From the NCBI GenBank assembly GCA_030603495.1, contig JAUVXR010000008.1, positions 1 through 64,000 on the forward strand: DNA of 64,000 bases, written 5' to 3'. Each line of letters starts with the position of its first letter. Position 1 is the stretch's first letter. Of the stretch, positions 1 through 64,000 are shown in pieces. A program made the position numbers and the translations under genes. The notes beneath the pieces were generated by a model that saw nothing but the letters and a program-made list of their open reading frames with translations, was not told the DNA's origin and did no database searches. Source of the stretch: a bacterium (GTDB taxonomy: Bacteria > Armatimonadota > Zipacnadia > Zipacnadales > Zipacnadaceae).

Positions 1-38
1 GATCGAGGAAGGGAGCTTTAGCGCCGGCCGTAGTCTGC

Positions 39-55
39 GCAGGGCTACGCCCTGC
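39..55. repeat. Short perfect inverted repeat
   Basis: Seven bases (GCAGGGC) are followed by a 3-base loop and the exact complement GCCCTGC. It lies in the non-coding stretch before the first gene. There is no T-run on either side, so it is not a convincing terminator; its role is unknown. Confidence 0.4.
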
Positions 56-150
56 TCCGCCTCCGGCCGCTCCACCACTGTCCCCCAGGTTACACCTTAG
101 CTAACTGTTCATCCGTGTCCAAAAGGCGCTGAGGTCAGACAGATGACGCT

Positions 151-891
151 ATGAGCGAGGAACTCGCTTGGACGCTGGAGCGGGTCTGCGCGAAGGTAAT
201 GGCGGGCATGGTCGTCGCGGCCCGACTGCGGACACATGCGCTCTTTGATACCCAGGAGTATGCGCCGTTCATCTCGGACATTGTTGTCCAAGACCCCGCC
301 CTCATGAAGTGCTTTGCCTCCGATGCATCCTACCCACCGTTAGACGTCACGGTCGCGGCGTTGGCCAAGAAGCCAGTACCGGAGGCAAGGGTCTCGGACA
401 CCTATCGGCTATTCGCGTCGTTGCGTGACCAGGAGGAACTCGTGCGGCTGCGTGCTGCTCTGAGCCGGATTGAGGAGTGCTTCGGGGAACTCATCGCGAC
501 GGAAAGCGAGCTGGTGCGCGGGAAACTCGCCCAGGAGATCGGCAGAGCGGAGATGGAGTACGAGGAGACGGTCGCCGCCGCGATGGCCTCCTGGGGCCAG
601 CAGACCAAGTGGCACACGATTGACATGCTTGCCGGTCAGTTCGCTGGCTTCCTGGGGCCGTGGGTCGAGGACGCGAAGGCCGCGGCTGAAGCAGAGCGGC
701 GCCAGATCACCAGCCACGACTTGCTATCGAGGGGCGACCTATCGTCTGACGTCTTCTTCCTCGCTCAAGTGTGGGAGCGGTACAGGGTCTTGCAGGAGGC
801 AAAGTACCAACAGATGCTCCAAGACCGGCTCGACGTCGAGATATGGGGCCAGGACAAGAGCGACGTGCCCTGGTATGAGCAGCCCGAATAG
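151..891 (+). CDS. Hypothetical protein of unknown function
   Basis: An open frame of 246 codons starts at ATG with no strong ribosome binding site. The protein is acidic and looks soluble and mostly helical. It has no signal peptide, no membrane segment and no motif that I recognise. The middle (about residues 90-150) is rich in Glu, Arg and Ala and could form a coiled coil. It stands alone: upstream is non-coding and downstream is 450 bp without genes followed by a tRNA. Codon usage is GC-rich and consistent with real coding, but I cannot assign a family. It may be an accessory gene, given the decayed genes and IS element that follow. Confidence 0.55.
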   Translation: MSEELAWTLERVCAKVMAGMVVAARLRTHALFDTQEYAPFISDIVVQDPALMKCFASDASYPPLDVTVAALAKKPVPEARVSDTYRLFASLRDQEELVRLRAALSRIEECFGELIATESELVRGKLAQEIGRAEMEYEETVAAAMASWGQQTKWHTIDMLAGQFAGFLGPWVEDAKAAAEAERRQITSHDLLSRGDLSSDVFFLAQVWERYRVLQEAKYQQMLQDRLDVEIWGQDKSDVPWYEQPE

Positions 892-1347
892 CGGCTTACC
901 CACAAACCGAGGCTCCCGTCATCGCGGCTGGAGGGCCGCAGTGTGCCGGAGCGTGTGTACCTCTTCGAGCACCTGCAGTAGCTGCGCCCTGCAGCGGGAA
1001 GGCTGCAGCCCGAGGCGCCGGGCACATCCGCATAAGCCTAGTGCTGGTGGGCCCCCTCCCAACTCTTGTGTTCCTCTTACGCCCCAGGATTGCTCCTCCC
1101 TTGGAAAACACGAAGCCCGCCTCCGAGTTCAGAGACGGGCTTGAGGGTCGAACTGGAATCCCGAACTCCGCGGCGGCCAGAGCGTCGATATTGTCGCCCC
1201 AACGCGCCTGAGCGCGAGCTGGCTAGGCATCGCCTGAAGTTCGGATTTCTACGAAAACTGGCTCCCCCTACGGGACGATTATCGGAACTTTTTCGGAAGT
1301 GATGAATGCGTAGAGCTATCACTCGCGATCTAGGCAAGAGTCCCGTA
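892..1347. other. Gene-free stretch with one terminator-like hairpin
   Basis: I see no convincing gene here. The clearest element is an inverted repeat at 1113-1142 with arms AAGCCCG and CGGGCTT. Read on the minus strand it is followed by a T-rich tract (TGTTTT), so it could terminate transcription coming from the minus-strand tRNA-Asp about 200 bases upstream. Reading frames that cross the region are short and GC-driven. Confidence 0.4.
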
Positions 1348-1425
1348 TGGCGGGGCTGACGGGACTTGAACCCGCGACCTCCGGCTTGACAGGCCGGCAC
1401 TCTAAACCGACTGAGCTACAGCCCC
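1348..1425 (-). tRNA. tRNA-Asp (GTC)
   Basis: On the minus strand the sequence folds as a full cloverleaf. The acceptor stem is GGGGCTG/CAGCCCC with discriminator G and an encoded CCA tail. The D-arm region reads GCTCAG and the T-arm carries GGTTCAAGTCC. The anticodon stem CCGGC/GCCGG encloses the loop CTGTCAA, giving anticodon GTC, which reads Asp codons. The gene is single and has no tRNA neighbours. An IS5-type element sits 115 bases upstream of its 5' end but leaves its probable promoter intact. Confidence 0.95.
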
Positions 1426-1469
1426 ACCTATGGTCACAAAAATCGCCCGCATCTCCTAGACACAATCTT

Positions 1470-1498
1470 AGGTTAACATATCGGCAGGGAACTGTCAA
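1470..1498 (-). promoter_or_regulatory. Candidate promoter of tRNA-Asp
   Basis: On the minus strand a perfect -35 hexamer TTGACA (1493-1498) is followed, after 17 bases, by a poor -10 TAACCT (1470-1475), about 45 bases before the tRNA 5' end. The -35 is exact but the -10 matches the consensus at only three positions, so this is a tentative call. Confidence 0.35.
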
Positions 1499-1540
1499 GA
1501 CGCACGAGCCGTCAGCAGACTCTGACCCCGTAGCAGCTTA

Positions 1541-2445
1541 GAGTGTGTTTAAGAAGTCGCCGCGCGGGCCAAGCGCCGTACCATCACGTGAGTCATTGCC
1601 AGGTGTAGCATCGCTTCGCTGGAGCGCGGGTGATACTCATAGTCCTTGCTCAGACGGCGATACTTCCCCAACCACGCGAACGTCCACTCAACGACCCACC
1701 GGCCTGGCAACACTTCAAAGCCCTCGGCGGCGTCACTGCGACGTACGATGTTCAGTATCCATCGGCAGCGGCTTTTCACCCAGTCAAAACCAACTGTCCG
1801 CCGTGCGCTGCATCAGCCCAGATCCGCTTCAGCCTCGGAAGCCACGCACTGGCTTTGGTCAGCAGCTTCTTGGTGCCATCCCGGTCCTGTACGTCGCCAG
1901 CATGAACCAATACTGCCAGCACCAAGCCCATGGTGTCCACCAGGAGGTGACGCTTCCGCCCCTTTACTTTCTTTGCAGCATCATACCCGCGAGGCCCCCT
2001 TTTTCAGTGGTCTTCACCGAGTGGCTGTCGAGGATGCCGGCACTGGGCTCAGGGTGCCTGCCGGCAGCTTCCCGAACCTGTTTACCTAAGGCATCGTGAA
2101 GTCGCTGCGCTGTGCCATCGTCGCGCCACTTGCCAAAGTAGTGGTAGACCGTTGCCCACTTCGGAAAGTCGTGGGGCAGGTGCCGCCAGGCGCAGCCACT
2201 ACGCAGCACGTAGAAAATAGCATTCACTATCTGGCGCATATGGTACTTGCGGGGTCTGCCTCCGGGCTTCGCTGACGGGATCAACGGCTCAATGACCTCC
2301 CCTTCAGCATCAGTCAAGTCTGTGTCGTATGGCTGCCGCTTCATAGTGTGACTCCTATTGCAGTGCAGTGATGACGACCGTAGCTATTGCCAGCGAAGCG
2401 TCAGCGGGCTATGATAACACAGAATCACACGTTTTGAACATACTC
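1541..2445 (-). mobile_element. IS5-family insertion sequence, about 0.9 kb, degraded
   Basis: The element is bounded by imperfect terminal inverted repeats: GAGTGTGTTTAAGAAGT at 1541-1557, and the complement of GAGTATGTTCAAAACGT at 2429-2445 (about 13 of 17 matching). TA flanks both ends and could be the target duplication. The only gene inside is a minus-strand IS5-type transposase. The length and the two-frame transposase fit the IS427/IS1031-type groups of IS5. The element probably cannot transpose by itself because its transposase carries a second, non-programmed frameshift. It lies between tRNA-Asp and a decayed secreted-protein gene. Confidence 0.75.
1549..2344 (-). pseudogene. IS5-family transposase, two frames plus a second frameshift
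   Basis: The first frame (2344 down to 1964) has the IS5-type N-terminus (DLTDAEGEVIEPLIPSA, then GCAWRHLPHDFPKW) and reaches the catalytic-core motif SHSVKTTEKGG. A minus-one shift on the AAAAAGGGGG run near 1994-2003 opens the expected continuation (PRGYDAAKKVKGRKRHLLVDT). That shift is typical of the group and may be programmed. This second frame then hits TGA near 1777, after [12 protein letters not shown]. The C-terminal part ([20 protein letters not shown], then [17 protein letters not shown]) lies in a third frame. Aligned to the usual QLVDWVK motif, two extra T bases explain the second shift. I therefore call it inactive. Confidence 0.8.
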
Positions 2446-2452
2446 TAAAAAC

Positions 2453-2490
2453 GAGGCAATATTATGAAGACGGCCAGTCGTGTTGAAGAG
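2453..2490 (+). repeat. 38-bp gene-start repeat, copy 1
   Basis: This segment holds the ribosome binding site (GAGG), the ATG and the first nine codons of the following gene. It matches 4066-4103 at 33 of 38 positions, and the start codon falls at the same offset in both copies. Similarity stops abruptly on both sides. It is either a duplicated 5' gene end or a shared leader. Confidence 0.7.
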
Positions 2491-4035
2491 TCGATGACAG
2501 CGGACGTGTTTCTGTGGCTAATGATGGGTGTGCTCATCGTCAGTTGCACGCACACCGGAATTGCGCAAGAAGGAGGTGAGGTTGTGGACATCGGCAGTCG
2601 CAACCAGGTGTTCATTGACGGGCGCTACCTGGACTCAACTGAGGGCTGTCGCATCGTGCTATGCCCACCGCGCAAGACCTATGAGAAGTGCCTGGTGGGG
2701 CCGTTTCCCAAGGCCTACGCCACCTTGTTCGAGGTAGACGGAGTATTTCGGGGGTTCCATGCTCTTACCAAGGATGGGATTCATTGGCGCCGGGTGGCTG
2801 TGGGCACACCGCCTGATCTTGATGACATCTTGGGGGCCTACTTCGGTCGGCCCACGCCGTTCATTGATCCGCAGGCCCCGCCCAGTGAGCGATATAAGCT
2901 CTTTAATCCCCCCGCTAACAAGATATTCGTATCCCGCGACGGCGCCAAGTGGAAGCTTATGCACCAGGGGCTCTTTCCGGGAGAAGCATTGTTCCCTCGC
3001 GGAATGGATAGCCACAACACCTGTTTCTATGACACACGACTTGACAAATACGTCGCCTATGTCCGGGTGAATAACGCCTACCCGGCGCCGCCCGAACGCT
3101 AGGCCTACTTCGCGGGGTGGAGTAAGAGGTTAGGACGCGAGGACGTGTATTCTATGCGGGCGATTGGGCGCTCAGTTACCGACGATCTGTCCAGCTTCCC
3201 GATGCCCGAGGTGGTCTTTGAATTTGACGAGAAGGATCCCCACTTCGGCGGGGTGTCGGTGGCGGATTTTTACACCCCCGAGGTCATCGAGTACCCTTAC
3301 GCTCAGGACGCATACTTTCTATTCACCACCCCCTACCTGCACTACGAGGACTGGTACCTGTCTGACGATCTTTCAGTGTTTCCCCGAACGAGTTTGGATA
3401 CCCTCAATACCGGCCCCATTGACATTGCCGTTGCGGCCAGTCGCGACGGGATTAACTGGCACAGATACGATCGCCAGCCGTGGATTGCGCTGGACTCGGA
3501 AAGCAGGCTGGACCCTGAGTTGCCGGGACTATATGCGCAGGCAGGTCTACCGCGGCCTCAGGTGGCCTATACCAATCTATACATGTCACGGGGAATGTAT
3601 TTACATGACGATGAGATCTGGATGTATTACATGGGCACACACGCCTACCATAGCGGGAAAGTGGCACGCGAGAAGGACGTCTTCAGTCGGGTCGTGCTGC
3701 TTAAGGATAGGTTCACGGCGGTGGAGGCTGACTATATCGGCGGGGAGTTTAGCACCTGCCCGGTGCGCTTCGAGGGTGAGGCGCTGCATCTTAACATCGA
3801 GACCTCGGCGCTGGGCCTGGCGCGAGTAGAGATCCAGGACGCCGACGGCACTCCCATCGAGGGCTACACGCTGGACGACTGCGATCGGGTACATACAGCC
3901 AATACGGTTGACCGCGTGGTCACCTGGCGCGGCGGCGAGTCGGATGTCTCGGCACTGGCCGGCCAGCCGGTAAGACTGCGCTTCGAGCTGCAGTTCGGGG
4001 CGAAGCTGCATGCCTTCCGCTTCGGGCCGGGCTAA
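2464..4035 (+). pseudogene. Secreted propeller glycosidase-like protein, broken by an in-frame TAG
   Basis: One reading frame runs from 2464 to 4035 and is interrupted only by TAG at 3100-3102. Without the stop the product would be about 523 residues. The N-terminus has a hydrophobic signal ending in LIVSC, which could be a lipobox. It continues with NQVFIDGRYLDSTEG and blade-like repeats with Asp and Trp residues (SRDGAKWKLM, SRDGINWHRY), as in five-bladed propeller proteins related to GH32/GH43. I recognise this only as a general type seen in secreted proteins of polysaccharide-degrading bacteria. Part of an accessory cluster with the next DUF4838 gene. TAG ends many other genes here, so recoding is unlikely. 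The stop could be a real mutation or a base-call error. Confidence 0.65.
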
Positions 4036-4065
4036 CCCATGATCGGAAGCAAAAGACTTGAACAG

Positions 4066-4103
4066 GAGGCAGTATTGTGAATACGGCCAGTCTTGTTCAA
4101 GAG
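4066..4103 (+). repeat. 38-bp gene-start repeat, copy 2
   Basis: Second copy of the segment at 2453-2490 (33 of 38 bases identical). It includes a stronger ribosome binding site (GGAGG at 4065-4069) and a GTG start seven bases later. Confidence 0.7.
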
Positions 4104-4139
4104 GGCTCGAAACCGGCGTTTTCCAGGAGTATAAGGTGA
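4077..4139 (+). CDS. 20-residue leader or vestigial ORF
   Basis: A GTG with an excellent ribosome binding site opens a 20-codon frame (MNTASLVQEGSKPAFSRSIR) that ends at TGA, 33 bases before the DUF4838 gene. Its first nine codons repeat the start of the gene at 2464. It may be the stump of a lost gene or a translated leader. It is in the same frame as the downstream gene but separated by two stops. The signal is clear; the function is unknown. Confidence 0.3.
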   Translation: MNTASLVQEGSKPAFSRSIR

Positions 4140-4172
4140 CTTTTGCAGCAGTCTTGACCACTAGACGGGAGG

Positions 4173-6056
4173 ATGACAACGGCAACTACGATGCTTTCCA
4201 CAACAGCCGGTCTGGCAGCGGTAACGAGTTTGCTGCTGATGCTGGGCAGCAGCGGGTCGGTGGCAGCGGATGTGGTTCTCGTAGGCGAGGGCGAAGCCCG
4301 GGCTGCAGTGGTCGTAAGAGCCGACGCCCCCGACCCAGGCCCCGAGTGGACCGCCGCTCGGGAGTTGATCCACTTCGTCGAGCAGATGAGCGGCGTCCAA
4401 CTGCCCATCGTCACGAGTGAGCGAAGCACCACGGGCGCGCGTATTGTCCTGAAGCTGAAGCCCGACGCACCGCATCCGCACTATGACGGCTACTGGCTGC
4501 ACATCCAGGATGCCGATGTCATCATCCAGGCGACCGAGCCGCGCGGCTGTCTGTACGGCGTCTACGGCCTGCTGCGTGAACTGGGCTGCCGCTGGTATGA
4601 CTCGACTCAGATCGCGACAATCATCCCGACGCGGCGGACGCTGAGCGTTCCTGATGACCTCGATGTGCGCCGAGAACCCGATTTCAAGCACCGCTACCCA
4701 ATAGCAGGCACGCCGGCGCAGACGGCGCGCATGGGTTACAACTTCAATTCTAACCCATGGAAAGGCGGCGGCGAACAGCTCGCGGAGGCCGAGGCCCGGG
4801 ACTTACGTCAGTGGGGCTGGGGTCACCTGTGGCCCAAGCTCGTGACGCAGCAGTATAGAGCAGACGGAGAGCACACGGCCATGGACTTCGCCGGGCACGA
4901 GGACTGGCTCCCAATGGATGAGGCCGGACAGCGCGTGGCCAATGGACATACGCTGTGCTTCTCCAATCCCGAGGCGCTGGCCTGGTTCGCCGAGAACGTC
5001 ACCAACTACGTCGTTGCCGACGGAAAAGATCTGGTCTCTATCTGGGCAGCGGACAAGTTTGACAACCCTTTTTGTCGGTGTGAGCAGTGCCAGAGCCGCA
5101 ACTGGAACCCTGGTGACTGGAATATACTGGTCACCAACGAGGCCAGAAAACGCCTGGATGAGCGCGGCTGGGAGGGGCGTCTGGGCTGGATTGCATATTT
5201 CGACACGCGCGAGGCACCGATTGAGGTGGCGCTATACAACCATGGCGAGAAGATGGACTTTCTTTATGCCCCCTGCGGTCGCCACGGTGGCCACTTCGGG
5301 CCCTTCACCAGTGACAGCTGGGCTAATGTGGTCTATCGAGATCGCTTGAACGGCTGGCTCGAGTACCTTGACGCGCAGGATTACCGCGGCACCAAGACCG
5401 TATTCGAGTACTACTTCGACATGATCAACAGCATGTTCGTGCCTCGTGGTCGCCAGGCTGTCGGACGAACGCTGCTCAGTCCCTCACCAGAAGTCATGCA
5501 AGCGGATATCCACTTCTATCGCGAGAAGGGCTTCGATGGCTTCTTCGACTGCTGCCCACCGGTCATGTTGTGGCCAGACCCACTGGGCAAGTGGCTCTTC
5601 GGCGAGTTGCTCTGGGACACTGACTTGGACCTGGAAGCCGCTAAGACAGATTTCTACGCCCATTACTGCGGGCCGGCGGCTGAGGTGATGAGAGGAGCGC
5701 GCGAGAGCCTGATGCGTTCGATGGAGGCAGGACTGGCGCAGGATCACGTCGAAGAGGCGCACGCACTGGCTAGCACATTTGCGGAGGCCCTGCGCCTGGC
5801 GGGTGACGACCAGACTATCCAGACGCGCATCAAGGCTGCGCAGCTACACGCCGAGTTCGCTGCGCTGTGCCTCGAGTCAGAGGTGGCTGAGTCCGCCTTG
5901 CAAGATAAGGACAAGGCAGTGGCGATAGAGCACAGCATTGTCGAATTCTTACAGCAGCACGCTGACTTCCTAGTGAGCAACGGCTTCGGGGACCCTGGCT
6001 ATATCAGGGGCTTCAGCGTGCAGAAGCGCCTGCAACAAATAGGGGTTGCTGACTGA
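4173..6056 (+). CDS. Secreted DUF4838-domain protein
   Basis: The product has 627 residues. The first 31 form a signal peptide with a hydrophobic stretch ending in GSVAA, so it is probably exported. Residues about 30-170 look like the glycosidase-associated N-terminal domain (ARELIHFVEQMSGVQLPIV, GCLYGVYGLLRELGCRWY). The DUF4838 core follows, with a CRCEQC cysteine cluster near residue 310 and aromatic barrel-like motifs. DUF4838 proteins are related to alpha-glucuronidase-type TIM barrels and are common in bacteria that degrade complex polysaccharides; the substrate is unknown. The start is the ATG after GGGAGG at 4168-4173. It is the only intact long gene in this decaying cluster and has a second DUF4838 gene downstream. 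Confidence 0.75.
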   Translation: MTTATTMLSTTAGLAAVTSLLLMLGSSGSVAADVVLVGEGEARAAVVVRADAPDPGPEWTAARELIHFVEQMSGVQLPIVTSERSTTGARIVLKLKPDAPHPHYDGYWLHIQDADVIIQATEPRGCLYGVYGLLRELGCRWYDSTQIATIIPTRRTLSVPDDLDVRREPDFKHRYPIAGTPAQTARMGYNFNSNPWKGGGEQLAEAEARDLRQWGWGHLWPKLVTQQYRADGEHTAMDFAGHEDWLPMDEAGQRVANGHTLCFSNPEALAWFAENVTNYVVADGKDLVSIWAADKFDNPFCRCEQCQSRNWNPGDWNILVTNEARKRLDERGWEGRLGWIAYFDTREAPIEVALYNHGEKMDFLYAPCGRHGGHFGPFTSDSWANVVYRDRLNGWLEYLDAQDYRGTKTVFEYYFDMINSMFVPRGRQAVGRTLLSPSPEVMQADIHFYREKGFDGFFDCCPPVMLWPDPLGKWLFGELLWDTDLDLEAAKTDFYAHYCGPAAEVMRGARESLMRSMEAGLAQDHVEEAHALASTFAEALRLAGDDQTIQTRIKAAQLHAEFAALCLESEVAESALQDKDKAVAIEHSIVEFLQQHADFLVSNGFGDPGYIRGFSVQKRLQQIGVAD

Positions 6057-6161
6057 GCCCCTATCCTCCAGCAGTGAAATGCCCTCCGGCATCCAACATT
6101 ACAGTGCGAACGGCGCCATGAACGGGTGCTCAGGACTCTACCGTGAGGAGAATCACAAGAG

Positions 6162-6380
6162 ATGGAACCAGTCAAACTGGGAGTTATCGGATGTGGGGTA
6201 ATCGGCCGACTGAATATGGCGGAGGCCATGGCTAGCGATCTTACTGAAGTAGTTGTGGTGGCAGATCTGCGGCCGGAGTCGCGCGAATACGCTCAGGAAC
6301 AGGGCGTGGCACGCATCTACGAGGGCGGGCATTTGACGGCAGTATGTCGTTGTCTTTATAAATACGGTGGCCGCTGGTAA
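6162..6380 (+). pseudogene. Truncated Gfo/Idh/MocA oxidoreductase N-terminus
   Basis: The 72-residue frame starts after a good ribosome binding site (GAGGAG). It begins with a Rossmann NAD(P)-binding motif (KLGVIGCGVIGRLNMAEAM) and a following VVVVADLRPES strand, typical of Gfo/Idh/MocA dehydrogenases. Homology stops near residue 54 (ARIYEG), after which an unrelated tail runs to a stop. The family normally has about 330-400 residues, so the catalytic domain is missing. It is best read as a deletion remnant: the next gene starts 27 bases after its stop. A full-length relative is at 57375-58358. Confidence 0.7.
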
Positions 6381-6406
6381 TCTGCGCAAATATGGGAGGA
6401 TTGATT

Positions 6407-9053
6407 ATGCGTGTGTTCATGGCCTGCTTGCTGCTTGTGTCAGTCGTGGTAGGTGTCTTTGGCGCCAACGAATTCCCCGTGCTCGACGGTGAACGGCAGG
6501 CTACCATTGTCTACCCGGCGGGGCTCGAGAAGGAAGATTGACGACGCCTCGAAAGACCTCGTCTCTTATCTGAACAAGGCAACCGGCCAGGAGTTTAACG
6601 CCGTCAGCGAAGCCGATTTCAAGCCAGGCTTGAAGGTGTTCCCCATCTATGTGGGGCGCTGCCAAACCACCGAGGAGCGGTTCGCAGAGGAGCTGGGCGC
6701 CCTGGACCAGGATGGCTTCATGGTCGTGGTTGAGCCTCCCCGCATCTTTCTGTTCGGTCCCGCTGATTATGGCACTTACTTTGCGGCCTGCGATTTCCTG
6801 GAGCGTCACGTCGGGGTGCGCTGGCTGATTCCTGGACCATTGGGTGAGGATGTGCCGCACCATGATCGTATTCTGGTGGCACCGACCCGGCGCACCGAGA
6901 TGCCAGGGGTGCTCTCGCGGCAGTGGGAGGGGGCGGGCCGGGCTGGAGGCGGAGAGTGGATGAAACGAATGCGCATGCGCCCTCGCTACCACAGCCGCCA
7001 CAACCTCCGCACGGTATTCGACGCTGACAAGTACTTTGACGAACACCCAGAGTACTTCGCCGAGTACGGCGGGAAACGCAGCAGGAGCCGGCCCTGTCTG
7101 ACCGAACCGGGCGCGATTCAGTTAGCTGCCAAGACTGCACGCGAGGCCTGGGACAAAGACCCCAATGTGGAATCGTTCTCCTTCGGTCCGGAGGACGGCC
7201 AGTCATTCTGCGACTGTGAGAACTGCCGCCCCCTCAAGAAGTACATCAACTTCCGCGGGTGGCGGTACAACAACAACTCGTATCTGTTCTTCGGATGGCT
7301 GAACAAGGTAGCTTTTGAGCTGGAGAAAACACATCCGGACAAACTGCTCGGGACTCTGGCCTATCTCGGCTACGTTGTCCCGCCGCCGGAGATGCGCCTT
7401 CAACCCAATATCATGCCGTATATATGTGTAACGATGGGCGACTCGGTCTTCCCGCGGCACCGGGCTGCTAACTACGAACTGTATGCGCGCTGGGGCGACA
7501 AGGTCAACCAGATTGGCATATATGAGTACGGCTACGGCTTGGGCTATGGTGTACCCCATATATTCACTCATGTATTCCAGGACGAAATCCAGTATGCAAT
7601 GAAGCATAACTTGCAGGGGTATTATGGTGAGCTGTACCCGAACTATGGATTGGACGGTCCGCGGCTGTACATGATGGCGCGCATCCTGTGGAATCCTGAC
7701 GTGGACGTGGACCGGCTGCAAGAGGAGTGGAACGAGCGGATGTTCCGGGAAGCAGCCGCACCGATGAAAAAGTACTTCGCCCGCTGCGAGCAGGCCTGGA
7801 ATGAGCAGTCTGACCCGGGCCGTTCAGACTTCCGGATTTGGCGGCAGGTCAACACCCCTAAACAGTTCCGGATCTTTACGCCGGAGATTATGAGGGAGTG
7901 CACCGGCTACCTGGACCGGGCGGCAGCAATGGCAACCACCGACATTGTCAAGGATAGGATCGAGTTCTTCCGCAAGACGTGGGATGTCACCGTCTTCCTG
8001 GGCACTGACTGGTGGCAGGGTGAGATGGTGCACCGGCTGATAGCCCAGGACGCACCCGTCAGGGAGGTGGCCCCGTGGCAGCGTGCCGTCAGCGAGTGGA
8101 AGACAAAGGAAGAATATCGCAAGCAGGTACAGGAAATGATCGGCGGGGACAATATCGCGTTTTTCCCTGCCTGGAACCACAATAGGAGCAACTGGGTAGT
8201 GGTGCCCGGGATGCGTGAGCGTAAGCCGATCGAGAGCGACTTTAACTACTGGGCTGCTAGCAAGACTGCGCGGGAGGTTGTCAAGGACGCAGTGAAGATA
8301 CGCCTCGTTTCTGGTAGAGCTATCCGTGCAGAGATCGAACGGCGTATTGCTAACGACTTCGGTACGCGCAGCCCGGATGCCTACAACGAAACAGTTGACG
8401 ATGTGACCGCGATGGCGATGAAGATCGCCGCTGCGGTCGCGGCGCAGGAGCCACCGACGGTTGACGGTGAGCTGAGCGAAGAAGTGTGGGCGCGCGCCGA
8501 AGTGATATCAGACTTCACGGTAGGCGCGCAAAAGGCGGCGGAGAATCAGACGATAGTGAAAATGGCGTACCACCGCGAGAATCTGTACGTCGCCCTAGAA
8601 TGTGAACAGGACACCCGCCAGGTTTCCGGCATACAACTAAGGCGCGACGGGCCAGTAGAGGCAGACGATTCGGTGGTGCTGTTCCTGCGTCCCACCTCGG
8701 AAGATCGGCCCTATCTGCGAGTGGCACTCAGCCCGGCAGGTGGATTTCTGGACGCGATGTTGCTACCCGAAGGTAAGCAGTTCGGCCAGCCACTTGAGTA
8801 CGACTATGACTTCGTCTGGGCTACTAAGGTCCAGGAGGGCCGGTGGACTGCGGAGCTAAAGGTGCCGCTGCAGGAGCTGGGCTGGTGGCCGTGCCGCCAC
8901 CGGACCTTCCGGCTCAATATTGTGCGGCGAGTCAAGAGTGCCGGAGACGAACTGTCCACCTGGTGTGCTGCGCCCGGCGAGACCGGTCCCGAAGATACTC
9001 GCAACCAGGGCTGGCTGGTCCTGGACGGCCCAGGCGGTGGGGCCTGGGAGTAG
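6407..9053 (+). pseudogene. Secreted DUF4838 protein with CBM9-like domain, frameshifted near its start
   Basis: The true start is the ATG at 6407 behind GGGAGGA. It encodes a good signal peptide (MRVFMACLLLVSVVVGVFGA) and then runs into TGA at 6539. The main frame (through 9053) continues from IDDASKDLVSYLNKATGQ, and removing a single G near 6533 would join the two. The body, about 700 residues, has DUF4838 features including a CDCENC cluster. The last 200 residues (TVDGELSEEVWARAEVISDF onward) look like a CBM9/DOMON-type carbohydrate-binding domain. Known members are exported polysaccharide-related proteins. As written the gene would yield no exported product, though an assembly error could also explain it. 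Confidence 0.75.
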
Positions 9054-9089
9054 CCATACACTAGCATTATAAGGGCTCAGCCGTGTTGC

Positions 9090-9752
9090 CTAAGAGGCCA
9101 GCCCGCCTGAGAGGACCTCGTCCCGTGCAGCGAGGAGATCGAGCAGGGCATCGGTGTGCATCCGTCTGGGGATGCGGCAGTGGAGCACAAGCTGCTCGTG
9201 CGCATCGCCCTCAAAGTCAATGGCGGCAATATGCACACCCGCCTCGCGCAGGAGTTCGAGCAGATCTCCGCAAAGCTGAGCGCCACCGGGTACCAGTTGC
9301 ACCAGTACATGTCGCTCTCGGCTTGCCCCGCCCAGTACCCCTTCCAGTCTGTGCATCGCGGTCAGGGTGAAGAAGATGAGGAGCGTGGCGCAAAGGGCTG
9401 CCGCGTACCAGCCCAGGCCGACAGTCAGGCCTACCGCCGCCGCTGCCCAGATAGTGGCGGCCGTGGTCAGGCCGCGCACGTCGCCGCCGTAGCGGATAAT
9501 CGTGCCGGCACCAAGAAAGCCGATTCCCGTGACCGCAGCAGCAGCAATGCGCCCCGGGTCGAAGGTGTCGCCGGCAACCAGCCCTGATATCATCATCAGC
9601 AGGGCGGAGGCGACGGTGACCAATATATGGGTGCGCAGCCCCGCCGGTCGCTCACGCCGCTCCCGCTCCAGGCCGATTATGCCGCCGAGCACAAAGGCCA
9701 CGAGCAAGCGCACCACCATGGTCGGCCAAGGCAGAGCCAAGGCTTCACTCAT
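9090..9752 (-). CDS. MgtC/SapB family membrane protein
   Basis: The 220-residue protein has an N-terminal hydrophobic half with four or five membrane segments and hallmark motifs of the MgtC/SapB family: GGIIGLERERRERPAGLRTH and GIGFLGAGTIIR. A soluble ACT-like C-terminal domain follows from about residue 145. The family is linked to magnesium limitation and membrane energetics, but the molecular activity is unsettled. Its ATG overlaps the stop of the upstream TPR gene by four bases (ATGA), with GGAGG just before it, so the two genes are co-transcribed and probably translationally coupled. Confidence 0.85.
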   Translation of the reverse strand: MSEALALPWPTMVVRLLVAFVLGGIIGLERERRERPAGLRTHILVTVASALLMMISGLVAGDTFDPGRIAAAAVTGIGFLGAGTIIRYGGDVRGLTTAATIWAAAAVGLTVGLGWYAAALCATLLIFFTLTAMHRLEGVLGGASRERHVLVQLVPGGAQLCGDLLELLREAGVHIAAIDFEGDAHEQLVLHCRIPRRMHTDALLDLLAARDEVLSGGLAS

Positions 9753-11200
9753 GGGCGGTCACCTCCTAAGTCGTTGTCCAACTGTCGACAAGCTGCTTGA
9801 TAGTCCTCGGTCCGCGCCCACCATCGCAGCATGCGAACGCGATAGGCTGCATAGTCAGGGCTAGTGGCAGGATTCTCCTGCGGCGGAATAGCCGCTAGCT
9901 TCTGCATGTCCTGCCCCTCATAGCTGGCCATGAACTTCTCTATTGTCAAGTGTGTGGCCGCTTGAGCACGCTCCGCGGTGCAGCGTGCGATGGCGCTGCA
10001 CGCCGCGTCAGGGTCGCGGCAGGCCAGCAGTCCGGCCCGGTCTGCGGAGAGTTCGACACGCTGTTGCCAGGCGTGGCCGACGGCTCTGACCGGCGCCAGG
10101 GCCTCGGGAGTCGACTGGGCGGTCTGCGGGCCAGTCGCCCGCGCGAAAATATCGCGCACCATCGGGTGCAGTTCATTGCTGATAGGTATACGCCGGGCAA
10201 GCAAGAGGTCAACCGCCTGGAGAGCAGCCAGGTACCCACTCAGGATGGGGCCCAGGCACCTGCCCATTACGAAGGTCAGCTCGGCCTCATTGAATGTCCG
10301 GAGCATTCCGGTAGTCAGCCCCACGGCGGCTGGCTCCTCCCGGAAGACCAGCGGCAGAATGTCGGGCTCGGGCACCAGAAAGAGCTCGGGTAGGTCGGTG
10401 CCGAGCTGCTGGGCGGCCGTCTGCGCCGCAGCAACTGCCTCGGGGTGGCTGCTGGGGCGCAGGCGGACACATTGGGCCAGAATCTGGTCCACGCCACCCG
10501 GCTGCGTACATAACCTTTCAATTTCCGCCACTACGGCGGGGACCGGTTCAGTAGCCAGCCACTGCTGCCAGTAGTCGCGATCCTGCTCAAATTCCCAGAG
10601 CCGGGGGCGTTCACTTGCCCCGGCCTCCTCTGGGCTGAGTTGATCCAGGGGCTGGAACTCCTCCGCGCCTTCCTGGTCGGTCACAAAGAGCACGCTGCTG
10701 GCCGGTGCCGCTTCTTGCTCGGGAACAAGCTCGTCAAGCGTTTCAAACTCCTCGGCGCGTTCGCTGCCGTACAAGAAGGGCGTGCCGATTGCCTCTTCAT
10801 CCGGTTGCTCACCGGCTGTGGGGGCCTCTATCGAATCAAAATTGTCGCCCCCCCGAGCGAGGCGTTCGGCAACGAAGGGATCAGGAGGGATCTCGTGCAG
10901 TCGCTTTATGCGGTCTGCGCCCTGGGGATCAATCTCCGCCAGCGCCGTCCAGGCCTTGTGGTCGTCAGGGGCAGCGCGCAGGATGAGTTGGTACTGGCGC
11001 GAAGCTTGCGCTACGGCCTCGGCTTCTAGGTAACGTTCTGCCAGCCAGTGGCGGAGTTCATTGTAGCTGCCATCCGTGCGAAGCCCCTGGCGCGCGTGCT
11101 CGACCGCCCAGGCCAGCCGGCCTTTGCTGTAAGCCTCCCGGGCCTCCTGGAAGAGCCTATCAGCTTCGCGCCTACGTTCCGAGAGGTTGTCGTCGGCCAT
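9749..11200 (-). CDS. TPR protein with a degenerate M48-type peptidase domain
   Basis: I start it at the ATG at 11200 (MADDNLSERRREADRLF), nine bases after GGAG; the product has 483 residues. Residues 5-90 look like TPR helices, followed by an acidic low-complexity linker to about 215. From about 285 the sequence follows the M48 metalloprotease pattern, but at 307-319 ELTFVMGRCLGPI stands where active enzymes have an HExxH motif: the two His and the Glu are Arg, Pro and Cys. The later ELSADRAG motif, usually the third zinc ligand region, is kept at 383-390. It is therefore probably a non-catalytic scaffold. No signal peptide is visible. First gene of a two-gene operon with mgtC. Confidence 0.7.
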   Translation of the reverse strand: MADDNLSERRREADRLFQEAREAYSKGRLAWAVEHARQGLRTDGSYNELRHWLAERYLEAEAVAQASRQYQLILRAAPDDHKAWTALAEIDPQGADRIKRLHEIPPDPFVAERLARGGDNFDSIEAPTAGEQPDEEAIGTPFLYGSERAEEFETLDELVPEQEAAPASSVLFVTDQEGAEEFQPLDQLSPEEAGASERPRLWEFEQDRDYWQQWLATEPVPAVVAEIERLCTQPGGVDQILAQCVRLRPSSHPEAVAAAQTAAQQLGTDLPELFLVPEPDILPLVFREEPAAVGLTTGMLRTFNEAELTFVMGRCLGPILSGYLAALQAVDLLLARRIPISNELHPMVRDIFARATGPQTAQSTPEALAPVRAVGHAWQQRVELSADRAGLLACRDPDAACSAIARCTAERAQAATHLTIEKFMASYEGQDMQKLAAIPPQENPATSPDYAAYRVRMLRWWARTEDYQAACRQLDNDLGGDRP

Positions 11201-11314
11201 CGCTATCGTCTCCGGTGCTCTCTGCTCAGGGCTACATGTCGTTTCTATTTCTCCGTCGGTCGGCAATTTCCTCCTGGCCGCAGCCTTTGTTGTCGAGAAA
11301 CTACTGTGACCAGC

Positions 11315-11343
11315 TTGCAATATCCAACGGAATTGGGTATAAT
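11315..11343 (+). promoter_or_regulatory. Consensus sigma-70 promoter of the rimP-nusA-infB operon
   Basis: TTGCAA at 11315-11320 and a perfect TATAAT at 11338-11343 are separated by exactly 17 bases. Transcription should start near 11350, leaving a leader of about 100 bases before rimP that contains the hairpin at 11376-11400. It is one of the two strongest promoter matches in the window. Confidence 0.85.
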
Positions 11344-11375
11344 AGACACAGATTTAATCTCAGGTGAGCTATCCT

Positions 11376-11400
11376 GGGAGTGGGTTGTTGGCCCACTCCC
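11376..11400 (+). promoter_or_regulatory. Leader hairpin upstream of rimP
   Basis: A perfect nine-base stem (GGGAGTGGG/CCCACTCCC) closes a seven-base loop, followed by the mildly T-rich TGTTGTTTAT. It lies inside the predicted mRNA leader, about 25 bases after the start of transcription. It could be an attenuator or an autoregulatory site for NusA, a known theme for nusA operons, but the T-tract is too broken for a strong terminator. Confidence 0.6.
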
Positions 11401-11453
11401 TGTTGTTTATGAGATGACGGCTATATCTTTGATCGCAGAGGAGTCAGTGGTGA

Positions 11454-11945
11454 GTGATGCGCCGGCAGGGCGACCCAACCTTGGATGAGGTCGAGCCGGA
11501 GATTGCGCGGATGCTGGAAGAGTTCGGGTATGAGCTGGTCCTGGCGGAGCTCAAGGGCCCGGTCGGCCGGCAGATCTTGACTGTGTATGTTGACAAGATT
11601 GGCGGCGTTACCAGTGAGGACTGTGCACAAGTGGCCAGGCGGATTTCGGTGCTACTGGAGACGCTGGATGCGGTGCGCTACAACTATGATATTGTCGTCT
11701 CATCGCCGGGGGGGGAACGCCCCCTGACCCGCGAGGCGGATTTCGACCGTTTTGCGGGGGAGAAGGCCGCGCTCACTGTCGAGCGGTCGCACCGCAAGGT
11801 GACGCTGACGGGTAGACTCAGAGGCCTGAGAGACAGTTGTGTGGTGCTCGAGACTGATAGTGGTACCGTAGAGGTGCCAATGGAGAATATCGTTGCCGCC
11901 CGGCTGGACGGAGACTGGAACGACAAGGAGGACCTAACCTGGTGA
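11454..11945 (+). CDS. rimP: Ribosome maturation factor RimP
   Basis: RimP assists maturation of the 30S ribosomal subunit. The 163-residue protein has the family layout: an N-terminal alpha/beta domain (EVEPEIARMLEEFGYELVL, VYVDKIGGVTSEDCAQVARR), the hallmark YDIVVSSPGGERPLTREADF, and a C-terminal SH3-like beta domain. The start is GTG at 11454 or the adjacent ATG at 11457, about ten bases after GAGGAG. It is the first gene of the nusA-infB operon, as in most bacteria. Confidence 0.93.
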   Translation: MMRRQGDPTLDEVEPEIARMLEEFGYELVLAELKGPVGRQILTVYVDKIGGVTSEDCAQVARRISVLLETLDAVRYNYDIVVSSPGGERPLTREADFDRFAGEKAALTVERSHRKVTLTGRLRGLRDSCVVLETDSGTVEVPMENIVAARLDGDWNDKEDLTW

Positions 11946-11978
11946 CTCCGACAGTTGGACCCGGGAGGTGAGCGGAGC

Positions 11979-13268
11979 ATGAATGGCGACCTGATTGATG
12001 CCCTTGAGCAATTGCAGAAGGAGAAGGACATTCCCATGTCTTCCCTACTGCAGACGGTGGAGATAGCGATGACCTCGGCGTATCGTAAGCGCTATGGTGG
12101 GACTGAGGATGTGCACATCAAGATTGATCCGCAGCAGAGGAAGGTGCGCTTGTTTGCGCGCCGCGAAGAGCCTAGTAGTGACACTGAGCTGCTGGACGAA
12201 GAAGACCTGGACGAAGAAGATATGGATTTGGGGACGATTCAGTCCTCCGGACTTTACGATGAACGAGAGATTGATGCGGGGGACTTCGGACGTATCGCGG
12301 CGCAGACCGCCAAGCAGGTCGTCATCCAGCGCATCCGGGAAGCGGAGCGCGAGATCACCTATGACCGCTTCATCCAGCGTGTCGGGGAGGTAGTCACCGC
12401 TGAAGTGCAGCGGCGCGATGCCCGCAGTGTCTTTGTCATTATCGGCGATGCTGAGGCCATTCTGCCCTCCCACGAGCAGATACCGGGCGAGCCTTACCGG
12501 TTCAATGACCGCATCAAGGTCTACATCCTCAATGTGCGCAGAACGACCAAGAATCCCCAGATTATCGTATCGCGCACGCACCCGATGCTCGTTAAGCGGC
12601 TTTTTGAGCTGGAAGTACCCGAGGTCTACGAGGGCATTGTGGAAGTAAAGGCGATCGCCCGCGAGCCGGGGGCCCGTTCGAAGGTTGCGGTACTCTCCAA
12701 CGATACTCAGGTAGACGCGGTGGGGGCCTGTGTGGGCCATCGGGGAGGCCGAGTACAGGCGATCGTGGATGAACTGCGCGGTGAGAAGGTTGACATTGTA
12801 CGATACGATGAAACCCTAGCTGAATACCTCAAGAATGCGCTGTCGCCGGCGCGAGCCAGTCGCGTGATCCTTGACGAAGATGAGCGTTCCGCGGTAGTCA
12901 TCGCCCCGGACGATCAACTGTCGCTGGCAATTGGGCGGCGGGGACAGAACGTCCGGCTGGCGGCCCAGCTTATCGGTTGGAAGATTGACATTCGTAGTCA
13001 CTCGCAGTGGCAGGAGCAAGAGAAGGCGGCCCGCGAAGCCGCGGCCGAACCGGCGACGATGCGCGTCTACGAGATAGCTCGAGAGCTGGGAGTAGAGAGC
13101 CGGGACCTGGTCGAGATTCTCCAGGACGAGGACGTCGAGATTACCAGTCATGCCAGTAACATTACGGGTGAGCAGGTGAGTATGCTGCGGAATCTACTGG
13201 CGGGAGGCAGCGGGACGCTGGAGGAATTGGAGGCGGGGGAGATAGTCATCGAGGTTAAGGATTCGTAG
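11979..13268 (+). CDS. nusA: Transcription elongation/termination factor NusA with an extra C-terminal domain
   Basis: NusA binds RNA polymerase and controls pausing, termination and antitermination. I start it at ATG 11979 (MNGDLIDALEQLQKEKDIP) because this matches the usual N-terminus. The N-terminal domain spans about 1-130, with an acidic stretch (EEDLDEEDMDL). It is followed by an S1 domain and two KH domains (ending with IGRRGQNVRLAAQLIGWKID). Instead of the usual acidic repeats, residues 361-408 (RVYEIARELGVESRDLVEIL and on) resemble the small N-terminal helical domain of initiation factor IF-2, whose gene follows. The genes ylxR and ylxQ, often found between nusA and infB, are absent. 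Confidence 0.93.
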   Translation: MNGDLIDALEQLQKEKDIPMSSLLQTVEIAMTSAYRKRYGGTEDVHIKIDPQQRKVRLFARREEPSSDTELLDEEDLDEEDMDLGTIQSSGLYDEREIDAGDFGRIAAQTAKQVVIQRIREAEREITYDRFIQRVGEVVTAEVQRRDARSVFVIIGDAEAILPSHEQIPGEPYRFNDRIKVYILNVRRTTKNPQIIVSRTHPMLVKRLFELEVPEVYEGIVEVKAIAREPGARSKVAVLSNDTQVDAVGACVGHRGGRVQAIVDELRGEKVDIVRYDETLAEYLKNALSPARASRVILDEDERSAVVIAPDDQLSLAIGRRGQNVRLAAQLIGWKIDIRSHSQWQEQEKAAREAAAEPATMRVYEIARELGVESRDLVEILQDEDVEITSHASNITGEQVSMLRNLLAGGSGTLEELEAGEIVIEVKDS

Positions 13269-13345
13269 CAGCCAAGGTCAGATCCCCTGGGGTTGGCTTG
13301 CGGTCCTGGAGAGGGAAATCAACTGCGGCGCGGAGGTACCGTTAA

Positions 13346-15322
13346 TTGGCCAAGATCCGTATCTTTTCTTTAGCCAAGAAACTAGGATTGCGCAGTGAAG
13401 CACTCATCGCCGTGTTGTCCGAGATGGGGGTAGAAAATGTTACCCCGGCCTCGGCCATAGATCCGGAGACGGGTGTGGCTGCCACCGAGCTGCTGGCTGA
13501 GCAGGCTGAGGAGGCCCGCAAGGGGGCGCAGGCTGCGGCCGAGGTGCAAGCTGCTCAAGAAGATGGCCGGCACAAAGTAGTCAAGCCGGGGGAGAAAGCG
13601 GAAACGGAGGAATGGGCGGAGCAGGAGTTCTCGCCGCCGGTCCACGATGCCGACTTGCTCGAAGGTATGGCCGAACTGGAGCACCATATTGCCGAGCTGG
13701 AAGCGGCTGCTGAGGCCGAGCGTCGGGGCAAAGAAGCAGTCCGACCGTTGTCGGAGTTGGCGGCGCGGCCAACCGGTGAGCGGCCCGAGTCCGCTATTGA
13801 CGTCCCGCCGGTGGTAACTGTTCTGGGACATGTTGACCACGGTAAGACTACGCTGCTCGATGCGTTGCGCGATACAAATGTGGCAGAGGAAGAAAGCGGC
13901 GGCATTACCCAACATATCGGAGCCTCGGAGGTATCCGTTGACGGCAAAGCCATCGTTTTCGTAGACACCCCTGGCCACGCGGCCTTCACTGCTATGCGGG
14001 CCCGGGGGGCGCAGGTCACCGATGTCGCGATCCTGATAGTTGCTGCTGACGACGGAGTGATGCCCCAGACCGAGGAAGCCATTGATCATATCCGCGCCGC
14101 TGATGTCCCGATGATAGTGGCCGTCAACAAAGTCGACTTGCCTGCGGCGGATATCGAGACGGTCCAGCGCGAACTCCTGGAGCATGAGATAGTGCCCGAA
14201 AACTTGGGTGGTGACACGGTCGTCGTGCAGATCTCGGCTTTGCACCGAGAGGGGCTTGATGACCTGCTCGAGATGATCCTGCTGATTGCCGAGGTTCAGG
14301 AACTGTGGGCCGACCCAGAGGCCGACTTTTTGGGTGTTGTTGTCGAGTCGAGTGTAGACGCCAGTGAGGGCGCGCTGGTGACTGTGCTGATCCGCAACGG
14401 GACGATATCGGTCGGCGATATTGTCATGTGTGGCTCCTCGTGGGGCCGTGTACGACGCCTGCGTGACTGGCGGGGCAAGCCGGTCAAGAGTATGGGACCG
14501 GGCCGACCTGTGGAGATAGTGGGACTGGCTGATGTCGGCGAAGCCGGCGAAATCATGCAGACTTGCCAGAGTGCCCGGGAAGCTCGTAGTCTAGCTGAGG
14601 AACGGCAGGGGGTCAAGTGGGAGAGCCATCTGGTCGGCCAGGCCGAGGTCCAGTTGCGGCACATTCAGCAGGAACTGGGCGACAGCCCAGTCAAGCAGCT
14701 CAATATCGTGCTCAAGTCGGATGTGTGGGGCACAGCCCAAGCTGCCGAGAGCAACCTGGCTGGCCTCAGCGAGCGGCTTGACGAAATCGAGATCAACGTC
14801 GTCCACAGTGGCGTAGGCGAGATTACTGAGTCCGATATCCTGCTGGCGGCCGCCTCCCAGGCGATCGTGCTGGGCTTTCGCGTGACTGCCGGTGGCAGTG
14901 CCCGGCGGGCGGGCGAAGACGAGCACGTGGAAGTGCGAACCTACGATGTCATTTACGAGGTGCTCGACGACATCCGGCGGGCGATGGTCGGCATGCTCGA
15001 TCCGATCTACGAACAGCAGCTTGTCGGCGAGGCCGAGGTGCTGCAAACCTTCCGCGTTTCGCGCGTTGGCGTCATTGCCGGATGCCGCGTGACCAACGGC
15101 CGGCTGGAGCGTGGGGTCCGCATCGAGGTTATGCGCAGTGACGAGCAGGTCTTCGATGGTCCACTCACTTCCCTGCGTCGCTTCGAGAATGATGTCGCTG
15201 TGGTCGAAGCACCCCAGGAGTGCGGAATAGCTGCCGAGGGCTTCAACAACTGGGAAGAGGGTGATGCCATTAAGGCGTACATTGAGGTGGAGATCAGGCG
15301 AACACTGCCTGAGGAGGACTAG
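13346..15322 (+). CDS. infB: Translation initiation factor IF-2
   Basis: IF-2 is the GTPase that brings initiator tRNA to the 30S subunit and promotes subunit joining. The start is a TTG at 13346 after CGGAGG. Residues 1-50 are the IF2_N domain ([20 protein letters not shown]), followed by a short charged linker. The G domain begins near residue 155 with [14 protein letters not shown] (G1) and continues with DTPGHAAF (G3) and NKVD (G4). Domains II to IV follow to the C-terminus. With 658 residues it is short for the family because the linker is small. Confidence 0.96.
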
Positions 15323-15405
15323 GAGTCTGGCGCCTAGATGGCTGAACTAGGAGGATGCGGTTCTGCTGCCCGCTGGATAATCTTACGGATTACTGACCGG
15401 GACAA

Positions 15406-15693
15406 ATGCCTATCTTCGTCGGCCTGCTGACCACCGATATAGCCATACCTGAAGCCGATAGCCTCAAAGAGAAGCGCCACGTGTTGAGCGGCCTCCTGAC
15501 GCGGCTACGGAACCGCCTGAAAGTCGCAGTGGCCGAGGTGGCCTATCAGGATTGTCATCGGCTCGCCCGGATCGCCACCGTCACGGTCAGCAACAGCACG
15601 GCCCAAACTCATCGGATGCTTTCGGCCGCCTCGCAGTTCATACAGTCCCAGCCCCGTGTAACCGTCCAGTCTGAGACGGTCGAGATTATCTGA
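15406..15693 (+). CDS. ylxP: DUF503 family protein (YlxP-like)
   Basis: The 95-residue protein starts with the family pattern VGLLTTDIAIPEADSLKEKR, followed by RNRLKVAVAEV and a C-terminal VTVQSETVEII strand. DUF503/YlxP proteins are small ferredoxin-fold proteins encoded in the infB-rbfA interval in many Gram-positive-type bacteria and are thought to act in ribosome assembly. The position here between infB and rbfA matches that pattern exactly. Confidence 0.9.
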   Translation: MPIFVGLLTTDIAIPEADSLKEKRHVLSGLLTRLRNRLKVAVAEVAYQDCHRLARIATVTVSNSTAQTHRMLSAASQFIQSQPRVTVQSETVEII

Positions 15694-15786
15694 TGGTAGC
15701 AAGGTCGGGGATATATCAGGACGTGGGAGGGGCATCTTTGCTCGGACGGCTCGTGCCGACTACTTGAGGGCAACAAGGCTTGTGAT

Positions 15787-17151
15787 ATGCCTACTCGCCG
15801 CCAAATGCGTGTTGGTCACCTTCTCCAACAGGAAATCAGCGACATAATCCGCACGGCCGTGCGCGACCCTGACCTCGGGTTCGTAACGATTACCGAGGTG
15901 GAGGTCTCGGGCGATCTGGCGCGTGCACGGGTCCATGTCGGTGTTATGGGCGAAGACAGCGACGTCCGCAATACGATGAAAGCTCTGGGCCGGGCCCGCG
16001 GACTGGTGCGCAGTGAGTTGGCCCAGAGAGTGCATCTGAAGCGCATCCCCAGCCTTGTCTTTGAGCTGGACGAGACCGCTCGCGAGGCCCAACGCATCGA
16101 ATCACTGATCAACCAATTTGAGTCTGAGCAGGCCCAGTTGGGCCGACCCAGTGGAGAGAATGACCAGCAATTGCCCGCTGCTGATTACCAGCTGGTTATT
16201 GCCCAGATTGCCGAACTGCTCAACGCACGGCGTCCCACGGTTATCCTCATCCATCACCATCCCGACGGCGACGCGGTCGGCAGTGGGCTGGCTCTGAGTC
16301 TCGCCCTCGAGCAGTCTGGGCAGTTCGTCCCCGTGCTTTGTGCTGACCCTGTGCCAGCCCGTTATCACTTTCTGCCAGAAACGGATCGGGTAACTAGTGT
16401 CGTGCCCGACGACTTCGACGTGGCTGTGGTCCTGGACGCGGGCGACTGTCAGCAGCTCGGCGAGCTGGCCGGCATCGTTGAGCAAGCGTCAGTCGTCGTA
16501 TGGATAGACCATCACCGGACCAATCAGGGCGGCGGCGATGTGGACTACTTGGACACCGGCGCGGCGGCAACAGCGCTCCAGGTATACCGCGTTATCAGCG
16601 CTCTCGGTGCGCAAATAGATGAGAGAATAGCTACCTGTCTATACTGTGGGCTGGCGACAGATACCGGTTTCTTCACCTATGAGAATACCTCAGCGGACGT
16701 GCTGATTGCTGCCGGTGAGCTGGTTCAGGCCGGAGCAGACCCGTGGGGGATTGCTACTGAAGTCCAGAACCGAATCGGACCGGCCGCAGCCCGACTGCGC
16801 GGTCGGGCACTGGCCTGCCTGGCCACCGCGGCGAACGGACGGATTGTGCACGCTGCGCTCACCCCACGTGATTTTACTGTCGCGGGAGCCAGTCAGGAAG
16901 ATACCGAAGGCATTATTGATCTGCTCAAGCTGGTCGCGGACAGCGGGGTCCAGGTCCTCTTCAAGGCGATCAGCCACAATCACTGGCGGGTTAGCCTGCG
17001 CTCGTCAGCTGTTGATGTCGCGGCGATTGCTGAGGCCTTTGGCGGGGGCGGCCACGTGCCAGCGGCGGGCTGCTCAGTGCCCGGGGCGTTGCCTGAAGTG
17101 CGAGCCAAGGTTATCCAGGCAATTGAGGATGCACTTGACAGGAAGCGGTGA
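15787..17151 (+). CDS. Fusion of ribosome-binding factor A and DHH phosphoesterase (NrnA-type)
   Basis: One 454-residue frame joins two proteins that are usually separate neighbours. Residues 1 to about 118 are RbfA (RVGHLLQQEISDIIRTAV, VHVGVMG, IPSLVFELDETA), a 30S maturation factor. After a Gln/Pro-rich linker, residues about 132-454 are a DHH/DHHA1 phosphoesterase like NrnA, which degrades nano-RNA and pAp. It has HHHPDGDAVGSG near 155, VVLDAGD, IDHHRTN near 240, ATDTGFFTYENTS, and GGGGHVPAAG near 418. Key catalytic Asp and His residues are present. No stop or internal ribosome binding site separates the halves, so I consider it a true fusion. Confidence 0.9.
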   Translation: MPTRRQMRVGHLLQQEISDIIRTAVRDPDLGFVTITEVEVSGDLARARVHVGVMGEDSDVRNTMKALGRARGLVRSELAQRVHLKRIPSLVFELDETAREAQRIESLINQFESEQAQLGRPSGENDQQLPAADYQLVIAQIAELLNARRPTVILIHHHPDGDAVGSGLALSLALEQSGQFVPVLCADPVPARYHFLPETDRVTSVVPDDFDVAVVLDAGDCQQLGELAGIVEQASVVVWIDHHRTNQGGGDVDYLDTGAAATALQVYRVISALGAQIDERIATCLYCGLATDTGFFTYENTSADVLIAAGELVQAGADPWGIATEVQNRIGPAAARLRGRALACLATAANGRIVHAALTPRDFTVAGASQEDTEGIIDLLKLVADSGVQVLFKAISHNHWRVSLRSSAVDVAAIAEAFGGGGHVPAAGCSVPGALPEVRAKVIQAIEDALDRKR

Positions 17152-17157
17152 GCTGGT

Positions 17158-18060
17158 ATGCACGGTGGCCTATTGGTCGTCAAGCCACCGGGAATGACCT
17201 CCCACGATGTTGTGGACTTTGTGCGCAAGCTTTGGGCGGTAAAGGCGGGACACACCGGTACGCTTGACCCGGCCGCCGCAGGGCTGCTGGTCTTGTGCCT
17301 AGGCGCTGCGACGCGTCTATCCGAGTACCTGGTGGACTGTGATAAGGTCTACCGGGCCGAGATCACTCTGGGCCTTGCCACCACCACAGCCGACGCCGAG
17401 GGCCAACTGACCGCGCAGCAGGATGCCGGTCGTGTGACCGCTGAACAGGTTGAAGAGGCCCTCGCAGCCCTGACCGGTCCCCTGGAGATTGCGGTGCCAG
17501 CTCACTCTGCGGTCAGTCGGAACGGGACCCGGCTCTATAAGCGCGCTCGGCGCGGCGAAGCAGTGGAGCTTCCCACGCGGCAGGTGGCAATCCATCGCTG
17601 GGAGCTTATTGAGTTTGCCGAGGGTAAGCATCCAACGGCGCTCACCGAGGTTCAGTGCAGCAAAGGGACGTATGTGCGTAGCTTAGCGGAGTTGCTGGGC
17701 AACCGACTGGGCACCAGCGGGTATCTTTCGTTTCTGCTACGCACGCAGATTGGTCCGCATCATCTGGAAGATGCCTGGACCCTGGAGAGACTGGCGGCCC
17801 TTGATGGCTGCGACGCGGCGCAAGCCGTGCTCATCAATCCACCGAAGATGTTGGCGCACATGCCGAGAGTTGTTGTGGACCAGGCAGCAGCCGAGCGGCT
17901 GCGGGACGGTAATGCTCACGAAACCGAGCACGCTGACGGTCAGGCCGGCCTGGCAGCGGTAGTGACCCGCGGGGGCAGTTTGCTGTGCGTGGCAGAGAGC
18001 AGGCAAGTAGGCAATCGCTGGCGGCTTCAACCGCGCAAGGTTTTCCATTGGGATGCTTGA
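17158..18060 (+). CDS. truB: tRNA pseudouridine-55 synthase TruB
   Basis: TruB converts U55 of the tRNA T-loop to pseudouridine. The 300-residue protein begins GGLLVVKPPGMTSHDVVDFV and carries the catalytic motif GHTGTLDPAAAGLL with the essential Asp near residue 41. It also has KVYRAEITLG and the CSKGTYVRSLAELLG motif. The C-terminus (to WRLQPRKVFHWDA) is a PUA-like domain. The ATG lies six bases after the previous stop, consistent with tight operon coupling. Confidence 0.95.
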   Translation: MHGGLLVVKPPGMTSHDVVDFVRKLWAVKAGHTGTLDPAAAGLLVLCLGAATRLSEYLVDCDKVYRAEITLGLATTTADAEGQLTAQQDAGRVTAEQVEEALAALTGPLEIAVPAHSAVSRNGTRLYKRARRGEAVELPTRQVAIHRWELIEFAEGKHPTALTEVQCSKGTYVRSLAELLGNRLGTSGYLSFLLRTQIGPHHLEDAWTLERLAALDGCDAAQAVLINPPKMLAHMPRVVVDQAAAERLRDGNAHETEHADGQAGLAAVVTRGGSLLCVAESRQVGNRWRLQPRKVFHWDA

Positions 18061-18081
18061 GCTGGGAGAGAGAGTCGTGCA

Positions 18082-19074
18082 GTGGAGATAATCAAGGGCT
18101 TCGACAATCCGGCACTGCAGCCAACTCGGCGTGTGGTCGCCGACGGCAGTTTTGATGGTGTGCACCTGGGCCACCGGGCGGTATTCGACGCGGCGCTGCG
18201 GGCTGCCCAGGAACTCGGCGCACCGCTGACTGCGCTGACCTTTGAGCCGGCACCGGTAGAGGTCTTCGGTCCGTGTGGCAGTCTCAACGTCCGCCTGGCG
18301 TTGGCACGGGAGCGTGGCCTGGAGCAGCTAGGCGTGGATACTCTCGTCATTGCCAACTTCAACGAGGAGCTGCGGCAGATCTCCGCCGAGCAGTTCGCCC
18401 GGGAATATATCGTCGAGCGGCTGGGCACAGTGGCGGTGATCCTTAGCGAATCCCATAGCTGGGGCCGCAATGCAGAGGCTGATCCGAGCCGGATACAGGA
18501 GCTGGGCAGCAAGTACGGGTTCGGCGTGCGGGTGATACCGCTGATCACCCTGGATGGCGAGGTGATCTCCAGCAGTACGATCCGCAACTTCCTGTGGGCG
18601 GGCAAGATTGGTCCGGCCAATCGCCTGCTGGGGCATCCGTACGCGCTATACGGTCTACCCCAGCCCGGCGCCGGACGTGGGCGCGCAATGGGTTTTCCCA
18701 CCATCAACCTGCGCGTGCCGCCTGCCAAGCTGGTGCCTGGTCCGGGGGTATACTCAGCGGTGGTCGAAGCCGACGGCTTACCCGAGCCGCCAGTGGCCAC
18801 CTATCCTTTGGGCTGGCCGGCAGCCGTCAGTGTTGGGGCAGCTCCCACGTTTGAACCCGACGGCGATCCCCGTACTGTCGAGGTGCACCTTCTGAGCATC
18901 AATGTGGATGATTCAGGTGGGGCCCAGGGAGTGATGGTCCAGTTCCTCGACCGACTGCGTGACCAGCGTGCGTTTGCCAGCGAGGAAGAGTTGAAGGCGC
19001 AGATTCACGCGGACGTAGACCAGCTTCGCCGGCAATTCCGATTGCCCACAGCACCCGCCACTGCCGCCGACTAG
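18082..19074 (+). CDS. ribF: Bifunctional riboflavin kinase / FAD synthetase RibF
   Basis: RibF makes FMN and then FAD from riboflavin. The GTG start at 18082 is the best available. The N-terminal FAD-synthetase half has GSFDGVHLGHRAVF near residue 22 and the ISSSTIRNFL motif near residue 155. The C-terminal riboflavin-kinase half has GRGRAMGFPTINL and VSVGAAPTFE. Its length of 330 residues is normal. It ends the translation operon, the common position of ribF after truB, and converges with ccdA only six bases away. Confidence 0.95.
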   Translation: MEIIKGFDNPALQPTRRVVADGSFDGVHLGHRAVFDAALRAAQELGAPLTALTFEPAPVEVFGPCGSLNVRLALARERGLEQLGVDTLVIANFNEELRQISAEQFAREYIVERLGTVAVILSESHSWGRNAEADPSRIQELGSKYGFGVRVIPLITLDGEVISSSTIRNFLWAGKIGPANRLLGHPYALYGLPQPGAGRGRAMGFPTINLRVPPAKLVPGPGVYSAVVEADGLPEPPVATYPLGWPAAVSVGAAPTFEPDGDPRTVEVHLLSINVDDSGGAQGVMVQFLDRLRDQRAFASEEELKAQIHADVDQLRRQFRLPTAPATAAD

Positions 19075-19080
19075 CTCCTG

Positions 19081-19794
19081 TCAGTGTCCTATTGGGCTGG
19101 TGAGTCCCTGCATTAACCCGAAGAACCAGCCCATTCTTCCCCAGACCAGCAGCACGCCGAAAAGAACTAGCAGCACTCCTGCTACTATTGACACCGTCTG
19201 CACATGCCGCGAGGCCCGCTGGATCACCCGCAGCAGCGCCTCGCCCATCAGCAGCGCCGCCGCCAGGAAGGGAATCGCCAGCCCCGCCGAGTAGGCCGCC
19301 AGCAGTGTCATGCCCTGCCAGACGGTCTCCAGCTGAGCGGCCATCGTGAAGACCGCAACCAGGAAGGGACCCGCGCACGGCGTCCAGCCCGCGGCGAATG
19401 CAGCCCCGATGACAACTGCCCCCAGGTAGCCGACGGGCCGGTCCTGGAGCTGGAAGCGCGTATCCTGCTGGATGGTGCGGAGCTTGAGCAGACCCGTCAG
19501 ATGCAGGCCTAGAGCGATGATAATGACGCCGCCGATCCGCTCGATCCACATCTGGTAGCTTCGCAGGGCACCACCTACCGAAGTCGCGGCCGCTCCGCCT
19601 ACAACGAACACCAGCGAGAAGCCCAGTATAAACAGCAGTGAGTTGAGGATCAGAGAAATGCGTCGCCCGGCGGGAAGCTTCTGGTCGGCCTCCTTGAGTG
19701 AGACCCCCGTCACGAAAGACAGATACGAGGGCAACAGTGGTATCGTACAGGGTGATAGGAAGGAGGCTAAGCCCGCCAAGAAGGCCGCCGACAA
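19081..19794 (-). CDS. ccdA: CcdA-like cytochrome c biogenesis membrane protein
   Basis: CcdA-type proteins carry reducing equivalents across the membrane to extracytoplasmic thioredoxin-like proteins. The 237-residue protein has six hydrophobic segments and both hallmark cysteine motifs: FLSPCTIPLLPSYL in the first segment and GAAFAAGWTPCAGPFL in the fourth. The start is a TTG without a clear ribosome binding site, so a few more residues upstream are possible. No thioredoxin-like partner is next to it. It is the last gene of the minus-strand block. Confidence 0.88.
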   Translation of the reverse strand: MSAAFLAGLASFLSPCTIPLLPSYLSFVTGVSLKEADQKLPAGRRISLILNSLLFILGFSLVFVVGGAAATSVGGALRSYQMWIERIGGVIIIALGLHLTGLLKLRTIQQDTRFQLQDRPVGYLGAVVIGAAFAAGWTPCAGPFLVAVFTMAAQLETVWQGMTLLAAYSAGLAIPFLAAALLMGEALLRVIQRASRHVQTVSIVAGVLLVLFGVLLVWGRMGWFFGLMQGLTSPIGH

Positions 19795-19931
19795 GGTGAC
19801 TGTTTCAGTAATCGTTCTTGACTTCCCTTCTCTGGGGAATCGGCCGGGTTACTCTACATCATTAACGCACGCCTTTGCGCAAATGATTCCCGCTCATGCT
19901 GGAGATTCCCGGGGCAGACAACATCGCGGTC

Positions 19932-20228
19932 TCAGAATGCCCCCGCTTTTTGCAGGCGGTCTTTCAGTGCGACCGTATCTAGCCCGATTATGCGCACTAC
20001 TTTGTCGCGGCTGTGGCTACCCTTGACTATCGAGATATCACCGCTGGGCACCCCCAGGGCCTTGCTGAGCATTTTGACCAGTGCCTGGTTTGCAGCGTCG
20101 TCCACGGGCGGGGCAGTTAGCCTCACTACCACTGCCGAGCCGCGCATGCCGCCAAACTCCTCCCGCGGCGACCGCGGAATCACCCTTAATCGTAACTTGC
20201 TGCTGACTCGGGGTAGCTGTGCACTCAT
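19932..20228 (-). CDS. yggU: DUF167 family protein (YggU-like)
   Basis: The 98-residue protein has the conserved DUF167 pattern: RLRVIPRSPREEF, VVVRLTAPPVDDAANQALVKML and DISIVKGSHSRDKVVRI. The role of this family is unknown. It often sits close to yggT and yggS, as here. Confidence 0.88.
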   Translation of the reverse strand: MSAQLPRVSSKLRLRVIPRSPREEFGGMRGSAVVVRLTAPPVDDAANQALVKMLSKALGVPSGDISIVKGSHSRDKVVRIIGLDTVALKDRLQKAGAF

Positions 20229-20298
20229 GCCGGACTACCTATTCTGAATCATTGGGGGAGGGCCACCCCTGGCCCGACTCACTCTTACGTTCCAGTAC

Positions 20299-20317
20299 GA
20301 CAGGCGTCTCGCCTGTC
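20299..20317. repeat. REP-like palindrome GACAGGCGTCTCGCCTGTC
   Basis: A perfect eight-base palindromic stem (GACAGGCG/CGCCTGTC) surrounds TCT. The same 19-mer occurs again at 46493-46511, more than 26 kb away. Both lie between genes. This is how REP-type dispersed repeats look, and it may also act as a transcription end. Confidence 0.8.
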
Positions 20318-20351
20318 CGGCCGAGTGCTGTTCCCTTTCACTAACCACTGT

Positions 20352-21821
20352 TCACACCAGTGTATAGGTAGCCAGTAGCGTGAATACGAAGCTGTTGTAC
20401 ATTGAGTGGGCCACCATTGACGGCAATATGGAGCCTGTTCGCTCGTATAGGCAGGCCAGGACTACCCCAACCAGGACAATGACTACGAGGCCGCCTACGG
20501 GGGCGCTGACGTGAACACCGGCGAAAATCAGGGCGCTGCCCAGGGCAGCAGGTGCCACCGGCATAATGCGGCGCAGTCCCGGGTAGACAAAGCCGCGGAA
20601 TATGATCTCCTCGACTACCGGGGCAATCACCGCTACCACCACCAGGTAGATCGCCAAGGTGGCCGGACTGCGCGCCTCGGTGAGCAGTTCGGTAGGGGCC
20701 TTGGCCAGAGGCAGGAACGCGTCCAGCCCCAGCAGCCTAAGGACGAGCAGTGCGACGAAGAGCAGACCTATGAAGACCGCATATCCGGCAACGCCCTGGC
20801 CGAGCTGCCTCGGTATATTATGCAGCCGCACGCCAAGCAGTTGCCAGTAAGGCCGAGTGAAGCCGATGCGGTAAATCATCAAGGCAATGGCACCAGCACA
20901 GGCGAGAGCATAGCTTACCGCAACCAGCAGCGCGTCAATAGTCTCCGACTGCCCCGCCGGGGCGATGAGGCTACGAATGACAGCCGTGCCGATTGACAGA
21001 CAGACCATCAGAAACGTTAGGACTACTACCGCCTCAGCCACATCCACCAGGGTCCACGGTACGGCTACGACTGCTCTCCGCTTGGTCCGGGCCTCCTTGG
21101 TCAGCCACGCGATGAGAAGGACCAGCAGTATGAAGGCCCCCAGGCAGCTCATGGCGATGTAGAACAGGAGCAGGGCCCCGACGATGCTGGCGAAGAGGAC
21201 CTGCCGTTGCTGCCAGTCGGCTCGCAGGGCAGCAGCATGTTCTACCTGGCCGATGCGCTCGTACAGGTCGGCCCTGGTCAGCTCGGCCAGCCAGCGGTCC
21301 TGCTGCTCGAGCAGAGCAAGGCCGTCCCTTAAGCTGGCCTCGTCAGCCGGTTCGTCAGCATAGAGGTGAGAAAGGAGCAAGTAGAGCTTTCTATTGGCCT
21401 CGTCGAGTTGGCTGGCTTGGAGGAAGAGTTCCTGGGCATGGTCCGTATAGCCCGATCTTGCGTAGAAGATAGCCAGCCGATAGCTAGCCTGAGCCGAGCG
21501 AGGAGGCCCGCCCAGCGCGCTCTGTTCGTAGAGAGCCAGGGCGGTCGTCTCGAACTGGTGAGCGCTGATGAGCTGCGATTGATCGCCGAAGCTTTTGCTG
21601 GCCAGGGCCTGGCTGAGCCGGTAGATGATGTCGGCTGGTAGGGTGACCTGCGAGGGCGGCTGGAACCAGCCGCGGGATGCGAGATCGTGGGGCCTTTCCA
21701 GGAGAGTCAGCAAGACGGCAGTAAGCGCAGCCAGCAGCATAATGAAGAAAATCCGCCAGGGACGGTAGCTGTGCAGCGCCGGTCGGTCAGATTGGGCCGG
21801 CAGCATGGGTGTGCCAGTCAT
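20352..21821 (-). CDS. CPBP-family membrane protease with an N-terminal TPR region
   Basis: The 489-residue protein has one N-terminal membrane segment (about 25-42), then a helical TPR-like region (about 90-215: YRLAIFYARSGYTDHAQELF), then about eight membrane segments. The C-terminal CPBP (Abi/CAAX-type) domain has the conserved EEIIFRG at 404-410, His 437 in FAGVH, and HSMYN at 472-476, so the active-site pattern is complete. Such enzymes are membrane glutamic endopeptidases with varied substrates. The added extracellular or cytoplasmic TPR part is unusual and may select partners. It lies between yggT and yggU, transcribed in the same direction. Confidence 0.85.
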   Translation of the reverse strand: MTGTPMLPAQSDRPALHSYRPWRIFFIMLLAALTAVLLTLLERPHDLASRGWFQPPSQVTLPADIIYRLSQALASKSFGDQSQLISAHQFETTALALYEQSALGGPPRSAQASYRLAIFYARSGYTDHAQELFLQASQLDEANRKLYLLLSHLYADEPADEASLRDGLALLEQQDRWLAELTRADLYERIGQVEHAAALRADWQQRQVLFASIVGALLLFYIAMSCLGAFILLVLLIAWLTKEARTKRRAVVAVPWTLVDVAEAVVVLTFLMVCLSIGTAVIRSLIAPAGQSETIDALLVAVSYALACAGAIALMIYRIGFTRPYWQLLGVRLHNIPRQLGQGVAGYAVFIGLLFVALLVLRLLGLDAFLPLAKAPTELLTEARSPATLAIYLVVVAVIAPVVEEIIFRGFVYPGLRRIMPVAPAALGSALIFAGVHVSAPVGGLVVIVLVGVVLACLYERTGSILPSMVAHSMYNSFVFTLLATYTLV

Positions 21822-21857
21822 ATCGCCTGTGGCAACTCGGTCTCCGGTCTCTCAGCA

Positions 21858-22127
21858 CTACAATAATCTGGTTATGATACTCTCGAATATCCGCAGTATA
21901 ACAAACAACAGAAGCGGCGAGAAGTCAACTGGTGCTGAGCGCTGGTAGGGAGCCAGGCAGCGGCGGATAGGCTGGAGCAGCGGGTCGGTGACATCGTAGC
22001 TGAACTGGCGCAGCCACAGCAGAATCGGCGAACGCGCCGAGACTGGCACCCAACTGAAGATAACCCGCAACAGCAGAATCACATAGCAGGCATTAAAGAT
22101 GATACGAATAAGCTGGGGAAGGCCCAA
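21858..22127 (-). CDS. yggT: YggT family membrane protein
   Basis: The 89-residue protein has two membrane segments and typical YggT motifs (LLRVIFSWVP, VTDPLLQPIRRCLAP, DFSPLLLFVILRI). YggT proteins sit next to sepF or proC in many bacteria and are linked to envelope or osmotic functions. Here it follows proC by 40 bases. Confidence 0.92.
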   Translation of the reverse strand: MGLPQLIRIIFNACYVILLLRVIFSWVPVSARSPILLWLRQFSYDVTDPLLQPIRRCLAPYQRSAPVDFSPLLLFVILRIFESIITRLL

Positions 22128-22167
22128 CTGTTCGGCACCTCAGCGCTCAAGAGTGGGTGGGCAGGAA

Positions 22168-22980
22168 TCAGCCCCCGAGTTGTTCTGACCGGTGTGCGGC
22201 CGCCACGACTGCTTCCGCTGCCGCATTGCGCAGCCCCCGGCGTTCCAGGACGCGCAGTCCCACCGCCGTGGTCCCTCCGGGCGAGGTGACGGCATCCTTG
22301 AGTTGGGTGGGGTGGCAGCCCCCGAGTACCCATTGGGCGGCTCCGCGCACAGTCTGGGCTGCAAGCTGCGTGGCTACGTCTCGGGGCAGGCCGGCAGCCA
22401 CTGCCCCGTCAATCAGTGCGTCGATGAAAACGGCGGCGAAGGCTGGCCCGCTGCCGGAAAGGCCCGTGACTGCATCGAGCAGACTCTCGTCAACCTGCAC
22501 CGCCACCCCCACTGACTGAAAGAGCTGTTCCACGAACGCTGCCTGGTCTGCGGATACCTTCTCGTCAGTACTGTAAGCAGCGGCGCCCTCGCCAATCGCG
22601 CACAGGATATTGGGCATCACCCGCACTAGGGCCGGCTCAGGCCCACATAGCTCGCGCAGGCGGCTGAGGGTTACACCGGCAGCAATGGAGACGATGAGGT
22701 GGTCGTCGGCCATGAGGTTCTCGAGGGGCGAGAGCACCCCGCCCAGAACCTGGGGCTTGACGGCCACCATAATGACCTCAGCCTGGTTGACCACCTGCTC
22801 ATTACCATCGGCCGCGCCTGCCCCCAGGAAGCGCTGCATCGCCTCCTGGCGCTGAGGGTCAGGATCGTAGAAGATGATTTGGTCCTTGGCCAACGTTCCG
22901 GACGAGATTGCGCCACGGACCAGCCCTGAGCCCATATTGCCTGCGCCGATCAGACCTAGTTTGTGGTGGCGCTCGGCCAT
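22168..22980 (-). CDS. proC: Pyrroline-5-carboxylate reductase
   Basis: ProC catalyses the last step of proline synthesis with NAD(P)H. I choose ATG 22980 (MAERHHKLGLIGAGNMG) behind GGGAG; the product has 270 residues, the family norm. The Rossmann motif is GLIGAGNMGSGLVRG. Other landmarks are VKPQVL, VRVMPNI and the C-terminal signature GLSGSGPAF followed by TSPGGTTAVGLRVLE. It belongs to the yggS-sepF-proC-yggT block. Confidence 0.95.
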   Translation of the reverse strand: MAERHHKLGLIGAGNMGSGLVRGAISSGTLAKDQIIFYDPDPQRQEAMQRFLGAGAADGNEQVVNQAEVIMVAVKPQVLGGVLSPLENLMADDHLIVSIAAGVTLSRLRELCGPEPALVRVMPNILCAIGEGAAAYSTDEKVSADQAAFVEQLFQSVGVAVQVDESLLDAVTGLSGSGPAFAAVFIDALIDGAVAAGLPRDVATQLAAQTVRGAAQWVLGGCHPTQLKDAVTSPGGTTAVGLRVLERRGLRNAAAEAVVAAAHRSEQLGG

Positions 22981-23053
22981 CTTGCTCCCGCCACTTCCGG
23001 CGGCTCCTGCTCTTCCCTGGTGCCAAGGCTGGAGAGCGCAGGGCAACTATTAT

Positions 23054-23521
23054 TTATTGATACTCGGCGAATTCCTCCACGTATTCGTTCTCGAAGCGAT
23101 CCTCGCCCCGGCGTGATGGGTCCAGGATCAGCTTTTCGACGGGCATATCAAACGGCGAACAGACGTAGACCCAATTGCCGATCTTGCGCATATAGCCGTT
23201 TACGCCGTAGGTGACGCCGCCTACGAAATCGCGGATCCTCCGGGCCTCGCCCCGTTCTACGCCCTCGAGGTTAAGTACCACGGGGTTCTGGCGCTTGATT
23301 TCGTCACCCACCGCAGTAGCTTCCGCCATATTACGCGGCTCGGTACGGACAATGGGACAACTGATCGCATGGTGCTTTCTTGCAGCGGGTGTTACGCTGG
23401 GGTCCAGGTCGCCTTCGGCTGGTTGCGAATCGTCTTCGTAGCGGTCCATCTCGTCATAGCTGTGCTCTGTGGCATCCCACCCCAGCAACGCCATAGTCTG
23501 GGCTAGTAGACCTTTAGCCAC
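23054..23521 (-). CDS. sepF: Cell division protein SepF
   Basis: SepF anchors FtsZ to the membrane in bacteria that use it in place of or with FtsA. The GTG at 23521 is chosen because it follows an ideal AAAGGAGGGAG with correct spacing; the product has 155 residues. The start could form an amphipathic helix (AKGLLAQTMALLGW). The SepF domain occupies about 75-150, with NPVVLNLEGVERGEARRI and DFVGGVTYGVNGYMRKIGN. Its presence supports a Gram-positive-type or cyanobacteria-like lineage. Confidence 0.95.
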   Translation of the reverse strand: MAKGLLAQTMALLGWDATEHSYDEMDRYEDDSQPAEGDLDPSVTPAARKHHAISCPIVRTEPRNMAEATAVGDEIKRQNPVVLNLEGVERGEARRIRDFVGGVTYGVNGYMRKIGNWVYVCSPFDMPVEKLILDPSRRGEDRFENEYVEEFAEYQ

Positions 23522-23625
23522 CGGTGCTCCCTCCTTTGGTGCGATCGCTTGCGGCATCTGTGCTGCGTCGAATAGCTGCTTCGGTTGTGTATCCGTTGTC
23601 GGCTGCTTTGCTGGCCGGTGGTTGC

Positions 23626-24333
23626 CTATTGCTGGCCACGCGCTCCGAACAAAACCGTACCCAGACGGATGATGGTAGCCCCTTCTTCTACGGCCACCTG
23701 GTAGTCGCCGCTCATTCCCATGGATAGATGACGCAGAGCCGCGGGCGGCAGGCCCGACTGGGCTACCTCCTCTGCCAGAGCCCGCAGTGCCTGAAAGTGG
23801 GGGCGGCTGGTTTCTGGGTCATCCCCATACGGCGGCATGGTCATGAGCCCTTGCAGCTCGAGGTGTGGCAGTTGAGTGACCTCCCTTGTCAGCTCGCCCA
23901 CCTGCACGGGAGTGATCCCAAACTTGCTCGCCTCGCCCGAGACGTTAACCTCCACCAGCACGGGCTGTACGCGGGCCGCCCGGGCCGCCCGGTTGTCAAT
24001 CTCCTGGGCTAGGCGAAGACTATCTACCGAGTGTATCAAGGTGCAAAACGGTACCAAAAACCGTGCTTTGTTCCTCTGTAGGTGGCCGACGGCGTGCCAG
24101 GAGATATCGGTGTAGCCCGCGGAGTCCAGTTGTTCCTTCTTCGCCAGAAGCTCCTGGACGTAGTTCTCCCCGATATGAGTAACGCCGGCCTGGATTGCCT
24201 CGATAACCTCCGGGATCGCACGGGTCTTGGTCGCCGCCAGTATGGTGATCTCGTCAGGAAGGCGCCCAACCCGGTCACACGCTTCGGCTACTCTTGCTAG
24301 TACATCGGCGACGCGTCCTGCGATCGTTTTCAT
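23626..24333 (-). CDS. yggS: PLP homeostasis protein (YggS family)
   Basis: YggS proteins bind pyridoxal phosphate and keep vitamin B6 and amino-acid pools in balance. The 235-residue protein has the PLP-lysine motif (ILAATKTRAI), GENYVQELLAK, WHAVGHLQRNK and the C-terminal LSMGMSGDYQVAVEEGATIIRLGTVLFG (quoted in parts of the family signature). It is followed by sepF on the same strand, a classic arrangement. Confidence 0.94.
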   Translation of the reverse strand: MKTIAGRVADVLARVAEACDRVGRLPDEITILAATKTRAIPEVIEAIQAGVTHIGENYVQELLAKKEQLDSAGYTDISWHAVGHLQRNKARFLVPFCTLIHSVDSLRLAQEIDNRAARAARVQPVLVEVNVSGEASKFGITPVQVGELTREVTQLPHLELQGLMTMPPYGDDPETSRPHFQALRALAEEVAQSGLPPAALRHLSMGMSGDYQVAVEEGATIIRLGTVLFGARGQQ

Positions 24334-24361
24334 CGGCGACCCTACCGCTTGTTCCTGATCA

Positions 24362-24922
24362 CTACTCTGTGCCTATTGACCAGTCGTCGGTGGGTCTTTC
24401 TTTGGTCGCTTCTTCTGCAGCTTCTTCTATCAGTTCAACCGCGCCCGGGGGGGGTGGGGGCGGAGGAGGAGCTTCTTCGGCTACCGGTTCCGGCGCAGGG
24501 ACTGGTAGGGGTTCCTCCTCGAGGTCTATTGCCCCTGGGGGAGGCGGAGGCGGGGCGTACTCTTCTGCCTCTTCTTCTATTGCCATTTCAGGCGGGGCGG
24601 CTTCCGCAGGGGGGGCCACAACTGCCGCCGCGAGCTCTCCTGCTTCGCCAACCTCGCCCAGCCCAGCGCCGTCCATACTAACCATCTCGTAATCCGGCGC
24701 CAGTTCCTCGCCTTCCATTGCTCCGTGGCTCTCGCCTGCCGCGGCCGCGATCATAGCCGCCATAGCTTCAGGACCGGACGGTGTTTCAACACCCTCGGGC
24801 AGCTCGGGGGCCTGGCCCGCGTCTGCTGGCTCCCAGGGGAGTGGCGCGCAACACATCAAGCACGCTCCACGCTCTTCGTCGTTCTTGTGTCCGCATTTGC
24901 TGCAATACTTGGCTGCCACCAT
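24362..24922 (-). CDS. Zinc-ribbon protein with acidic, proline-rich tail
   Basis: I start it at the ATG at 24922 (MVAAKYCSKCGHKNDEERGA), giving 186 residues. A four-cysteine zinc ribbon (CSKC, then CLMC) occupies residues 7-25. The rest is low-complexity, rich in Glu, Pro and Ala with two poly-proline runs, and probably disordered. There is no membrane segment. Upstream of yggS, it may be the first gene of the minus-strand block. Function unknown; such ribbons often mediate protein or nucleic-acid contacts. Confidence 0.65.
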   Translation of the reverse strand: MVAAKYCSKCGHKNDEERGACLMCCAPLPWEPADAGQAPELPEGVETPSGPEAMAAMIAAAAGESHGAMEGEELAPDYEMVSMDGAGLGEVGEAGELAAAVVAPPAEAAPPEMAIEEEAEEYAPPPPPPGAIDLEEEPLPVPAPEPVAEEAPPPPPPPPGAVELIEEAAEEATKERPTDDWSIGTE

Positions 24923-25126
24923 AATCCCGCCTATGGGAATCAGCGTTGTCACTGCACAAGCACCAACAACTTGAGCACGAGTATAACCCATGGGTAGTGC
25001 TGTGTCAAGCGCGAGCGGGGGTCCGCTGAATACTCGGGGGCAGGAATTTGGTCGGCTTGGGGGCGGACGCGATTAGCGGGGGACGGTCGGCCTGGGCACG
25101 CCATTGCTGTACAGCTGCCGGTTTTC

Positions 25127-25135
25127 TGGTATACT
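25127..25135 (+). promoter_or_regulatory. Extended -10 promoter candidate
   Basis: TGGTATACT forms an extended -10 (TGn plus TATACT) about 95 bases before the histidine kinase gene. No good -35 is present at the right distance, which is acceptable for an extended -10 site. Confidence 0.4.
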
Positions 25136-25231
25136 GGTAGCCAACCAGGGGCAGGCAACTACCCTTGAGCCCTCGGGACGCGGTGGGCTTTGCGGTGCGC
25201 CCTATAGATATCATTCGGTCCGGAGGCAACG

Positions 25232-28102
25232 ATGTTCGGGCCCAGACGCAAGCGGGCCGTGTGGCTAAGCGCTAGTGTTGTCGTGGTAATTGCGCTGTTC
25301 TCGCCGTGGCTGATCCGCTTGGAGCCGGCTTTTCATGACCTCCTCTTCAAGCTGCGGGGTAGCCGGGAGGTTGCTCCGCAGACCGTCGTCGTTGCCATTG
25401 ACGAGGAGAGCCAGGGCAAGATCGGCCCGTGCCCCTGGCCGTATCGCCGCCTGGCGAATCTAGTGGAGCGACTCGAGCAGGCGGGGGCAGAGGTGATTGG
25501 GCTCGACTTGGTGGCTCTGGTCACCCAGGCGCGTCAGGGGCCCGTTGATGAGGGCAGTACCGCACTGGCGGAGGCGATGCGCCGACATGGGGCCGTAGTC
25601 CTGCCCAGTGTTATACTGCCCCCGGCTAGAAGTCAGAGGGTGGGGGCGATGGGGGCTGGACCAGCGGCACGGTTTGCCTGGGGCGAAGGGGCCGTCCCCC
25701 GCCCCGTCGCGCTCCGAGACGGCCGGCTGCATCTTCCTGAGCCGGAACTCGTCAGGACGGCGGCCGGACTGGGCACCATCAATGTCACTCCCGAAGCCGA
25801 AGGGACGCTCCGCCGTATGCCTCTGATTGCCTCTGACGAGGGGCGTATCTATCCCAGTTTTGCCGCCGAAGTGGCCCGCGTCTACCTGAATGTCCCGGCG
25901 GGGCCGCACCGTGTCCAGGTCGCGCTAGACAGAGGCTGGCTGCGGCTGGGGGATGTGGCTGTTCCCATGGATAGCGCTGGCGAGATGTGGCTGAACTTCC
26001 CCCGCCCATATCCCAGTTGCGATACAATATCCTATGCCACAGTTTTCGAGCTTTCTCCAGAGCAGCTTTCCACGCAGTTCGCTGGCAAGATAGTGCTGGT
26101 TGGGCCTACGGCTGTGGACATTGCCCGGATGTACCGGTCGCCGCTCTCGCCTCTGGTCCCCGGTGTTGAGTTAACTGCTGTGGCGGTGGCCAATATCATC
26201 AACGGACAGGCGCTGCGGCTGCTGCCGTGGTGGGTGACTATTCTGCTGCTGGTGGCGGTCTGTCTGGGGGTGGGATGGGTGCTGGCCGAGCTGGATATCG
26301 GCGCGGCTCTGCTCGTCGGTGCTGCCGCTGCGGCCGGCTACTGCGGCCTATGTCTGCTGCTCTTTGCCAACACGATTGTACTGCCCCTGGCCCTCCCGCT
26401 CATGGGTATTGTGGCCGTGACCATGATGTTGGCAGCCATGGCTGCTGCGCTCAGCGAGCAAGAGAAAACTCGGGCGCAAGCCCAACTGCAGGCCCGTATT
26501 CAAAGCATCCTCGGTGTAGGCCGGCTTATTGTCTCGAGTCTCGACCGCGATCAGCTTCTTGAGCAGATTCTCCAGTGGGTCGAGGCCGAGCTCCAGGCTC
26601 AGGCCGCCTCGGTCTTGGTCATGGATGACAAGCGTCGGCATCTGCGATTCCTGGCTGCTACCGGGGAGAAGGCTGAGAAGATCAAGGACTTTACCGTCCA
26701 ACTGGGGCATGGGATTGCCGGGGAGGTGGCTGCCACCGGTGAAGCGCTCATCGTCAACGATGCCCGCGGCGACCCCCGTCATGCTCACGACATCGCCCAG
26801 GCTCTGGATTTCGTCACCGACTCGGTTCTGGCTGTACCGATGATGCTCCACGGTGAGGTGGTCGGGGTTATTGAGGCGCTCAACAAGCGTGGCGGCTTGC
26901 CCTTTGACGAGGATGACGCTGTGCTCCTGACCGTGATCGCCCAGCAGGCGGCTCTGGTCCTGGACAGCGCCCGGCTCTATGCTGAGTTGCAGCAGCGCGT
27001 GGACTTTGCCAATGCTGAATTGCATGAGGCCAATACTCGGCTCAACCACGAAAAGGCTCGCATTGAGACGATGGTCGAGCAGATGGCCTCCGGCGTCCTG
27101 GCCACCGACGCGCACGACCGCATTGTGCTGATTAACCGCGCCGCCGAGGGGATGCTGGAGCTGCGCGGCGCGGCCGTGATCGGAGAGCTTGTTCTGGCGG
27201 TAGTCAAAGATAGCCGTGTGGCTGACATCTTTGCTCGTCCGCTCTCGCTAGAGGCCGGCGTCCATATCGAGCAGCTCGAGCTACCTGCCGAGAGTGGCAA
27301 GATCGTCCGCGTGCAGCTGGCTTTCGTCGAGGACCGCGAGCAGCAGCTCGGCAAGTGTCTGGTGCTGACTGACGTCACCCACTTTGTCAAGTTGAACCGC
27401 ATGCGCACGGATTTGATCTCGTTTGTATCGCACGAGCTGAACAACCCCTTGAGCGCATTGCAGGGCTTTGCTACGCTGCTGACAGGGGCCGTTGAGCAAC
27501 TCGATGCCCAGAGTCAGTCCTATTTCGCATACATCGAGCGCCTGGTCAAGCGTATGCAACACTTGGTGGTCGACTTCTTGAATATAGCCCGCCTTGATGC
27601 TGGCCAAGCCCTGTCCTTGGAGTGGGAGGTCATTGACAGCGGCAGGCTCACGAGCCTGGCGCAGAGCATCTTTGACCTAACAACGCACGAGACGCGCGAT
27701 CACCAAGTGATTCTGGACATCCCCGCTGACCTGCCGCCCATCCGGTGCGACTTCTCTAAAATAGAGGGCATCTTGACTAATCTCATCAATAACGCTATTA
27801 AATTCTCTCCGGGTGGGGGGACTGTCGAGGTTATAGCGCGTCGGGAAGCCGATTTCGTCAGAATAGCGGTGCGCGACGAGGGCATTGGCATGTCGCCTGA
27901 GCAGAGGAGACACCTGTTCGAGCGATTTCGGCGGGTGCATGAAACGGGCGAATTGCGCGTGCACGGCACCGGGGTCGGGCTGTTCTTATGTAAACATCTG
28001 GTCGAGGCGCACGGAGGGACGATTGAGGTTGACAGCGAACCAGGCCAGGGCTCGACCTTCAACTTCACTATGCCCGTCGCGGATCAAGATTCGGCACGAT
28101 AG
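25232..28102 (+). CDS. CHASE2-GAF-PAS sensor histidine kinase
   Basis: The 956-residue protein starts with a membrane segment (about 9-28) and an extracellular CHASE2 domain (to about 310; [36 protein letters not shown]). Three more membrane segments follow (about 320-410). Then come a GAF domain (about 430-590), a PAS domain (about 610-700) and the kinase core. The phospho-accepting His is in [14 protein letters not shown] near residue 733. The ATP-binding domain has [20 protein letters not shown] and [10 protein letters not shown]. The signal is unknown. No response regulator is adjacent; the nearest is in the hydrogenase locus at 35221. Confidence 0.92.
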
Positions 28103-28109
28103 GTGCGTT

Positions 28110-28325
28110 ATAGCTACTCCGGATGAATTACATCTCGGGGACATCGTGCAACTCAAGAAGTCCCATCCTTGTGGCAGCAACGAGTGGGAGATTGTCCGGC
28201 TGGGTGCGGATATCAAGGCGCGCTGCCGTGGCTGCGGACGGGTGATGATGATGCCCCGCCGGCGCTTTGTCCGCCGCATCCGCGAGCGCCGCGCTGCCGG
28301 GGAATTGCCGGAAGGCGAGAACTGA
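28110..28325 (+). CDS. DUF951 small zinc-finger-like protein
   Basis: The frame reads LGDIVQLKKSHPCGSNEWEI and then RLGADIKARCRGCGRVMMMP, the hallmark of DUF951 proteins, which have about 65-70 residues. The C-x(n)-CxGC pattern could bind zinc. No ATG, GTG or TTG lies at the expected place. The frame is open upstream into the kinase gene, and the best-sized start would be ATA at 28110, just after AGGTG. Start assignment is therefore uncertain, but the homology is clear. It lies between the kinase and the PfkB genes. Confidence 0.75.
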   Translation: MATPDELHLGDIVQLKKSHPCGSNEWEIVRLGADIKARCRGCGRVMMMPRRRFVRRIRERRAAGELPEGEN

Positions 28326-28359
28326 GTTCCAACCGCACCGTTCTCCCAAAAGGTGGACA

Positions 28360-29301
28360 ATGAACAACGAGGTCTTGGTAGTTGGCTCCCTGGCTCTGGA
28401 TACTGTAGAGACCCCCTTTGGCCAGGTTGAGGAAGCTCTGGGCGGCGCGGGGCTGTACGCGGCGACGGCGGCCAGTCTGCTCGCGTCGGTGCATCTGGTG
28501 GGTGTAATCGGTGATGACTTTCCCCAGCAAGCCTTGGACGATCTCGCTGGCCGAGGCGTAGTGTTGGATGGTGTGCAGATAATCGAAGGCGGTAAGTCGT
28601 TTCGCTGGTCAGGCCGCTATGAGTATGATATGAACGAGGCCGACACCCTCGAGACCCACCTCAACGTCTTTGCCGACTTCGAGCCCGTTCTGCCGCCGGC
28701 GGCCCGCCAGTGTGACTTCGTCTTCCTGGCCAACATTCTGCCCTCGCTTCAGCTCAGAGTTCTCGACCAGGTGGACCAGCCGCGGCTGACCATCTGTGAC
28801 ACGATGAACTTCTGGATCGAAAACGCCCGCGAAGAGCTGCTCGAGGTGCTCAGCCGTGTACACGTCGCCGCAATGAACGACGCTGAGTTGCGCCAGCTCA
28901 CTGGCCAGCCCAATCTCGCGAAGGCTGCCACAGAGGTACTCGAGATGGGGCCGAAGTACCTGGTCATCAAGAAGGGGGAGTACGGCGCTTCGTTGGTCTC
29001 GTGCGACCGGCATTTCGCCTTGCCCTGCTACCCGCTACCCACTGTCGTTGACCCTACCGGTGCCGGTGATAGCTTCGCGGGCGGCTTCATTGGCTTTCTG
29101 GCGTGGTCAGGGGAGATAAGTGATGAACAGCTCCGTCAGGCCCTGGCCATCGGCACAGTCACGGCCTCGGCGTGTGTCGAAGATTTCTCCATCAACGCTT
29201 TGGGCCGGCTCACAGCTGAGGAGTTGTACAAACGCTACGAGGCGTTGCGCGGCATGGTTGCCTTTCCCGATATCCCGCGGGAGGCGATCTGTTCTGTGTA
29301 G
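28360..29301 (+). CDS. PfkB-family carbohydrate kinase
   Basis: The ATG at 28360 follows AAAGGTGG; the product has 313 residues. It begins EVLVVGSLALDTVETPFGQ with the substrate-side GGAGLYAATAA motif. It carries the family signature DPTGAGDSFAGGFIGF near residue 231 with the catalytic Asp. PfkB kinases phosphorylate sugars or nucleosides; which substrate applies here cannot be told from the sequence. A second PfkB gene follows 45 bases later, suggesting an operon. Confidence 0.88.
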   Translation: MNNEVLVVGSLALDTVETPFGQVEEALGGAGLYAATAASLLASVHLVGVIGDDFPQQALDDLAGRGVVLDGVQIIEGGKSFRWSGRYEYDMNEADTLETHLNVFADFEPVLPPAARQCDFVFLANILPSLQLRVLDQVDQPRLTICDTMNFWIENAREELLEVLSRVHVAAMNDAELRQLTGQPNLAKAATEVLEMGPKYLVIKKGEYGASLVSCDRHFALPCYPLPTVVDPTGAGDSFAGGFIGFLAWSGEISDEQLRQALAIGTVTASACVEDFSINALGRLTAEELYKRYEALRGMVAFPDIPREAICSV

Positions 29302-29346
29302 GTAGTCTGGATAGTAGCTCCAACCCAAGACGGAGGTTACAGCAAG

Positions 29347-30312
29347 ATGCCTGATATCATATGCCTGGGCGAGCCGATAGTTGATATGGTCTGTAGCCAG
29401 CCGGCCCGTGATTTGATCGCCGCTGGCAATTTCGACAAGGCCGCCGGCGGCGCCCCGCTTAACGTAGCCGCCGCCGCAGCCCGGCTGGGCGCAAGCTCGG
29501 GGATTATCTGCAAGGCCGGCGGCGACCATTTCGGCGACTTCATGCGCGAGAGTCTGGAGGCGGCCAGGGTGGACACCGAGCAGTTTCTCCAGGACCCCGA
29601 CTATGCCACTCAGCTTGCCTTCGTGGCTGTGGATGAGAAGGGCATTCCCGCTTTCAGCTTTCATGTCAAACGTAGCGCGGACCAGATGCTCAGCGCCTCG
29701 GAGTTGGATTGGTCGTACCTCAACACGGCCCAGGTCTTCCACTTCGGCACCATCACGCTGATAAACACCCCCGCACGCCACGCCACGCTGGAGGCGGTCC
29801 AGTGGGCGACTGAGCAGGGGATAATGATTAGCCTCGACGTGAATCTGCGGCCGTCGCTGTGGCCCAGCCCCAGAGAGACTATGCGCTGGTCCGTGGAGGC
29901 GATAGCCAGGTGCGACTTTCTTAAAGTGAGCGAGGAAGAGATGCAGTTCATCATCGGCGTCGCCGACCTGGCAGAGGGCACGGCGGCCCTGCGGGAGATG
30001 GGTCCGGAGTTGGTGGCGGTAACCCTGGGAGAGCAGGGTGCCTACGTCTACAACGGGCACGAAGGCGGGCACGTTCCGGGCTTTGCCGTTGAGGTGGCCG
30101 ACACCGTCGGCTGCGGCGATGCCTTTACCGCGGCTACGTTGGTAGGACTGCTGGAGGCCGATGCGGATCCGGCCGATCTGGACTGGTATTCGCTCCGCCA
30201 GATCGCGACCTTCGCTAATGCGACCGCGGCGCTTACCGCTACCGGCAAAGGCGGTATTCCCGCCATGCCGAGCCGACAGCAGGTGGCCGAATTCCTGGAG
30301 ACTCTTCCGTGA
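29347..30312 (+). CDS. PfkB-family sugar kinase, fructokinase-like
   Basis: The 321-residue protein starts with DIICLGEPIVDMV and has GGAPLNVAAAAARLGA for sugar binding, SLDVNLRPSLWP, and the ATP/anion-hole signature VADTVGCGDAFTAA near residue 248. This pattern is typical of fructokinases and 2-keto-3-deoxygluconate kinases. The preceding ribosome binding site is GGAGG. It ends the segment before the hydrogenase locus. Confidence 0.88.
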   Translation: MPDIICLGEPIVDMVCSQPARDLIAAGNFDKAAGGAPLNVAAAAARLGASSGIICKAGGDHFGDFMRESLEAARVDTEQFLQDPDYATQLAFVAVDEKGIPAFSFHVKRSADQMLSASELDWSYLNTAQVFHFGTITLINTPARHATLEAVQWATEQGIMISLDVNLRPSLWPSPRETMRWSVEAIARCDFLKVSEEEMQFIIGVADLAEGTAALREMGPELVAVTLGEQGAYVYNGHEGGHVPGFAVEVADTVGCGDAFTAATLVGLLEADADPADLDWYSLRQIATFANATAALTATGKGGIPAMPSRQQVAEFLETLP

Positions 30313-30394
30313 TAGACTGCTCTGCAGGGACCTGAGCGATGTAGTAACCTGAAGCATTCAGCCTGAGCGCGAGGAAGATGTGGAAAAACAAACT

Positions 30395-30424
30395 TTGTTG
30401 GGGTCTTGCAATTTTTCGTATGAT
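30395..30424 (+). promoter_or_regulatory. Candidate promoter of the hydrogenase locus
   Basis: TTGTTG (30395-30400) and TATGAT (30419-30424) are spaced by 18 bases in an A/T-rich stretch, ahead of the structured leader. The -10 is good and the -35 is weak. An overlapping TATAGT at 30424-30429 is an alternative -10. Confidence 0.4.
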
Positions 30425-30439
30425 ATAGTACTATTAGGG

Positions 30440-30600
30440 TAGGGGACTTGGCGCCCACAACCCGGTGAAGGATTAGCCGGAGGTTGTGCAGACAGGAAAA
30501 AATTTTGGCTGCCGTTCGGTGGGCCTGGTACCTACAAAGTCTGTCGTTCGATGTACTGCTCAAAATTTTTTTGTCTGTAGCTTGGTGATCACCGCGGAAA
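30440..30600 (+). ncRNA. Structured leader or small RNA before the hydrogenase operon
   Basis: The 389 bases between the sugar kinase and the molybdopterin-fold gene hold no credible gene but strong fold signals. First, CACAACC-CGG pairs with CCG-GGTTGTG (30456-30488) around an 11-base loop. Next, CAGACA plus an A6T4 tract at 30489-30507 pairs with the complement at 30561-30577, closing about 53 bases. An alternative partner for CAGAC exists at 30539-30543, so two forms are possible. It could be a cis-regulatory leader, a terminator-like switch or a free RNA such as 6S. It matches no riboswitch core that I can recall. Confidence 0.45.
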
Positions 30601-30701
30601 ACATTAACTTGAGATGCCGGCGAACTCACTCCTGATACTATACGCAAACGAAAGCCTGTGATGGCTAAGCTTGCCCCAAGAGAATCTGAGGACTTGGACT
30701 T

Positions 30702-32531
30702 ATGAACCGGTTGGTCCCGATAATTTGCCCCTTCTGCGGGGTTGGCTGTGGGATGTATTTGCAGTGCGAGAGTGAAGTCGCCGCGTCGGCAGTCCCCAGT
30801 CTCAGCGATCCGATATCCCAGGGCCAGTTATGTGTGCGGGGTTGGCAGCTAGGGGACACGTTGCGTAATGCGTCCCGCCTGACTTCCCCCCTTGTCAAAG
30901 GCGAGCCAGTCACTTGGTCCCAAGCTCTGGCTGAAGTTGCCGAGTTGCTTGGGGGCATCGAGAGCAAGCGCGTGGGTGTGGTGGCTGCTGGTCACCTCAC
31001 CAACGAGGAAGGCTTCGCTGTCCGCTACTTTGGCCGGCACGTCCTGGGCACATCCCACGTTGACAACTTCGGCCGCGCGGTGGACGGTCCCAGCCTTTGG
31101 GGCCTGCAATACAGCCTGGGTAAGCCGTTCCGGCGGCCTGCGCTAGACGAGATGGTTAACTGCGACTTGTTGGTCTGCCTCAATTCCGGTCTGCGGCACC
31201 TCAATGCGCAAGCTGGATCCTGGGTTAAGAAGGCCCAGCAGGCCGGCGCGCGTGTGGTGGTCCTCGATGAGCTGGATGATGGCCTGGCCAGCAGTGCTGA
31301 CATATATATCGAGCACGTACCGGCCGCTACGGCAGCGGTGCTCCAGCAGCTTTTGAAGGTCCTGGCCGGCGGAATAGGCTCAACTGCTGCGCTCGATATG
31401 AGCAATCTCGGTCCCGCAGCGCTTGCCGAGCAGCTTGACAGTGCTGCCAAATTGATAGATGCGGCCCAGCGGGTAGGAATCGTCTTCCCGATGCGGGCCT
31501 TCGCTACGCCTGAGCCAGGCATACTCGCCGCTGAGCTCGCCAAGCAGATCAATGCCTTGGGAAGCCAGCGGGCCGACATATTCGCGGTTGCCGGTACGCC
31601 CAACTCCGTGGGTCTCGAACAGATGGGTCTGATTCCCCAGGCGTCCGGCGAGACCGAAGCCCTGGGGCTATTTGAGATTCTCGAACCTGACCAGCCAGAA
31701 GTCGAAGCTATTGTTGTTGTCGGTGAAGAGCTGACCGGCTGGGTCGGCGAGTCCGGCGTCCAGGCGCTCGCGGAAGCAGCGAAACCCCTAATCGTGCTGG
31801 ACAGCTTTCGTACCCCGACCGCCGAGATCGCGGACGTGGCCCTGCCAATGACGGTGCACGCTGAGAAGGCAGGCAGCTTCACGGGGCTGGAGGGGACTGC
31901 CCGGTGGACGGGTCAGGCTGTCGTGCCCCCCCAAGAGGTCCGCTACTTGCCGCAAATACTTAACGAATTGGCTGCGCAACTAGGCAAAGAGGGCGGTGCG
32001 GCAGAGGTTGACGCTATCTGGCAGCAGATTAGCGCTGAAGTATCCGGTTACGAGGATATTGACCTGGGCGCGCTGCGGGACAGCGGGCAGCAGTCACTTG
32101 GCACAGTGTCGCTCGGGCAAGAGAGCGGGCCCGTGGCGCACGACTACCAGCCGCCGGAGCTGGAAGCCTCCGAGCAGTGGCGATATAAGATCGTGAGCCG
32201 GTATGACCGGAACTGGTGGATAAATGACTGGCGTATGCGGGCCATACCAGTGCTGTTCCGGGAGCTGCGCGACTGGGTGGCAGGATATGCAATGATGAAT
32301 CCGGGCGATCTGGAGAAGGAAGGAATACGGCCGGGCCGGCCTGGTCAGCTCACCACGCCCTACGGTGGCGCCGCAGTCGCTCTGCATCCCCACCCGGGCC
32401 TGCCCTCGGGATTAATCCTGCTGCCCGCGCATGAAAATGATCTGGCCGACCAGCTGCTGGGCCCCAGCCGCTACAACCGGCGCAGCGGCGGCCGGGTGCG
32501 CTTCCCGACGCCAGCCAGCCTGCAGACTTAA
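30702..32531 (+). CDS. Molybdopterin oxidoreductase-fold subunit lacking formate dehydrogenase active-site residues
   Basis: The 609-residue protein has the N-terminal 4Fe-4S motif CPFCGVGC (Cys 9, 12, 16) plus Cys 44 and continues as a formate-dehydrogenase/NuoG-like fold. VDNFGRAVDGPSLWGL (about 121-136) aligns without gaps to the E. coli FdhF active site, where Sec140-His141 stand; here they are Val127 and Asp128. The Lys next to the last cluster Cys is Arg (CVRG). The C-terminus has a molybdopterin-dinucleotide-type beta domain (MNPGDLEKEGIRPG). It is 100 or so residues shorter than FdhF. I infer an electron-relay or structural subunit of the hydrogenase complex rather than an active formate dehydrogenase. 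Twelve bases separate it from the next gene. Confidence 0.8.
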   Translation: MNRLVPIICPFCGVGCGMYLQCESEVAASAVPSLSDPISQGQLCVRGWQLGDTLRNASRLTSPLVKGEPVTWSQALAEVAELLGGIESKRVGVVAAGHLTNEEGFAVRYFGRHVLGTSHVDNFGRAVDGPSLWGLQYSLGKPFRRPALDEMVNCDLLVCLNSGLRHLNAQAGSWVKKAQQAGARVVVLDELDDGLASSADIYIEHVPAATAAVLQQLLKVLAGGIGSTAALDMSNLGPAALAEQLDSAAKLIDAAQRVGIVFPMRAFATPEPGILAAELAKQINALGSQRADIFAVAGTPNSVGLEQMGLIPQASGETEALGLFEILEPDQPEVEAIVVVGEELTGWVGESGVQALAEAAKPLIVLDSFRTPTAEIADVALPMTVHAEKAGSFTGLEGTARWTGQAVVPPQEVRYLPQILNELAAQLGKEGGAAEVDAIWQQISAEVSGYEDIDLGALRDSGQQSLGTVSLGQESGPVAHDYQPPELEASEQWRYKIVSRYDRNWWINDWRMRAIPVLFRELRDWVAGYAMMNPGDLEKEGIRPGRPGQLTTPYGGAAVALHPHPGLPSGLILLPAHENDLADQLLGPSRYNRRSGGRVRFPTPASLQT

Positions 32532-32543
32532 GAGGTGTAGTTA

Positions 32544-33620
32544 ATGGCCGAGCCGACGGCATACGTTCTGAAAGCAGAAGACCTGCGCCCGGCAGTTGAA
32601 CGGCTCTTTGAGCTTGGCGAGGAGGTCATTGCCCCCACTGCCCCCGCGCCCGGCGATGTCTTTTACCGACCGGTGCAGGGTGTAGATGAGATCGAGTTCG
32701 AGTTTGGCAATGCCCTGGTCTCGCCCGTGCAGTTTCTGATGCCGGCCAAGGAAGTGCTCTTCGAGTACGAGCTGCGGCCGGGCCAGCCGCCGGAGATAAC
32801 ACCGCCCGAGCCACCATCCGAGCGCATCCTGTTCGGTATCCGGCCCTGCGACATCGCCGCCATCGAGTGCCTGGACCAGTTCTTTATCGAACGCGAGCCG
32901 GTTGACACCCTGTATGAGCAACGCCGCCAGCGCACGACCCTGATTGCTCTGGCCTGCGCCGAGCCGGCCGCGGATACCTGCTTCTGCTCGTGCTGCGAGG
33001 GCACCGGGCCGGTCGCCGAGAGTGGCTACGATGTGCAACTCAGTCTGGTCGGGGAAGTCTATCTGGTTGAGTTTGCCACCGAAAAAGGCGAGCGTATCCG
33101 CCAGCAATGGCAGGATCTGCTCGAGCCGGCTACTGAAGAGCTCTTCGCCGCCCGCGAAGCGCAACTGCGGTATATGATTGAGAACCTGTTTGAGCCTGAC
33201 TCTAACCTGGCGGCGGCCATTCGCCGGGTGACCGGGGACAACGTGGATCCGGAGGCGTGGGAGGAAATCGGTGCGGACTGCTACAGTTGCGGGGCCTGTT
33301 CGTATCTCTGCCCGGTCTGCACCTGCTACGACGTGATGGATGTGCCCTACGATGAGAGCCGAGGCGCGCGGATCCGGCGCATGGACTCGTGTCGACTGGG
33401 TGGATTCACGCGGGAAGCTACCGGACATATTGCCCGGCCCACGGAGGCCTCGCGGGCCCGTTGGTACGCCTATCACAAACTCAGCCACGACTACCACGAG
33501 CAGCGCAGCAACTACGGCTGTGTGGGGTGCGGGCGCTGCATCATTGCCTGCCTGGGGCAGATCGGCATGCCGACGGTGTGCAAACTGATCCGCCAGCCCC
33601 AAGCAGAAAGAGCAAGCTGA
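32544..33620 (+). CDS. HydB/AsrA-like iron-sulfur subunit
   Basis: The 358-residue protein matches the beta subunit of sulfhydrogenase and anaerobic sulfite reductase subunit A. The N-terminal half contains FGIRPCDIAAIECLDQFF and the CFCSCC cysteine group. The C-terminal part has two 4Fe-4S motifs: CYSCGACSYLCPVC and CVGCGRCIIAC. In known complexes this subunit passes electrons between a FAD/NAD(P)H subunit and the catalytic site. The partner HydG-like gene lies two genes downstream. The stop overlaps the next start by one base (TGATG). Confidence 0.88.
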   Translation: MAEPTAYVLKAEDLRPAVERLFELGEEVIAPTAPAPGDVFYRPVQGVDEIEFEFGNALVSPVQFLMPAKEVLFEYELRPGQPPEITPPEPPSERILFGIRPCDIAAIECLDQFFIEREPVDTLYEQRRQRTTLIALACAEPAADTCFCSCCEGTGPVAESGYDVQLSLVGEVYLVEFATEKGERIRQQWQDLLEPATEELFAAREAQLRYMIENLFEPDSNLAAAIRRVTGDNVDPEAWEEIGADCYSCGACSYLCPVCTCYDVMDVPYDESRGARIRRMDSCRLGGFTREATGHIARPTEASRARWYAYHKLSHDYHEQRSNYGCVGCGRCIIACLGQIGMPTVCKLIRQPQAERAS

Positions 33621-34333
33621 TGTCACCAGAATTACTTGTTCTGACCATTACCGCCGCTTCACTAGGTTTCTTTCACACCTTGCTGGGGCCTGACCACTAC
33701 ATACCATTTATTGTAATGGCTCGGTCAGGAAGATGGTCCCTGGTCAAAACAACATGGGTGACTATCTTATGTGGTCTTGGTCATATACTAAGCTCTGTCC
33801 TGCTGGGCACCATTGGCATCGCGTTGGGTATTGGTGTTACAAAACTAGAAGGGGCAGAATCATTTCGTGGTGGCCTGGCGGCCTGGGCCCTCATTGCTTT
33901 TGGACTGGTGTATTTCGTTTGGGGTTTGCGCAGGGCTTTGAGGAATCGGCCGCACACGCATTCGCATGTTCATGAAGACCGCGCTGACCACATCCACAGA
34001 CATGTGCATACCCAAGACCACACGCACGTCCATGCGGCAGAGAAGAGCGCAAATCTTACGCCCTGGATTCTGTTCACGATCTTTGTCCTTGGCCCCTGTG
34101 AGCCGTTGATACCGATGCTTATGTATCCGGCAGCTAAGGGGAGCCTTTTCGGTGTGGTGTGGGTGACCGGTGTGTTCGGTGGGGTCACGATCATGACCAT
34201 GCTAAGCATTGTCCTGGTTTCGTCTTTGGGCGTAGTTCTTCTGCCGCTGAGACAATTGGAACGCTACACCCATGCGTTCGCGGGTGCCGCGATATGTCTT
34301 TGCGGAATGGCAATCCAGTTCCTTGGGTTGTAA
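33620..34333 (+). CDS. UreH/HupE-like membrane protein with His-rich loop, probable nickel handling
   Basis: The 237-residue protein has six or so hydrophobic segments. FFHTLLGPDHYIPFIVMARS at the start and LGPCEPLIPMLMYPAAKG later are the motifs of the UreH/TauE-like nickel and cobalt transporter group. Between them a loop (about residues 112-143) is packed with His (HTHSHVHEDRADHIHRHVHT), ideal for binding Ni or other metals. Placed inside a [NiFe]-hydrogenase locus, a nickel uptake or delivery role is the best inference. The gene splits hydB and hydG homologs and looks less GC-rich than its neighbours, so it may be a later insertion. Confidence 0.75.
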   Translation: MSPELLVLTITAASLGFFHTLLGPDHYIPFIVMARSGRWSLVKTTWVTILCGLGHILSSVLLGTIGIALGIGVTKLEGAESFRGGLAAWALIAFGLVYFVWGLRRALRNRPHTHSHVHEDRADHIHRHVHTQDHTHVHAAEKSANLTPWILFTIFVLGPCEPLIPMLMYPAAKGSLFGVVWVTGVFGGVTIMTMLSIVLVSSLGVVLLPLRQLERYTHAFAGAAICLCGMAIQFLGL

Positions 34334-34361
34334 TCCTGGGGGACAGGAAAAAGGAACAGCT

Positions 34362-35189
34362 ATGGCGCACGACGACTACATACCGATGCACGCTCGGGTC
34401 GCGGAGATCACCGACGAGACCCCGACCGAAAAGACCTTCACGCTGGAGTTTGTGGAAGACGAGCTTCCCTTCCGCCCCGGCCAGTTCTGTACAATTTCCG
34501 TATTGGGTGCCGGCGAGGCGCCCTTCTGTATTGCCTCCTCACCGGCCCGCAGTGACGCGATCCAGGTAACGGTTCGCCGCTATCCGCAAGGAACGGTCAC
34601 CTCAGCCCTTCACGAGTTGGCGGTTGGGGACTATGTCGGCGTACGTGGGCCGATGGGCAACGGCTTCCCCCTTGAGGAATTCACGGGCCGAGATATCCTG
34701 GTCGTCGCCGGGGGCATCGGCTTGCCTGCTGTCCGTGCCTCTATCCTGTATTTGCTCGAACATCGTAGTGCTTACCGTAATGTAACCTTGTTGTATGGCG
34801 CGCGCACACCGGCCGATCGGGTCTACAATGACGATCTGGCGCAGTGGGAGCAGTCGCCCGAGATAGTATGCAGACAGACCGTGGACATGAAGGACGAGGC
34901 TGATGACTGGGATGGCCACGTCGGTCTCATCACCACCTTGTTCGAGCCCCTGGACATGGACGGGCCGCAAACCACGGCCATAATAGTGGGCCCGGCAGTC
35001 ATGTATCCCTTCGTCGTGGCAGAATGTCGGCAGAAGGGTATCACAGACGAGAATATGTATTTCTCACTGGAAGCGCAGATGAAGTGTGGGGTGGGCAAGT
35101 GCGGCCACTGTGCGATGAAGGACAAGTACGTGTGTCTTGACGGGCCGGTCTTCACCTACGCGCAGATGCGGGAGATGCAGGAGTACTAG
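34362..35189 (+). CDS. HydG/AsrB-like FAD/NAD(P)-binding oxidoreductase subunit
   Basis: The ATG at 34362 follows AAAAGGA; the product has 275 residues. It has the ferredoxin-reductase/dihydroorotate-dehydrogenase-K layout. First comes the FAD domain (FRPGQFCTISVLG, FCIASSPA), then the NAD(P) domain (VVAGGIGLPAVRAS). A C-terminal 2Fe-2S site follows, with cysteines in KCGVGKCGHC and YVCLDGPVF. HydG homologs oxidise or reduce NAD(P)H in sulfhydrogenases. With the HydB-like gene it forms a diaphorase module, suggesting that the hydrogenase exchanges electrons with NAD(P)H. Confidence 0.9.
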   Translation: MAHDDYIPMHARVAEITDETPTEKTFTLEFVEDELPFRPGQFCTISVLGAGEAPFCIASSPARSDAIQVTVRRYPQGTVTSALHELAVGDYVGVRGPMGNGFPLEEFTGRDILVVAGGIGLPAVRASILYLLEHRSAYRNVTLLYGARTPADRVYNDDLAQWEQSPEIVCRQTVDMKDEADDWDGHVGLITTLFEPLDMDGPQTTAIIVGPAVMYPFVVAECRQKGITDENMYFSLEAQMKCGVGKCGHCAMKDKYVCLDGPVFTYAQMREMQEY

Positions 35190-35220
35190 CGTTAGCTATA
35201 ACCATTCCGGGAGGCTCCCA

Positions 35221-35628
35221 GTGGCAAAGATACTTGTCGTGGATGACGACCCGAAAATCACCCGCGTCATTCAGGTCGCTCTGCAGACCCAGGGTCACGA
35301 GACTCTCACGGCCAACTCGAAGGAGGAGGCCGAGGCGGTGGCGGTCGCCGAGAAACCTGACCTGATGATCGTTGATGTGATGATGCCCGAGGGAACCGAA
35401 GGGTTTCACCTGGTCTGGAAGATCCGCCAGATGGAAGATGAGGCCCTAAGAAACGTACCGATCATAATGGCCACCGGCATTCACGAGACGACCGAGTTGC
35501 GCTTCTATCCCGACCAGGCCGACGGGACTTACGAGCCCGGAGAGTTTCTGCCGGTCCAAGAGTGGATTGACAAGCCCATCGCGGTTGAGGGCCTGCTCAA
35601 GAAGGTCAGTGCTCTTCTCGAAGAATAG
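35221..35628 (+). CDS. CheY-like response regulator inside the hydrogenase locus
   Basis: The GTG at 35221 sits behind GGGAGG; the product is a 135-residue lone receiver domain. It has the acidic pocket (VVDDDPK), the phospho-acceptor Asp52 in LMIVDVMMPEG, a Thr in IIMATG and a conserved Lys in WIDKPI. It has no DNA-binding output domain, so it would act by protein contact. Lone receivers occur next to some other hydrogenase and complex I-like clusters. The possible kinase is the orphan CHASE2 kinase at 25232, but no sequence evidence pairs them. Confidence 0.85.
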   Translation: MAKILVVDDDPKITRVIQVALQTQGHETLTANSKEEAEAVAVAEKPDLMIVDVMMPEGTEGFHLVWKIRQMEDEALRNVPIIMATGIHETTELRFYPDQADGTYEPGEFLPVQEWIDKPIAVEGLLKKVSALLEE

Positions 35629-35675
35629 CGGCCGCGTCGCTTCCCGCAGGCGATGTCGCTCGGAATTAGCGCGAA

Positions 35676-36158
35676 ATGCTAGAAACGATAAGTCACCTGG
35701 CGCAGTACCCAAATCAGCATCTGCTGGTAGTAGGAGTGGGTAACCCCCTGCGCGGCGATGATGCCGCCGGGTTGATCCTGGGCGAGAAGGTCGCCACAAG
35801 GTTGGGGCTGGCATACCTGTGCTGTGAAGAGGTACCCGAGAATTATCTCGGGGAAATGTTGGACAATCCGGCGGACACGATCTTGGTGGTGGATGCCGTA
35901 GATATGAATGCCGAGGTGGGAGAGATCAAGCTGCTGCCCCTCGAGGAGTTGGCGGCGGAGAGTATCTCGACTCATAACTGCTCGGTGAGCCTCCTGGCGA
36001 CAGTGCTAGCTGGGGTGAAGGGCAAGGAGATGCTGGTGCTGGGTATTCAGCCTTACAGCCTCGGGTGGGGTCAGGACCTGACAGCGGCGATCAGCGTGGC
36101 GATTGAGCGGTTTGTGGCCGGTTTGCCGGAGGGGAACAGCGCCGCCCCGCCACAGTAG
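35676..36158 (+). CDS. hycI: Hydrogenase maturation endopeptidase (HycI type)
   Basis: HycI-type proteases remove the C-terminal tail of the hydrogenase large subunit after nickel insertion. The 160-residue protein has VVGVGNPLRGDDAAG, with the Asp ligand of nickel, then VVDAVDM and THNCSVS with the conserved His, and LGIQPYSLGWGQDLT. The large subunit encoded at 43245 has a matching 26-residue tail after its last cysteine motif, so this is its likely substrate. Confidence 0.93.
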   Translation: MLETISHLAQYPNQHLLVVGVGNPLRGDDAAGLILGEKVATRLGLAYLCCEEVPENYLGEMLDNPADTILVVDAVDMNAEVGEIKLLPLEELAAESISTHNCSVSLLATVLAGVKGKEMLVLGIQPYSLGWGQDLTAAISVAIERFVAGLPEGNSAAPPQ

Positions 36159-36281
36159 TCAATTCGGCAAGAATCACTGTGGGCAGTTTCCGAGCGCCTA
36201 CGGACCAACAAGTCACAGACCGCAGAAGTTGGACGCTACTTCAATGATGGTCCGTCGAGGCCAAGTGAGAAGTGGGGATAG

Positions 36282-37787
36282 ATGACAGCATTAGCTGAGA
36301 TATCAGCACGCGATTTGCTCGTGCCCCTGGTCGCCGCACCCCTGATCGGGGCGCTGCTGTGCGTATTTCTGAAGCGACGAGCCAGCGACTACGTGGCGGC
36401 GATCTTTGCCGTTATCACTCTGGTGTTAGCCGCAGGCGCGATCGGCAACCTGTTTACCGATCTGGACACTACTCACCGCCTGCCCCTGGGCTGGCTGGCT
36501 AACCTTGCCGGTGAAAGCGGCCCCGCGCCTCTGGTCTTTGAACTCTCGATTGATGCCCTCAGCGCTCTGATGCTGTTTGTGGTGACGGTGATAGGCTTCC
36601 TGGTGGTCATCTATTCCTCCGAATACCTCAGCCCGCGCAACGTCGAGCATCCCGTTACCAACGGCAAAGGCCGCTACTACGCCTGGCTGTTGTTTTTCGT
36701 AGGGGCGATGGTGGGCATAGCCCTGGCCGGCAACTTCTTCCAGTTGTTTATATTCTGGGAGATTACCACACTCTGTTCGTGGGCGCTGATCTCTTACTAT
36801 CAGGATGAGGCTTCGCTGAGGGCGGGTTTCAAGGCGCTGATAATGACCGCCGTCGGCGGGTTGTTCTTCCTGCTGGCGCTGGTGCTGATGTACTTGAACC
36901 TGGACACTGACCCATTCGCCTTTGATGCGCTGGGACGATTGGCGCCCGGCCTGCGCTCTTTGGTCTTTGTGTTTTTGTTGATCGCGGCCTGGGCCAAAGC
37001 CGCGCAGTTTCCCTTCTTCACCTGGCTGCCCGATGCGATGGCCGCGCCGACGCCGATTAGCTGCTATCTGCATGCCGCCGCTATGGTCAAGGCCGGGGTT
37101 TACCTGATCGCTCGAGTAGTCTCGGCCAGCTACGGCTTGTCCTACGGTGTGGGGCTGCTGAGCGGCATTATGGCCCTGGCTACGATCCTCATCGTCGTCT
37201 TCCTGTTTCTGTTTCAGGACGACCTTAAGAAGATATTGGCGCTCTCGACCATCAGCCATTTGGGCTATATTCTGATCGCCTGCGCTCTGGGGGTGTGGGG
37301 TTCGGCTACGGCCTTCCAGGGCGGGCTGCTGCATATCGCCGCGCACGGCTGTGGCAAGGGCCTGCTGTTCCTGTCGGTGGGGATGATCACGTATTTCACC
37401 GGCACCCGGCGCATTTCCGAGCTCTCAGGACTGGGTGCTCGCCTGCCAATTGTTGCCCTCGGCTTCTTCGTGGGAGCATTCACGGTTACCGGCGTGCCGC
37501 CGCTGGCCGGCTTCTGGAGCAAATTCCTTATCCTCACCGGCGGCCTGGAGTTGGGCGGGTTCGGGGCAGTGATTGCTATTCTGTTGCTAGTGGAAAGTAT
37601 GATCGCCTTCGGATTCTTCCTGTGGGTCGGTCAACGAGTGTTCTTCGGGGCGCCTTCTTTCGATATGCCGCAGGGCAAGGGTGTCGCCTGGCCGATGACC
37701 ACGGCGATCATCATCCTGGCTGTGCTTTGCCTGGCGGTGACGCTGTTCGCCTTGCCGGTAATCCAACACATACCGCTGGGGATGTGA
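36282..37787 (+). CDS. Antiporter-like hydrogenase subunit (HyfD-like)
   Basis: The 501-residue polytopic protein (about 14 membrane segments) belongs to the NuoL/M/N-MrpA/D family. It has KAAQFPFFTWLPDAMAAPTP with the Lys and Pro of the broken helix, HAAAMVKAGVYLIARV, and Glu in FWEITTLCSWALIS. Such subunits pump protons or sodium. By size and the locus it matches HyfD, although the exact pairing with HyfD or HyfB is by inference. It lies first in the membrane gene series. Confidence 0.85.
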   Translation: MTALAEISARDLLVPLVAAPLIGALLCVFLKRRASDYVAAIFAVITLVLAAGAIGNLFTDLDTTHRLPLGWLANLAGESGPAPLVFELSIDALSALMLFVVTVIGFLVVIYSSEYLSPRNVEHPVTNGKGRYYAWLLFFVGAMVGIALAGNFFQLFIFWEITTLCSWALISYYQDEASLRAGFKALIMTAVGGLFFLLALVLMYLNLDTDPFAFDALGRLAPGLRSLVFVFLLIAAWAKAAQFPFFTWLPDAMAAPTPISCYLHAAAMVKAGVYLIARVVSASYGLSYGVGLLSGIMALATILIVVFLFLFQDDLKKILALSTISHLGYILIACALGVWGSATAFQGGLLHIAAHGCGKGLLFLSVGMITYFTGTRRISELSGLGARLPIVALGFFVGAFTVTGVPPLAGFWSKFLILTGGLELGGFGAVIAILLLVESMIAFGFFLWVGQRVFFGAPSFDMPQGKGVAWPMTTAIIILAVLCLAVTLFALPVIQHIPLGM

Positions 37788-37794
37788 ACTAACA

Positions 37795-39828
37795 ATGGCG
37801 GTTATTGACCTGCTAATTGGAGCACTGATCCTGTTGACTGTGGGGGCAGCGGTTACCGCGCTGCTGGCCAAGTGGCGGGCAGTCTGCGGCTACGTGGCCT
37901 TCCTGTTTGTCGCCGTCGCCTCGGTTTGGGTAGGCGTGGCGGCGTTTCACGTGCTCAGCACCGGGTCGCCCCTATCTGGTGCTCCCGTCTTAACCATTGC
38001 CCCGCTCAACAGCTCACTGGTCTTTACAGTGGACGGACTAAGCGCGGTGTTCCTGCTCATCACCAGTCTGGTCGCAGTGTGTGCCACGCTCTTCTCGGTA
38101 CGCTATATGCTCGTTTACAAGCACCACAGCCTGATACGTTACTACCCGATTCTGTTGCTGTTCTTTGCTAGTGTCATCAGCGTAGTCTCCGTGCGAAATA
38201 TGCTGTTTTTCCTGGTCTTCTGGGAGTTTATGACCCTGGCGTCGTATGTGCTGGTTGTCTTCGAGACGGATAATCCCGAGGCTCGGCGGGCCGGCCTGCA
38301 GTACTTCATCGCTACCCACATCGCCAGCGGTTGTATCCTGCTGGCCACGATATTGTTGTATACCTATGCTCCGGTTAAGTCTTTCGAGTTCGGGGCGCTG
38401 TTGGAGGGAACCAGGGTGTTGATGACTACGAGTCCGGCTTTGGTTCACCTAATTCTGGGGCTATTTGTCATCGGCTTTGCCACCAAGGCGGGCATTCTGC
38501 CCTTCGGCTTCTGGTTACCTCAGGCACATCCCGTTGCCCCCAGCCCCTTTTCGGCGGTATTGTCAGGCTGTATGGTCAAGCTCGGGGTGTATGGTCTGCT
38601 GGTGGTCTTCACCTCGCTGACGCCGCTGTCGCACTTTACAACGGTCTGGGGCGTTTGGCTAGCGGCGCTGGGCACCATCTCCGTCTTCGTGGCTTCGCTT
38701 ACGGCTCTGCAGCAGACCGATTCCAAACGGCTACTGGCTTTCAGCACGATCGGACAGATGGGCTACATCTGGCTGGGCATAGGAACTGGTCTCGCGTTGC
38801 TGCGCATCAGTCCGGCCGTCGCGGTTGTCGCTTTAATGGCAGGTCTGTTTCATGTGGTCAACCACGCTTGTTTTAAGTCGTTGCTGTTCTTGAATGCCGG
38901 CGCGGCTTTGTATCGGACCGGGACGCGGGATATGGACAAGGCGGGTGGATTGATGCGAATAATGCCGGTGACTGCCGCTGCCGCCATCGTTGGCTCCTTG
39001 GCAATTGCGGGAGTCCCTGGCCTCAACGGTTTTGCCAGCAAGTGGCTGATATTCACAAGCGGCATTGTCGGCGGGTTGGAAATTCCCTTGTTTGTCTTCC
39101 TGGTTGTAGTGGCAATTTTCATATCTGCGGTGACACTGGCCTACTACATGAAGTTTGTGGGCATCCTATTTCTGGGCAAACTGCACGTCGGACCTGAGGT
39201 GGAGCGCCGCGAGGTGCCGGTCAGTATGGTCGTTCCGCAGGTGTTCATGGGCATCCTGTGTGTGGCGTTCGGGGTATTGCCCATGCTGGCGCTCAAGTAC
39301 CTGTATGTGGCCGCTAGCGGGATTCTGCCTCCGGGCTACTCGCCACCGTTCGCCTCGCTGTTTGGCAACTCGGCGCTCGCCGTGCGCCTCGGCCTTAGCG
39401 GGGTGCACAGCGCTGCCTGGGGCCCGCTAGCTATTCTGGTGGCGTTCGCCGGCTGTCTGGTGTTGGGCTATCTTATCTCCCGGATGGGTGGGGCTCAGAC
39501 TCGGGAAGTCCCGATGTGGCTATGCGGAGAGGAGCACGACTTCGCCGAAGTCAGGTATCCGGCACACAGCTTCCTGCTGACTTTCAACGAGTATTTCGCG
39601 AAGTTGTATCCGTCTATTCCCGTACCTAGACTGCCTCGTCCGGCCGCCATATTGAGGCTGTTTGATATTGACAGGTGGTTCTACTCTCCGGGTCTGAGGT
39701 GGGGCGAGCGGATCATTCGCGCCATCAGCGCTACTCACGCGGGCTATCCCCAATTGTATATGCTGTGGATGATTGTAGGGGCGGCTTTGGCTGTGATCGT
39801 ACTGTTCAGTATGGGAGGCGGACTGTAG
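37795..39828 (+). CDS. hyfB: Large antiporter-like hydrogenase subunit (HyfB-like)
   Basis: The 677-residue protein is a NuoL-type antiporter subunit with a long C-terminal extension, the usual size of HyfB. It has FWEFMTLASYVLV with the conserved Glu, TKAGILPFGFWLPQAHPVAPSP, the Lys in SGCMVKLGVYGLL, and a repeated Lys-bearing helix. The extension includes a membrane helix (LIVAF-like near 545) and a hydrophilic part to the final segment. It follows the HyfD-like gene by seven bases. Confidence 0.88.
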   Translation: MAVIDLLIGALILLTVGAAVTALLAKWRAVCGYVAFLFVAVASVWVGVAAFHVLSTGSPLSGAPVLTIAPLNSSLVFTVDGLSAVFLLITSLVAVCATLFSVRYMLVYKHHSLIRYYPILLLFFASVISVVSVRNMLFFLVFWEFMTLASYVLVVFETDNPEARRAGLQYFIATHIASGCILLATILLYTYAPVKSFEFGALLEGTRVLMTTSPALVHLILGLFVIGFATKAGILPFGFWLPQAHPVAPSPFSAVLSGCMVKLGVYGLLVVFTSLTPLSHFTTVWGVWLAALGTISVFVASLTALQQTDSKRLLAFSTIGQMGYIWLGIGTGLALLRISPAVAVVALMAGLFHVVNHACFKSLLFLNAGAALYRTGTRDMDKAGGLMRIMPVTAAAAIVGSLAIAGVPGLNGFASKWLIFTSGIVGGLEIPLFVFLVVVAIFISAVTLAYYMKFVGILFLGKLHVGPEVERREVPVSMVVPQVFMGILCVAFGVLPMLALKYLYVAASGILPPGYSPPFASLFGNSALAVRLGLSGVHSAAWGPLAILVAFAGCLVLGYLISRMGGAQTREVPMWLCGEEHDFAEVRYPAHSFLLTFNEYFAKLYPSIPVPRLPRPAAILRLFDIDRWFYSPGLRWGERIIRAISATHAGYPQLYMLWMIVGAALAVIVLFSMGGGL

Positions 39829-39855
39829 GCCTCCTGGGAAGCAAGGGTTGAGATA

Positions 39856-40749
39856 ATGACCTTCGCAATTAACCTGGGCCTGGCTTTGCTAATTGGCCCC
39901 CTGCTGGCTGGGATTGTGCGCAAGGTGGTGCGGGCGCGCGTCCACTCGCGCCAGGGCCCACCTATCACCCAGCCGTTCTACGATCTGCTTAAGCTGCTGG
40001 GCAAAGAGGACCTGCAATCTGTACCCAGCCTGGTAGTGCAGTATGCACCGCTGGTGGCTTTCGCAAGCGTCCTGGTGGCGGCCCTGCTCACGCCGATGGG
40101 GATGCGGGCGCCGCTGGGCCAGTACGGCGATATGATCGTTTTTGCCTATTTTGTTACTATCGCAGCGGTGGCAGTCGTAATGACGGGCTTGGCCTGCGCG
40201 AGTCCCTACTCGATGATAGGCGCTGGCCGCGAGATAATGATGCACCTGGTAGTCGAGCCGGTGCTGATCATCTGCTTGATTACTGCCGCCATCAAGGCGG
40301 GGTCGCTACTGATGTGGGATATGGCGGCGTGGAATTACCTCAACGGACCGGCGCCCTCGATGGTAGTAACGGCAGTGGTGCTGTTCTTGGCCCTGCAGGC
40401 CCAGGTTGGCAAGCTGCCCTTTGATATTCCCGAGGCCGACCAGGAGATTATGGGCGGACCGTTCATTGAGCTAAGTGGGCCGAAGCTGGCGATGTTCCAG
40501 TGGGCCTTCTTCGCCCGCCAGGTCGTATATGCCTCGGTCCTGGCGGTCATCTTCATTCCCTGGGGGCTTGGTTTCGCTTTTCCGTGGAATGTGGGCGCGC
40601 ACCTGCTGAAGGTCATCGTGCTCATCGTGCTCGTGGGCGTCATTGATGTGGTGAACCCGCGGCTGCGCATAGACCAGGCTATGTCCTATTTCTTCTGGGT
40701 CATCTTTGTGGCGATAGTGGCCATGGCCCTTGCCTTAATCGGCGTCTAG
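39856..40749 (+). CDS. hyfC: NuoH-like membrane anchor subunit (HyfC)
   Basis: The 297-residue protein with eight membrane segments has the NuoH/HyfC motifs: RARVHSRQGPPITQPFYDLLK at the start, then LPFDIPEADQEIMGGPFIELSGPKLAMF (split here as the family signature) and DVVNPRLRIDQAM at the end. It joins the hydrogenase core to the ion-pumping arm, in the same way as NuoH of complex I. Confidence 0.92.
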   Translation: MTFAINLGLALLIGPLLAGIVRKVVRARVHSRQGPPITQPFYDLLKLLGKEDLQSVPSLVVQYAPLVAFASVLVAALLTPMGMRAPLGQYGDMIVFAYFVTIAAVAVVMTGLACASPYSMIGAGREIMMHLVVEPVLIICLITAAIKAGSLLMWDMAAWNYLNGPAPSMVVTAVVLFLALQAQVGKLPFDIPEADQEIMGGPFIELSGPKLAMFQWAFFARQVVYASVLAVIFIPWGLGFAFPWNVGAHLLKVIVLIVLVGVIDVVNPRLRIDQAMSYFFWVIFVAIVAMALALIGV

Positions 40750-40784
40750 CCGGCTATGGGGTGCAAAGAGGAGAGTAACCAGCA

Positions 40785-41450
40785 ATGTACGATAGCGCAA
40801 TCCTGGCCCTGACATTGGGTGTGCTCACAACCGGGGTGATCGCAGCGGAACTGCGCGACTTGGCGGCCTCTACCTGGGCCTACCTCGTCCATTCCCTGTT
40901 CCTGGCGGGCACCTTCGCTGCCTTCGCCATCGTCACAGATAGCCCCCAGCTATACTGGTGGGTATTGGCGGCGGTTCTTACCAAAGTCATCTTCATTCCT
41001 TTGCTGCTGCGGTGGTATATCACCAGGCATCCCGCCGCCGACCTGCGCCCGATATTGAGCCCCCGACTATCTCTGGTCATCCTGGCCGTGCTGTTGATTG
41101 TCTTCTTCAAAGTGGTGCATACCTACATGGAATTCATTGGCCCGACTGAGGCCGCCATTGCGGAGCCGGGCCGCTCCAATCTGGCCGTGGCCTTTACGGT
41201 GTTTGCCGTAGGGCTTTATATCCTCGTTACCCGGCGGGATGCGGTCAAGAACGTCATTGGCATATGTCTACTGGAAAATGGGGCGCACCTGTCTTTGGTG
41301 GTGCTAGCCGCTACCTTGCCCCAGACAGTATTGATAGGCATTGCGACTACCATCGTGATTTCTGTGTGGGTTCTGGTCTACATAACTAGCGGGGTATACC
41401 AGATACTTGGCACACCGGATACCGCCAAGCTGTCGCAATTACGTCACTAA
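40785..41450 (+). CDS. hyfE: Hydrogenase membrane subunit HyfE
   Basis: The 221-residue protein has about six membrane segments. The C-terminal half resembles MrpC/NuoK-like proteins (TRRDAVKNVIGICLLENGAH, with the conserved Glu) and is fused to an extra N-terminal hydrophobic domain, as in HyfE. It sits between HyfC-like and HyfF-like genes as in E. coli Hyf. Confidence 0.88.
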   Translation: MYDSAILALTLGVLTTGVIAAELRDLAASTWAYLVHSLFLAGTFAAFAIVTDSPQLYWWVLAAVLTKVIFIPLLLRWYITRHPAADLRPILSPRLSLVILAVLLIVFFKVVHTYMEFIGPTEAAIAEPGRSNLAVAFTVFAVGLYILVTRRDAVKNVIGICLLENGAHLSLVVLAATLPQTVLIGIATTIVISVWVLVYITSGVYQILGTPDTAKLSQLRH

Positions 41451-41479
41451 CGAAATAGCTCATAACCGGGAGCTGTACT

Positions 41480-42979
41480 ATGATGGCTGAGTCGTCGCTG
41501 CCCATAGCTCTGATCGGTATGCCTGTCCTGGCTGCAGTAATCGTCCTCACCCTGGGGCGGAAGCTGAGGCTGTGCCGGGAGGGAGCGGCCGTGGGTGGCG
41601 CCTTGGTGACATTGTATATAGCAGTCCTGGTTGCCGCTCAGGTGCTGCGGGGAACAGAACTGTGGTCCTGGGGTAGGGCTCTGCATGTCGATGGCCTGAG
41701 CAGCTTGATGGTTGTGCTGGTGAGTTTGGTAGCCCTAATCATCGTTGTGTATTCCCTGCGGTATATGCGTCACCAGGTTGAACAGGGCAGGACCACCACG
41801 CAGCGACTGGTGGTCTATTATGGCCTACTGATGCTTTTCCTGGCCGCGATGATGTGGGTGTGCCTCACCAATAGTATGGTCTGGATGTATGTCGCGATAG
41901 AGGGCACCACCTTGGTCACGGCCCTCCTGGTATGTTTTTACTGGGATCCCCGGGGGCTGGAGGCCAGTTACAAGTACGTATTGCTGGTGGTGGCTGGGGT
42001 TTGCTTCGCTCTGTTTGGGACGGTGCTGCTATATTCGGCAGCAGCCCAATATGCGCCCGGCCGGCCGGCCCTGTTGCTTACCGAGTTAGGAGAGATAATT
42101 GCCCGGTTCCCCGACAGTGCCCAGACCGTGAGTCTGCTGGCCGTAGCCTTCTTCGTGGTTGGCTTTGGTACCAAGGCCGGACTGGTTCCGTTCCACGCCT
42201 GGCTGCCCGACGCCCATGCCGAGGCTCCTGCGCCTATCAGTGCGCTGCTGTCCGGGCTAGTGATTAAGGTAGGCGCCTACGCCCTGGCCCGCACCATCAC
42301 CATCTTTGCCCCCCACTACGACGCGGTAATAGTCTTCGTGGCCATTATGGCCTCAGCCAGTATGCTCATTGGCATATTCATGGCGTGGGCGCAGGACGAC
42401 CTCAAGAGGCTGCTGGCCTTTCACAGTGTCAGTCAGATTGGTTACGTAATCGAAGGGCTGGGGTTCGGCACTTATTTGGGGGTATATGGCGGCCTGTTCC
42501 ACCTCGTCAACCATACCCTGTTCAAGGCACTCCTATTCCTCAGCGTCGGCGCGGTGATGTATGCCACTGGCGGCCTACGCCGGATAAGCCAACTCAAGGG
42601 CTTGGGCCGCCGCATGCCCATAACCGCGGCTTGCTTCTTCATCGGGGCTATTGCTATGGGCGGACTTCCGCCTCTAAACGGCTTCTGGAGCAAGCTGACA
42701 CTATTCATGGCCGGCGGTGAACTACGCCTATGGTGGGCCGTTGCTATAGGTGTCTTGGTCAGTATCTTGACTTTAGGTTGCATGGTCCACGCCGGTTACA
42801 AGATCTTCTGGGGGCATCCGACAACCGAGCCGGCCACCAATCCGGGTCTCAAAGAGGTGCCAATCAGTATCTGGCTGAGTATGGCGGTATTGGCAATTCT
42901 GTGTATTGTGATCGGCGTCTATCCGCAGATTATTCACCCGCTGCTGCACCGCGCCACCGAGTGCATCCTGGCTTTCTAG
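41480..42979 (+). CDS. hyfF: Antiporter-like hydrogenase subunit (HyfF-like)
   Basis: The 499-residue protein is another NuoL/M/N family pump. It has TKAGLVPFHAWLPDAHAEAPAP and SALLSGLVIKVGAYALAR, the classic NuoM/HyfF pattern, with Glu in YVAIEGTTLVTALLV. With the genes at 36282 and 37795 it makes three antiporter-like subunits, a full set as in E. coli hydrogenase 4. More than one ion may therefore be moved per electron pair. Confidence 0.9.
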   Translation: MMAESSLPIALIGMPVLAAVIVLTLGRKLRLCREGAAVGGALVTLYIAVLVAAQVLRGTELWSWGRALHVDGLSSLMVVLVSLVALIIVVYSLRYMRHQVEQGRTTTQRLVVYYGLLMLFLAAMMWVCLTNSMVWMYVAIEGTTLVTALLVCFYWDPRGLEASYKYVLLVVAGVCFALFGTVLLYSAAAQYAPGRPALLLTELGEIIARFPDSAQTVSLLAVAFFVVGFGTKAGLVPFHAWLPDAHAEAPAPISALLSGLVIKVGAYALARTITIFAPHYDAVIVFVAIMASASMLIGIFMAWAQDDLKRLLAFHSVSQIGYVIEGLGFGTYLGVYGGLFHLVNHTLFKALLFLSVGAVMYATGGLRRISQLKGLGRRMPITAACFFIGAIAMGGLPPLNGFWSKLTLFMAGGELRLWWAVAIGVLVSILTLGCMVHAGYKIFWGHPTTEPATNPGLKEVPISIWLSMAVLAILCIVIGVYPQIIHPLLHRATECILAF

Positions 42980-43066
42980 CGGGTCGGAGCTATGCACTAG
43001 CCAACTAGAGGGCCAGATGCGGCCGGTGATAAGAAAAAGATGACTTGTAGTGTCGAGAAGTGGTAG

Positions 43067-43159
43067 CACCTGACCGGCTTTCGGGGCTTTGTGCCCGTCG
43101 CCGATGAAGAGTATGAATTGGTGCGGCAGCTTATGGCCCAGGCGGGGGTGCCGTACTGA
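43067..43159 (+). pseudogene. Short coding remnant between hyfF and hyfG
   Basis: A 30-residue frame (HLTGFRGFVPVADEEYELVR and on to AQAGVPY) with good codon usage ends at TGA and is blocked upstream by TAG. It has no ATG, GTG or ribosome binding site at its head. It looks like the tail of a lost gene in the 265-bp gap. I do not recognise the family. The remainder of this gap shows no gene. Confidence 0.3.
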
Positions 43160-43244
43160 ACAAGTATTAACAAGTCGGCGTCTTATGAAGCAGAGCAGCA
43201 TGTGTAACATGCTAACATAATGGGCGATGGAAAGAGAATCTATC

Positions 43245-44912
43245 ATGACTGCACAATCGTTTGGTGACAGTCTGAAAAACAAATTCGGAGACAAGCTGTT
43301 GGAGGTCGAGGCAGCGGGTGTGGACCAGTTGTATGTGAGGATCGTTCCCGAGTGTCTAGTCGAGGTTGCTGACTATCTTTACAACGATGAAGGCTGTCGG
43401 TTTGTGATCAACTCCGGCACCGACCGTCGCGAGCACAACGGCAAGTTTCTGATCACTCACTTCTTTGCCCAGGATGAGGAGAATCTGTACATCGCTGTCC
43501 ACGCCGAGGTGGATGGCAACGACCCCCGTATTGACTCAATCACTCCCGTCGTTCCGGCCGCGAACTGGTCTGAGCGGGAAGCCCGGGATATGGTGGGGGT
43601 AGCACCTGAGGGGCATCCCGATCCGCGTCGGCTGGTGCTGGCTGATGACTGGCCGGAGGACCTCTACCCGTTGCGTACCGACGTTGAGCACGGGATCAAG
43701 CCCGAGTCCTGCCCAGATGTGGCTATGCCGCTTGTTGAGCCGCCGGAGGGCGCCAGCGTGGTGCCGATCGGCCCGTATTTCCCGGTGCTTGAAGAGCCCG
43801 CATATTTCCGCATCTTCGTCGAGGGTGAAACCGTGGTGGGTGCGGATTACCGGGGCTTTTACAATCATCGTGGTGTGGAAAAACTCGGCTGCAGTGTCCT
43901 GACTTACAATCAGATACCGTTCATGGCAGAGCGCATCTGCGGCATCTGCGGGTTCGTCCATAGTTGCTCCTACTGCCAGGCTGTGGAGCGGGCCGCGGGC
44001 ATCGAGGTGCCGGAGCGCGCCGAATATGTCCGCACCATAATGTTGGAGGTGGAGCGTGTACAGAGCCATCTGCTGTGGTTAGGTATTGCCGGCCACATTA
44101 TCGGCTTCGACACGGTGCTGATGCAGACCTGGCGGATGCGCGAGCCGCTGATGTGGCTGTGCGAGCGGATTACGGGAAACCGCAAGACTTACGGGATGAA
44201 TCTGATCGGCGGTGTGCGCCGCGACATCACGGCTGATGTTCACGGTGACATTACCGATGTACTTGCTAAGATCGAGAAGGAGTGGCGCGCCCTGTACGAT
44301 GCTATTCCTGGCGACCCGACGCTGATGGCCCGGCTCAAGGGTACTGGGGAGCTGCCCGAGGAGAAGGCCCGCGAATTGGCGGTAGCCGGGCCAACTGCTC
44401 GCGGCTCCGGCGTTGCCATTGATGTGCGAGTGGACCACCCGTATGCGGCCTACGATCGGCTCGATGTCAAGAAGTGCGTCTATGACAGTTGCGACAATGT
44501 GGCGCGCGTGCTGGTCCGTTTGGATGAGACGCTGGACGCGATCGACATCATCCGGCAAGCCTTGGATGATATGCCCGACGGCCCCATAATGGCCGAGATT
44601 GGCGAGGAGATCCCCGCTGGCCTTGAGGCGATGAGCGCGGTCGAAGCACCCCGGGGTGAGGTCTTTCACTGGGTACTCACCGGCGAGGAGAACCGTCCCG
44701 AGCGCTGGCGCGTGCGGGCTCCTACCTATGCGAATCTGCAGGCCGTGCCGACCATGGTAACGGGCGACGCGCTGGCCGACGTGCCTATTGATGTGGGCAG
44801 TTTCGACCCTTGCTTCTCGTGCACCGAGCGAATGGAGGTCACTGACCTGAAGTCGGGGATCATTCGAGTCTATACCCAAGATGAAGTATTGGCTTTGAGG
44901 CAATCCAAGTAG
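43245..44912 (+). CDS. hyfG: Group 4 [NiFe]-hydrogenase large subunit (HyfG), NuoC-NuoD-type fusion
   Basis: HyfG is the catalytic subunit that makes or splits H2. I choose ATG 43245 (555 residues) because GAG lies eight bases upstream; ATG 43227 is an in-frame alternative. Residues about 1-170 form a NuoC-like domain, and the remainder is NuoD-like. All four nickel-ligand cysteines are present: RICGICGFVH near 230 (L1) and DPCFSCTER near 520 (L2). The 26 residues after CTER form the removable maturation tail. This separates it from hydrogenase-like relatives (Ehr) that have lost these cysteines. It is preceded by a gap with a coding remnant. Confidence 0.95.
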   Translation: MTAQSFGDSLKNKFGDKLLEVEAAGVDQLYVRIVPECLVEVADYLYNDEGCRFVINSGTDRREHNGKFLITHFFAQDEENLYIAVHAEVDGNDPRIDSITPVVPAANWSEREARDMVGVAPEGHPDPRRLVLADDWPEDLYPLRTDVEHGIKPESCPDVAMPLVEPPEGASVVPIGPYFPVLEEPAYFRIFVEGETVVGADYRGFYNHRGVEKLGCSVLTYNQIPFMAERICGICGFVHSCSYCQAVERAAGIEVPERAEYVRTIMLEVERVQSHLLWLGIAGHIIGFDTVLMQTWRMREPLMWLCERITGNRKTYGMNLIGGVRRDITADVHGDITDVLAKIEKEWRALYDAIPGDPTLMARLKGTGELPEEKARELAVAGPTARGSGVAIDVRVDHPYAAYDRLDVKKCVYDSCDNVARVLVRLDETLDAIDIIRQALDDMPDGPIMAEIGEEIPAGLEAMSAVEAPRGEVFHWVLTGEENRPERWRVRAPTYANLQAVPTMVTGDALADVPIDVGSFDPCFSCTERMEVTDLKSGIIRVYTQDEVLALRQSK

Positions 44913-44941
44913 CTGGCCTGATAGGGAGGTCTTAGCTCAAA

Positions 44942-45442
44942 GTGCTCAGCAAGCTTAAAGAAGCTATACTATGTTTCGCAGCCGGGATAGTGACGCTCAG
45001 GTATCCGTTTGCGCCCCACGACCCCGAGGGCGAAGAGGGCGAATTTCGTGGTTATCCGGAGGTAGACGTCAACCGGTGCATTGGCTGCGGCGGCTGCGCG
45101 GCAGTTTGCCCGGCTCGGGCTATTATGATTGAGGACATTGATCAAACCACGCGCCGGATAACCCGTCTGCGCGAGCGCTGTATCTACTGCGGGCGCTGTG
45201 CCGAGGTCTGTCCGCAGGACGCTATCACCATGACCAAGCAGTTCGAACTCGCTTCGGACAAGGTGCGGGAGGATCTCGAGCATGTTTGCGAGGTCTTCAT
45301 GGCTACCTGTAAGCGCTGCGGGCGCTGCTACGAGCCCGCCTCGCCGCTGGATAAGATTATGGAGCCAGGCTACCGGCACGACGAGATCAAGCGCGGCGGC
45401 CAGGAGCCGCTGTACGAGCCAGTTGAGGCGTCCAGCGAATAG
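44942..45442 (+). CDS. hyfH: Ferredoxin-like hydrogenase subunit (HyfH)
   Basis: The 166-residue protein carries two 4Fe-4S motifs (CIGCGGCAAVCPARA and CIYCGRCAEVCPQDA) and resembles NuoI/HyfH. A further CKRCGRC group near residue 122 is an extra that many relatives lack. The start is GTG after GGGAGG at a wide spacing. It connects the small subunit with the electron-transfer module. Confidence 0.92.
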   Translation: MLSKLKEAILCFAAGIVTLRYPFAPHDPEGEEGEFRGYPEVDVNRCIGCGGCAAVCPARAIMIEDIDQTTRRITRLRERCIYCGRCAEVCPQDAITMTKQFELASDKVREDLEHVCEVFMATCKRCGRCYEPASPLDKIMEPGYRHDEIKRGGQEPLYEPVEASSE

Positions 45443-45487
45443 TCCCGGGCGGGCAGGTTTGCCGGCTGGTAACAGGAGGAATATGAA

Positions 45488-46045
45488 GTGGGCTTTTTCA
45501 AGAACTTGTGCAACAAGGCCTTCCCCAAGTCATTGTGGGTCTATCACACCAATACCGGGGCCTGCAATGGCTGCGATATTGAGGTAATTGACGTACTGAC
45601 GCCGTACTATGATGTCGAGCGCTTCGGGATCAAGCTGGTGGGCTCGCCGCGCCACGCCGACGTGCTGCTGGTTTGCGGTCCGGTGACTCGCCAGATAGTC
45701 CCGGCCCTCAAGCGGCTCTACGAGGCTGTGCCCGCTCCCAAACTGGTCATCGCTATTGGGTCGTGTGCCTCGGGAGGAGGCATCTGGTTTGATAGCTACA
45801 ATATCGTCGGTGGCGCCGACACGATCCTGCCCGTGGATTACTATATTCCCGGTTGCCCGCCGCGGCCCGAGGCTATTCTCCACGGAGTCGCCGTGGCCCT
45901 GGGACTCGCCGAGAAGAAGGTAGCCCGCGAGCACATTAAGCAGCTCATTGACCGCAATGAGTCTATCTCCGTTGAGGATGATACTGGAGCCGAAGAGGTC
46001 GTGCCGGGGGACGAGGTGCCAGCGGAGCTGCCGACTTCGAAATAG
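45488..46045 (+). CDS. hyfI: [NiFe]-hydrogenase small subunit (HyfI, NuoB-like)
   Basis: HyfI holds the 4Fe-4S cluster closest to the nickel site. The 185-residue protein has TGACNGCDIEVID near 25, AIGSCASGGG near 97 and YIPGCPPRPEAI near 125, providing the four cysteine ligands. The GTG start at 45488 follows AGGAGG. Its 40-residue C-terminal tail is acidic. It ends the forward block and converges with hypA, 11 bases away. Confidence 0.94.
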   Translation: MGFFKNLCNKAFPKSLWVYHTNTGACNGCDIEVIDVLTPYYDVERFGIKLVGSPRHADVLLVCGPVTRQIVPALKRLYEAVPAPKLVIAIGSCASGGGIWFDSYNIVGGADTILPVDYYIPGCPPRPEAILHGVAVALGLAEKKVAREHIKQLIDRNESISVEDDTGAEEVVPGDEVPAELPTSK

Positions 46046-46056
46046 GCGTGTAGGGG

Positions 46057-46422
46057 CTACGAATTGCCGGCTTCCTCCGCGGAATCGGCCAGCTCTGCGC
46101 TCAGTATCTGAAGCTCGAAGCCCGACTCTATTGACAAATCAAGACTCCCGCACTTGCAGCACTTCACAAACGGCTGGTATTCCTCCGTTACAGTGCTACA
46201 CTCGTTACACCGGGCATGCACAGGCATTTGCTTAATGTGCAGCGTAGCGCCCTCCAGGTCAGTACCCTTGATGACGTGGGGCCAGGCTTCACTCAGCAGT
46301 TCCGGGACCACTGTGCTCAGTGGGCCGATAGCGACGGTGGCGCTCAAGAGCTTCCGGTGGTGTTGCTGGGCGAGTTCGGCAAGCTGGTGTGCGATGCTGC
46401 TGGCGATAGAGAATTCATGCAT
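46057..46422 (-). CDS. hypA: Hydrogenase nickel incorporation protein HypA
   Basis: HypA delivers nickel to the hydrogenase large subunit together with HypB. The 121-residue protein starts MHEFSIA, giving the His2-Glu3 nickel site, and has a zinc site with CNEC and CKCG cysteines near residues 72-96. It is the only hyp gene on the minus strand, separated from hypB by a 213-base divergent intergenic region. Confidence 0.94.
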   Translation of the reverse strand: MHEFSIASSIAHQLAELAQQHHRKLLSATVAIGPLSTVVPELLSEAWPHVIKGTDLEGATLHIKQMPVHARCNECSTVTEEYQPFVKCCKCGSLDLSIESGFELQILSAELADSAEEAGNS

Positions 46423-46446
46423 AAATGATACTCACTTGCTGCCTGC

Positions 46447-46476
46447 ATTGTACCACCTGCTGCGCTCCTGCGGCAA
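46447..46476 (-). promoter_or_regulatory. Candidate hypA promoter
   Basis: On the minus strand TTGCCG (46471-46476) is followed after 18 bases by TACAAT (46447-46452). It lies 25 bases before the hypA start, leaving a very short leader. Reasonable but not strong. Confidence 0.4.
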
Positions 46477-46492
46477 GCACCTCAATCAGTAG

Positions 46493-46528
46493 GACAGGCG
46501 TCTCGCCTGTCAACGAAGACGTCTCGTC
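46493..46528. repeat. REP-like palindrome pair between hypA and hypB
   Basis: The first palindrome (46493-46511) is identical to the one at 20299-20317. It is followed at once by a degenerate copy (GAAGACGTCTCGTCTGTC), giving a tandem pair. It lies between divergent genes, so its role is unlikely to be termination only. Confidence 0.75.
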
Positions 46529-46635
46529 TGTCGCGAGTCTCGCGTAACTGTACAGTGTGCGCGCGGAGGGTACGCATCCCAAGGAGAAGAACTACCACAC
46601 AGTATTAGACTTGTCACGGGATTGGGCGAGTAGCG

Positions 46636-47292
46636 ATGAGAGTCGAGTTGATGACTGATATTCTGGGCGACAACGATGCTGCTGCGCGGGAGAATAAGCA
46701 GCTTTTCGACGCCCACGGCGTTCTCGCAGTTGACTTCATGGGCAGCCCGGGCAGCGGCAAGACCAGCCTGCTGGAGCAGGTGGTCAGGTCGCTGGACGAT
46801 GTGACCGTCAAAGTCATTGAGGGCGACGTGGCAACGGCTAACGATGCTCGGCGAATCGAAGAGGCCGGGGCGGAGGCCTTTCAGATTAACACCGGCGGTA
46901 TGTGTCATCTAAATGCGCCGATGATCGCCCGGGCGGCGGGGAAGATAGACCTGGCGGCCACGGATCTGCTCCTCATCGAGAATGTGGGTAATCTGGTTTG
47001 CCCGGCAGCGTTCAAGTTGGGTGCGCACTTTCGTCTGGTAGTCTCCAGTATCCCCGAAGGCGACGATAAACCGGAGAAATACCCAGCGGCCTTCCGGGGT
47101 TGCGATGGTGTCATCTTGAATAAGCTTGACCTGGTCCCCCACTCGCCTTTTGACGTGAAGAAGTTCTGGGATCTATGTCGCCAGCTCCAGCCCCAGGCGG
47201 TGCAGTTTGCCACTTCGTGTGTAGCTGGTGAAGGTATCGGGCAGTTGAGCGAATGGCTAAGGCGACAACACTCACAACTGACCGGCGGATAA
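46636..47292 (+). CDS. hypB: Hydrogenase nickel incorporation GTPase HypB
   Basis: HypB is a SIMIBI-class GTPase that works with HypA to insert nickel. The 218-residue protein has the P-loop GSPGSGKTSLLEQ near residue 37, a VIEGDVAT switch, a GGMCHL metal-cysteine motif, and NKLD. It lacks the His-rich nickel-storage tail present in some HypB proteins. The His-rich membrane protein at 33620 may supply that store. Its end overlaps hypF by 40 bases. Confidence 0.94.
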   Translation: MRVELMTDILGDNDAAARENKQLFDAHGVLAVDFMGSPGSGKTSLLEQVVRSLDDVTVKVIEGDVATANDARRIEEAGAEAFQINTGGMCHLNAPMIARAAGKIDLAATDLLLIENVGNLVCPAAFKLGAHFRLVVSSIPEGDDKPEKYPAAFRGCDGVILNKLDLVPHSPFDVKKFWDLCRQLQPQAVQFATSCVAGEGIGQLSEWLRRQHSQLTGG

Positions 47293-49547
47293 GGCGCGAG
47301 ATCACCATCACCGGTATCGTGCAGGGAGTTGGCTTTCGGCCCTTCATTCACCGCCTTGCGCAGAAGCACGGCATCGCGGGGACCGTGCACAACTTCACTG
47401 GTGGTGTGGTGATCGAGGCGGAAGGCCAGCCCGAAGCTGTGGCGGCGTTTATTGGCGACCTGCCTCGGGAGAAGCCGCCAATCGCGCGAATTGACGACAT
47501 CACCGTGGTGGAACTGCCTGCCCTCGGCGATGCCGAATTCGTGATCACCCCCAGCCGCGAGGCTGCCGGCGGCACGATTCTGCTCTCCCCTGACGTCGCT
47601 ATGTGCGACGATTGCCTACGCGAACTGTTCGACCCGGACGATCGGCGCTACCGCTATCCGTTTATCAACTGCACCAACTGCGGCCCACGTTTTACTATCA
47701 TACAGAGCGTTCCCTACGATCGGCCCAATACGACGATGCGGCCGTTTTCGATGTGCCGCCACTGTCAGGCTGAATACGACGACATTGGTGACCGCCGCTA
47801 TCACGCCCAGCCCAATGCGTGTCCTGTCTGCGGTCCCGAGGTGGAGCTAATCTTTGGTGATGAGCGCTGCAGCGCCGATGAAGCCATCGAGCAGGCGATT
47901 GAGCTACTGGCTGCGGGCAAGATTGTCGCGATAAAGGGACTGGGTGGCTTTCATCTGGCCTGCGACGCTACTAGCCAGGACGCCGTGCAGGAGCTGCGCC
48001 GGCGCAAGGGGCGCGAAGAGAAGCCGCTGGCTATAATGTCGACGTCATTGGAGGAGATGGAGAGCTACTGCCACCTCACCGAGGAAGCGCAAGAGCTGTT
48101 GACGGGCGCGATTCGGCCGATTGTGCTGCTGAAGAAGAGAACCTCGGTCATTGCTCCCTCAGTTGCGCCCGACAGCAAGTACTACGGGGTGATGACGCCG
48201 TATACACCGCTGCATCACCTGCTGCTGGCGGATGACCGTCTCCCGGCGCTGGTGATGACTAGCGGCAACCTCAGCGAGGAGCCGCTGGCTACGCAGAATG
48301 ATGAGGCGCGCGGTCGCCTCGCCCACATCGCTGACGGATTCCTGCTGCACGACCGGGAGATTGAGATCGGCTGCGACGATTCGGTGGTCAGACCGACCAA
48401 GTTGGGGCCGATAGTTATGCGACGGGCGCGCGGCTACGTTCCTTTCCCGGTCACGCTGAAGCGGGATCTGGGCCGGGTGCTGGCGGTCGGCGGGCACCTG
48501 AAGAATACGTTCTGCCTCACCGATGGGCGTAACGCCTTCTTGAGCCAGCATATCGGCGACCTGGAAGACGCCAACACACTGGACTATTTCCAGTGGTGTG
48601 TTGACCATTTGCAGGACGTACTGCGCGTTGAGCCGGAGCTGATTGCCCACGATCTGCACCCGGACTATCTCAGCAGCCACTATGCTCAGCGGCTGGCCGA
48701 GGAGCGTGGGCTGGACGCGGTTGCGGTGCAGCACCATCACGCCCACATCGCTGCGTGTATGGCCGAGCATGCTGCTGTGGGGCCGGTCTTGGGCATCGCC
48801 TGTGATGGTACTGGTTATGGAGCGGATGGGACGGTCTGGGGCTGCGAGATCCTGCTCAGCGACTACGACGACTACACTCGTGCGGCGCACCTAGAGTACG
48901 TGCCGCTGCCCGGTGGCGAACAGGCTATCAAAGAGCCATGGCGGGTGGCAGCGGTCTACCTACACCGACAGGGGTTGCTCGATGCCGATATTGATTTCTG
49001 CCACAATCTCGACCGGCCTCGCTGGCGGCTGCTGGAGCAGATGATCGAAAAGAATATCAACTGCCCGTCTGCTTCGAGTGCAGGACGGTTGTTCTCGGCG
49101 GTCTCCGCGCTTGTCGGATTGCGCTCGGTGGACGCCTACGAGGGGCAGTCGGCAATGATGCTGGAAGCCGCCGCAACCGATGCGGAGGGCGTGTACAGCT
49201 ACGAAATCACTGAGAGCGACGGTATGCTGGTAATGTCGCCCGGCTTGATGTTCGTGGAGATTGTAGCTGACTTGGAAGCCGGCAAAGACACTGGCGAAAT
49301 CTCCGTCCGCTTTCATAATACCTTCGTCGCCATGGTAGGCGACGCGGCCGTGCGAGTTGCGAAAAAGACGGGTATCAAGCAGATCGCGATGTCGGGGGGG
49401 ACCTTCCAGAACGAGCTGGTGCTGCACGGCCTGCCCCAGCGCCTCACAGAAGTCGGCCTCGAAGTGCTTATTCACCAGGAAACACCGCCCAATGACGGCG
49501 GGCTGGCGCTAGGGCAGGCAGTGGTGGCCTCAGCAAGGAACTACTGA
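47253..49547 (+). CDS. hypF: Carbamoyltransferase HypF
   Basis: HypF makes the carbamoyl group from which the cyanide ligands of the NiFe site are built. The 764-residue protein has the full domain series. An acylphosphatase domain comes first (GIVQGVGFRPFIHR), then two zinc fingers (CDDCLREL, CTNCGPRF, CRHCQAEY, CPVCGP). A YrdC-like domain follows (KGLGGFHLACDA), and then the carbamoyltransferase domain (VQHHHAHIAACM, CDGTGYGADG). The 40-base overlap with hypB indicates coupled translation. Confidence 0.96.
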   Translation: MAKATTLTTDRRIRREITITGIVQGVGFRPFIHRLAQKHGIAGTVHNFTGGVVIEAEGQPEAVAAFIGDLPREKPPIARIDDITVVELPALGDAEFVITPSREAAGGTILLSPDVAMCDDCLRELFDPDDRRYRYPFINCTNCGPRFTIIQSVPYDRPNTTMRPFSMCRHCQAEYDDIGDRRYHAQPNACPVCGPEVELIFGDERCSADEAIEQAIELLAAGKIVAIKGLGGFHLACDATSQDAVQELRRRKGREEKPLAIMSTSLEEMESYCHLTEEAQELLTGAIRPIVLLKKRTSVIAPSVAPDSKYYGVMTPYTPLHHLLLADDRLPALVMTSGNLSEEPLATQNDEARGRLAHIADGFLLHDREIEIGCDDSVVRPTKLGPIVMRRARGYVPFPVTLKRDLGRVLAVGGHLKNTFCLTDGRNAFLSQHIGDLEDANTLDYFQWCVDHLQDVLRVEPELIAHDLHPDYLSSHYAQRLAEERGLDAVAVQHHHAHIAACMAEHAAVGPVLGIACDGTGYGADGTVWGCEILLSDYDDYTRAAHLEYVPLPGGEQAIKEPWRVAAVYLHRQGLLDADIDFCHNLDRPRWRLLEQMIEKNINCPSASSAGRLFSAVSALVGLRSVDAYEGQSAMMLEAAATDAEGVYSYEITESDGMLVMSPGLMFVEIVADLEAGKDTGEISVRFHNTFVAMVGDAAVRVAKKTGIKQIAMSGGTFQNELVLHGLPQRLTEVGLEVLIHQETPPNDGGLALGQAVVASARNY

Positions 49548-49549
49548 AG

Positions 49550-49768
49550 ATGTGTGTCGCGCTACCGTGCAAGCTGATTGAGATAGACGGCAACCGGGGC
49601 GTTGCTGAGTTGGGCGGCAGCCAGGTGAAGATGCGCCTGGACTTGCTGCCCGATGTTCGGTTGGGCGACTACGTCCTGGTCCACGCGGGCTTTGCCATCG
49701 AGAAACTTGACGAAGAAGAAGCCCACAATACTCTCAGTATGCTCGATGAGGTAGGCTGGTGGTGCTAG
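49550..49768 (+). CDS. hypC: Hydrogenase assembly chaperone HypC
   Basis: The 72-residue protein begins MCVALPCKLIEIDG, with the essential Cys2 and the HypC motif, and DYVLVHAGFAIEKLD near the end. HypC carries the Fe(CN)2CO group with HypD. It starts only two bases after the hypF stop. Confidence 0.95.
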   Translation: MCVALPCKLIEIDGNRGVAELGGSQVKMRLDLLPDVRLGDYVLVHAGFAIEKLDEEEAHNTLSMLDEVGWWC

Positions 49769-49849
49769 CGCACACTTCACCGGGATGCCAGTCAGCAACA
49801 TGGTAGGTGTAGCGGCGCTGCCGGACGTGGCGGCGCACTGTACAAAGAT

Positions 49850-50944
49850 ATGAGATATATTGACGAGTACCAGGATGGCGACAAGGCGCGAGAGATAGCT
49901 GCGCAGATTGCGGAGGTCGTCGGCGAGCCGCTGGCCTTTATGGAGGTTTGCGGCACGCATTCTCATGCCGTTGCTCGGTACGGGCTGAGTGAGATGTTTC
50001 CTGAGCAACTACGCCTGATCTCCGGTCCGGGCTGCCCGGTCTGCGTGACCCCGCCGGAGGTCATTGATGCGGGCATCGAACTGGCCCGCGAGGGCATCTG
50101 GCTGGCGATCTTCGGCGATATGATGAACGTGCCGGGCAGCCAGGGCAGCCTCAGTGAGGTCCAGGCCCAGGGCGGGCAGGTGCGCGTAATCTACTCGCCG
50201 ATGCAGGCTGTCGAGTGGGCCCAGGAGAATCCCCACGAGCAGGTGGTCTTTATGGGCGTGGGCTTCGAGACCACGGCTCCCAGTGTGGCCGTCGGCATCA
50301 GCGAGGCCAATGAACTGGGCCTAAAGAACTTCACCGTTCTAGTTGCGCACAGGCTCATTCCCCCGGCGATGGAGGCGTTGGTCAGCCAGCCCGACGTGCG
50401 GATTGATGGCTTCTTGTGTCCGGGACACGTCAGCGCCATCATCGGCTCAAAGCCCTACCAGCCGCTGGCCGACCGGGGCATTCCCTGTGTGATCGCGGGC
50501 TTCGAGCCGGTGGACGTGCTCCAGGCGGTCTATATGCTGGCACGAATGTGCCAGCAGGGCGAAGCCCGGGTCATGATCCAGTACAGGCGCGTGGTAAGGG
50601 CGGAGGGCAACCCGATTGCGCGGGAGAAAGTGGCGGAGGTCTTCGAGGTGGCCGACTGCCGGTGGCGGGGCCTGGGGATGATGCCTGACAGCGGGCTGCG
50701 GCTCCGCGAAAAATACCGGGATTTCGACGCTGAAGCGCGCTTTGCGTTGGACTTGCAGGCAGCGCCGGAGCCACCCGGCTGCGAATGTGGCGCTGTTCTG
50801 CGGGGCGCCAAACGCCCCACGGACTGCGGGCTGTTCGGTACGGCGTGTCTCCCTGACCACCCGATAGGCCCATGTATGGTTTCGTCGGAGGGCGCTTGCG
50901 CCGCCGTGTATCAGTACGAGGCAGTACGAGACGGTAACCGCTGA
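49850..50944 (+). CDS. hypD: Hydrogenase formation protein HypD
   Basis: HypD is the iron-sulfur scaffold on which the Fe(CN)2CO unit is built. The 364-residue protein has all expected motifs: EVCGTHSHAVARYGL, ISGPGCPVCVTPPE, FMGVGFETTAPS, and the cluster cysteines near the end (CECGAVLRGAKRPTDCGLFG and CMVSSEGACAA, each in its usual place). It lies 80 bases after hypC. Confidence 0.95.
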   Translation: MRYIDEYQDGDKAREIAAQIAEVVGEPLAFMEVCGTHSHAVARYGLSEMFPEQLRLISGPGCPVCVTPPEVIDAGIELAREGIWLAIFGDMMNVPGSQGSLSEVQAQGGQVRVIYSPMQAVEWAQENPHEQVVFMGVGFETTAPSVAVGISEANELGLKNFTVLVAHRLIPPAMEALVSQPDVRIDGFLCPGHVSAIIGSKPYQPLADRGIPCVIAGFEPVDVLQAVYMLARMCQQGEARVMIQYRRVVRAEGNPIAREKVAEVFEVADCRWRGLGMMPDSGLRLREKYRDFDAEARFALDLQAAPEPPGCECGAVLRGAKRPTDCGLFGTACLPDHPIGPCMVSSEGACAAVYQYEAVRDGNR

Positions 50945-50972
50945 GCCGGCTTAGGGGACGACTAGCTTCGTT

Positions 50973-51986
50973 ATGAAAAAGCCGCAAGTGATTACACTCG
51001 CCCACGGCGCGGGTGGGCTGCTCTCTCAACAGCTCATCGCCGAGGAGTTTGCACCGCTGCTCATGCGCGGGGGCCAAGGGCTCAACGATGCTGCGGTTGT
51101 CTCTTTCGGCGACATTCGAGTGGCGTTCAGTACCGATTCGTTCACGGTTTCCCCGCTGTTCTTTCCCGGTGGTGACATCGGTAGCCTGGCCGTACACGGT
51201 ACGGTCAACGACATTGCCATGATGGGCGCCGAGCCACGCTTCTTGTCGCTCGCCTTCGTCATCGAAGAGGGCTTCCCCGCAGCGGACTTGCACCATCTGG
51301 GACAGTCGGTGGCAGCGGCCACTGAGCATTGCGGTGTGACGGTGGTCACTGGCGATACCAAGGTGGTAGAGCGCGGCGCGGCCGACGGGCTGTTCATCAA
51401 CACCTCCGGGCTGGGCGTTGTCTCCCCGCAGGCCGATATTGAACCCGCACGGGTGCAGCCCGGCGACGCGGTACTCATCAACGGGACGATTGCCCAGCAT
51501 GGCACCGCGGTGATGTGCGCGCGGGAGGAGCTGGATGTCGGTGGGGAAATCGTCAGTGATTCGGCGTCGGTGGCCGACGTGGTGCGCGAGTTGATCGCGG
51601 CGCTGGGCGAGAAGGTGCACGCGCTGCGCGATCCGACACGCGGCGGAGTTGCGGCGACGCTGAACGAGGTCGCTGGTTTGGCGGGTGTGACCATCGAGAT
51701 TGATCAGGCCGAGCTGCCGATTGCGCCCCAGGTAGCCGGCGTCTGCGAGATCCTGGGCTTGGACCCGCTCCAGGTGGCCTGCGAGGGCCGGTTTGTCGCC
51801 TTCGTGGACGGTTCAGTGGCCGAGCAGGCACTGGCCACAATGAGGTCGCTGAATACCGGGCGAGAGGCGGCCATAATTGGTGAAGTGACGACTGCCGGAT
51901 CAGCACGGGTGCAGATGCGCACACCCTTGGGAACGACGTGCCTCGTGCAGATGCCTACCGGTGAGTTACTCCCCAGGATCTGCTAA
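50973..51986 (+). CDS. hypE: Hydrogenase maturation protein HypE
   Basis: HypE dehydrates the thiocarboxamide on its C-terminal cysteine to make the cyanide ligand. The 337-residue protein has an AIR-synthase-like fold (LAHGAGGLLSQQLI, DSFTVSPLFFPGGDIG, DPTRGGVAATLNE). It ends in PRIC, the required terminal cysteine. It completes a full hypABCDEF set at this locus. Confidence 0.96.
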   Translation: MKKPQVITLAHGAGGLLSQQLIAEEFAPLLMRGGQGLNDAAVVSFGDIRVAFSTDSFTVSPLFFPGGDIGSLAVHGTVNDIAMMGAEPRFLSLAFVIEEGFPAADLHHLGQSVAAATEHCGVTVVTGDTKVVERGAADGLFINTSGLGVVSPQADIEPARVQPGDAVLINGTIAQHGTAVMCAREELDVGGEIVSDSASVADVVRELIAALGEKVHALRDPTRGGVAATLNEVAGLAGVTIEIDQAELPIAPQVAGVCEILGLDPLQVACEGRFVAFVDGSVAEQALATMRSLNTGREAAIIGEVTTAGSARVQMRTPLGTTCLVQMPTGELLPRIC

Positions 51987-52015
51987 GCATGGGGTGGCTC
52001 CAGCAACAGGCTTCG

Positions 52016-52689
52016 TTACATCGCTTCGAGAAGTCGAGAGGTAGTACCGACTAGCCCGAGAGGGTTAACATACTCACCGATACGTGCTGTGATACTGTCA
52101 AGCACATGCCTTTGGGCATCGTCCACCACGCCTGCCTGCTGTAGATTGTGGTACATCTCGTGGCGAGCGGCAGCTACCGACGGCTCGTCGGCCAGGTAAT
52201 GCCCCGCTACCCGCACTACTTCATCAAACAGTTCAGCATCGGAGCGGATAGCTTGGTCATCCAGATCTTCATGCTGGGGCAGCAGCAGCCGGTCCACGGG
52301 AACGCTACCTGCTCGTAGAAGGCGAATTCCAGGATCGGCCCACCGACCGAGAGCATCATGAGTTGGTAGTAGGCGCCAGCCTCCTCGGCGACGTTAACCA
52401 GCGGGCACCAGATCTCAATAACTCCCTCGCCGACACCGTATTCTTCGATCCGTGCCACCTGCGCCTGAGCCGCGTGGAAAGTAGGGCGGGGCGAAGTCTG
52501 GCGGCCGATCCAGCGTCCGGTCGTCTCCTCCAGAGCTACTCGACGGGCGGTTTCCGCCAGATCTCGGTCAGTCTTCAGATAGTAGCGCAGGCGCAAGACC
52601 TCATCGGGGTCGAGATCGGGTTGAAGGTCAATGATTTCACCCGGTTGGCGACCGCGGATTTCCGGGGGCTGATACTGGGGGTAATCCAT
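52016..52689 (-). pseudogene. RuBisCO N-terminal-domain-like protein, interrupted by one frameshift
   Basis: The ATG at 52689 sits behind GGGAG (MDYPQYQPPEIRGR). Residues 30-131 resemble the N-terminal domain of RuBisCO and RuBisCO-like proteins. ARRVALEETTGRW lines up with the usual A-VA-E-STGTW region, and EIWCPLVNVAEE and LMMLSVGG fall where the YPL-EEG and SIVGN stretches lie. The conserved Asn there is Gly, and the Thr before Trp is Arg. After AFP the frame breaks: one missing C in a CCC run near 52299 would restore a continuous protein of about 224 residues, ending in a helical tail unlike the RuBisCO barrel. A standalone domain of this type is unusual. The frameshift may be a base-call error. 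Confidence 0.5.
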
Positions 52690-52767
52690 GTTGCATCTCC
52701 CTAATTGGCAGGGAATGACCACAGGCAAATGTTTGCTAGCGAGCTGCTCTGGGCCCATTGCGCATCG

Positions 52768-52920
52768 TCATAGATTCGCGTATTTTGGCTTCTGGTGCTT
52801 TGGCTTGACGTCACGCTTGGTCCATTCGAAGAGTTGGCAGTTCTCGTTGTACAGTCTGACGAATTCGTCGATAGCCTCTCTTATCTTATCGGCATTGCTT
52901 GTCTGCTCATGATGAACTGA
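52768..52920 (-). pseudogene. C-terminal remnant of an IS630-type transposase
   Basis: The minus-strand frame reads KIREAIDEFVRLYNENCQLF then EWTKRDVKPKH before a stop. This is the typical C-terminus of IS630/mariner-type transposases, where a YNE motif precedes FxWT. Upstream the frame closes after 50 codons and no other parts are seen. The rest of the 324-bp gap between 52759 and 53082 shows no gene. Confidence 0.6.
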
Positions 52921-53082
52921 CTATAACATAATTCGCGAACAAAGTCTTGTGAGCAATAGCCGGAGCCCCTGCAATATGGCTGCTGTACTCGGAGCGATAG
53001 TGACCCCTCTGACAATGCACACCATGGCGGCACGCCTTACTCAGTGGCTGCAAGAGAATGCTGGAGAAGGGGCAAATGGGGT

Positions 53083-55209
53083 TCATTCACCGCTGGGCAC
53101 GATCTCCAGGAAGTCGGCCAGGCGCAGGAAAAGCTGATCAAGGGAGCGTAACAGAGCGAGGCGATTGTGACGCAGGACGTCGTCCTCGACCATCACCATC
53201 ACGTCCTCGAAATACTGGTGGACAGTCGGCAGCAGCCCCCGCATTACCTCAGCGGCCTGCCCATAATCCGGAGCCTCGCCGCTCAGTAAGACATCAATCT
53301 CCTGCCGGGCAGCAGCAAATTCATCAGCCAGCTGCCTCTCGGTGGAGTGCTCGAACAGCGTTGCCTCAACCTCTGCCATCTCCGGAATCTGCGCAGGTCG
53401 GGTGATGCGAGCGGGTCGTTCCGCGGCGGTGACCAGCTCGTTGAAGACCTCCGGCTGGCTCTTCCGCAGCTCGGCCAGCAGCTCGGCCCGCGCTGTGGCA
53501 TCAGCGATATCATCCCACACCGTACTCAGCACCGCCCGGCCGATATCGTAGTCAATACCGCGCTGTTCCCAGACAGCCTGGAGCCGCTCACCAAAGAAAT
53601 CCTTCAGCCGCTGGGCTACCTCCGGGACCGCCAGGACCCCCTCCGCTCCCTCCGGCTGTGGTAGTAGCTGCAAGGCACGCCCGATCAGGCCCGACAGCGA
53701 GAAACGATAGCCGCTTTGCACCGTGATCTCGATAATGCCGGCCGCCTGCCGCCGTAGCGCGTAGGGGTCAGCGGATCCCTTGGGGATCTTGCCCAAGCGA
53801 AAGCACGCCACCAGTTGATCAATCTTGTCGGCCAGACTGAGTAGCCGTCCCCCTGGAGAAACCGGGATCAAGTCGCCCGGCTGCTGGGGCCGAAACTGCT
53901 CGGCGATAGCCTGGGCTACTTCCTCGGGCTCTCCCGAGGCGCAGGCATAGTAGCCACCGATTATGCCCTGCAGTGCCTCGCCCAGCTTGCCATCGCTGAC
54001 CATCATAGTGACCTGGTCGCACTTGGCCAGTTCTGCAGCCTGCCGCGCGATTTGCGCATCTTGTTCAGGAATATCAGCAATATGCTCAGCCAGCCAGCCA
54101 ACTACCTCCACCAGACGCTGCGTCTTGTCGTAAAGACTGCCCAGGTTCGCCAGAAAAGTGACGTCCCTGAGTTCCTCTCGACGGGTGCGCAGCGGCTTGC
54201 GCATATCGTGCTCGTAGTAGAACCGGGCGTCATCCAGCCGGGGGACGATAACTCTCTCCCAGCCCTCCCGTACTGTCTCAGCCGCTGCCGGGTCGGCGTT
54301 AGTCACCGCAATGAAGTTGGGCACCAGATTCCCGGCCTCGTCTTCCACCGCAAGGGCCTTCTGATGGCCTTGGAGAACAGTGACCACAACCTCTTCCGGC
54401 AGCTTCAAGTAGTCAGGGCTGAAGCTACCCATGATACATAGCGGACACTCGACCAGGAAGTTGACTTCAGCGAGCACGTCGGGATTGATTCGCAGCCGGT
54501 GCCCCTGAGCCGCCGCCAACTCCGCAGCCTGGGCCACAATGACCTCACCTCGGCGGCGATGGTCGGCGATCACCCCGTTGGTCTCCAGCAGCGACAGGTA
54601 CTCATCCGGGCTAGATATCTCGGGCGCACTTGAGCCAATTATCCGGTGTCCGCGGGTGACTCGGCCCGCGTGGACGCCCGCGACCTCAAGGTCAAGCACT
54701 TCCCCGGCCAGCAGCGCTACCAGCCAGCGGATGGGACGGGCAAAGCGCAAATCTAGGTCACCCCAGCGCATCGTCTTACGGAAGGTCAGACCCTCAGTAG
54801 CCTCTCTGAGCAACCCGGGAAGAACCTCAGCGGCTGCTTTGCCGGGCTGACTTACTTGGGCGAAGACGAACTCGCCCTTATCGGTGCTGCGCACCTCCAA
54901 CTCAGAGACCTCCACCCCCCGCGACTGTGCAAACCCCAGCGCCGCCTGGGTTGCGTTGCCGTCACCGTCGAAAGCCGCCTGCGCCGGCGGCCCCTTGACC
55001 TCCTCGACTCTGTCGTCCTGGCGCTCATCAACACCTTCAACGACGATGGCCAGCCGGCGGGGCGTACCGTAGGTGGTGATTTCGCCGTGCTCCAGACGCA
55101 AGCGGCTCAGGCCCTGGCCAAGTGCCTGCTCAAGCTGCTCCAGCGCGGGCAGCACCATGTCTGCCGGGATCTCTTCAATGCCGATTTCGTAAAGCAAATC
55201 TGCGGCCAT
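53083..55209 (-). CDS. glyS: Glycyl-tRNA synthetase beta subunit
   Basis: With GlyQ this forms the alpha2-beta2 enzyme that charges tRNA-Gly. The start is ATG at 55209 (MAADLLYEIGIEEIPADMV), giving 708 residues, close to the family norm. Motifs include YGTPRRLAIVVEGV, GLTFRKTMRWGDLDLRFARP, FEYDM-like HDMRKPL and DKIDQLVACFRLG. The C-terminal anticodon-binding domain runs to the end (VMVEDDVLRHNRLALL). It lies 11 bases after glyQ. Confidence 0.95.
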   Translation of the reverse strand: MAADLLYEIGIEEIPADMVLPALEQLEQALGQGLSRLRLEHGEITTYGTPRRLAIVVEGVDERQDDRVEEVKGPPAQAAFDGDGNATQAALGFAQSRGVEVSELEVRSTDKGEFVFAQVSQPGKAAAEVLPGLLREATEGLTFRKTMRWGDLDLRFARPIRWLVALLAGEVLDLEVAGVHAGRVTRGHRIIGSSAPEISSPDEYLSLLETNGVIADHRRRGEVIVAQAAELAAAQGHRLRINPDVLAEVNFLVECPLCIMGSFSPDYLKLPEEVVVTVLQGHQKALAVEDEAGNLVPNFIAVTNADPAAAETVREGWERVIVPRLDDARFYYEHDMRKPLRTRREELRDVTFLANLGSLYDKTQRLVEVVGWLAEHIADIPEQDAQIARQAAELAKCDQVTMMVSDGKLGEALQGIIGGYYACASGEPEEVAQAIAEQFRPQQPGDLIPVSPGGRLLSLADKIDQLVACFRLGKIPKGSADPYALRRQAAGIIEITVQSGYRFSLSGLIGRALQLLPQPEGAEGVLAVPEVAQRLKDFFGERLQAVWEQRGIDYDIGRAVLSTVWDDIADATARAELLAELRKSQPEVFNELVTAAERPARITRPAQIPEMAEVEATLFEHSTERQLADEFAAARQEIDVLLSGEAPDYGQAAEVMRGLLPTVHQYFEDVMVMVEDDVLRHNRLALLRSLDQLFLRLADFLEIVPSGE

Positions 55210-55220
55210 TGGCCTACTCT

Positions 55221-56102
55221 CTAATCTGCACCTGGGTCCGCCAGCAGCGGGAAGCCCAGCTCCTCGCGTCGGGCCACGTATCTCTCCGCTACCTGGCAAG
55301 CCATTTTGCGTATGCGCAGGATCATTGCCCCACGCTCGGTCACACTTAGCGCCCGGCGCGCGTCGAGGAGGTTGAAAGCGTGTGAACACTTCAGCACATA
55401 GTCATACGCCGCCAACGGCAAATCAGCCTCCAGGCACGCGTGGGTCTCGTGCTCATACATACCAAAGAGCTGCCAGAGCATCTCGGTGTCGGCTGTATCG
55501 AAGTTGTAGCTAGAGAACTGCCGCTCCTCTTCGTAGCGGATTTCCCCGTATTTGATCTGGTCGGACCAGTCTAGCGCCCGGTAGTCATCCACGCCCTGAA
55601 CGTACATCGCCAGCCGTTCCGGCCCGTAGGTAAGCTCAACCGGCACCGGCTGACAGGGCAACCCACCCACCTGTTGGAAGTAGGTAAACTGAGTTATCTC
55701 CATGCCATCCAGCCACACTTCCCACCCGACGCCGGCTGCTGCCAGCGTCGGTGCCTCCCAGTCGTCTTCAACAAAGCGGATGTCGTGCTGGCTGAGGTTA
55801 ATGCCTAGCGCCACCAGGCTGCCCAAGTAGACATCCTGGATATCGTCTGGCGAGGGCTTCATAATGACCTGATACTGGAAATAGCGCTGCATCCGGTAGG
55901 GGTTCTCGCCGTAGCGCCCGTCGGTGGGGCGGCGCGAGGGCTGAACGTAGGCCACCCGCCAGGGCTCTGGCCCCAGTGCGCGCAGGAAGGTGTCCGGAGT
56001 CATTGTCCCCGCCCCCACCTCAACATCGTAGGGCTGGCTGATGTGACAGCCCTGGTCCGCCCAGTACTCATCGAGGGTTTTAATAAGCTCTTGAAAGTTC
56101 AT
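55221..56102 (-). CDS. glyQ: Glycyl-tRNA synthetase alpha subunit
   Basis: The alpha subunit carries the class II catalytic domain. The 293-residue protein starts [19 protein letters not shown] and has [39 protein letters not shown], and [20 protein letters not shown] (parts of the family signature). I see no T-box element upstream. It is co-transcribed with glyS. Confidence 0.96.
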
Positions 56103-56170
56103 AGCTACGAAGGAGCCAAGCCAGTCTCCAACTCCCCTCCCCCTAGCCCGCTCTGCCTATAGCAATAACA

Positions 56171-56192
56171 GGGCGAGTCTAGTGACCCGCCC
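56171..56192 (-). terminator. Weak hairpin between sigH and glyQ
   Basis: Arms GGGCGAGTC and GACCCGCCC (one mismatch) surround a four-base loop; on the minus strand TGTTATT follows. It could be an inefficient intrinsic terminator for sigH or an attenuator before glyQ. The T-run is poor. Confidence 0.35.
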
Positions 56193-56231
56193 CGAATAGG
56201 TACGTACGGTTCTCGAACCAGTCAGCCCTGG

Positions 56232-56927
56232 CTAGTTGCTCTCGCCAGCGACTATCCCACTTTGGGCCAGGTAGGGATGCAGATTGGGAAGCTTGCGGCG
56301 GATGCGCGAGAGGGCATTATCAATTGACTTTATCTTGCAGTCGAGCGTCCGCGCCATCTCCTTGTACGACTTGCCGGTGCGGTACTCGGTGAGCACTTCC
56401 CACTCAAACGGTGAGAGCTGCTCGCGCAGTGATTGCTGCAGGACGCGTTCGCCCTCGACTCCCAGGACAATGTGGGCCGGGTCTGACTCGTTTTCCGAAA
56501 CCAGCACCTCCAGCAGGTTCCGGTCATCGTTGTCGTCATTGTGGGGAGCTTCCAGAGAAATCGAGGAGTTGAGTGGCGTCTGCTTCTGCCGCGTTGCTGC
56601 TTTGATAGCCGAGATCATTTGGCGCTGGATACATACTTTGGCAAAGCCCGCAAAGGAGGTGTCGCGATCCGCGCGGAAATCAGTGATCGCCTCCCACAGC
56701 CCGATCATGCCGATCTGGATCAGATCGTCCCGCTCCGCCCCCATCAGGAAGTATGACTTTACCTTGGCTCGTACCAGATTCCGGTACTTGTACAACAGGT
56801 ACTCGCAAGCCCTTCGGTCGCCGTATTGCTGCGTCCGCCGCACCAGCTCTTCGTCAGGAACCCGCTCGTATAGGACGGTCGCAATTGCTGCAGAGGTCTC
56901 GCCCAAGAGCCCTACTACAGTAGCCAT
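56232..56927 (-). CDS. sigH: RNA polymerase sigma factor of the SigH type
   Basis: The 231-residue protein matches the SigH (sigma-30) branch of sigma-70 factors. Region 2 contains RRACEYLLYKYRNLVRAKVK, DDLIQIGMIGLWEAI and FAGFAKVCIQRQMISAIK; region 4 contains FEWEVLTEYRTGKSYKEMA with a helix-turn-helix. In Firmicutes SigH governs transition-state genes; here the regulon is unknown. A consensus promoter and a leader of about 385 bases precede it. Confidence 0.92.
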   Translation of the reverse strand: MATVVGLLGETSAAIATVLYERVPDEELVRRTQQYGDRRACEYLLYKYRNLVRAKVKSYFLMGAERDDLIQIGMIGLWEAITDFRADRDTSFAGFAKVCIQRQMISAIKAATRQKQTPLNSSISLEAPHNDDNDDRNLLEVLVSENESDPAHIVLGVEGERVLQQSLREQLSPFEWEVLTEYRTGKSYKEMARTLDCKIKSIDNALSRIRRKLPNLHPYLAQSGIVAGESN

Positions 56928-57312
56928 AAGTCACCTCGGAGATAGACTGAGTAGTCGGCCCAATACTCCTCGACTGACCTGCCCACACGCTAACTGTCCA
57001 GAGACTCCAATTGTCCGCGGATGGACATTGCCAAGATGACGACTTAAGGGTATCACTCTTACCGGCTTGGTCACCTCCCATCAGGCCGCACCTGGAGTCT
57101 TGCTCATGTCGAGCCAGCAGTAAACCGCATTGGCACGCAAAACGCGAGCCCTCATCTGAGCCCGCTCTTGACCACTGCTGCTAACAGTTGTGCCAATAAG
57201 TCCTGGTCTGATAGCTTATGCTGCGACTATGGCAGTAACACCATGTGCGGCGGCATACCTGCGGGAGGGGTAACGTATTCAATTGTCCACACGCACAGAA
57301 CAGCTTGCTAAC
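56928..57312 (-). other. Long leader of sigH, possible regulatory RNA
   Basis: Transcription from the promoter at 57320-57348 would give about 385 untranslated bases before sigH. The stretch has no convincing gene. One 24-codon ORF (MRARVLRANAVYCWLD..., weak ribosome binding site) and a GGGAGGTGACC motif lie inside. Post-transcriptional control is possible; no known RNA family is recognised. Confidence 0.35.
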
Positions 57313-57319
57313 AAGGGCT

Positions 57320-57348
57320 ATTATACATTGTCCACTGGCATAAGTCAA
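57320..57348 (-). promoter_or_regulatory. Consensus sigma-70 promoter reading toward sigH
   Basis: On the minus strand TTGACT (57343-57348) and a perfect TATAAT (57320-57325) are separated by exactly 17 bases. It lies in the 447-base gap between an oxidoreductase gene (stop at 57375) and sigH. Confidence 0.85.
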
Positions 57349-57374
57349 CCGTTTTGGGCCAATTTCGGCCAATT

Positions 57375-58358
57375 CTAGGCCAAAATGTCGGCTACCTCCA
57401 CAACCTCGCCGCCGTTTTCGATGGAGCGGTTGGTCGCCTCGGTCACTGCCAGGCTTCTCACCGCGTCAGCATAGTCCGAACGTATCTGGATGCGGTTGCC
57501 CGTCATCACAGCTTCCACAAACACCCGGGCCTCCTCCCCATACCCGTCAACCTGCTTGGTGTATTCGCCCTCGCCGTCCTCACTGGCCCAACTGAGAGTG
57601 TCGCCCACGACATTGACCATAATGTCGTGGCCAAGCACCCGCAGGCTGCTCTGACCCCAGTGCTGCGACAGACAGGTGCTCGAGATCGTTCCGACTGCGC
57701 CGTTGGCGAACTCCAGGTTGGCCGCGGTGGCATCCCACACATCAAAGTCCGGATAGACGCTGTTCATAATCTGTAGTGTGCCGAAGGCCTGCACCCGAGT
57801 TATCTCCCCAGCCAGGAAGCGGGCCATGTCGAAGATATGGGTAGTCTGCTCGACGTTCTGCCCGCCGGACTGCTCCTTGATCCGCCACCACGCCACCCCG
57901 GGCGTACGACCCCAGAAGTTGCCAAAAACCAAGCCGATGGTCTGCCCCTGGAGCATTTCCCGCGCCTTGTTGACGTGGTCATCCCAGCGGTATTTGTAGG
58001 CTACCACAGTTATGATCCCCGCCGCCTCGACCGCCTCGAGAATGGGCCTGGCCATTGCCACATTCAGCGTCACCGGCTTCTCGATCAACATGTGCAGGCC
58101 CTTTTCGCACGCGGCCAGCTCGATATCACCGTGAGCAAACGGCGGCGTGCAGATCACCACACCGTCCAGCTCCTCACGCTCGAGCATCGCCGCGAAATCG
58201 TCGTAGGCATTGCCCCCGTACTGCTGCACCGCTTGCTCGGCCTTCTCTAGTTCAATGTCACAGTAAGCGACCAGTTCGGCATCTGGATTGTCGTTGAGGC
58301 TCTCCAGGTGCCGCTGGGCGATCCCGCCCATACCGATAAACCCTATTCGTACTAGCAT
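57375..58358 (-). CDS. Gfo/Idh/MocA family oxidoreductase
   Basis: I use ATG 58358 behind AAGGAG; the product has 327 residues. The N-terminal Rossmann fold has RIGFIGMGGIAQRHLESL; the family EKP motif is in MLIEKPVTLN. The C-terminal substrate domain has the HIFDMARFLAGE region. Such enzymes act on sugars, inositols or related alcohols with NAD(P). The substrate is unknown. The truncated relative at 6162 shows that the family has multiple copies in this genome. Confidence 0.88.
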   Translation of the reverse strand: MLVRIGFIGMGGIAQRHLESLNDNPDAELVAYCDIELEKAEQAVQQYGGNAYDDFAAMLEREELDGVVICTPPFAHGDIELAACEKGLHMLIEKPVTLNVAMARPILEAVEAAGIITVVAYKYRWDDHVNKAREMLQGQTIGLVFGNFWGRTPGVAWWRIKEQSGGQNVEQTTHIFDMARFLAGEITRVQAFGTLQIMNSVYPDFDVWDATAANLEFANGAVGTISSTCLSQHWGQSSLRVLGHDIMVNVVGDTLSWASEDGEGEYTKQVDGYGEEARVFVEAVMTGNRIQIRSDYADAVRSLAVTEATNRSIENGGEVVEVADILA

Positions 58359-58416
58359 TCGTGATTCTCCTTCAAGTGGATGCAACCAAAAGAGCGTTGC
58401 CCCGAAGGGAACGCCT

Positions 58417-58869
58417 TCAAGCCCTCTTTACGTAGTTGATGCGCAAGTTGTTCAGCAGCGCATTCAGTTCAACTTGCTCCCGTTCGTCGAGCTGAGGTAC
58501 GAGCTCCGCGATGATAAACTCTAAGCTGTCTATCGCGACTTTGGCCTGGATCAGGTCCTCTTTGAGATCCGAAGCGCCCGGGGCTAGCTGCACTCCCATC
58601 GTTATCCAAGCCTGCTGCGCCAGCAGCCCGATAGTGAACCGCAGCGTGTCGTAGACATCCAAGTCGCCCAGTGCAATGCCCTCGGCGGCCGGCTCTGCTT
58701 CCTCTTCCCCAACAGGCTCTTCCGGAACCGGCTCAGCCTGCTCAGCTTCGCGTTGCTCCTCGGCCTCTTCCTCAGCAGAATGCCGCTTGTCCACCTTGCT
58801 AAATCCTGGCTCTGGCTTCTCCTGCTGTTCTTCCTGTTCTTCTTGCCGTTCCTCTTCCTTGAAACTCAC
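58417..58869 (-). CDS. DUF1844 domain protein with acidic N-terminus
   Basis: The 150-residue protein has a Glu-rich, low-complexity half (residues 4-62) and a C-terminal DUF1844 domain ([20 protein letters not shown], then [20 protein letters not shown], then [13 protein letters not shown]). The function of DUF1844 is unknown. It is upstream of the oxidoreductase gene on the same strand, 58 bases away. Confidence 0.8.
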
Positions 58870-59109
58870 TTAGTCATTCCTCCTCGCGAGCGACACTGGT
58901 GCGATGCACCCGCACTAGGGGCCCCCAGCAGCACGGACATTGACAAAGCGGTGCGCAGAACCTGCCCACCGCCCTCTCCCTGCGAGCCGTCTATCTCAAT
59001 CATGGTGCACTCAAGTGAGTTTACCAATAACCCCCTCGGCTGTCAATTACGCCAGGGGCCAACGTGAAGGTCCAATCGAGTAGTCCGCGAACTATCCTGT
59101 GGTTGTACT

Positions 59110-59643
59110 GTGCTGCTTACGTGGCCGGACCCTAGCCCGCCCCAGATGCCGATGCCTGACGCGACTGTAACTTCCGACAGACTGGTTGTGCATACAGCGG
59201 CCCCGGCCGAGACCCAGGCCTGGGGCGCGCGTCTGGGCGCGCGCCTGCGAGTCGGCGATTTCGTGGCGCTCTGTGGGCCGCTGGGCGCGGGGAAGACCTG
59301 CTTCGTACAGGGCCTGGGTCAGGGCCTAGGGGTCGAATCGCCCATCACCAGCCCGACCTTCATAATCATCCGCCAACATCCCGGTCCGGTGCCGCTCTGC
59401 CACGCTGATGCCTACCGCATCGCCAGCGGCGAAGAACTCGAAGACGCCGGGCTGACCGAGTGCCTGCGGGACTCGGTAGTGGCGCTGGAATGGGCCGACC
59501 AAGTCCCCGCGAGCTGGCCCCAGGACTTCTATCTAATCCAGATTGCCTTTGATAACGACGGCCGCCGCCTGGAACTGTCTGCGCGGGGCGAATACCCAAC
59601 CCAAGTAGTCAGCGAGCTTGCCGATGCGTATTCTGGGAATTGA
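59110..59643 (+). CDS. tsaE: tRNA t6A synthesis ATPase TsaE
   Basis: TsaE works with TsaB and TsaD to make N6-threonylcarbamoyl-adenosine in tRNA. The protein has the P-loop GPLGAGKTCFVQGL near residue 55, ITSPTFIIIRQH, HADAYRIASGEEL and VALEWAD. The start is unclear: GTG 59110 gives 177 residues; ATG 59146 is an alternative closer to the family norm. It overlaps tsaB by about 20 bases. Confidence 0.93.
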   Translation: MLLTWPDPSPPQMPMPDATVTSDRLVVHTAAPAETQAWGARLGARLRVGDFVALCGPLGAGKTCFVQGLGQGLGVESPITSPTFIIIRQHPGPVPLCHADAYRIASGEELEDAGLTECLRDSVVALEWADQVPASWPQDFYLIQIAFDNDGRRLELSARGEYPTQVVSELADAYSGN

Positions 59644-60349
59644 GACATCCGGTGATACCAGCAGCGTCGCGCTGCTCGAAGGCGGGGAAGTGCTCGCAGA
59701 GAACGTCTTCGCCAGCCGCCAGACTATCTGCCAAGTGCTAGCCGACCAGATTCTGGCCGTCTTGGCGGCTGAAACAGTGGGGGAAGCCCACCTCGACGGC
59801 GTCGTAGTCTCGATCGGCCCGGCTTCCTTCACTGGGCTGCGCGTGGGGGTGACCACCGCAAAGGCAATTGCCTACTGTTGCCGGATTCCCGTGGTGGGCG
59901 TATCCACGCCGCTGGCCTGGGCCGCCGAAGCTGGCGGGAAAGAGCCCGAGGGTGTCATAATGGTCCTCCAACCTGCACGGCGCGGTAAGTTCTACGCGAC
60001 AGTCTTTGATCAGACCAATCAGTCCTGGCCCCGGCAGCAGGAGGGAACGAGCGTAATTGATGTGGCCGACACATCCGACGCCTGCGCGGCCCTCGCGCGC
60101 AGCGGCCCTCCGATCGTCACCGGCAACGCGCTGCTCGCCGAGCCGGCGCTGGCCGAGGCCTTGGCCGAGTTCGCCGAGGTGGTATCCGTAGCCGCCGACA
60201 GCCCTCGCGCAAGCACGATCGCCCGCATCGGGGCAGATAGCATGGCGCAGGCCCCCTCAGACAGCTACTTCACACTCCGTCCCCATTACGTGTTGGTCTC
60301 ACAGGCCGAACGCACGCATGGCGTAGACTTGGCACTCTCAGATGATTGA
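59624..60349 (+). CDS. tsaB: tRNA t6A synthesis protein TsaB
   Basis: TsaB is the inactive Kae1-like partner of TsaD. The ATG at 59624 fits the usual start (MRILGIETSGDTSSVAL); TTG 59618 is an alternative. It has SIGPASFTGLRVGVTTAKAI, the family hallmark. Its end overlaps rimI by eight bases. Confidence 0.93.
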   Translation: MRILGIETSGDTSSVALLEGGEVLAENVFASRQTICQVLADQILAVLAAETVGEAHLDGVVVSIGPASFTGLRVGVTTAKAIAYCCRIPVVGVSTPLAWAAEAGGKEPEGVIMVLQPARRGKFYATVFDQTNQSWPRQQEGTSVIDVADTSDACAALARSGPPIVTGNALLAEPALAEALAEFAEVVSVAADSPRASTIARIGADSMAQAPSDSYFTLRPHYVLVSQAERTHGVDLALSDD

Positions 60350-60899
60350 CTCCACGCCCGAAAACCAGCCAAGATTGACCATCCGCCGGGCCGGGGAAGG
60401 CGATCTGCCCGCCATAATACAGATCGAGCAGGCCAGCTTCCCCACGCCCTGGTCGGAGTGGGCCTTGCGCGCTGAGATCAGTGATACCCGCAAGCATCTG
60501 TACCTAGTAGTGGCGGTGGGGGACAAGGCAGTGTCTTACGTCGGGGGGCAATGGTTTCTCGACACCTGCCACATCAGCACCCTCGCAGTGGACGAGCCGC
60601 TGCGCCGCCGGGGCCTAGGCGAGGGTATACTGCTGGCGCTGCTGCTTCATCTGGCCGAGAACAACGCTCGACACGTAACCCTGGAGTATCGCCTTAGTAA
60701 CCGCGTGGCAGCTCGCCTCTACGAGAAGGTCGGCTTCTCGGAAATGCGCATTCGCAGCGGATACTACCACGATACCGGCGAAGATGCTGTGGAGCTATCC
60801 ATAGACGACCTGGACAAGGTGGAGCGGTGCCAGCAGCTCCTCGAACTATGGGAAGAATGGCGCACACGCTACGGCTACGAGGTGGAAATCATCCTATGA
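60342..60899 (+). CDS. rimI: Ribosomal protein N-acetyltransferase RimI
   Basis: The 185-residue GNAT protein has LTIRRAGEGDLPAIIQIEQ, FPTPWSEWALRAEI, the acetyl-CoA motif RRRGLGEGILLAL and NRVAARLYEKVGF. RimI acetylates ribosomal protein S18 in model species. The tsaB-rimI-tsaD association is common; here it overlaps tsaB. Confidence 0.9.
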   Translation: MIDSTPENQPRLTIRRAGEGDLPAIIQIEQASFPTPWSEWALRAEISDTRKHLYLVVAVGDKAVSYVGGQWFLDTCHISTLAVDEPLRRRGLGEGILLALLLHLAENNARHVTLEYRLSNRVAARLYEKVGFSEMRIRSGYYHDTGEDAVELSIDDLDKVERCQQLLELWEEWRTRYGYEVEIIL

Positions 60900-60908
60900 G
60901 CACTGGTA

Positions 60909-62381
60909 TCAGTTGGCCTTCGAAGGTTCCTCCCGGTGGGAGACTCCCTTGCCGTCTGCGACATCACCGGATGAATCAAAGCGCCATTGAGGTTTGCCGC
61001 GAATGGGAGTCGCAGTCGGTTGAAGATACAGCCGAGGGTCATCAACAAGCGGAAGGGAAAGACTGATCCGCTCATTGGTTTGCACATTCAAGAACATAGG
61101 GTCAAGAATAGGCCATTCATCTTCCCTGCGATCATAGCGCGCATGTGTGACCAATAACCACTGCCCATCGTGGGACCAGCACTGCCGAGAGAAATGCCAA
61201 TACCCCTTCAAAGGCTTGGTAAGCAATTGCCGAAACACGCCTGTGGCACGCTCCATAAGCAGAAGTCCCTCAGTGGACGGCAATGCAGCGTGGTAGCTCG
61301 CGGTGCTCTCCTGACGCAAGAGAAGGTCAGTTCCCCATGGGTGCCAACCGATCGCCACAATATTCTCAAGATCGCACAGCTTTCTCGGAGGGCCCACGGC
61401 AAAGCCCAGGTCCACCTCGACTGTCCACAACTGCCCCGCTCCAGCTCGGCCCAGCCTGAACACTACTTCGTCAGCGCGCGGCGAAAGTGCAATAGCGCAT
61501 ATGCCGTATCCTCCATCTAGTTTCTCCGCCTCGTCGCTCACTATTGTTTCACCCCTGGCGTCCCCGTCCCCAGCGGCAATGATCGATGCTGTCCAAGGAT
61601 CGGTGTTGTCCCGGATCGCGTACAGTGTCCCCGTAGCATCAAGCCAAGGGCAATAGCAGCGAGGAAGAATCCGGACGGGCTCGCCGCGATACTCCCCCAT
61701 TGCAACACGGGCCAAACAGGGAGCGTATACCGGAGACTTAGGAATCCGTTCATAATCAAACGCTATCGTGGCCCAGTCCAGCCAGTATCCTGACCAGGCG
61801 ACATCCGACCACGTGCTTGTCCCTGGAATATCATCCGTGCACTTGATCAGTTCGCCGCGCTTCAGGTCCGCGACGTACAGTGCCACCGCACTTTCTTCCC
61901 CCGTGTCCATCGAACGGACAAACGCAAGCTGCGCACCCTCGGGACTCCACGCAACCCCCATACATTTCGCACCACCGACCAGAAGCCGATGATGGCTACC
62001 ATCCGCACGGCACAACCAAATGTCTCCCTTGCGAACATATGCAATGTGTCCGAGTTGTTGCAGGATAGCACTCTGCTCTCTGGCAGCCTGCCATTCTGCA
62101 AACCTAACGTTCGTGTAGAAGCCAAGGGCGAAAATGATAAGTAACCCGAAGAACCATCGAACAATGCTTGCAAACATGCTGCGCCCATGATAACGAGTAG
62201 GTTTCTTGGGGGTGGCTTCGTCGCCGATGGCTTGGACACGGGCGCGAGATCGCTTCACCCATGCCACGAAAGTGGAAGTGACCCACGCAAGAGTGGCCCG
62301 TACCAGATGAAGTGGGGCAAGAACAACACCCCCAACTGCCCGCAGAAGTTGGCGAACCCTGTGAATGCCGTTCCTCATCAC
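60909..62381 (-). CDS. Membrane-anchored beta-propeller (TolB/WD40-like) protein
   Basis: The 490-residue protein has a basic N-terminal region and one membrane segment at about 70-90 (SIVRWFFGLLIIFALGFY), followed by a large extracytoplasmic part. This carries repeats of the TolB-like type (IAYVRKGDIWLCRADGSHHR, VAWSPEGAQLAFVRS, GYGICAIALSPRADEVVFRL). No enzyme motif is seen. It is on the opposite strand and splits rimI from tsaD, and its base composition looks less GC-rich, so it may have been inserted later. Function unknown. Confidence 0.7.
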   Translation of the reverse strand: MMRNGIHRVRQLLRAVGGVVLAPLHLVRATLAWVTSTFVAWVKRSRARVQAIGDEATPKKPTRYHGRSMFASIVRWFFGLLIIFALGFYTNVRFAEWQAAREQSAILQQLGHIAYVRKGDIWLCRADGSHHRLLVGGAKCMGVAWSPEGAQLAFVRSMDTGEESAVALYVADLKRGELIKCTDDIPGTSTWSDVAWSGYWLDWATIAFDYERIPKSPVYAPCLARVAMGEYRGEPVRILPRCYCPWLDATGTLYAIRDNTDPWTASIIAAGDGDARGETIVSDEAEKLDGGYGICAIALSPRADEVVFRLGRAGAGQLWTVEVDLGFAVGPPRKLCDLENIVAIGWHPWGTDLLLRQESTASYHAALPSTEGLLLMERATGVFRQLLTKPLKGYWHFSRQCWSHDGQWLLVTHARYDRREDEWPILDPMFLNVQTNERISLSLPLVDDPRLYLQPTATPIRGKPQWRFDSSGDVADGKGVSHREEPSKAN

Positions 62382-62585
62382 TGTTCCCTCTGTCGCATGG
62401 AGAACAAATCTACTATGCTCCGGTTAACAATCAAGTATCGGCATAGCCTTCGCTAAGCAAGTGCCTTATCCTCCGCCATATGAGAGATTGGGGTGACTTC
62501 TGAAAGTGTTAGAAGGGACACATGGCGATAAGCGCGAAACAGTGCTGCGTGGCTGTGCAAAGGCAAGCTTGTCAGCAACCCGCTC

Positions 62586-63656
62586 ATGGACCACATTCAT
62601 CTGAAAGTGCAAACATCCGTGGTCACTCCATCTGACAATCTGACGCTGGGCATCGAGACCTCGTGCGACGAGACCGCCGCGGCGGTCGTGAGGGGCGGGC
62701 GGGAGATCCTGTCCAATGTTGTCGCCACCCAGGACGACCTCCACGCCGTCTTCGGCGGCGTAGTCCCGGAGATCGCCTCGCGTCGTCATACTGAGGTCGT
62801 CACCATGATTGTTGACAAGGCCCTGCGTGAGGCGCAGGTAGCGCTGGCGGATATTGATCTGGTTGCCGCCACCCAGGGCCCAGGCCTGGTCGGGTCGCTC
62901 CTGGTGGGGGTCAGTGCGGCCAAGGGCATTGCCATCTCCTACGGCCTTCCGCTGGTCGGCGTCAATCACCTCGAGGGCCACGTGATGTCCAACTTCGTTG
63001 CGCCGCCCGGCCAGCCTCCTCCGGCCCAGGAGCTTTTCCCTACACTATGCCTGCTCGCCTCTGGCGGCCACACCAGCCTCATCTTGATGAACTGGTTTGG
63101 TCATTACAAGCTGCTCGGAGAGACACGAGATGACGCGGCTGGCGAGGCTCTCGACAAGGCCGCCCGACTGCTGGATCTGGGCTATCCCGGCGGCCCCGCC
63201 ATTGAACAGGCAGCTGCAGGCGGTGATCCGCAGGCGATACCCCTCCCCCGGCCCCGGATCGAGGGCAGCCTCGACTTCAGTTTCTCGGGGCTAAAGACCG
63301 CGCTGGCCAGGCACGTGGATGAGCACGGCGTCAGCGGAACGGGCAATGTCGCCGATCTGGCAGCCAGCTTCCAGGAAGCGGTTGTAGATACGCTCACGCG
63401 GAATGTGGCTGCTGCCGTCCAGCAGCACAGGGTCAAGCAAGTAATAATGGCCGGAGGCGTCGCTGCTAACCAGGCGCTCCGGCGCAGTCTAACCGCCTTA
63501 GGCCGATCCCGAGGTACCCCGGTGGCCTACCCGCCGCTCGAGCTGTGTACCGACAACGCCGCTATGGTCGCTGCCGCCGGCTACTTCACCGTCCAGCGGG
63601 AAGGCCCCTCTGACCTGGCAATGGACGTATTCTCATCACTTCCGCTGACCCACTGA
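62586..63656 (+). CDS. tsaD: tRNA N6-adenosine threonylcarbamoyltransferase TsaD
   Basis: TsaD transfers the threonylcarbamoyl group to A37 of ANN-decoding tRNAs. The 356-residue protein has LTLGIETSCDETAAAVV, VVPEIASRRHTE, ATQGPGLVGSLLVG, the metal motif NHLEGHV and LLASGGHTSLI. DFSFSGLKTAL and MAGGVAANQALR complete the family pattern. The start is the ATG at 62586, although a later start could be used. It is separated from rimI by the opposite-strand propeller gene. Confidence 0.95.
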   Translation: MDHIHLKVQTSVVTPSDNLTLGIETSCDETAAAVVRGGREILSNVVATQDDLHAVFGGVVPEIASRRHTEVVTMIVDKALREAQVALADIDLVAATQGPGLVGSLLVGVSAAKGIAISYGLPLVGVNHLEGHVMSNFVAPPGQPPPAQELFPTLCLLASGGHTSLILMNWFGHYKLLGETRDDAAGEALDKAARLLDLGYPGGPAIEQAAAGGDPQAIPLPRPRIEGSLDFSFSGLKTALARHVDEHGVSGTGNVADLAASFQEAVVDTLTRNVAAAVQQHRVKQVIMAGGVAANQALRRSLTALGRSRGTPVAYPPLELCTDNAAMVAAAGYFTVQREGPSDLAMDVFSSLPLTH

Positions 63657-64000
63657 AGCAAGGGATGGGCCGCTATCAGTTGCAGTCTGGCATCAGCAGC
63701 CCTATTTTCGCGCTGCGCTGTGAATCCGTTCCCCTTCTCCTCCACCAGTTGAAGTCCTGGGTTAGTTCCCTGCCTTAACTGGGTATCATAATAGTGTGAG
63801 GAGTGGCTTTCCACACAAAGAATGTGGAAAACTTCGGTGATAACGACCGGCGACTGTGGCTTGATTGTGGAAAACTTGTTAGCATACCGGGCAAAGGCCA
63901 GGAAACAAGCAGGTAACGATTCTGAAAAAGCTGCAACAGCAGGCCGCGACAGGGAACTTTTTGATAACGTAATGCGTCTATATAACCGTAAGTAACGTGG
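63657..64000. other. Gene-free end with DnaA-box-like repeats
   Basis: No gene is seen in these 344 bases. TGTGGAAAACTT occurs at 63823-63834 and 63866-63877, and TTTCCACAC (inverse orientation) at 63808-63816. They resemble DnaA boxes (TGTGGATAA) with one change each. The local sequence becomes A/T-richer toward the end of the window. Confidence 0.45.

Follow-up and report, generated by a model that had tools for sequence, protein, structure and literature searches.

A locus of a Zipacnadia bacterium (Armatimonadota) places genes for a Hyf-type membrane-bound [NiFe]-hydrogenase next to genes for a formate dehydrogenase (FDH)-like protein, a HydB-like iron-sulfur protein and a HydG-like FAD/NAD(P) protein. 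The question is whether these genes encode one enzyme, and which electron donor such an enzyme would use. The locus lies at positions 30,702–51,986 of the window, which is the whole stretch of 64,000 nucleotides that was analysed.

Gene content of the locus

Profile searches showed that the genes named in a sequence-only reading of this DNA were open reading frames where it had placed them, with matches to the expected families. The gene set is far above chance expectation. On the + strand, the locus starts with a MopB-like protein of 609 aa (30,702–32,531), followed by the HydB-like protein of 358 aa (32,544–33,620; profile and structure-sequence matches), the HydG-like FAD/NAD(P)/[2Fe-2S] protein of 275 aa (34,362–35,189) and a HycI-type hydrogenase maturation protease (35,676–36,158). 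The membrane subunits are encoded on the same strand: the antiporter-like HyfD (36,282–37,787) and HyfB (37,795–39,828), the NuoH-like HyfC (39,856–40,749), HyfE with a NuoK-like part (40,785–41,450) and the antiporter-like HyfF (41,480–42,979). HyfG, the [NiFe] large subunit fused with a NuoC-like domain (43,227–44,912, +), is followed by HyfH with two [4Fe-4S] motifs and a C-terminal CxxCxxC (44,942–45,442, +) and by the NuoB-like small subunit HyfI (45,488–46,045, +). The maturation genes are hypA (46,057–46,422, −), hypB (46,636–47,292, +), hypF (47,253–49,547, +), hypC (49,550–49,769, +), hypD (49,850–50,944, +) and hypE (50,973–51,986, +).

HypA, HypC and two further genes had not been named in the sequence-only reading. 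The two are a transmembrane His-rich protein between hydB and hydG (33,617–34,333, +), which matched DmeF and DsbD_2 weakly and may serve in Ni/Co transport, and a lone single-domain response regulator (35,221–35,628, +), which has the same position in G004 and G006.

Hydrogenase core

HyfG retained the CGIC and DPCFSC motifs, and its nickel ligands C238, C241, C529 and C532 were invariant in 17 aligned sequences, so that the four nickel cysteines claimed earlier were all present. Ehr proteins are recognised by the absence of these cysteines, which the window HyfG keeps. The tail of HyfG extends after CTER, and both the HycI protease and HypA–F are encoded. The TM5 Glu, TM7 Lys, TM8 Lys and TM12 Lys were kept alike in HyfB, HyfD and HyfF; HyfD scored 494 bits against a cut-off of 430. 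With its NuoH-like, antiporter-like and NuoB-like small subunits, the locus by gene content encodes a Hyf-type group 4 [NiFe]-hydrogenase, named here without an official HydDB subgroup letter.

HyfG was the one PF00374 match in the whole genome, and a profile search of this genome found neither a second [NiFe]-hydrogenase nor an [FeFe]-hydrogenase. The sole Complex1_51K protein of the genome was located on a different contig (C61), near an FDH-like gene.

The formate dehydrogenase-like protein

The predicted model of the MopB-like protein (pLDDT 89) gave a VIA Z of 37.5 to FdhF over about 576–599 residues. The protein carries an Fe4S4 motif and scored 164 bits against the TIGR01591 Fdh-alpha model, whose cut-off is 666. 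In the alignment, the catalytic U140 and H141 of FdhF were replaced by V and D. Selenocysteine was rejected for this protein, as the aligned residue is Val and there is no in-frame TGA. Among 76 MopB proteins from loci accompanied by HydB and HydG (HydBG), the four [4Fe-4S] cysteines were retained in 75–76, while the catalytic Cys/Sec was missing in 75, and the His and Arg were likewise not kept. The catalytic Cys/Sec was present in 6/7 MopB proteins whose loci are without HydBG. In the MopB tree, the catalytic FDHs formed one clade and every HydBG-linked MopB fell outside it. The one HydBG-linked MopB with a Cys at position 140 (locus L115) is not a clear active FDH, because the neighbouring His and Arg are missing. 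The FDH active site is therefore lost from the window protein as judged from its residues, and the earlier description of an FDH fold without its active site was borne out.

These data bear on whether the locus is a formate hydrogenlyase, in which MopB would still oxidise formate and HydBG would merely add an NAD(P) branch. The fold is predicted to be fully FDH-like, and similar loci may carry an fdhF-hyf annotation (compare the wording for SbA1 in PMC6018796, compared by wording only). With the catalytic residues lost as described, and with active-FDH loci having HycB and lacking HydBG, this explanation is very unlikely.

HydB and HydG

The HydB-like protein scored 143–150 bits with the HydB, ShyB and AsrA models, far under every cut-off, and the HydG-like protein scored 177–209 bits with the AsrB, HydG and ShyC models, also under the cut-offs. 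For the group 3b sulfhydrogenase equivalogs the scores were 150 of 750 bits (HydB) and 177 of 650 bits (HydG), and for AsrABC they were 143 of 323 bits (AsrA) and 209 of 289 bits (AsrB). None of the ORFs of the locus stood out on inspection as an AsrC siroheme subunit. The HydG-like protein retained its FAD, NAD and [2Fe-2S] residues; the [2Fe-2S] cysteines and the GGxG motif of the NAD domain were invariant in 81 homologues. The cluster cysteines of HydB were conserved at 0.92–1.00 across homologues.

HydBG pairs function in soluble enzymes such as sulfhydrogenase and Asr. The three input genes could accordingly form a separate soluble enzyme that merely adjoins the hyf genes, and the window proteins do match the soluble P. 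furiosus sulfhydrogenase I (SHI) subunits (HydB to SHI beta, 9nez_B, E 2e-39; HydG to 9nez_C, E 8e-50). The linkage is, however, conserved over about a dozen lineages, the loss of HycB coincides exactly with the presence of HydBG, and the locus holds no other catalytic partner, which makes such an arrangement extremely improbable. Sharing of HydBG with another enzyme of the same genome was also rejected: HydB occurs once in this genome, and HydG has just one further relative there, a PyrK-like gene adjoining a gene for dihydroorotate dehydrogenase, which leaves HydBG without another obvious partner.

Distribution and apparent module exchange

The order MopB-HydB-HydG-HycI-Hyf recurred in independent genomes across the Armatimonadota and about a dozen other phylum-level lineages; cultured carriers include Lamprocystis purpurea and Chitinibacter tainanensis. 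Because independent assemblies show the identical gene order, an assembly join was excluded. In 201 Armatimonadota genomes, HydB was on the same contig and within about 13 kb for 34 of the 42 HyfG loci by our reading of the search output; HydB was on another contig for five, two loci were FDH-type and one was in an incomplete genome. Input genes found elsewhere without Hyf genes, and not with them, would have spoken against the sequence-only reading; none were seen, and all HydBG-linked MopB loci that were long enough had Hyf genes. The unusual combination proposed in that reading is real, but far from being confined to one locus it belongs to a widespread family.

HycB/HyfA-like ferredoxins were found in 12 loci without HydBG. 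None was found in any HydBG cluster proper, nor was there a match within the window. This distribution, with HycB/HyfA confined to FDH-type loci and missing from HydBG clusters, looks like a module swap. In the HyfG tree, the HydBG-type proteins and the E. coli formate hydrogenlyase proteins formed separate clades. In locus L167, a HycB-like match sits several kb beyond the cluster.

Comparison with known systems

E. coli formate hydrogenlyases 1 and 2 (Hyc/Hyf with FdhF; group 4a; 7z0s/7z0t, PMC9474812) share with the window the HyfB–I core, the NuoC-fused large subunit, HycI and an FDH-fold protein, and their large subunits were 41–42% identical to HyfG. Unlike in these systems, the FDH of the window is dead, the HycB/HyfA ferredoxin is missing, HydB and HydG are added and HyfG falls in a separate clade; the window thus lacks both the catalytic Cys/Sec FDH and the four-cluster ferredoxin of group 4a. 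The FDH-linked group 4 (4b-type) hydrogenases of Thermococcus (e.g. L166 and L174) share MopB and a Hyf-like core (HyfG 46–49% identical), but have a catalytic FDH with Cys and a HycB-like ferredoxin, and no HydBG. P. furiosus SHI (group 3b; 9nez) shares HydB and HydG with identical cofactor ligands; the window differs in having no HydA/HydD, and the proposed target of HydBG is a group 4 membrane hydrogenase.

Respiratory complex I shares a dead MopB subunit (NuoG), an NAD(P)H head, NuoB/C/D/H/I and three antiporters with their key residues. It differs in that HydG/HydB replace NuoE/F, no NuoE/NuoF-type FMN head being present in the locus, and in that a Ni-Fe site and H2 take the place of quinone. 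The window MopB also differs from NuoG in retaining the C-terminal FDH domain and in having one Fe-S cluster motif only.

In the literature search, a single direct precedent for this set of genes came up, the Saganbacteria RX5A locus of 2019 (PMC6349859). According to the accessible text of that paper, it combines a group 4 hydrogenase, Mrp-like subunits, asrA and asrB with a molybdopterin oxidoreductase that resisted assignment as an FDH; the authors termed the locus enigmatic and proposed an Mbh-like function. The gene mix resembles that of the window, yet cooF is also listed there. The active-site loss, the wide spread and the module swap appear to go beyond the description in that text.

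Electron donor, mechanism and direction

Gene content, gene order, conserved ligands, the loss of the FDH active site and the apparent module swap can be read from the sequence itself. From there we infer one complex, most probably a hydrogenase that works as an NAD(P)H:H+ oxidoreductase, pumps ions and resembles complex I with a replaced head (probability about 0.7). That picture, already drawn in the sequence-only reading, holds with the dead MopB, the intact nickel site and the conserved cofactor and antiporter residues.

Many group 4 enzymes usually receive their electrons from ferredoxin. The locus might accordingly encode a ferredoxin-linked, Mbh-like energy-converting hydrogenase, in which HydG/HydB would form a side branch or a head confurcating ferredoxin and NAD(P) to H2; the ferredoxin-like [4Fe-4S] motifs of HydB and the Mbh-like function suggested for the Saganbacteria locus of the same genes, in the accessible part of PMC6349859, point this way. 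However, HydG and all its cofactor residues were retained in each adequately covered HydBG locus and the HyfA/HycB-type ferredoxin subunit is missing, and bifurcation is less likely because the locus has no gene for a second flavin subunit and HydG is like the gamma subunit of SHI, which carries a single FAD; a ferredoxin-linked enzyme is thus unlikely. The sequence-only reading had left the donor as NAD(P)H or ferredoxin, of which NAD(P)H is now favoured since the family invariably has the FAD/NAD subunit and the ferredoxin-type connector is absent, although HydBG might exchange electrons with ferredoxin instead.

In the NAD(P)H-dependent complex, HydG would take hydride from NADH or NADPH to its FAD and pass single electrons to its [2Fe-2S] cluster, and the [4Fe-4S] clusters of HydB would relay them onward. 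The MopB-like protein would serve as a docking scaffold, the role of NuoG in complex I, and possibly as a one-cluster relay; it may lie within the electron route or, as cluster N7 does in complex I, off to one side. Electrons would then travel through HyfH and HyfI to the Ni-Fe centre of HyfG and reduce protons to H2, and HyfC with HyfB, HyfD and HyfF would couple H2 formation to transmembrane ion movement. The complex would probably re-oxidise NAD(P)H while H2 stays low, and could reverse.

Hydrogenases of such kind are often reversible. The enzyme might therefore act mainly in uptake, oxidising H2, with or without help from the ion gradient, to supply acetogenesis or CO2 fixation with NAD(P)H, an explanation that concerns direction and overlaps the preferred one. 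One cluster (L099) lies directly downstream of apparent CODH/ACS genes, read by eye, and two Prismane-family (CODH/Hcp) genes are present in the genome to which the window belongs; against this, the lifestyle inferred for Zipacnadia relatives is described as largely heterotrophic (PMC10290634). Mainly uptake is possible but doubtful.

With an ion-pumping NAD(P)H-dependent complex, NAD(P)H and H2 would be linked directly, and coupled to an ion gradient, in many anaerobes that have yet to be cultured, and 'formate hydrogenlyase' calls in metagenomes can mislead where the FDH-like gene is dead. We tentatively suggest that these loci may represent a major class of [NiFe]-hydrogenases, so far undescribed, that pump ions, depend on NAD(P)H and span at least a dozen phyla. 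In that class an FDH would have become a dead NuoG-like scaffold and a flavin head would have taken over from formate as donor, in a present-day parallel to the path from a formate-hydrogenlyase-like ancestor to complex I. The change undergone by complex I would then have an independent counterpart here, with dead MopB, flavin head and antiporters, and this parallel would be open to testing in cultured species.

Gene cluster and host genome

The cluster occupied positions 30702-51986 on the plus strand. Its input half encoded, in order, a MopB-like protein of the formate dehydrogenase (FDH) fold, a HydB-like iron-sulfur protein, a small membrane protein, a HydG-like FAD/NAD(P)/[2Fe-2S] protein and a lone response regulator; HycI protease, HyfD, HyfB, HyfC, HyfE, HyfF, HyfG, HyfH and HyfI followed on the same strand, and the 3' part encoded HypA (minus strand), then HypB, HypF, HypC, HypD and HypE. 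The His-rich membrane protein between hydB and hydG (33617-34333, start overlapping) is perhaps a nickel transporter; BLAST with the window protein found no counterpart at the same place in other loci. A CHASE2-GAF-PAS histidine kinase was encoded upstream of the cluster (25232-28102), and the response regulator inside it (35221-35628). Between hyfF and hyfG, a remnant (42980-43226) resembled the C-terminal portion of a gene for a PhnD-like lipoprotein; the gene was intact at this position in two homologous loci (L032 and L034).

The host genome, an armatimonadotal MAG of 2.67 Mb in 62 contigs (about 94% complete), contained one HydB copy, and no further [NiFe]-hydrogenase or any [FeFe]-hydrogenase was found in it by Pfam search. 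The sole other HydG relative was a PyrK-like gene adjoining a dihydroorotate dehydrogenase gene, and the one Complex1_51K protein was encoded outside the cluster, adjoining an FDH-like gene.

Input module

FDH models matched the MopB-like protein over their N-terminal part, and its predicted structure (mean pLDDT 89) had a full FDH fold (VIA Z 37.5 against E. coli FdhF, 576-599 residues aligned). The sequence-only reading had proposed a MopB without its active site, and alignment to FdhF bore this out, Sec140-His141 being replaced by Val-Asp. Among 76 non-redundant MopBs encoded beside HydB/HydG (FdhF numbering), Cys8, Cys11 and Cys15 were retained in all and Cys42 in 75, while position 140 was Cys in one and other residues, with no shared replacement, in 75; His141 and Arg333 were retained in minorities only. 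Six of seven MopBs from loci without HydB and HydG (HydBG) had Cys or Sec at position 140. The catalytic FDHs (FdhF and six others) grouped in the MopB tree as a single clade (SH-aLRT 99), and all HydBG-linked MopBs fell outside it. The retained cysteines, lost catalytic residues and tree indicate that selection acts on the cluster-binding part of MopB and not on the active site, a pattern shared with the complex I subunit NuoG.

The HydB-like and HydG-like input proteins of that reading were likewise recovered, with the cofactor residues common to the P. furiosus sulfhydrogenase subunits of known structure (9nez). Across 75-81 homologues, conservation was 0.92-1.00 for the HydB cluster cysteines and 1.00 for the HydG cysteines of the [2Fe-2S] cluster and glycines of the NAD site. 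Both window proteins scored far under the curated cut-offs for sulfhydrogenase and sulfite reductase subunits, so they form a separate branch of these families.

In E. coli formate hydrogenlyase (FHL), HycB (four [4Fe-4S] clusters) and HycF connect FdhF to the hydrogenase (PMC9474812). A HyfA and HycB search of all loci found a HycB/HyfA-type ferredoxin in 12 loci without HydBG, catalytic-FDH loci among them, and neither the window nor any HydBG cluster contained one; L167 had a distant match several kb beyond its cluster. This confinement argues that HydB occupies the former place of HycB.

Hydrogenase core and proposed electron path

HyfG retained all four nickel cysteines, as first read, and carried a tail suited to the cluster's own HycI protease. 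The three antiporter-like subunits were HyfD, HyfB and HyfF; alignment to NuoM positions 144, 234, 265 and 407 showed that all three kept TM5 Glu as well as the Lys residues in TM7, TM8 and TM12 that belong to the proton path of complex I/Mrp. The TM7 Lys is absent from E. coli HycC. The window complex would thus be equipped for coupling. In a clade with a single antiporter (L128, L139, L150 and L153), the HyfB TM5 Glu was Gln and the Lys residues were retained, a hint of altered coupling. The C-terminal CxxCxxC of HyfH (44942-45442; C123, C126, C129) was invariant in 67 HyfH of HydBG loci; at these positions E. coli HycF/HyfH carry Cys, Cys and Pro, belonging to an unpredicted metal site close to FdhF (PMC9474812).

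Given these ligands, electrons would most likely pass from NAD(P)H through FAD to [2Fe-2S], all in HydG, to the [4Fe-4S] clusters of HydB, possibly the MopB cluster, and then HyfH, HyfI and the Ni-Fe site of HyfG, yielding H2; HyfC/B/D/F would couple ion translocation to this flow, which may run in either direction. The path, the NAD(P)H donor and a single complex are what we infer; the most serious rival is that ferredoxin is the main donor.

Distribution and phylogeny

The same gene order was found again within the order and phylum of the host. HyfG of the window type occurred in 41 of 201 sampled Armatimonadota genomes (42 loci), with HydB no more than about 13 kb away on the same contig in 34 loci; five others were split between contigs, two (G016:C81 and G017) were FDH-type, and one lay in a 61%-complete genome.

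A HyfG-alignment scan covered 85,000 species genomes. Among the best 80 loci, MopB-HydB-HydG-Hyf occurred in Acidobacteriota, Verrucomicrobiota, Spirochaetota, Pseudomonadota (Lamprocystis purpurea and Chitinibacter tainanensis), Bdellovibrionota, Gemmatimonadota, Planctomycetota, Methylomirabilota, Aminicenantes and KSB1; a Chloroflexota record and smaller candidate phyla showed HydB/HydG together with Hyf. As loci were picked by likeness to the window, these counts are not population frequencies. In another armatimonadotal genome, apparent CODH/ACS and corrinoid-protein genes were seen by eye directly upstream of the cluster (L099:147-6098).

The HyfG tree placed the HydBG loci (76 rows) in two large sets, one with a single antiporter (HyfB only) and the other, including the window, mostly with three; a third set beside them contained E. 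coli Hyc/Hyf and the archaeal enzymes. Bacterial members of these sets without visible HydBG were FDH-type or had contig ends within about 4 kb upstream.

In-frame TGA in HyfG

In 5 of 111 HyfG, TGA stood exactly at Ni-ligand cysteine positions of the N-terminal CxxC, with the frame open beyond: at both cysteines in L094 (and L025) and L117 (RI-TGA-GI-TGA-G), and at one in L120, L126 and L127 (RICGI-TGA-G). Hairpins shortly 3' of the TGA had z of -2.9 to -3.1 in two and were weak in two. The pattern hints that a group 4 hydrogenase carries selenocysteine in its N-terminal motif, a case that the available text of a 2026 selenoproteome review does not list (PMC13188914).

Relation to known systems

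The support for HydBG-Hyf as a gene system is good, and the enzyme is predicted. There is a precedent: one Saganbacteria locus combines a group 4 hydrogenase, Mrp-like subunits, a molybdopterin oxidoreductase that could not be classified, cooF, asrA and asrB, and its authors termed it enigmatic and guessed an Mbh-like function (PMC6349859). Group 4b, 4g, 1a and 3b hydrogenases are described in Armatimonadota MAGs, Zipacnadia among them, the accessible part of that account making no mention of a HydBG input module (PMC10290634), and such clusters may be labeled fdhF-hyf formate hydrogenlyase, as the wording used in PMC6018796 illustrates. An FHL-type ancestor of complex I has been suggested (PMC9474812), and the HydBG-Hyf family would be a natural parallel to that origin.
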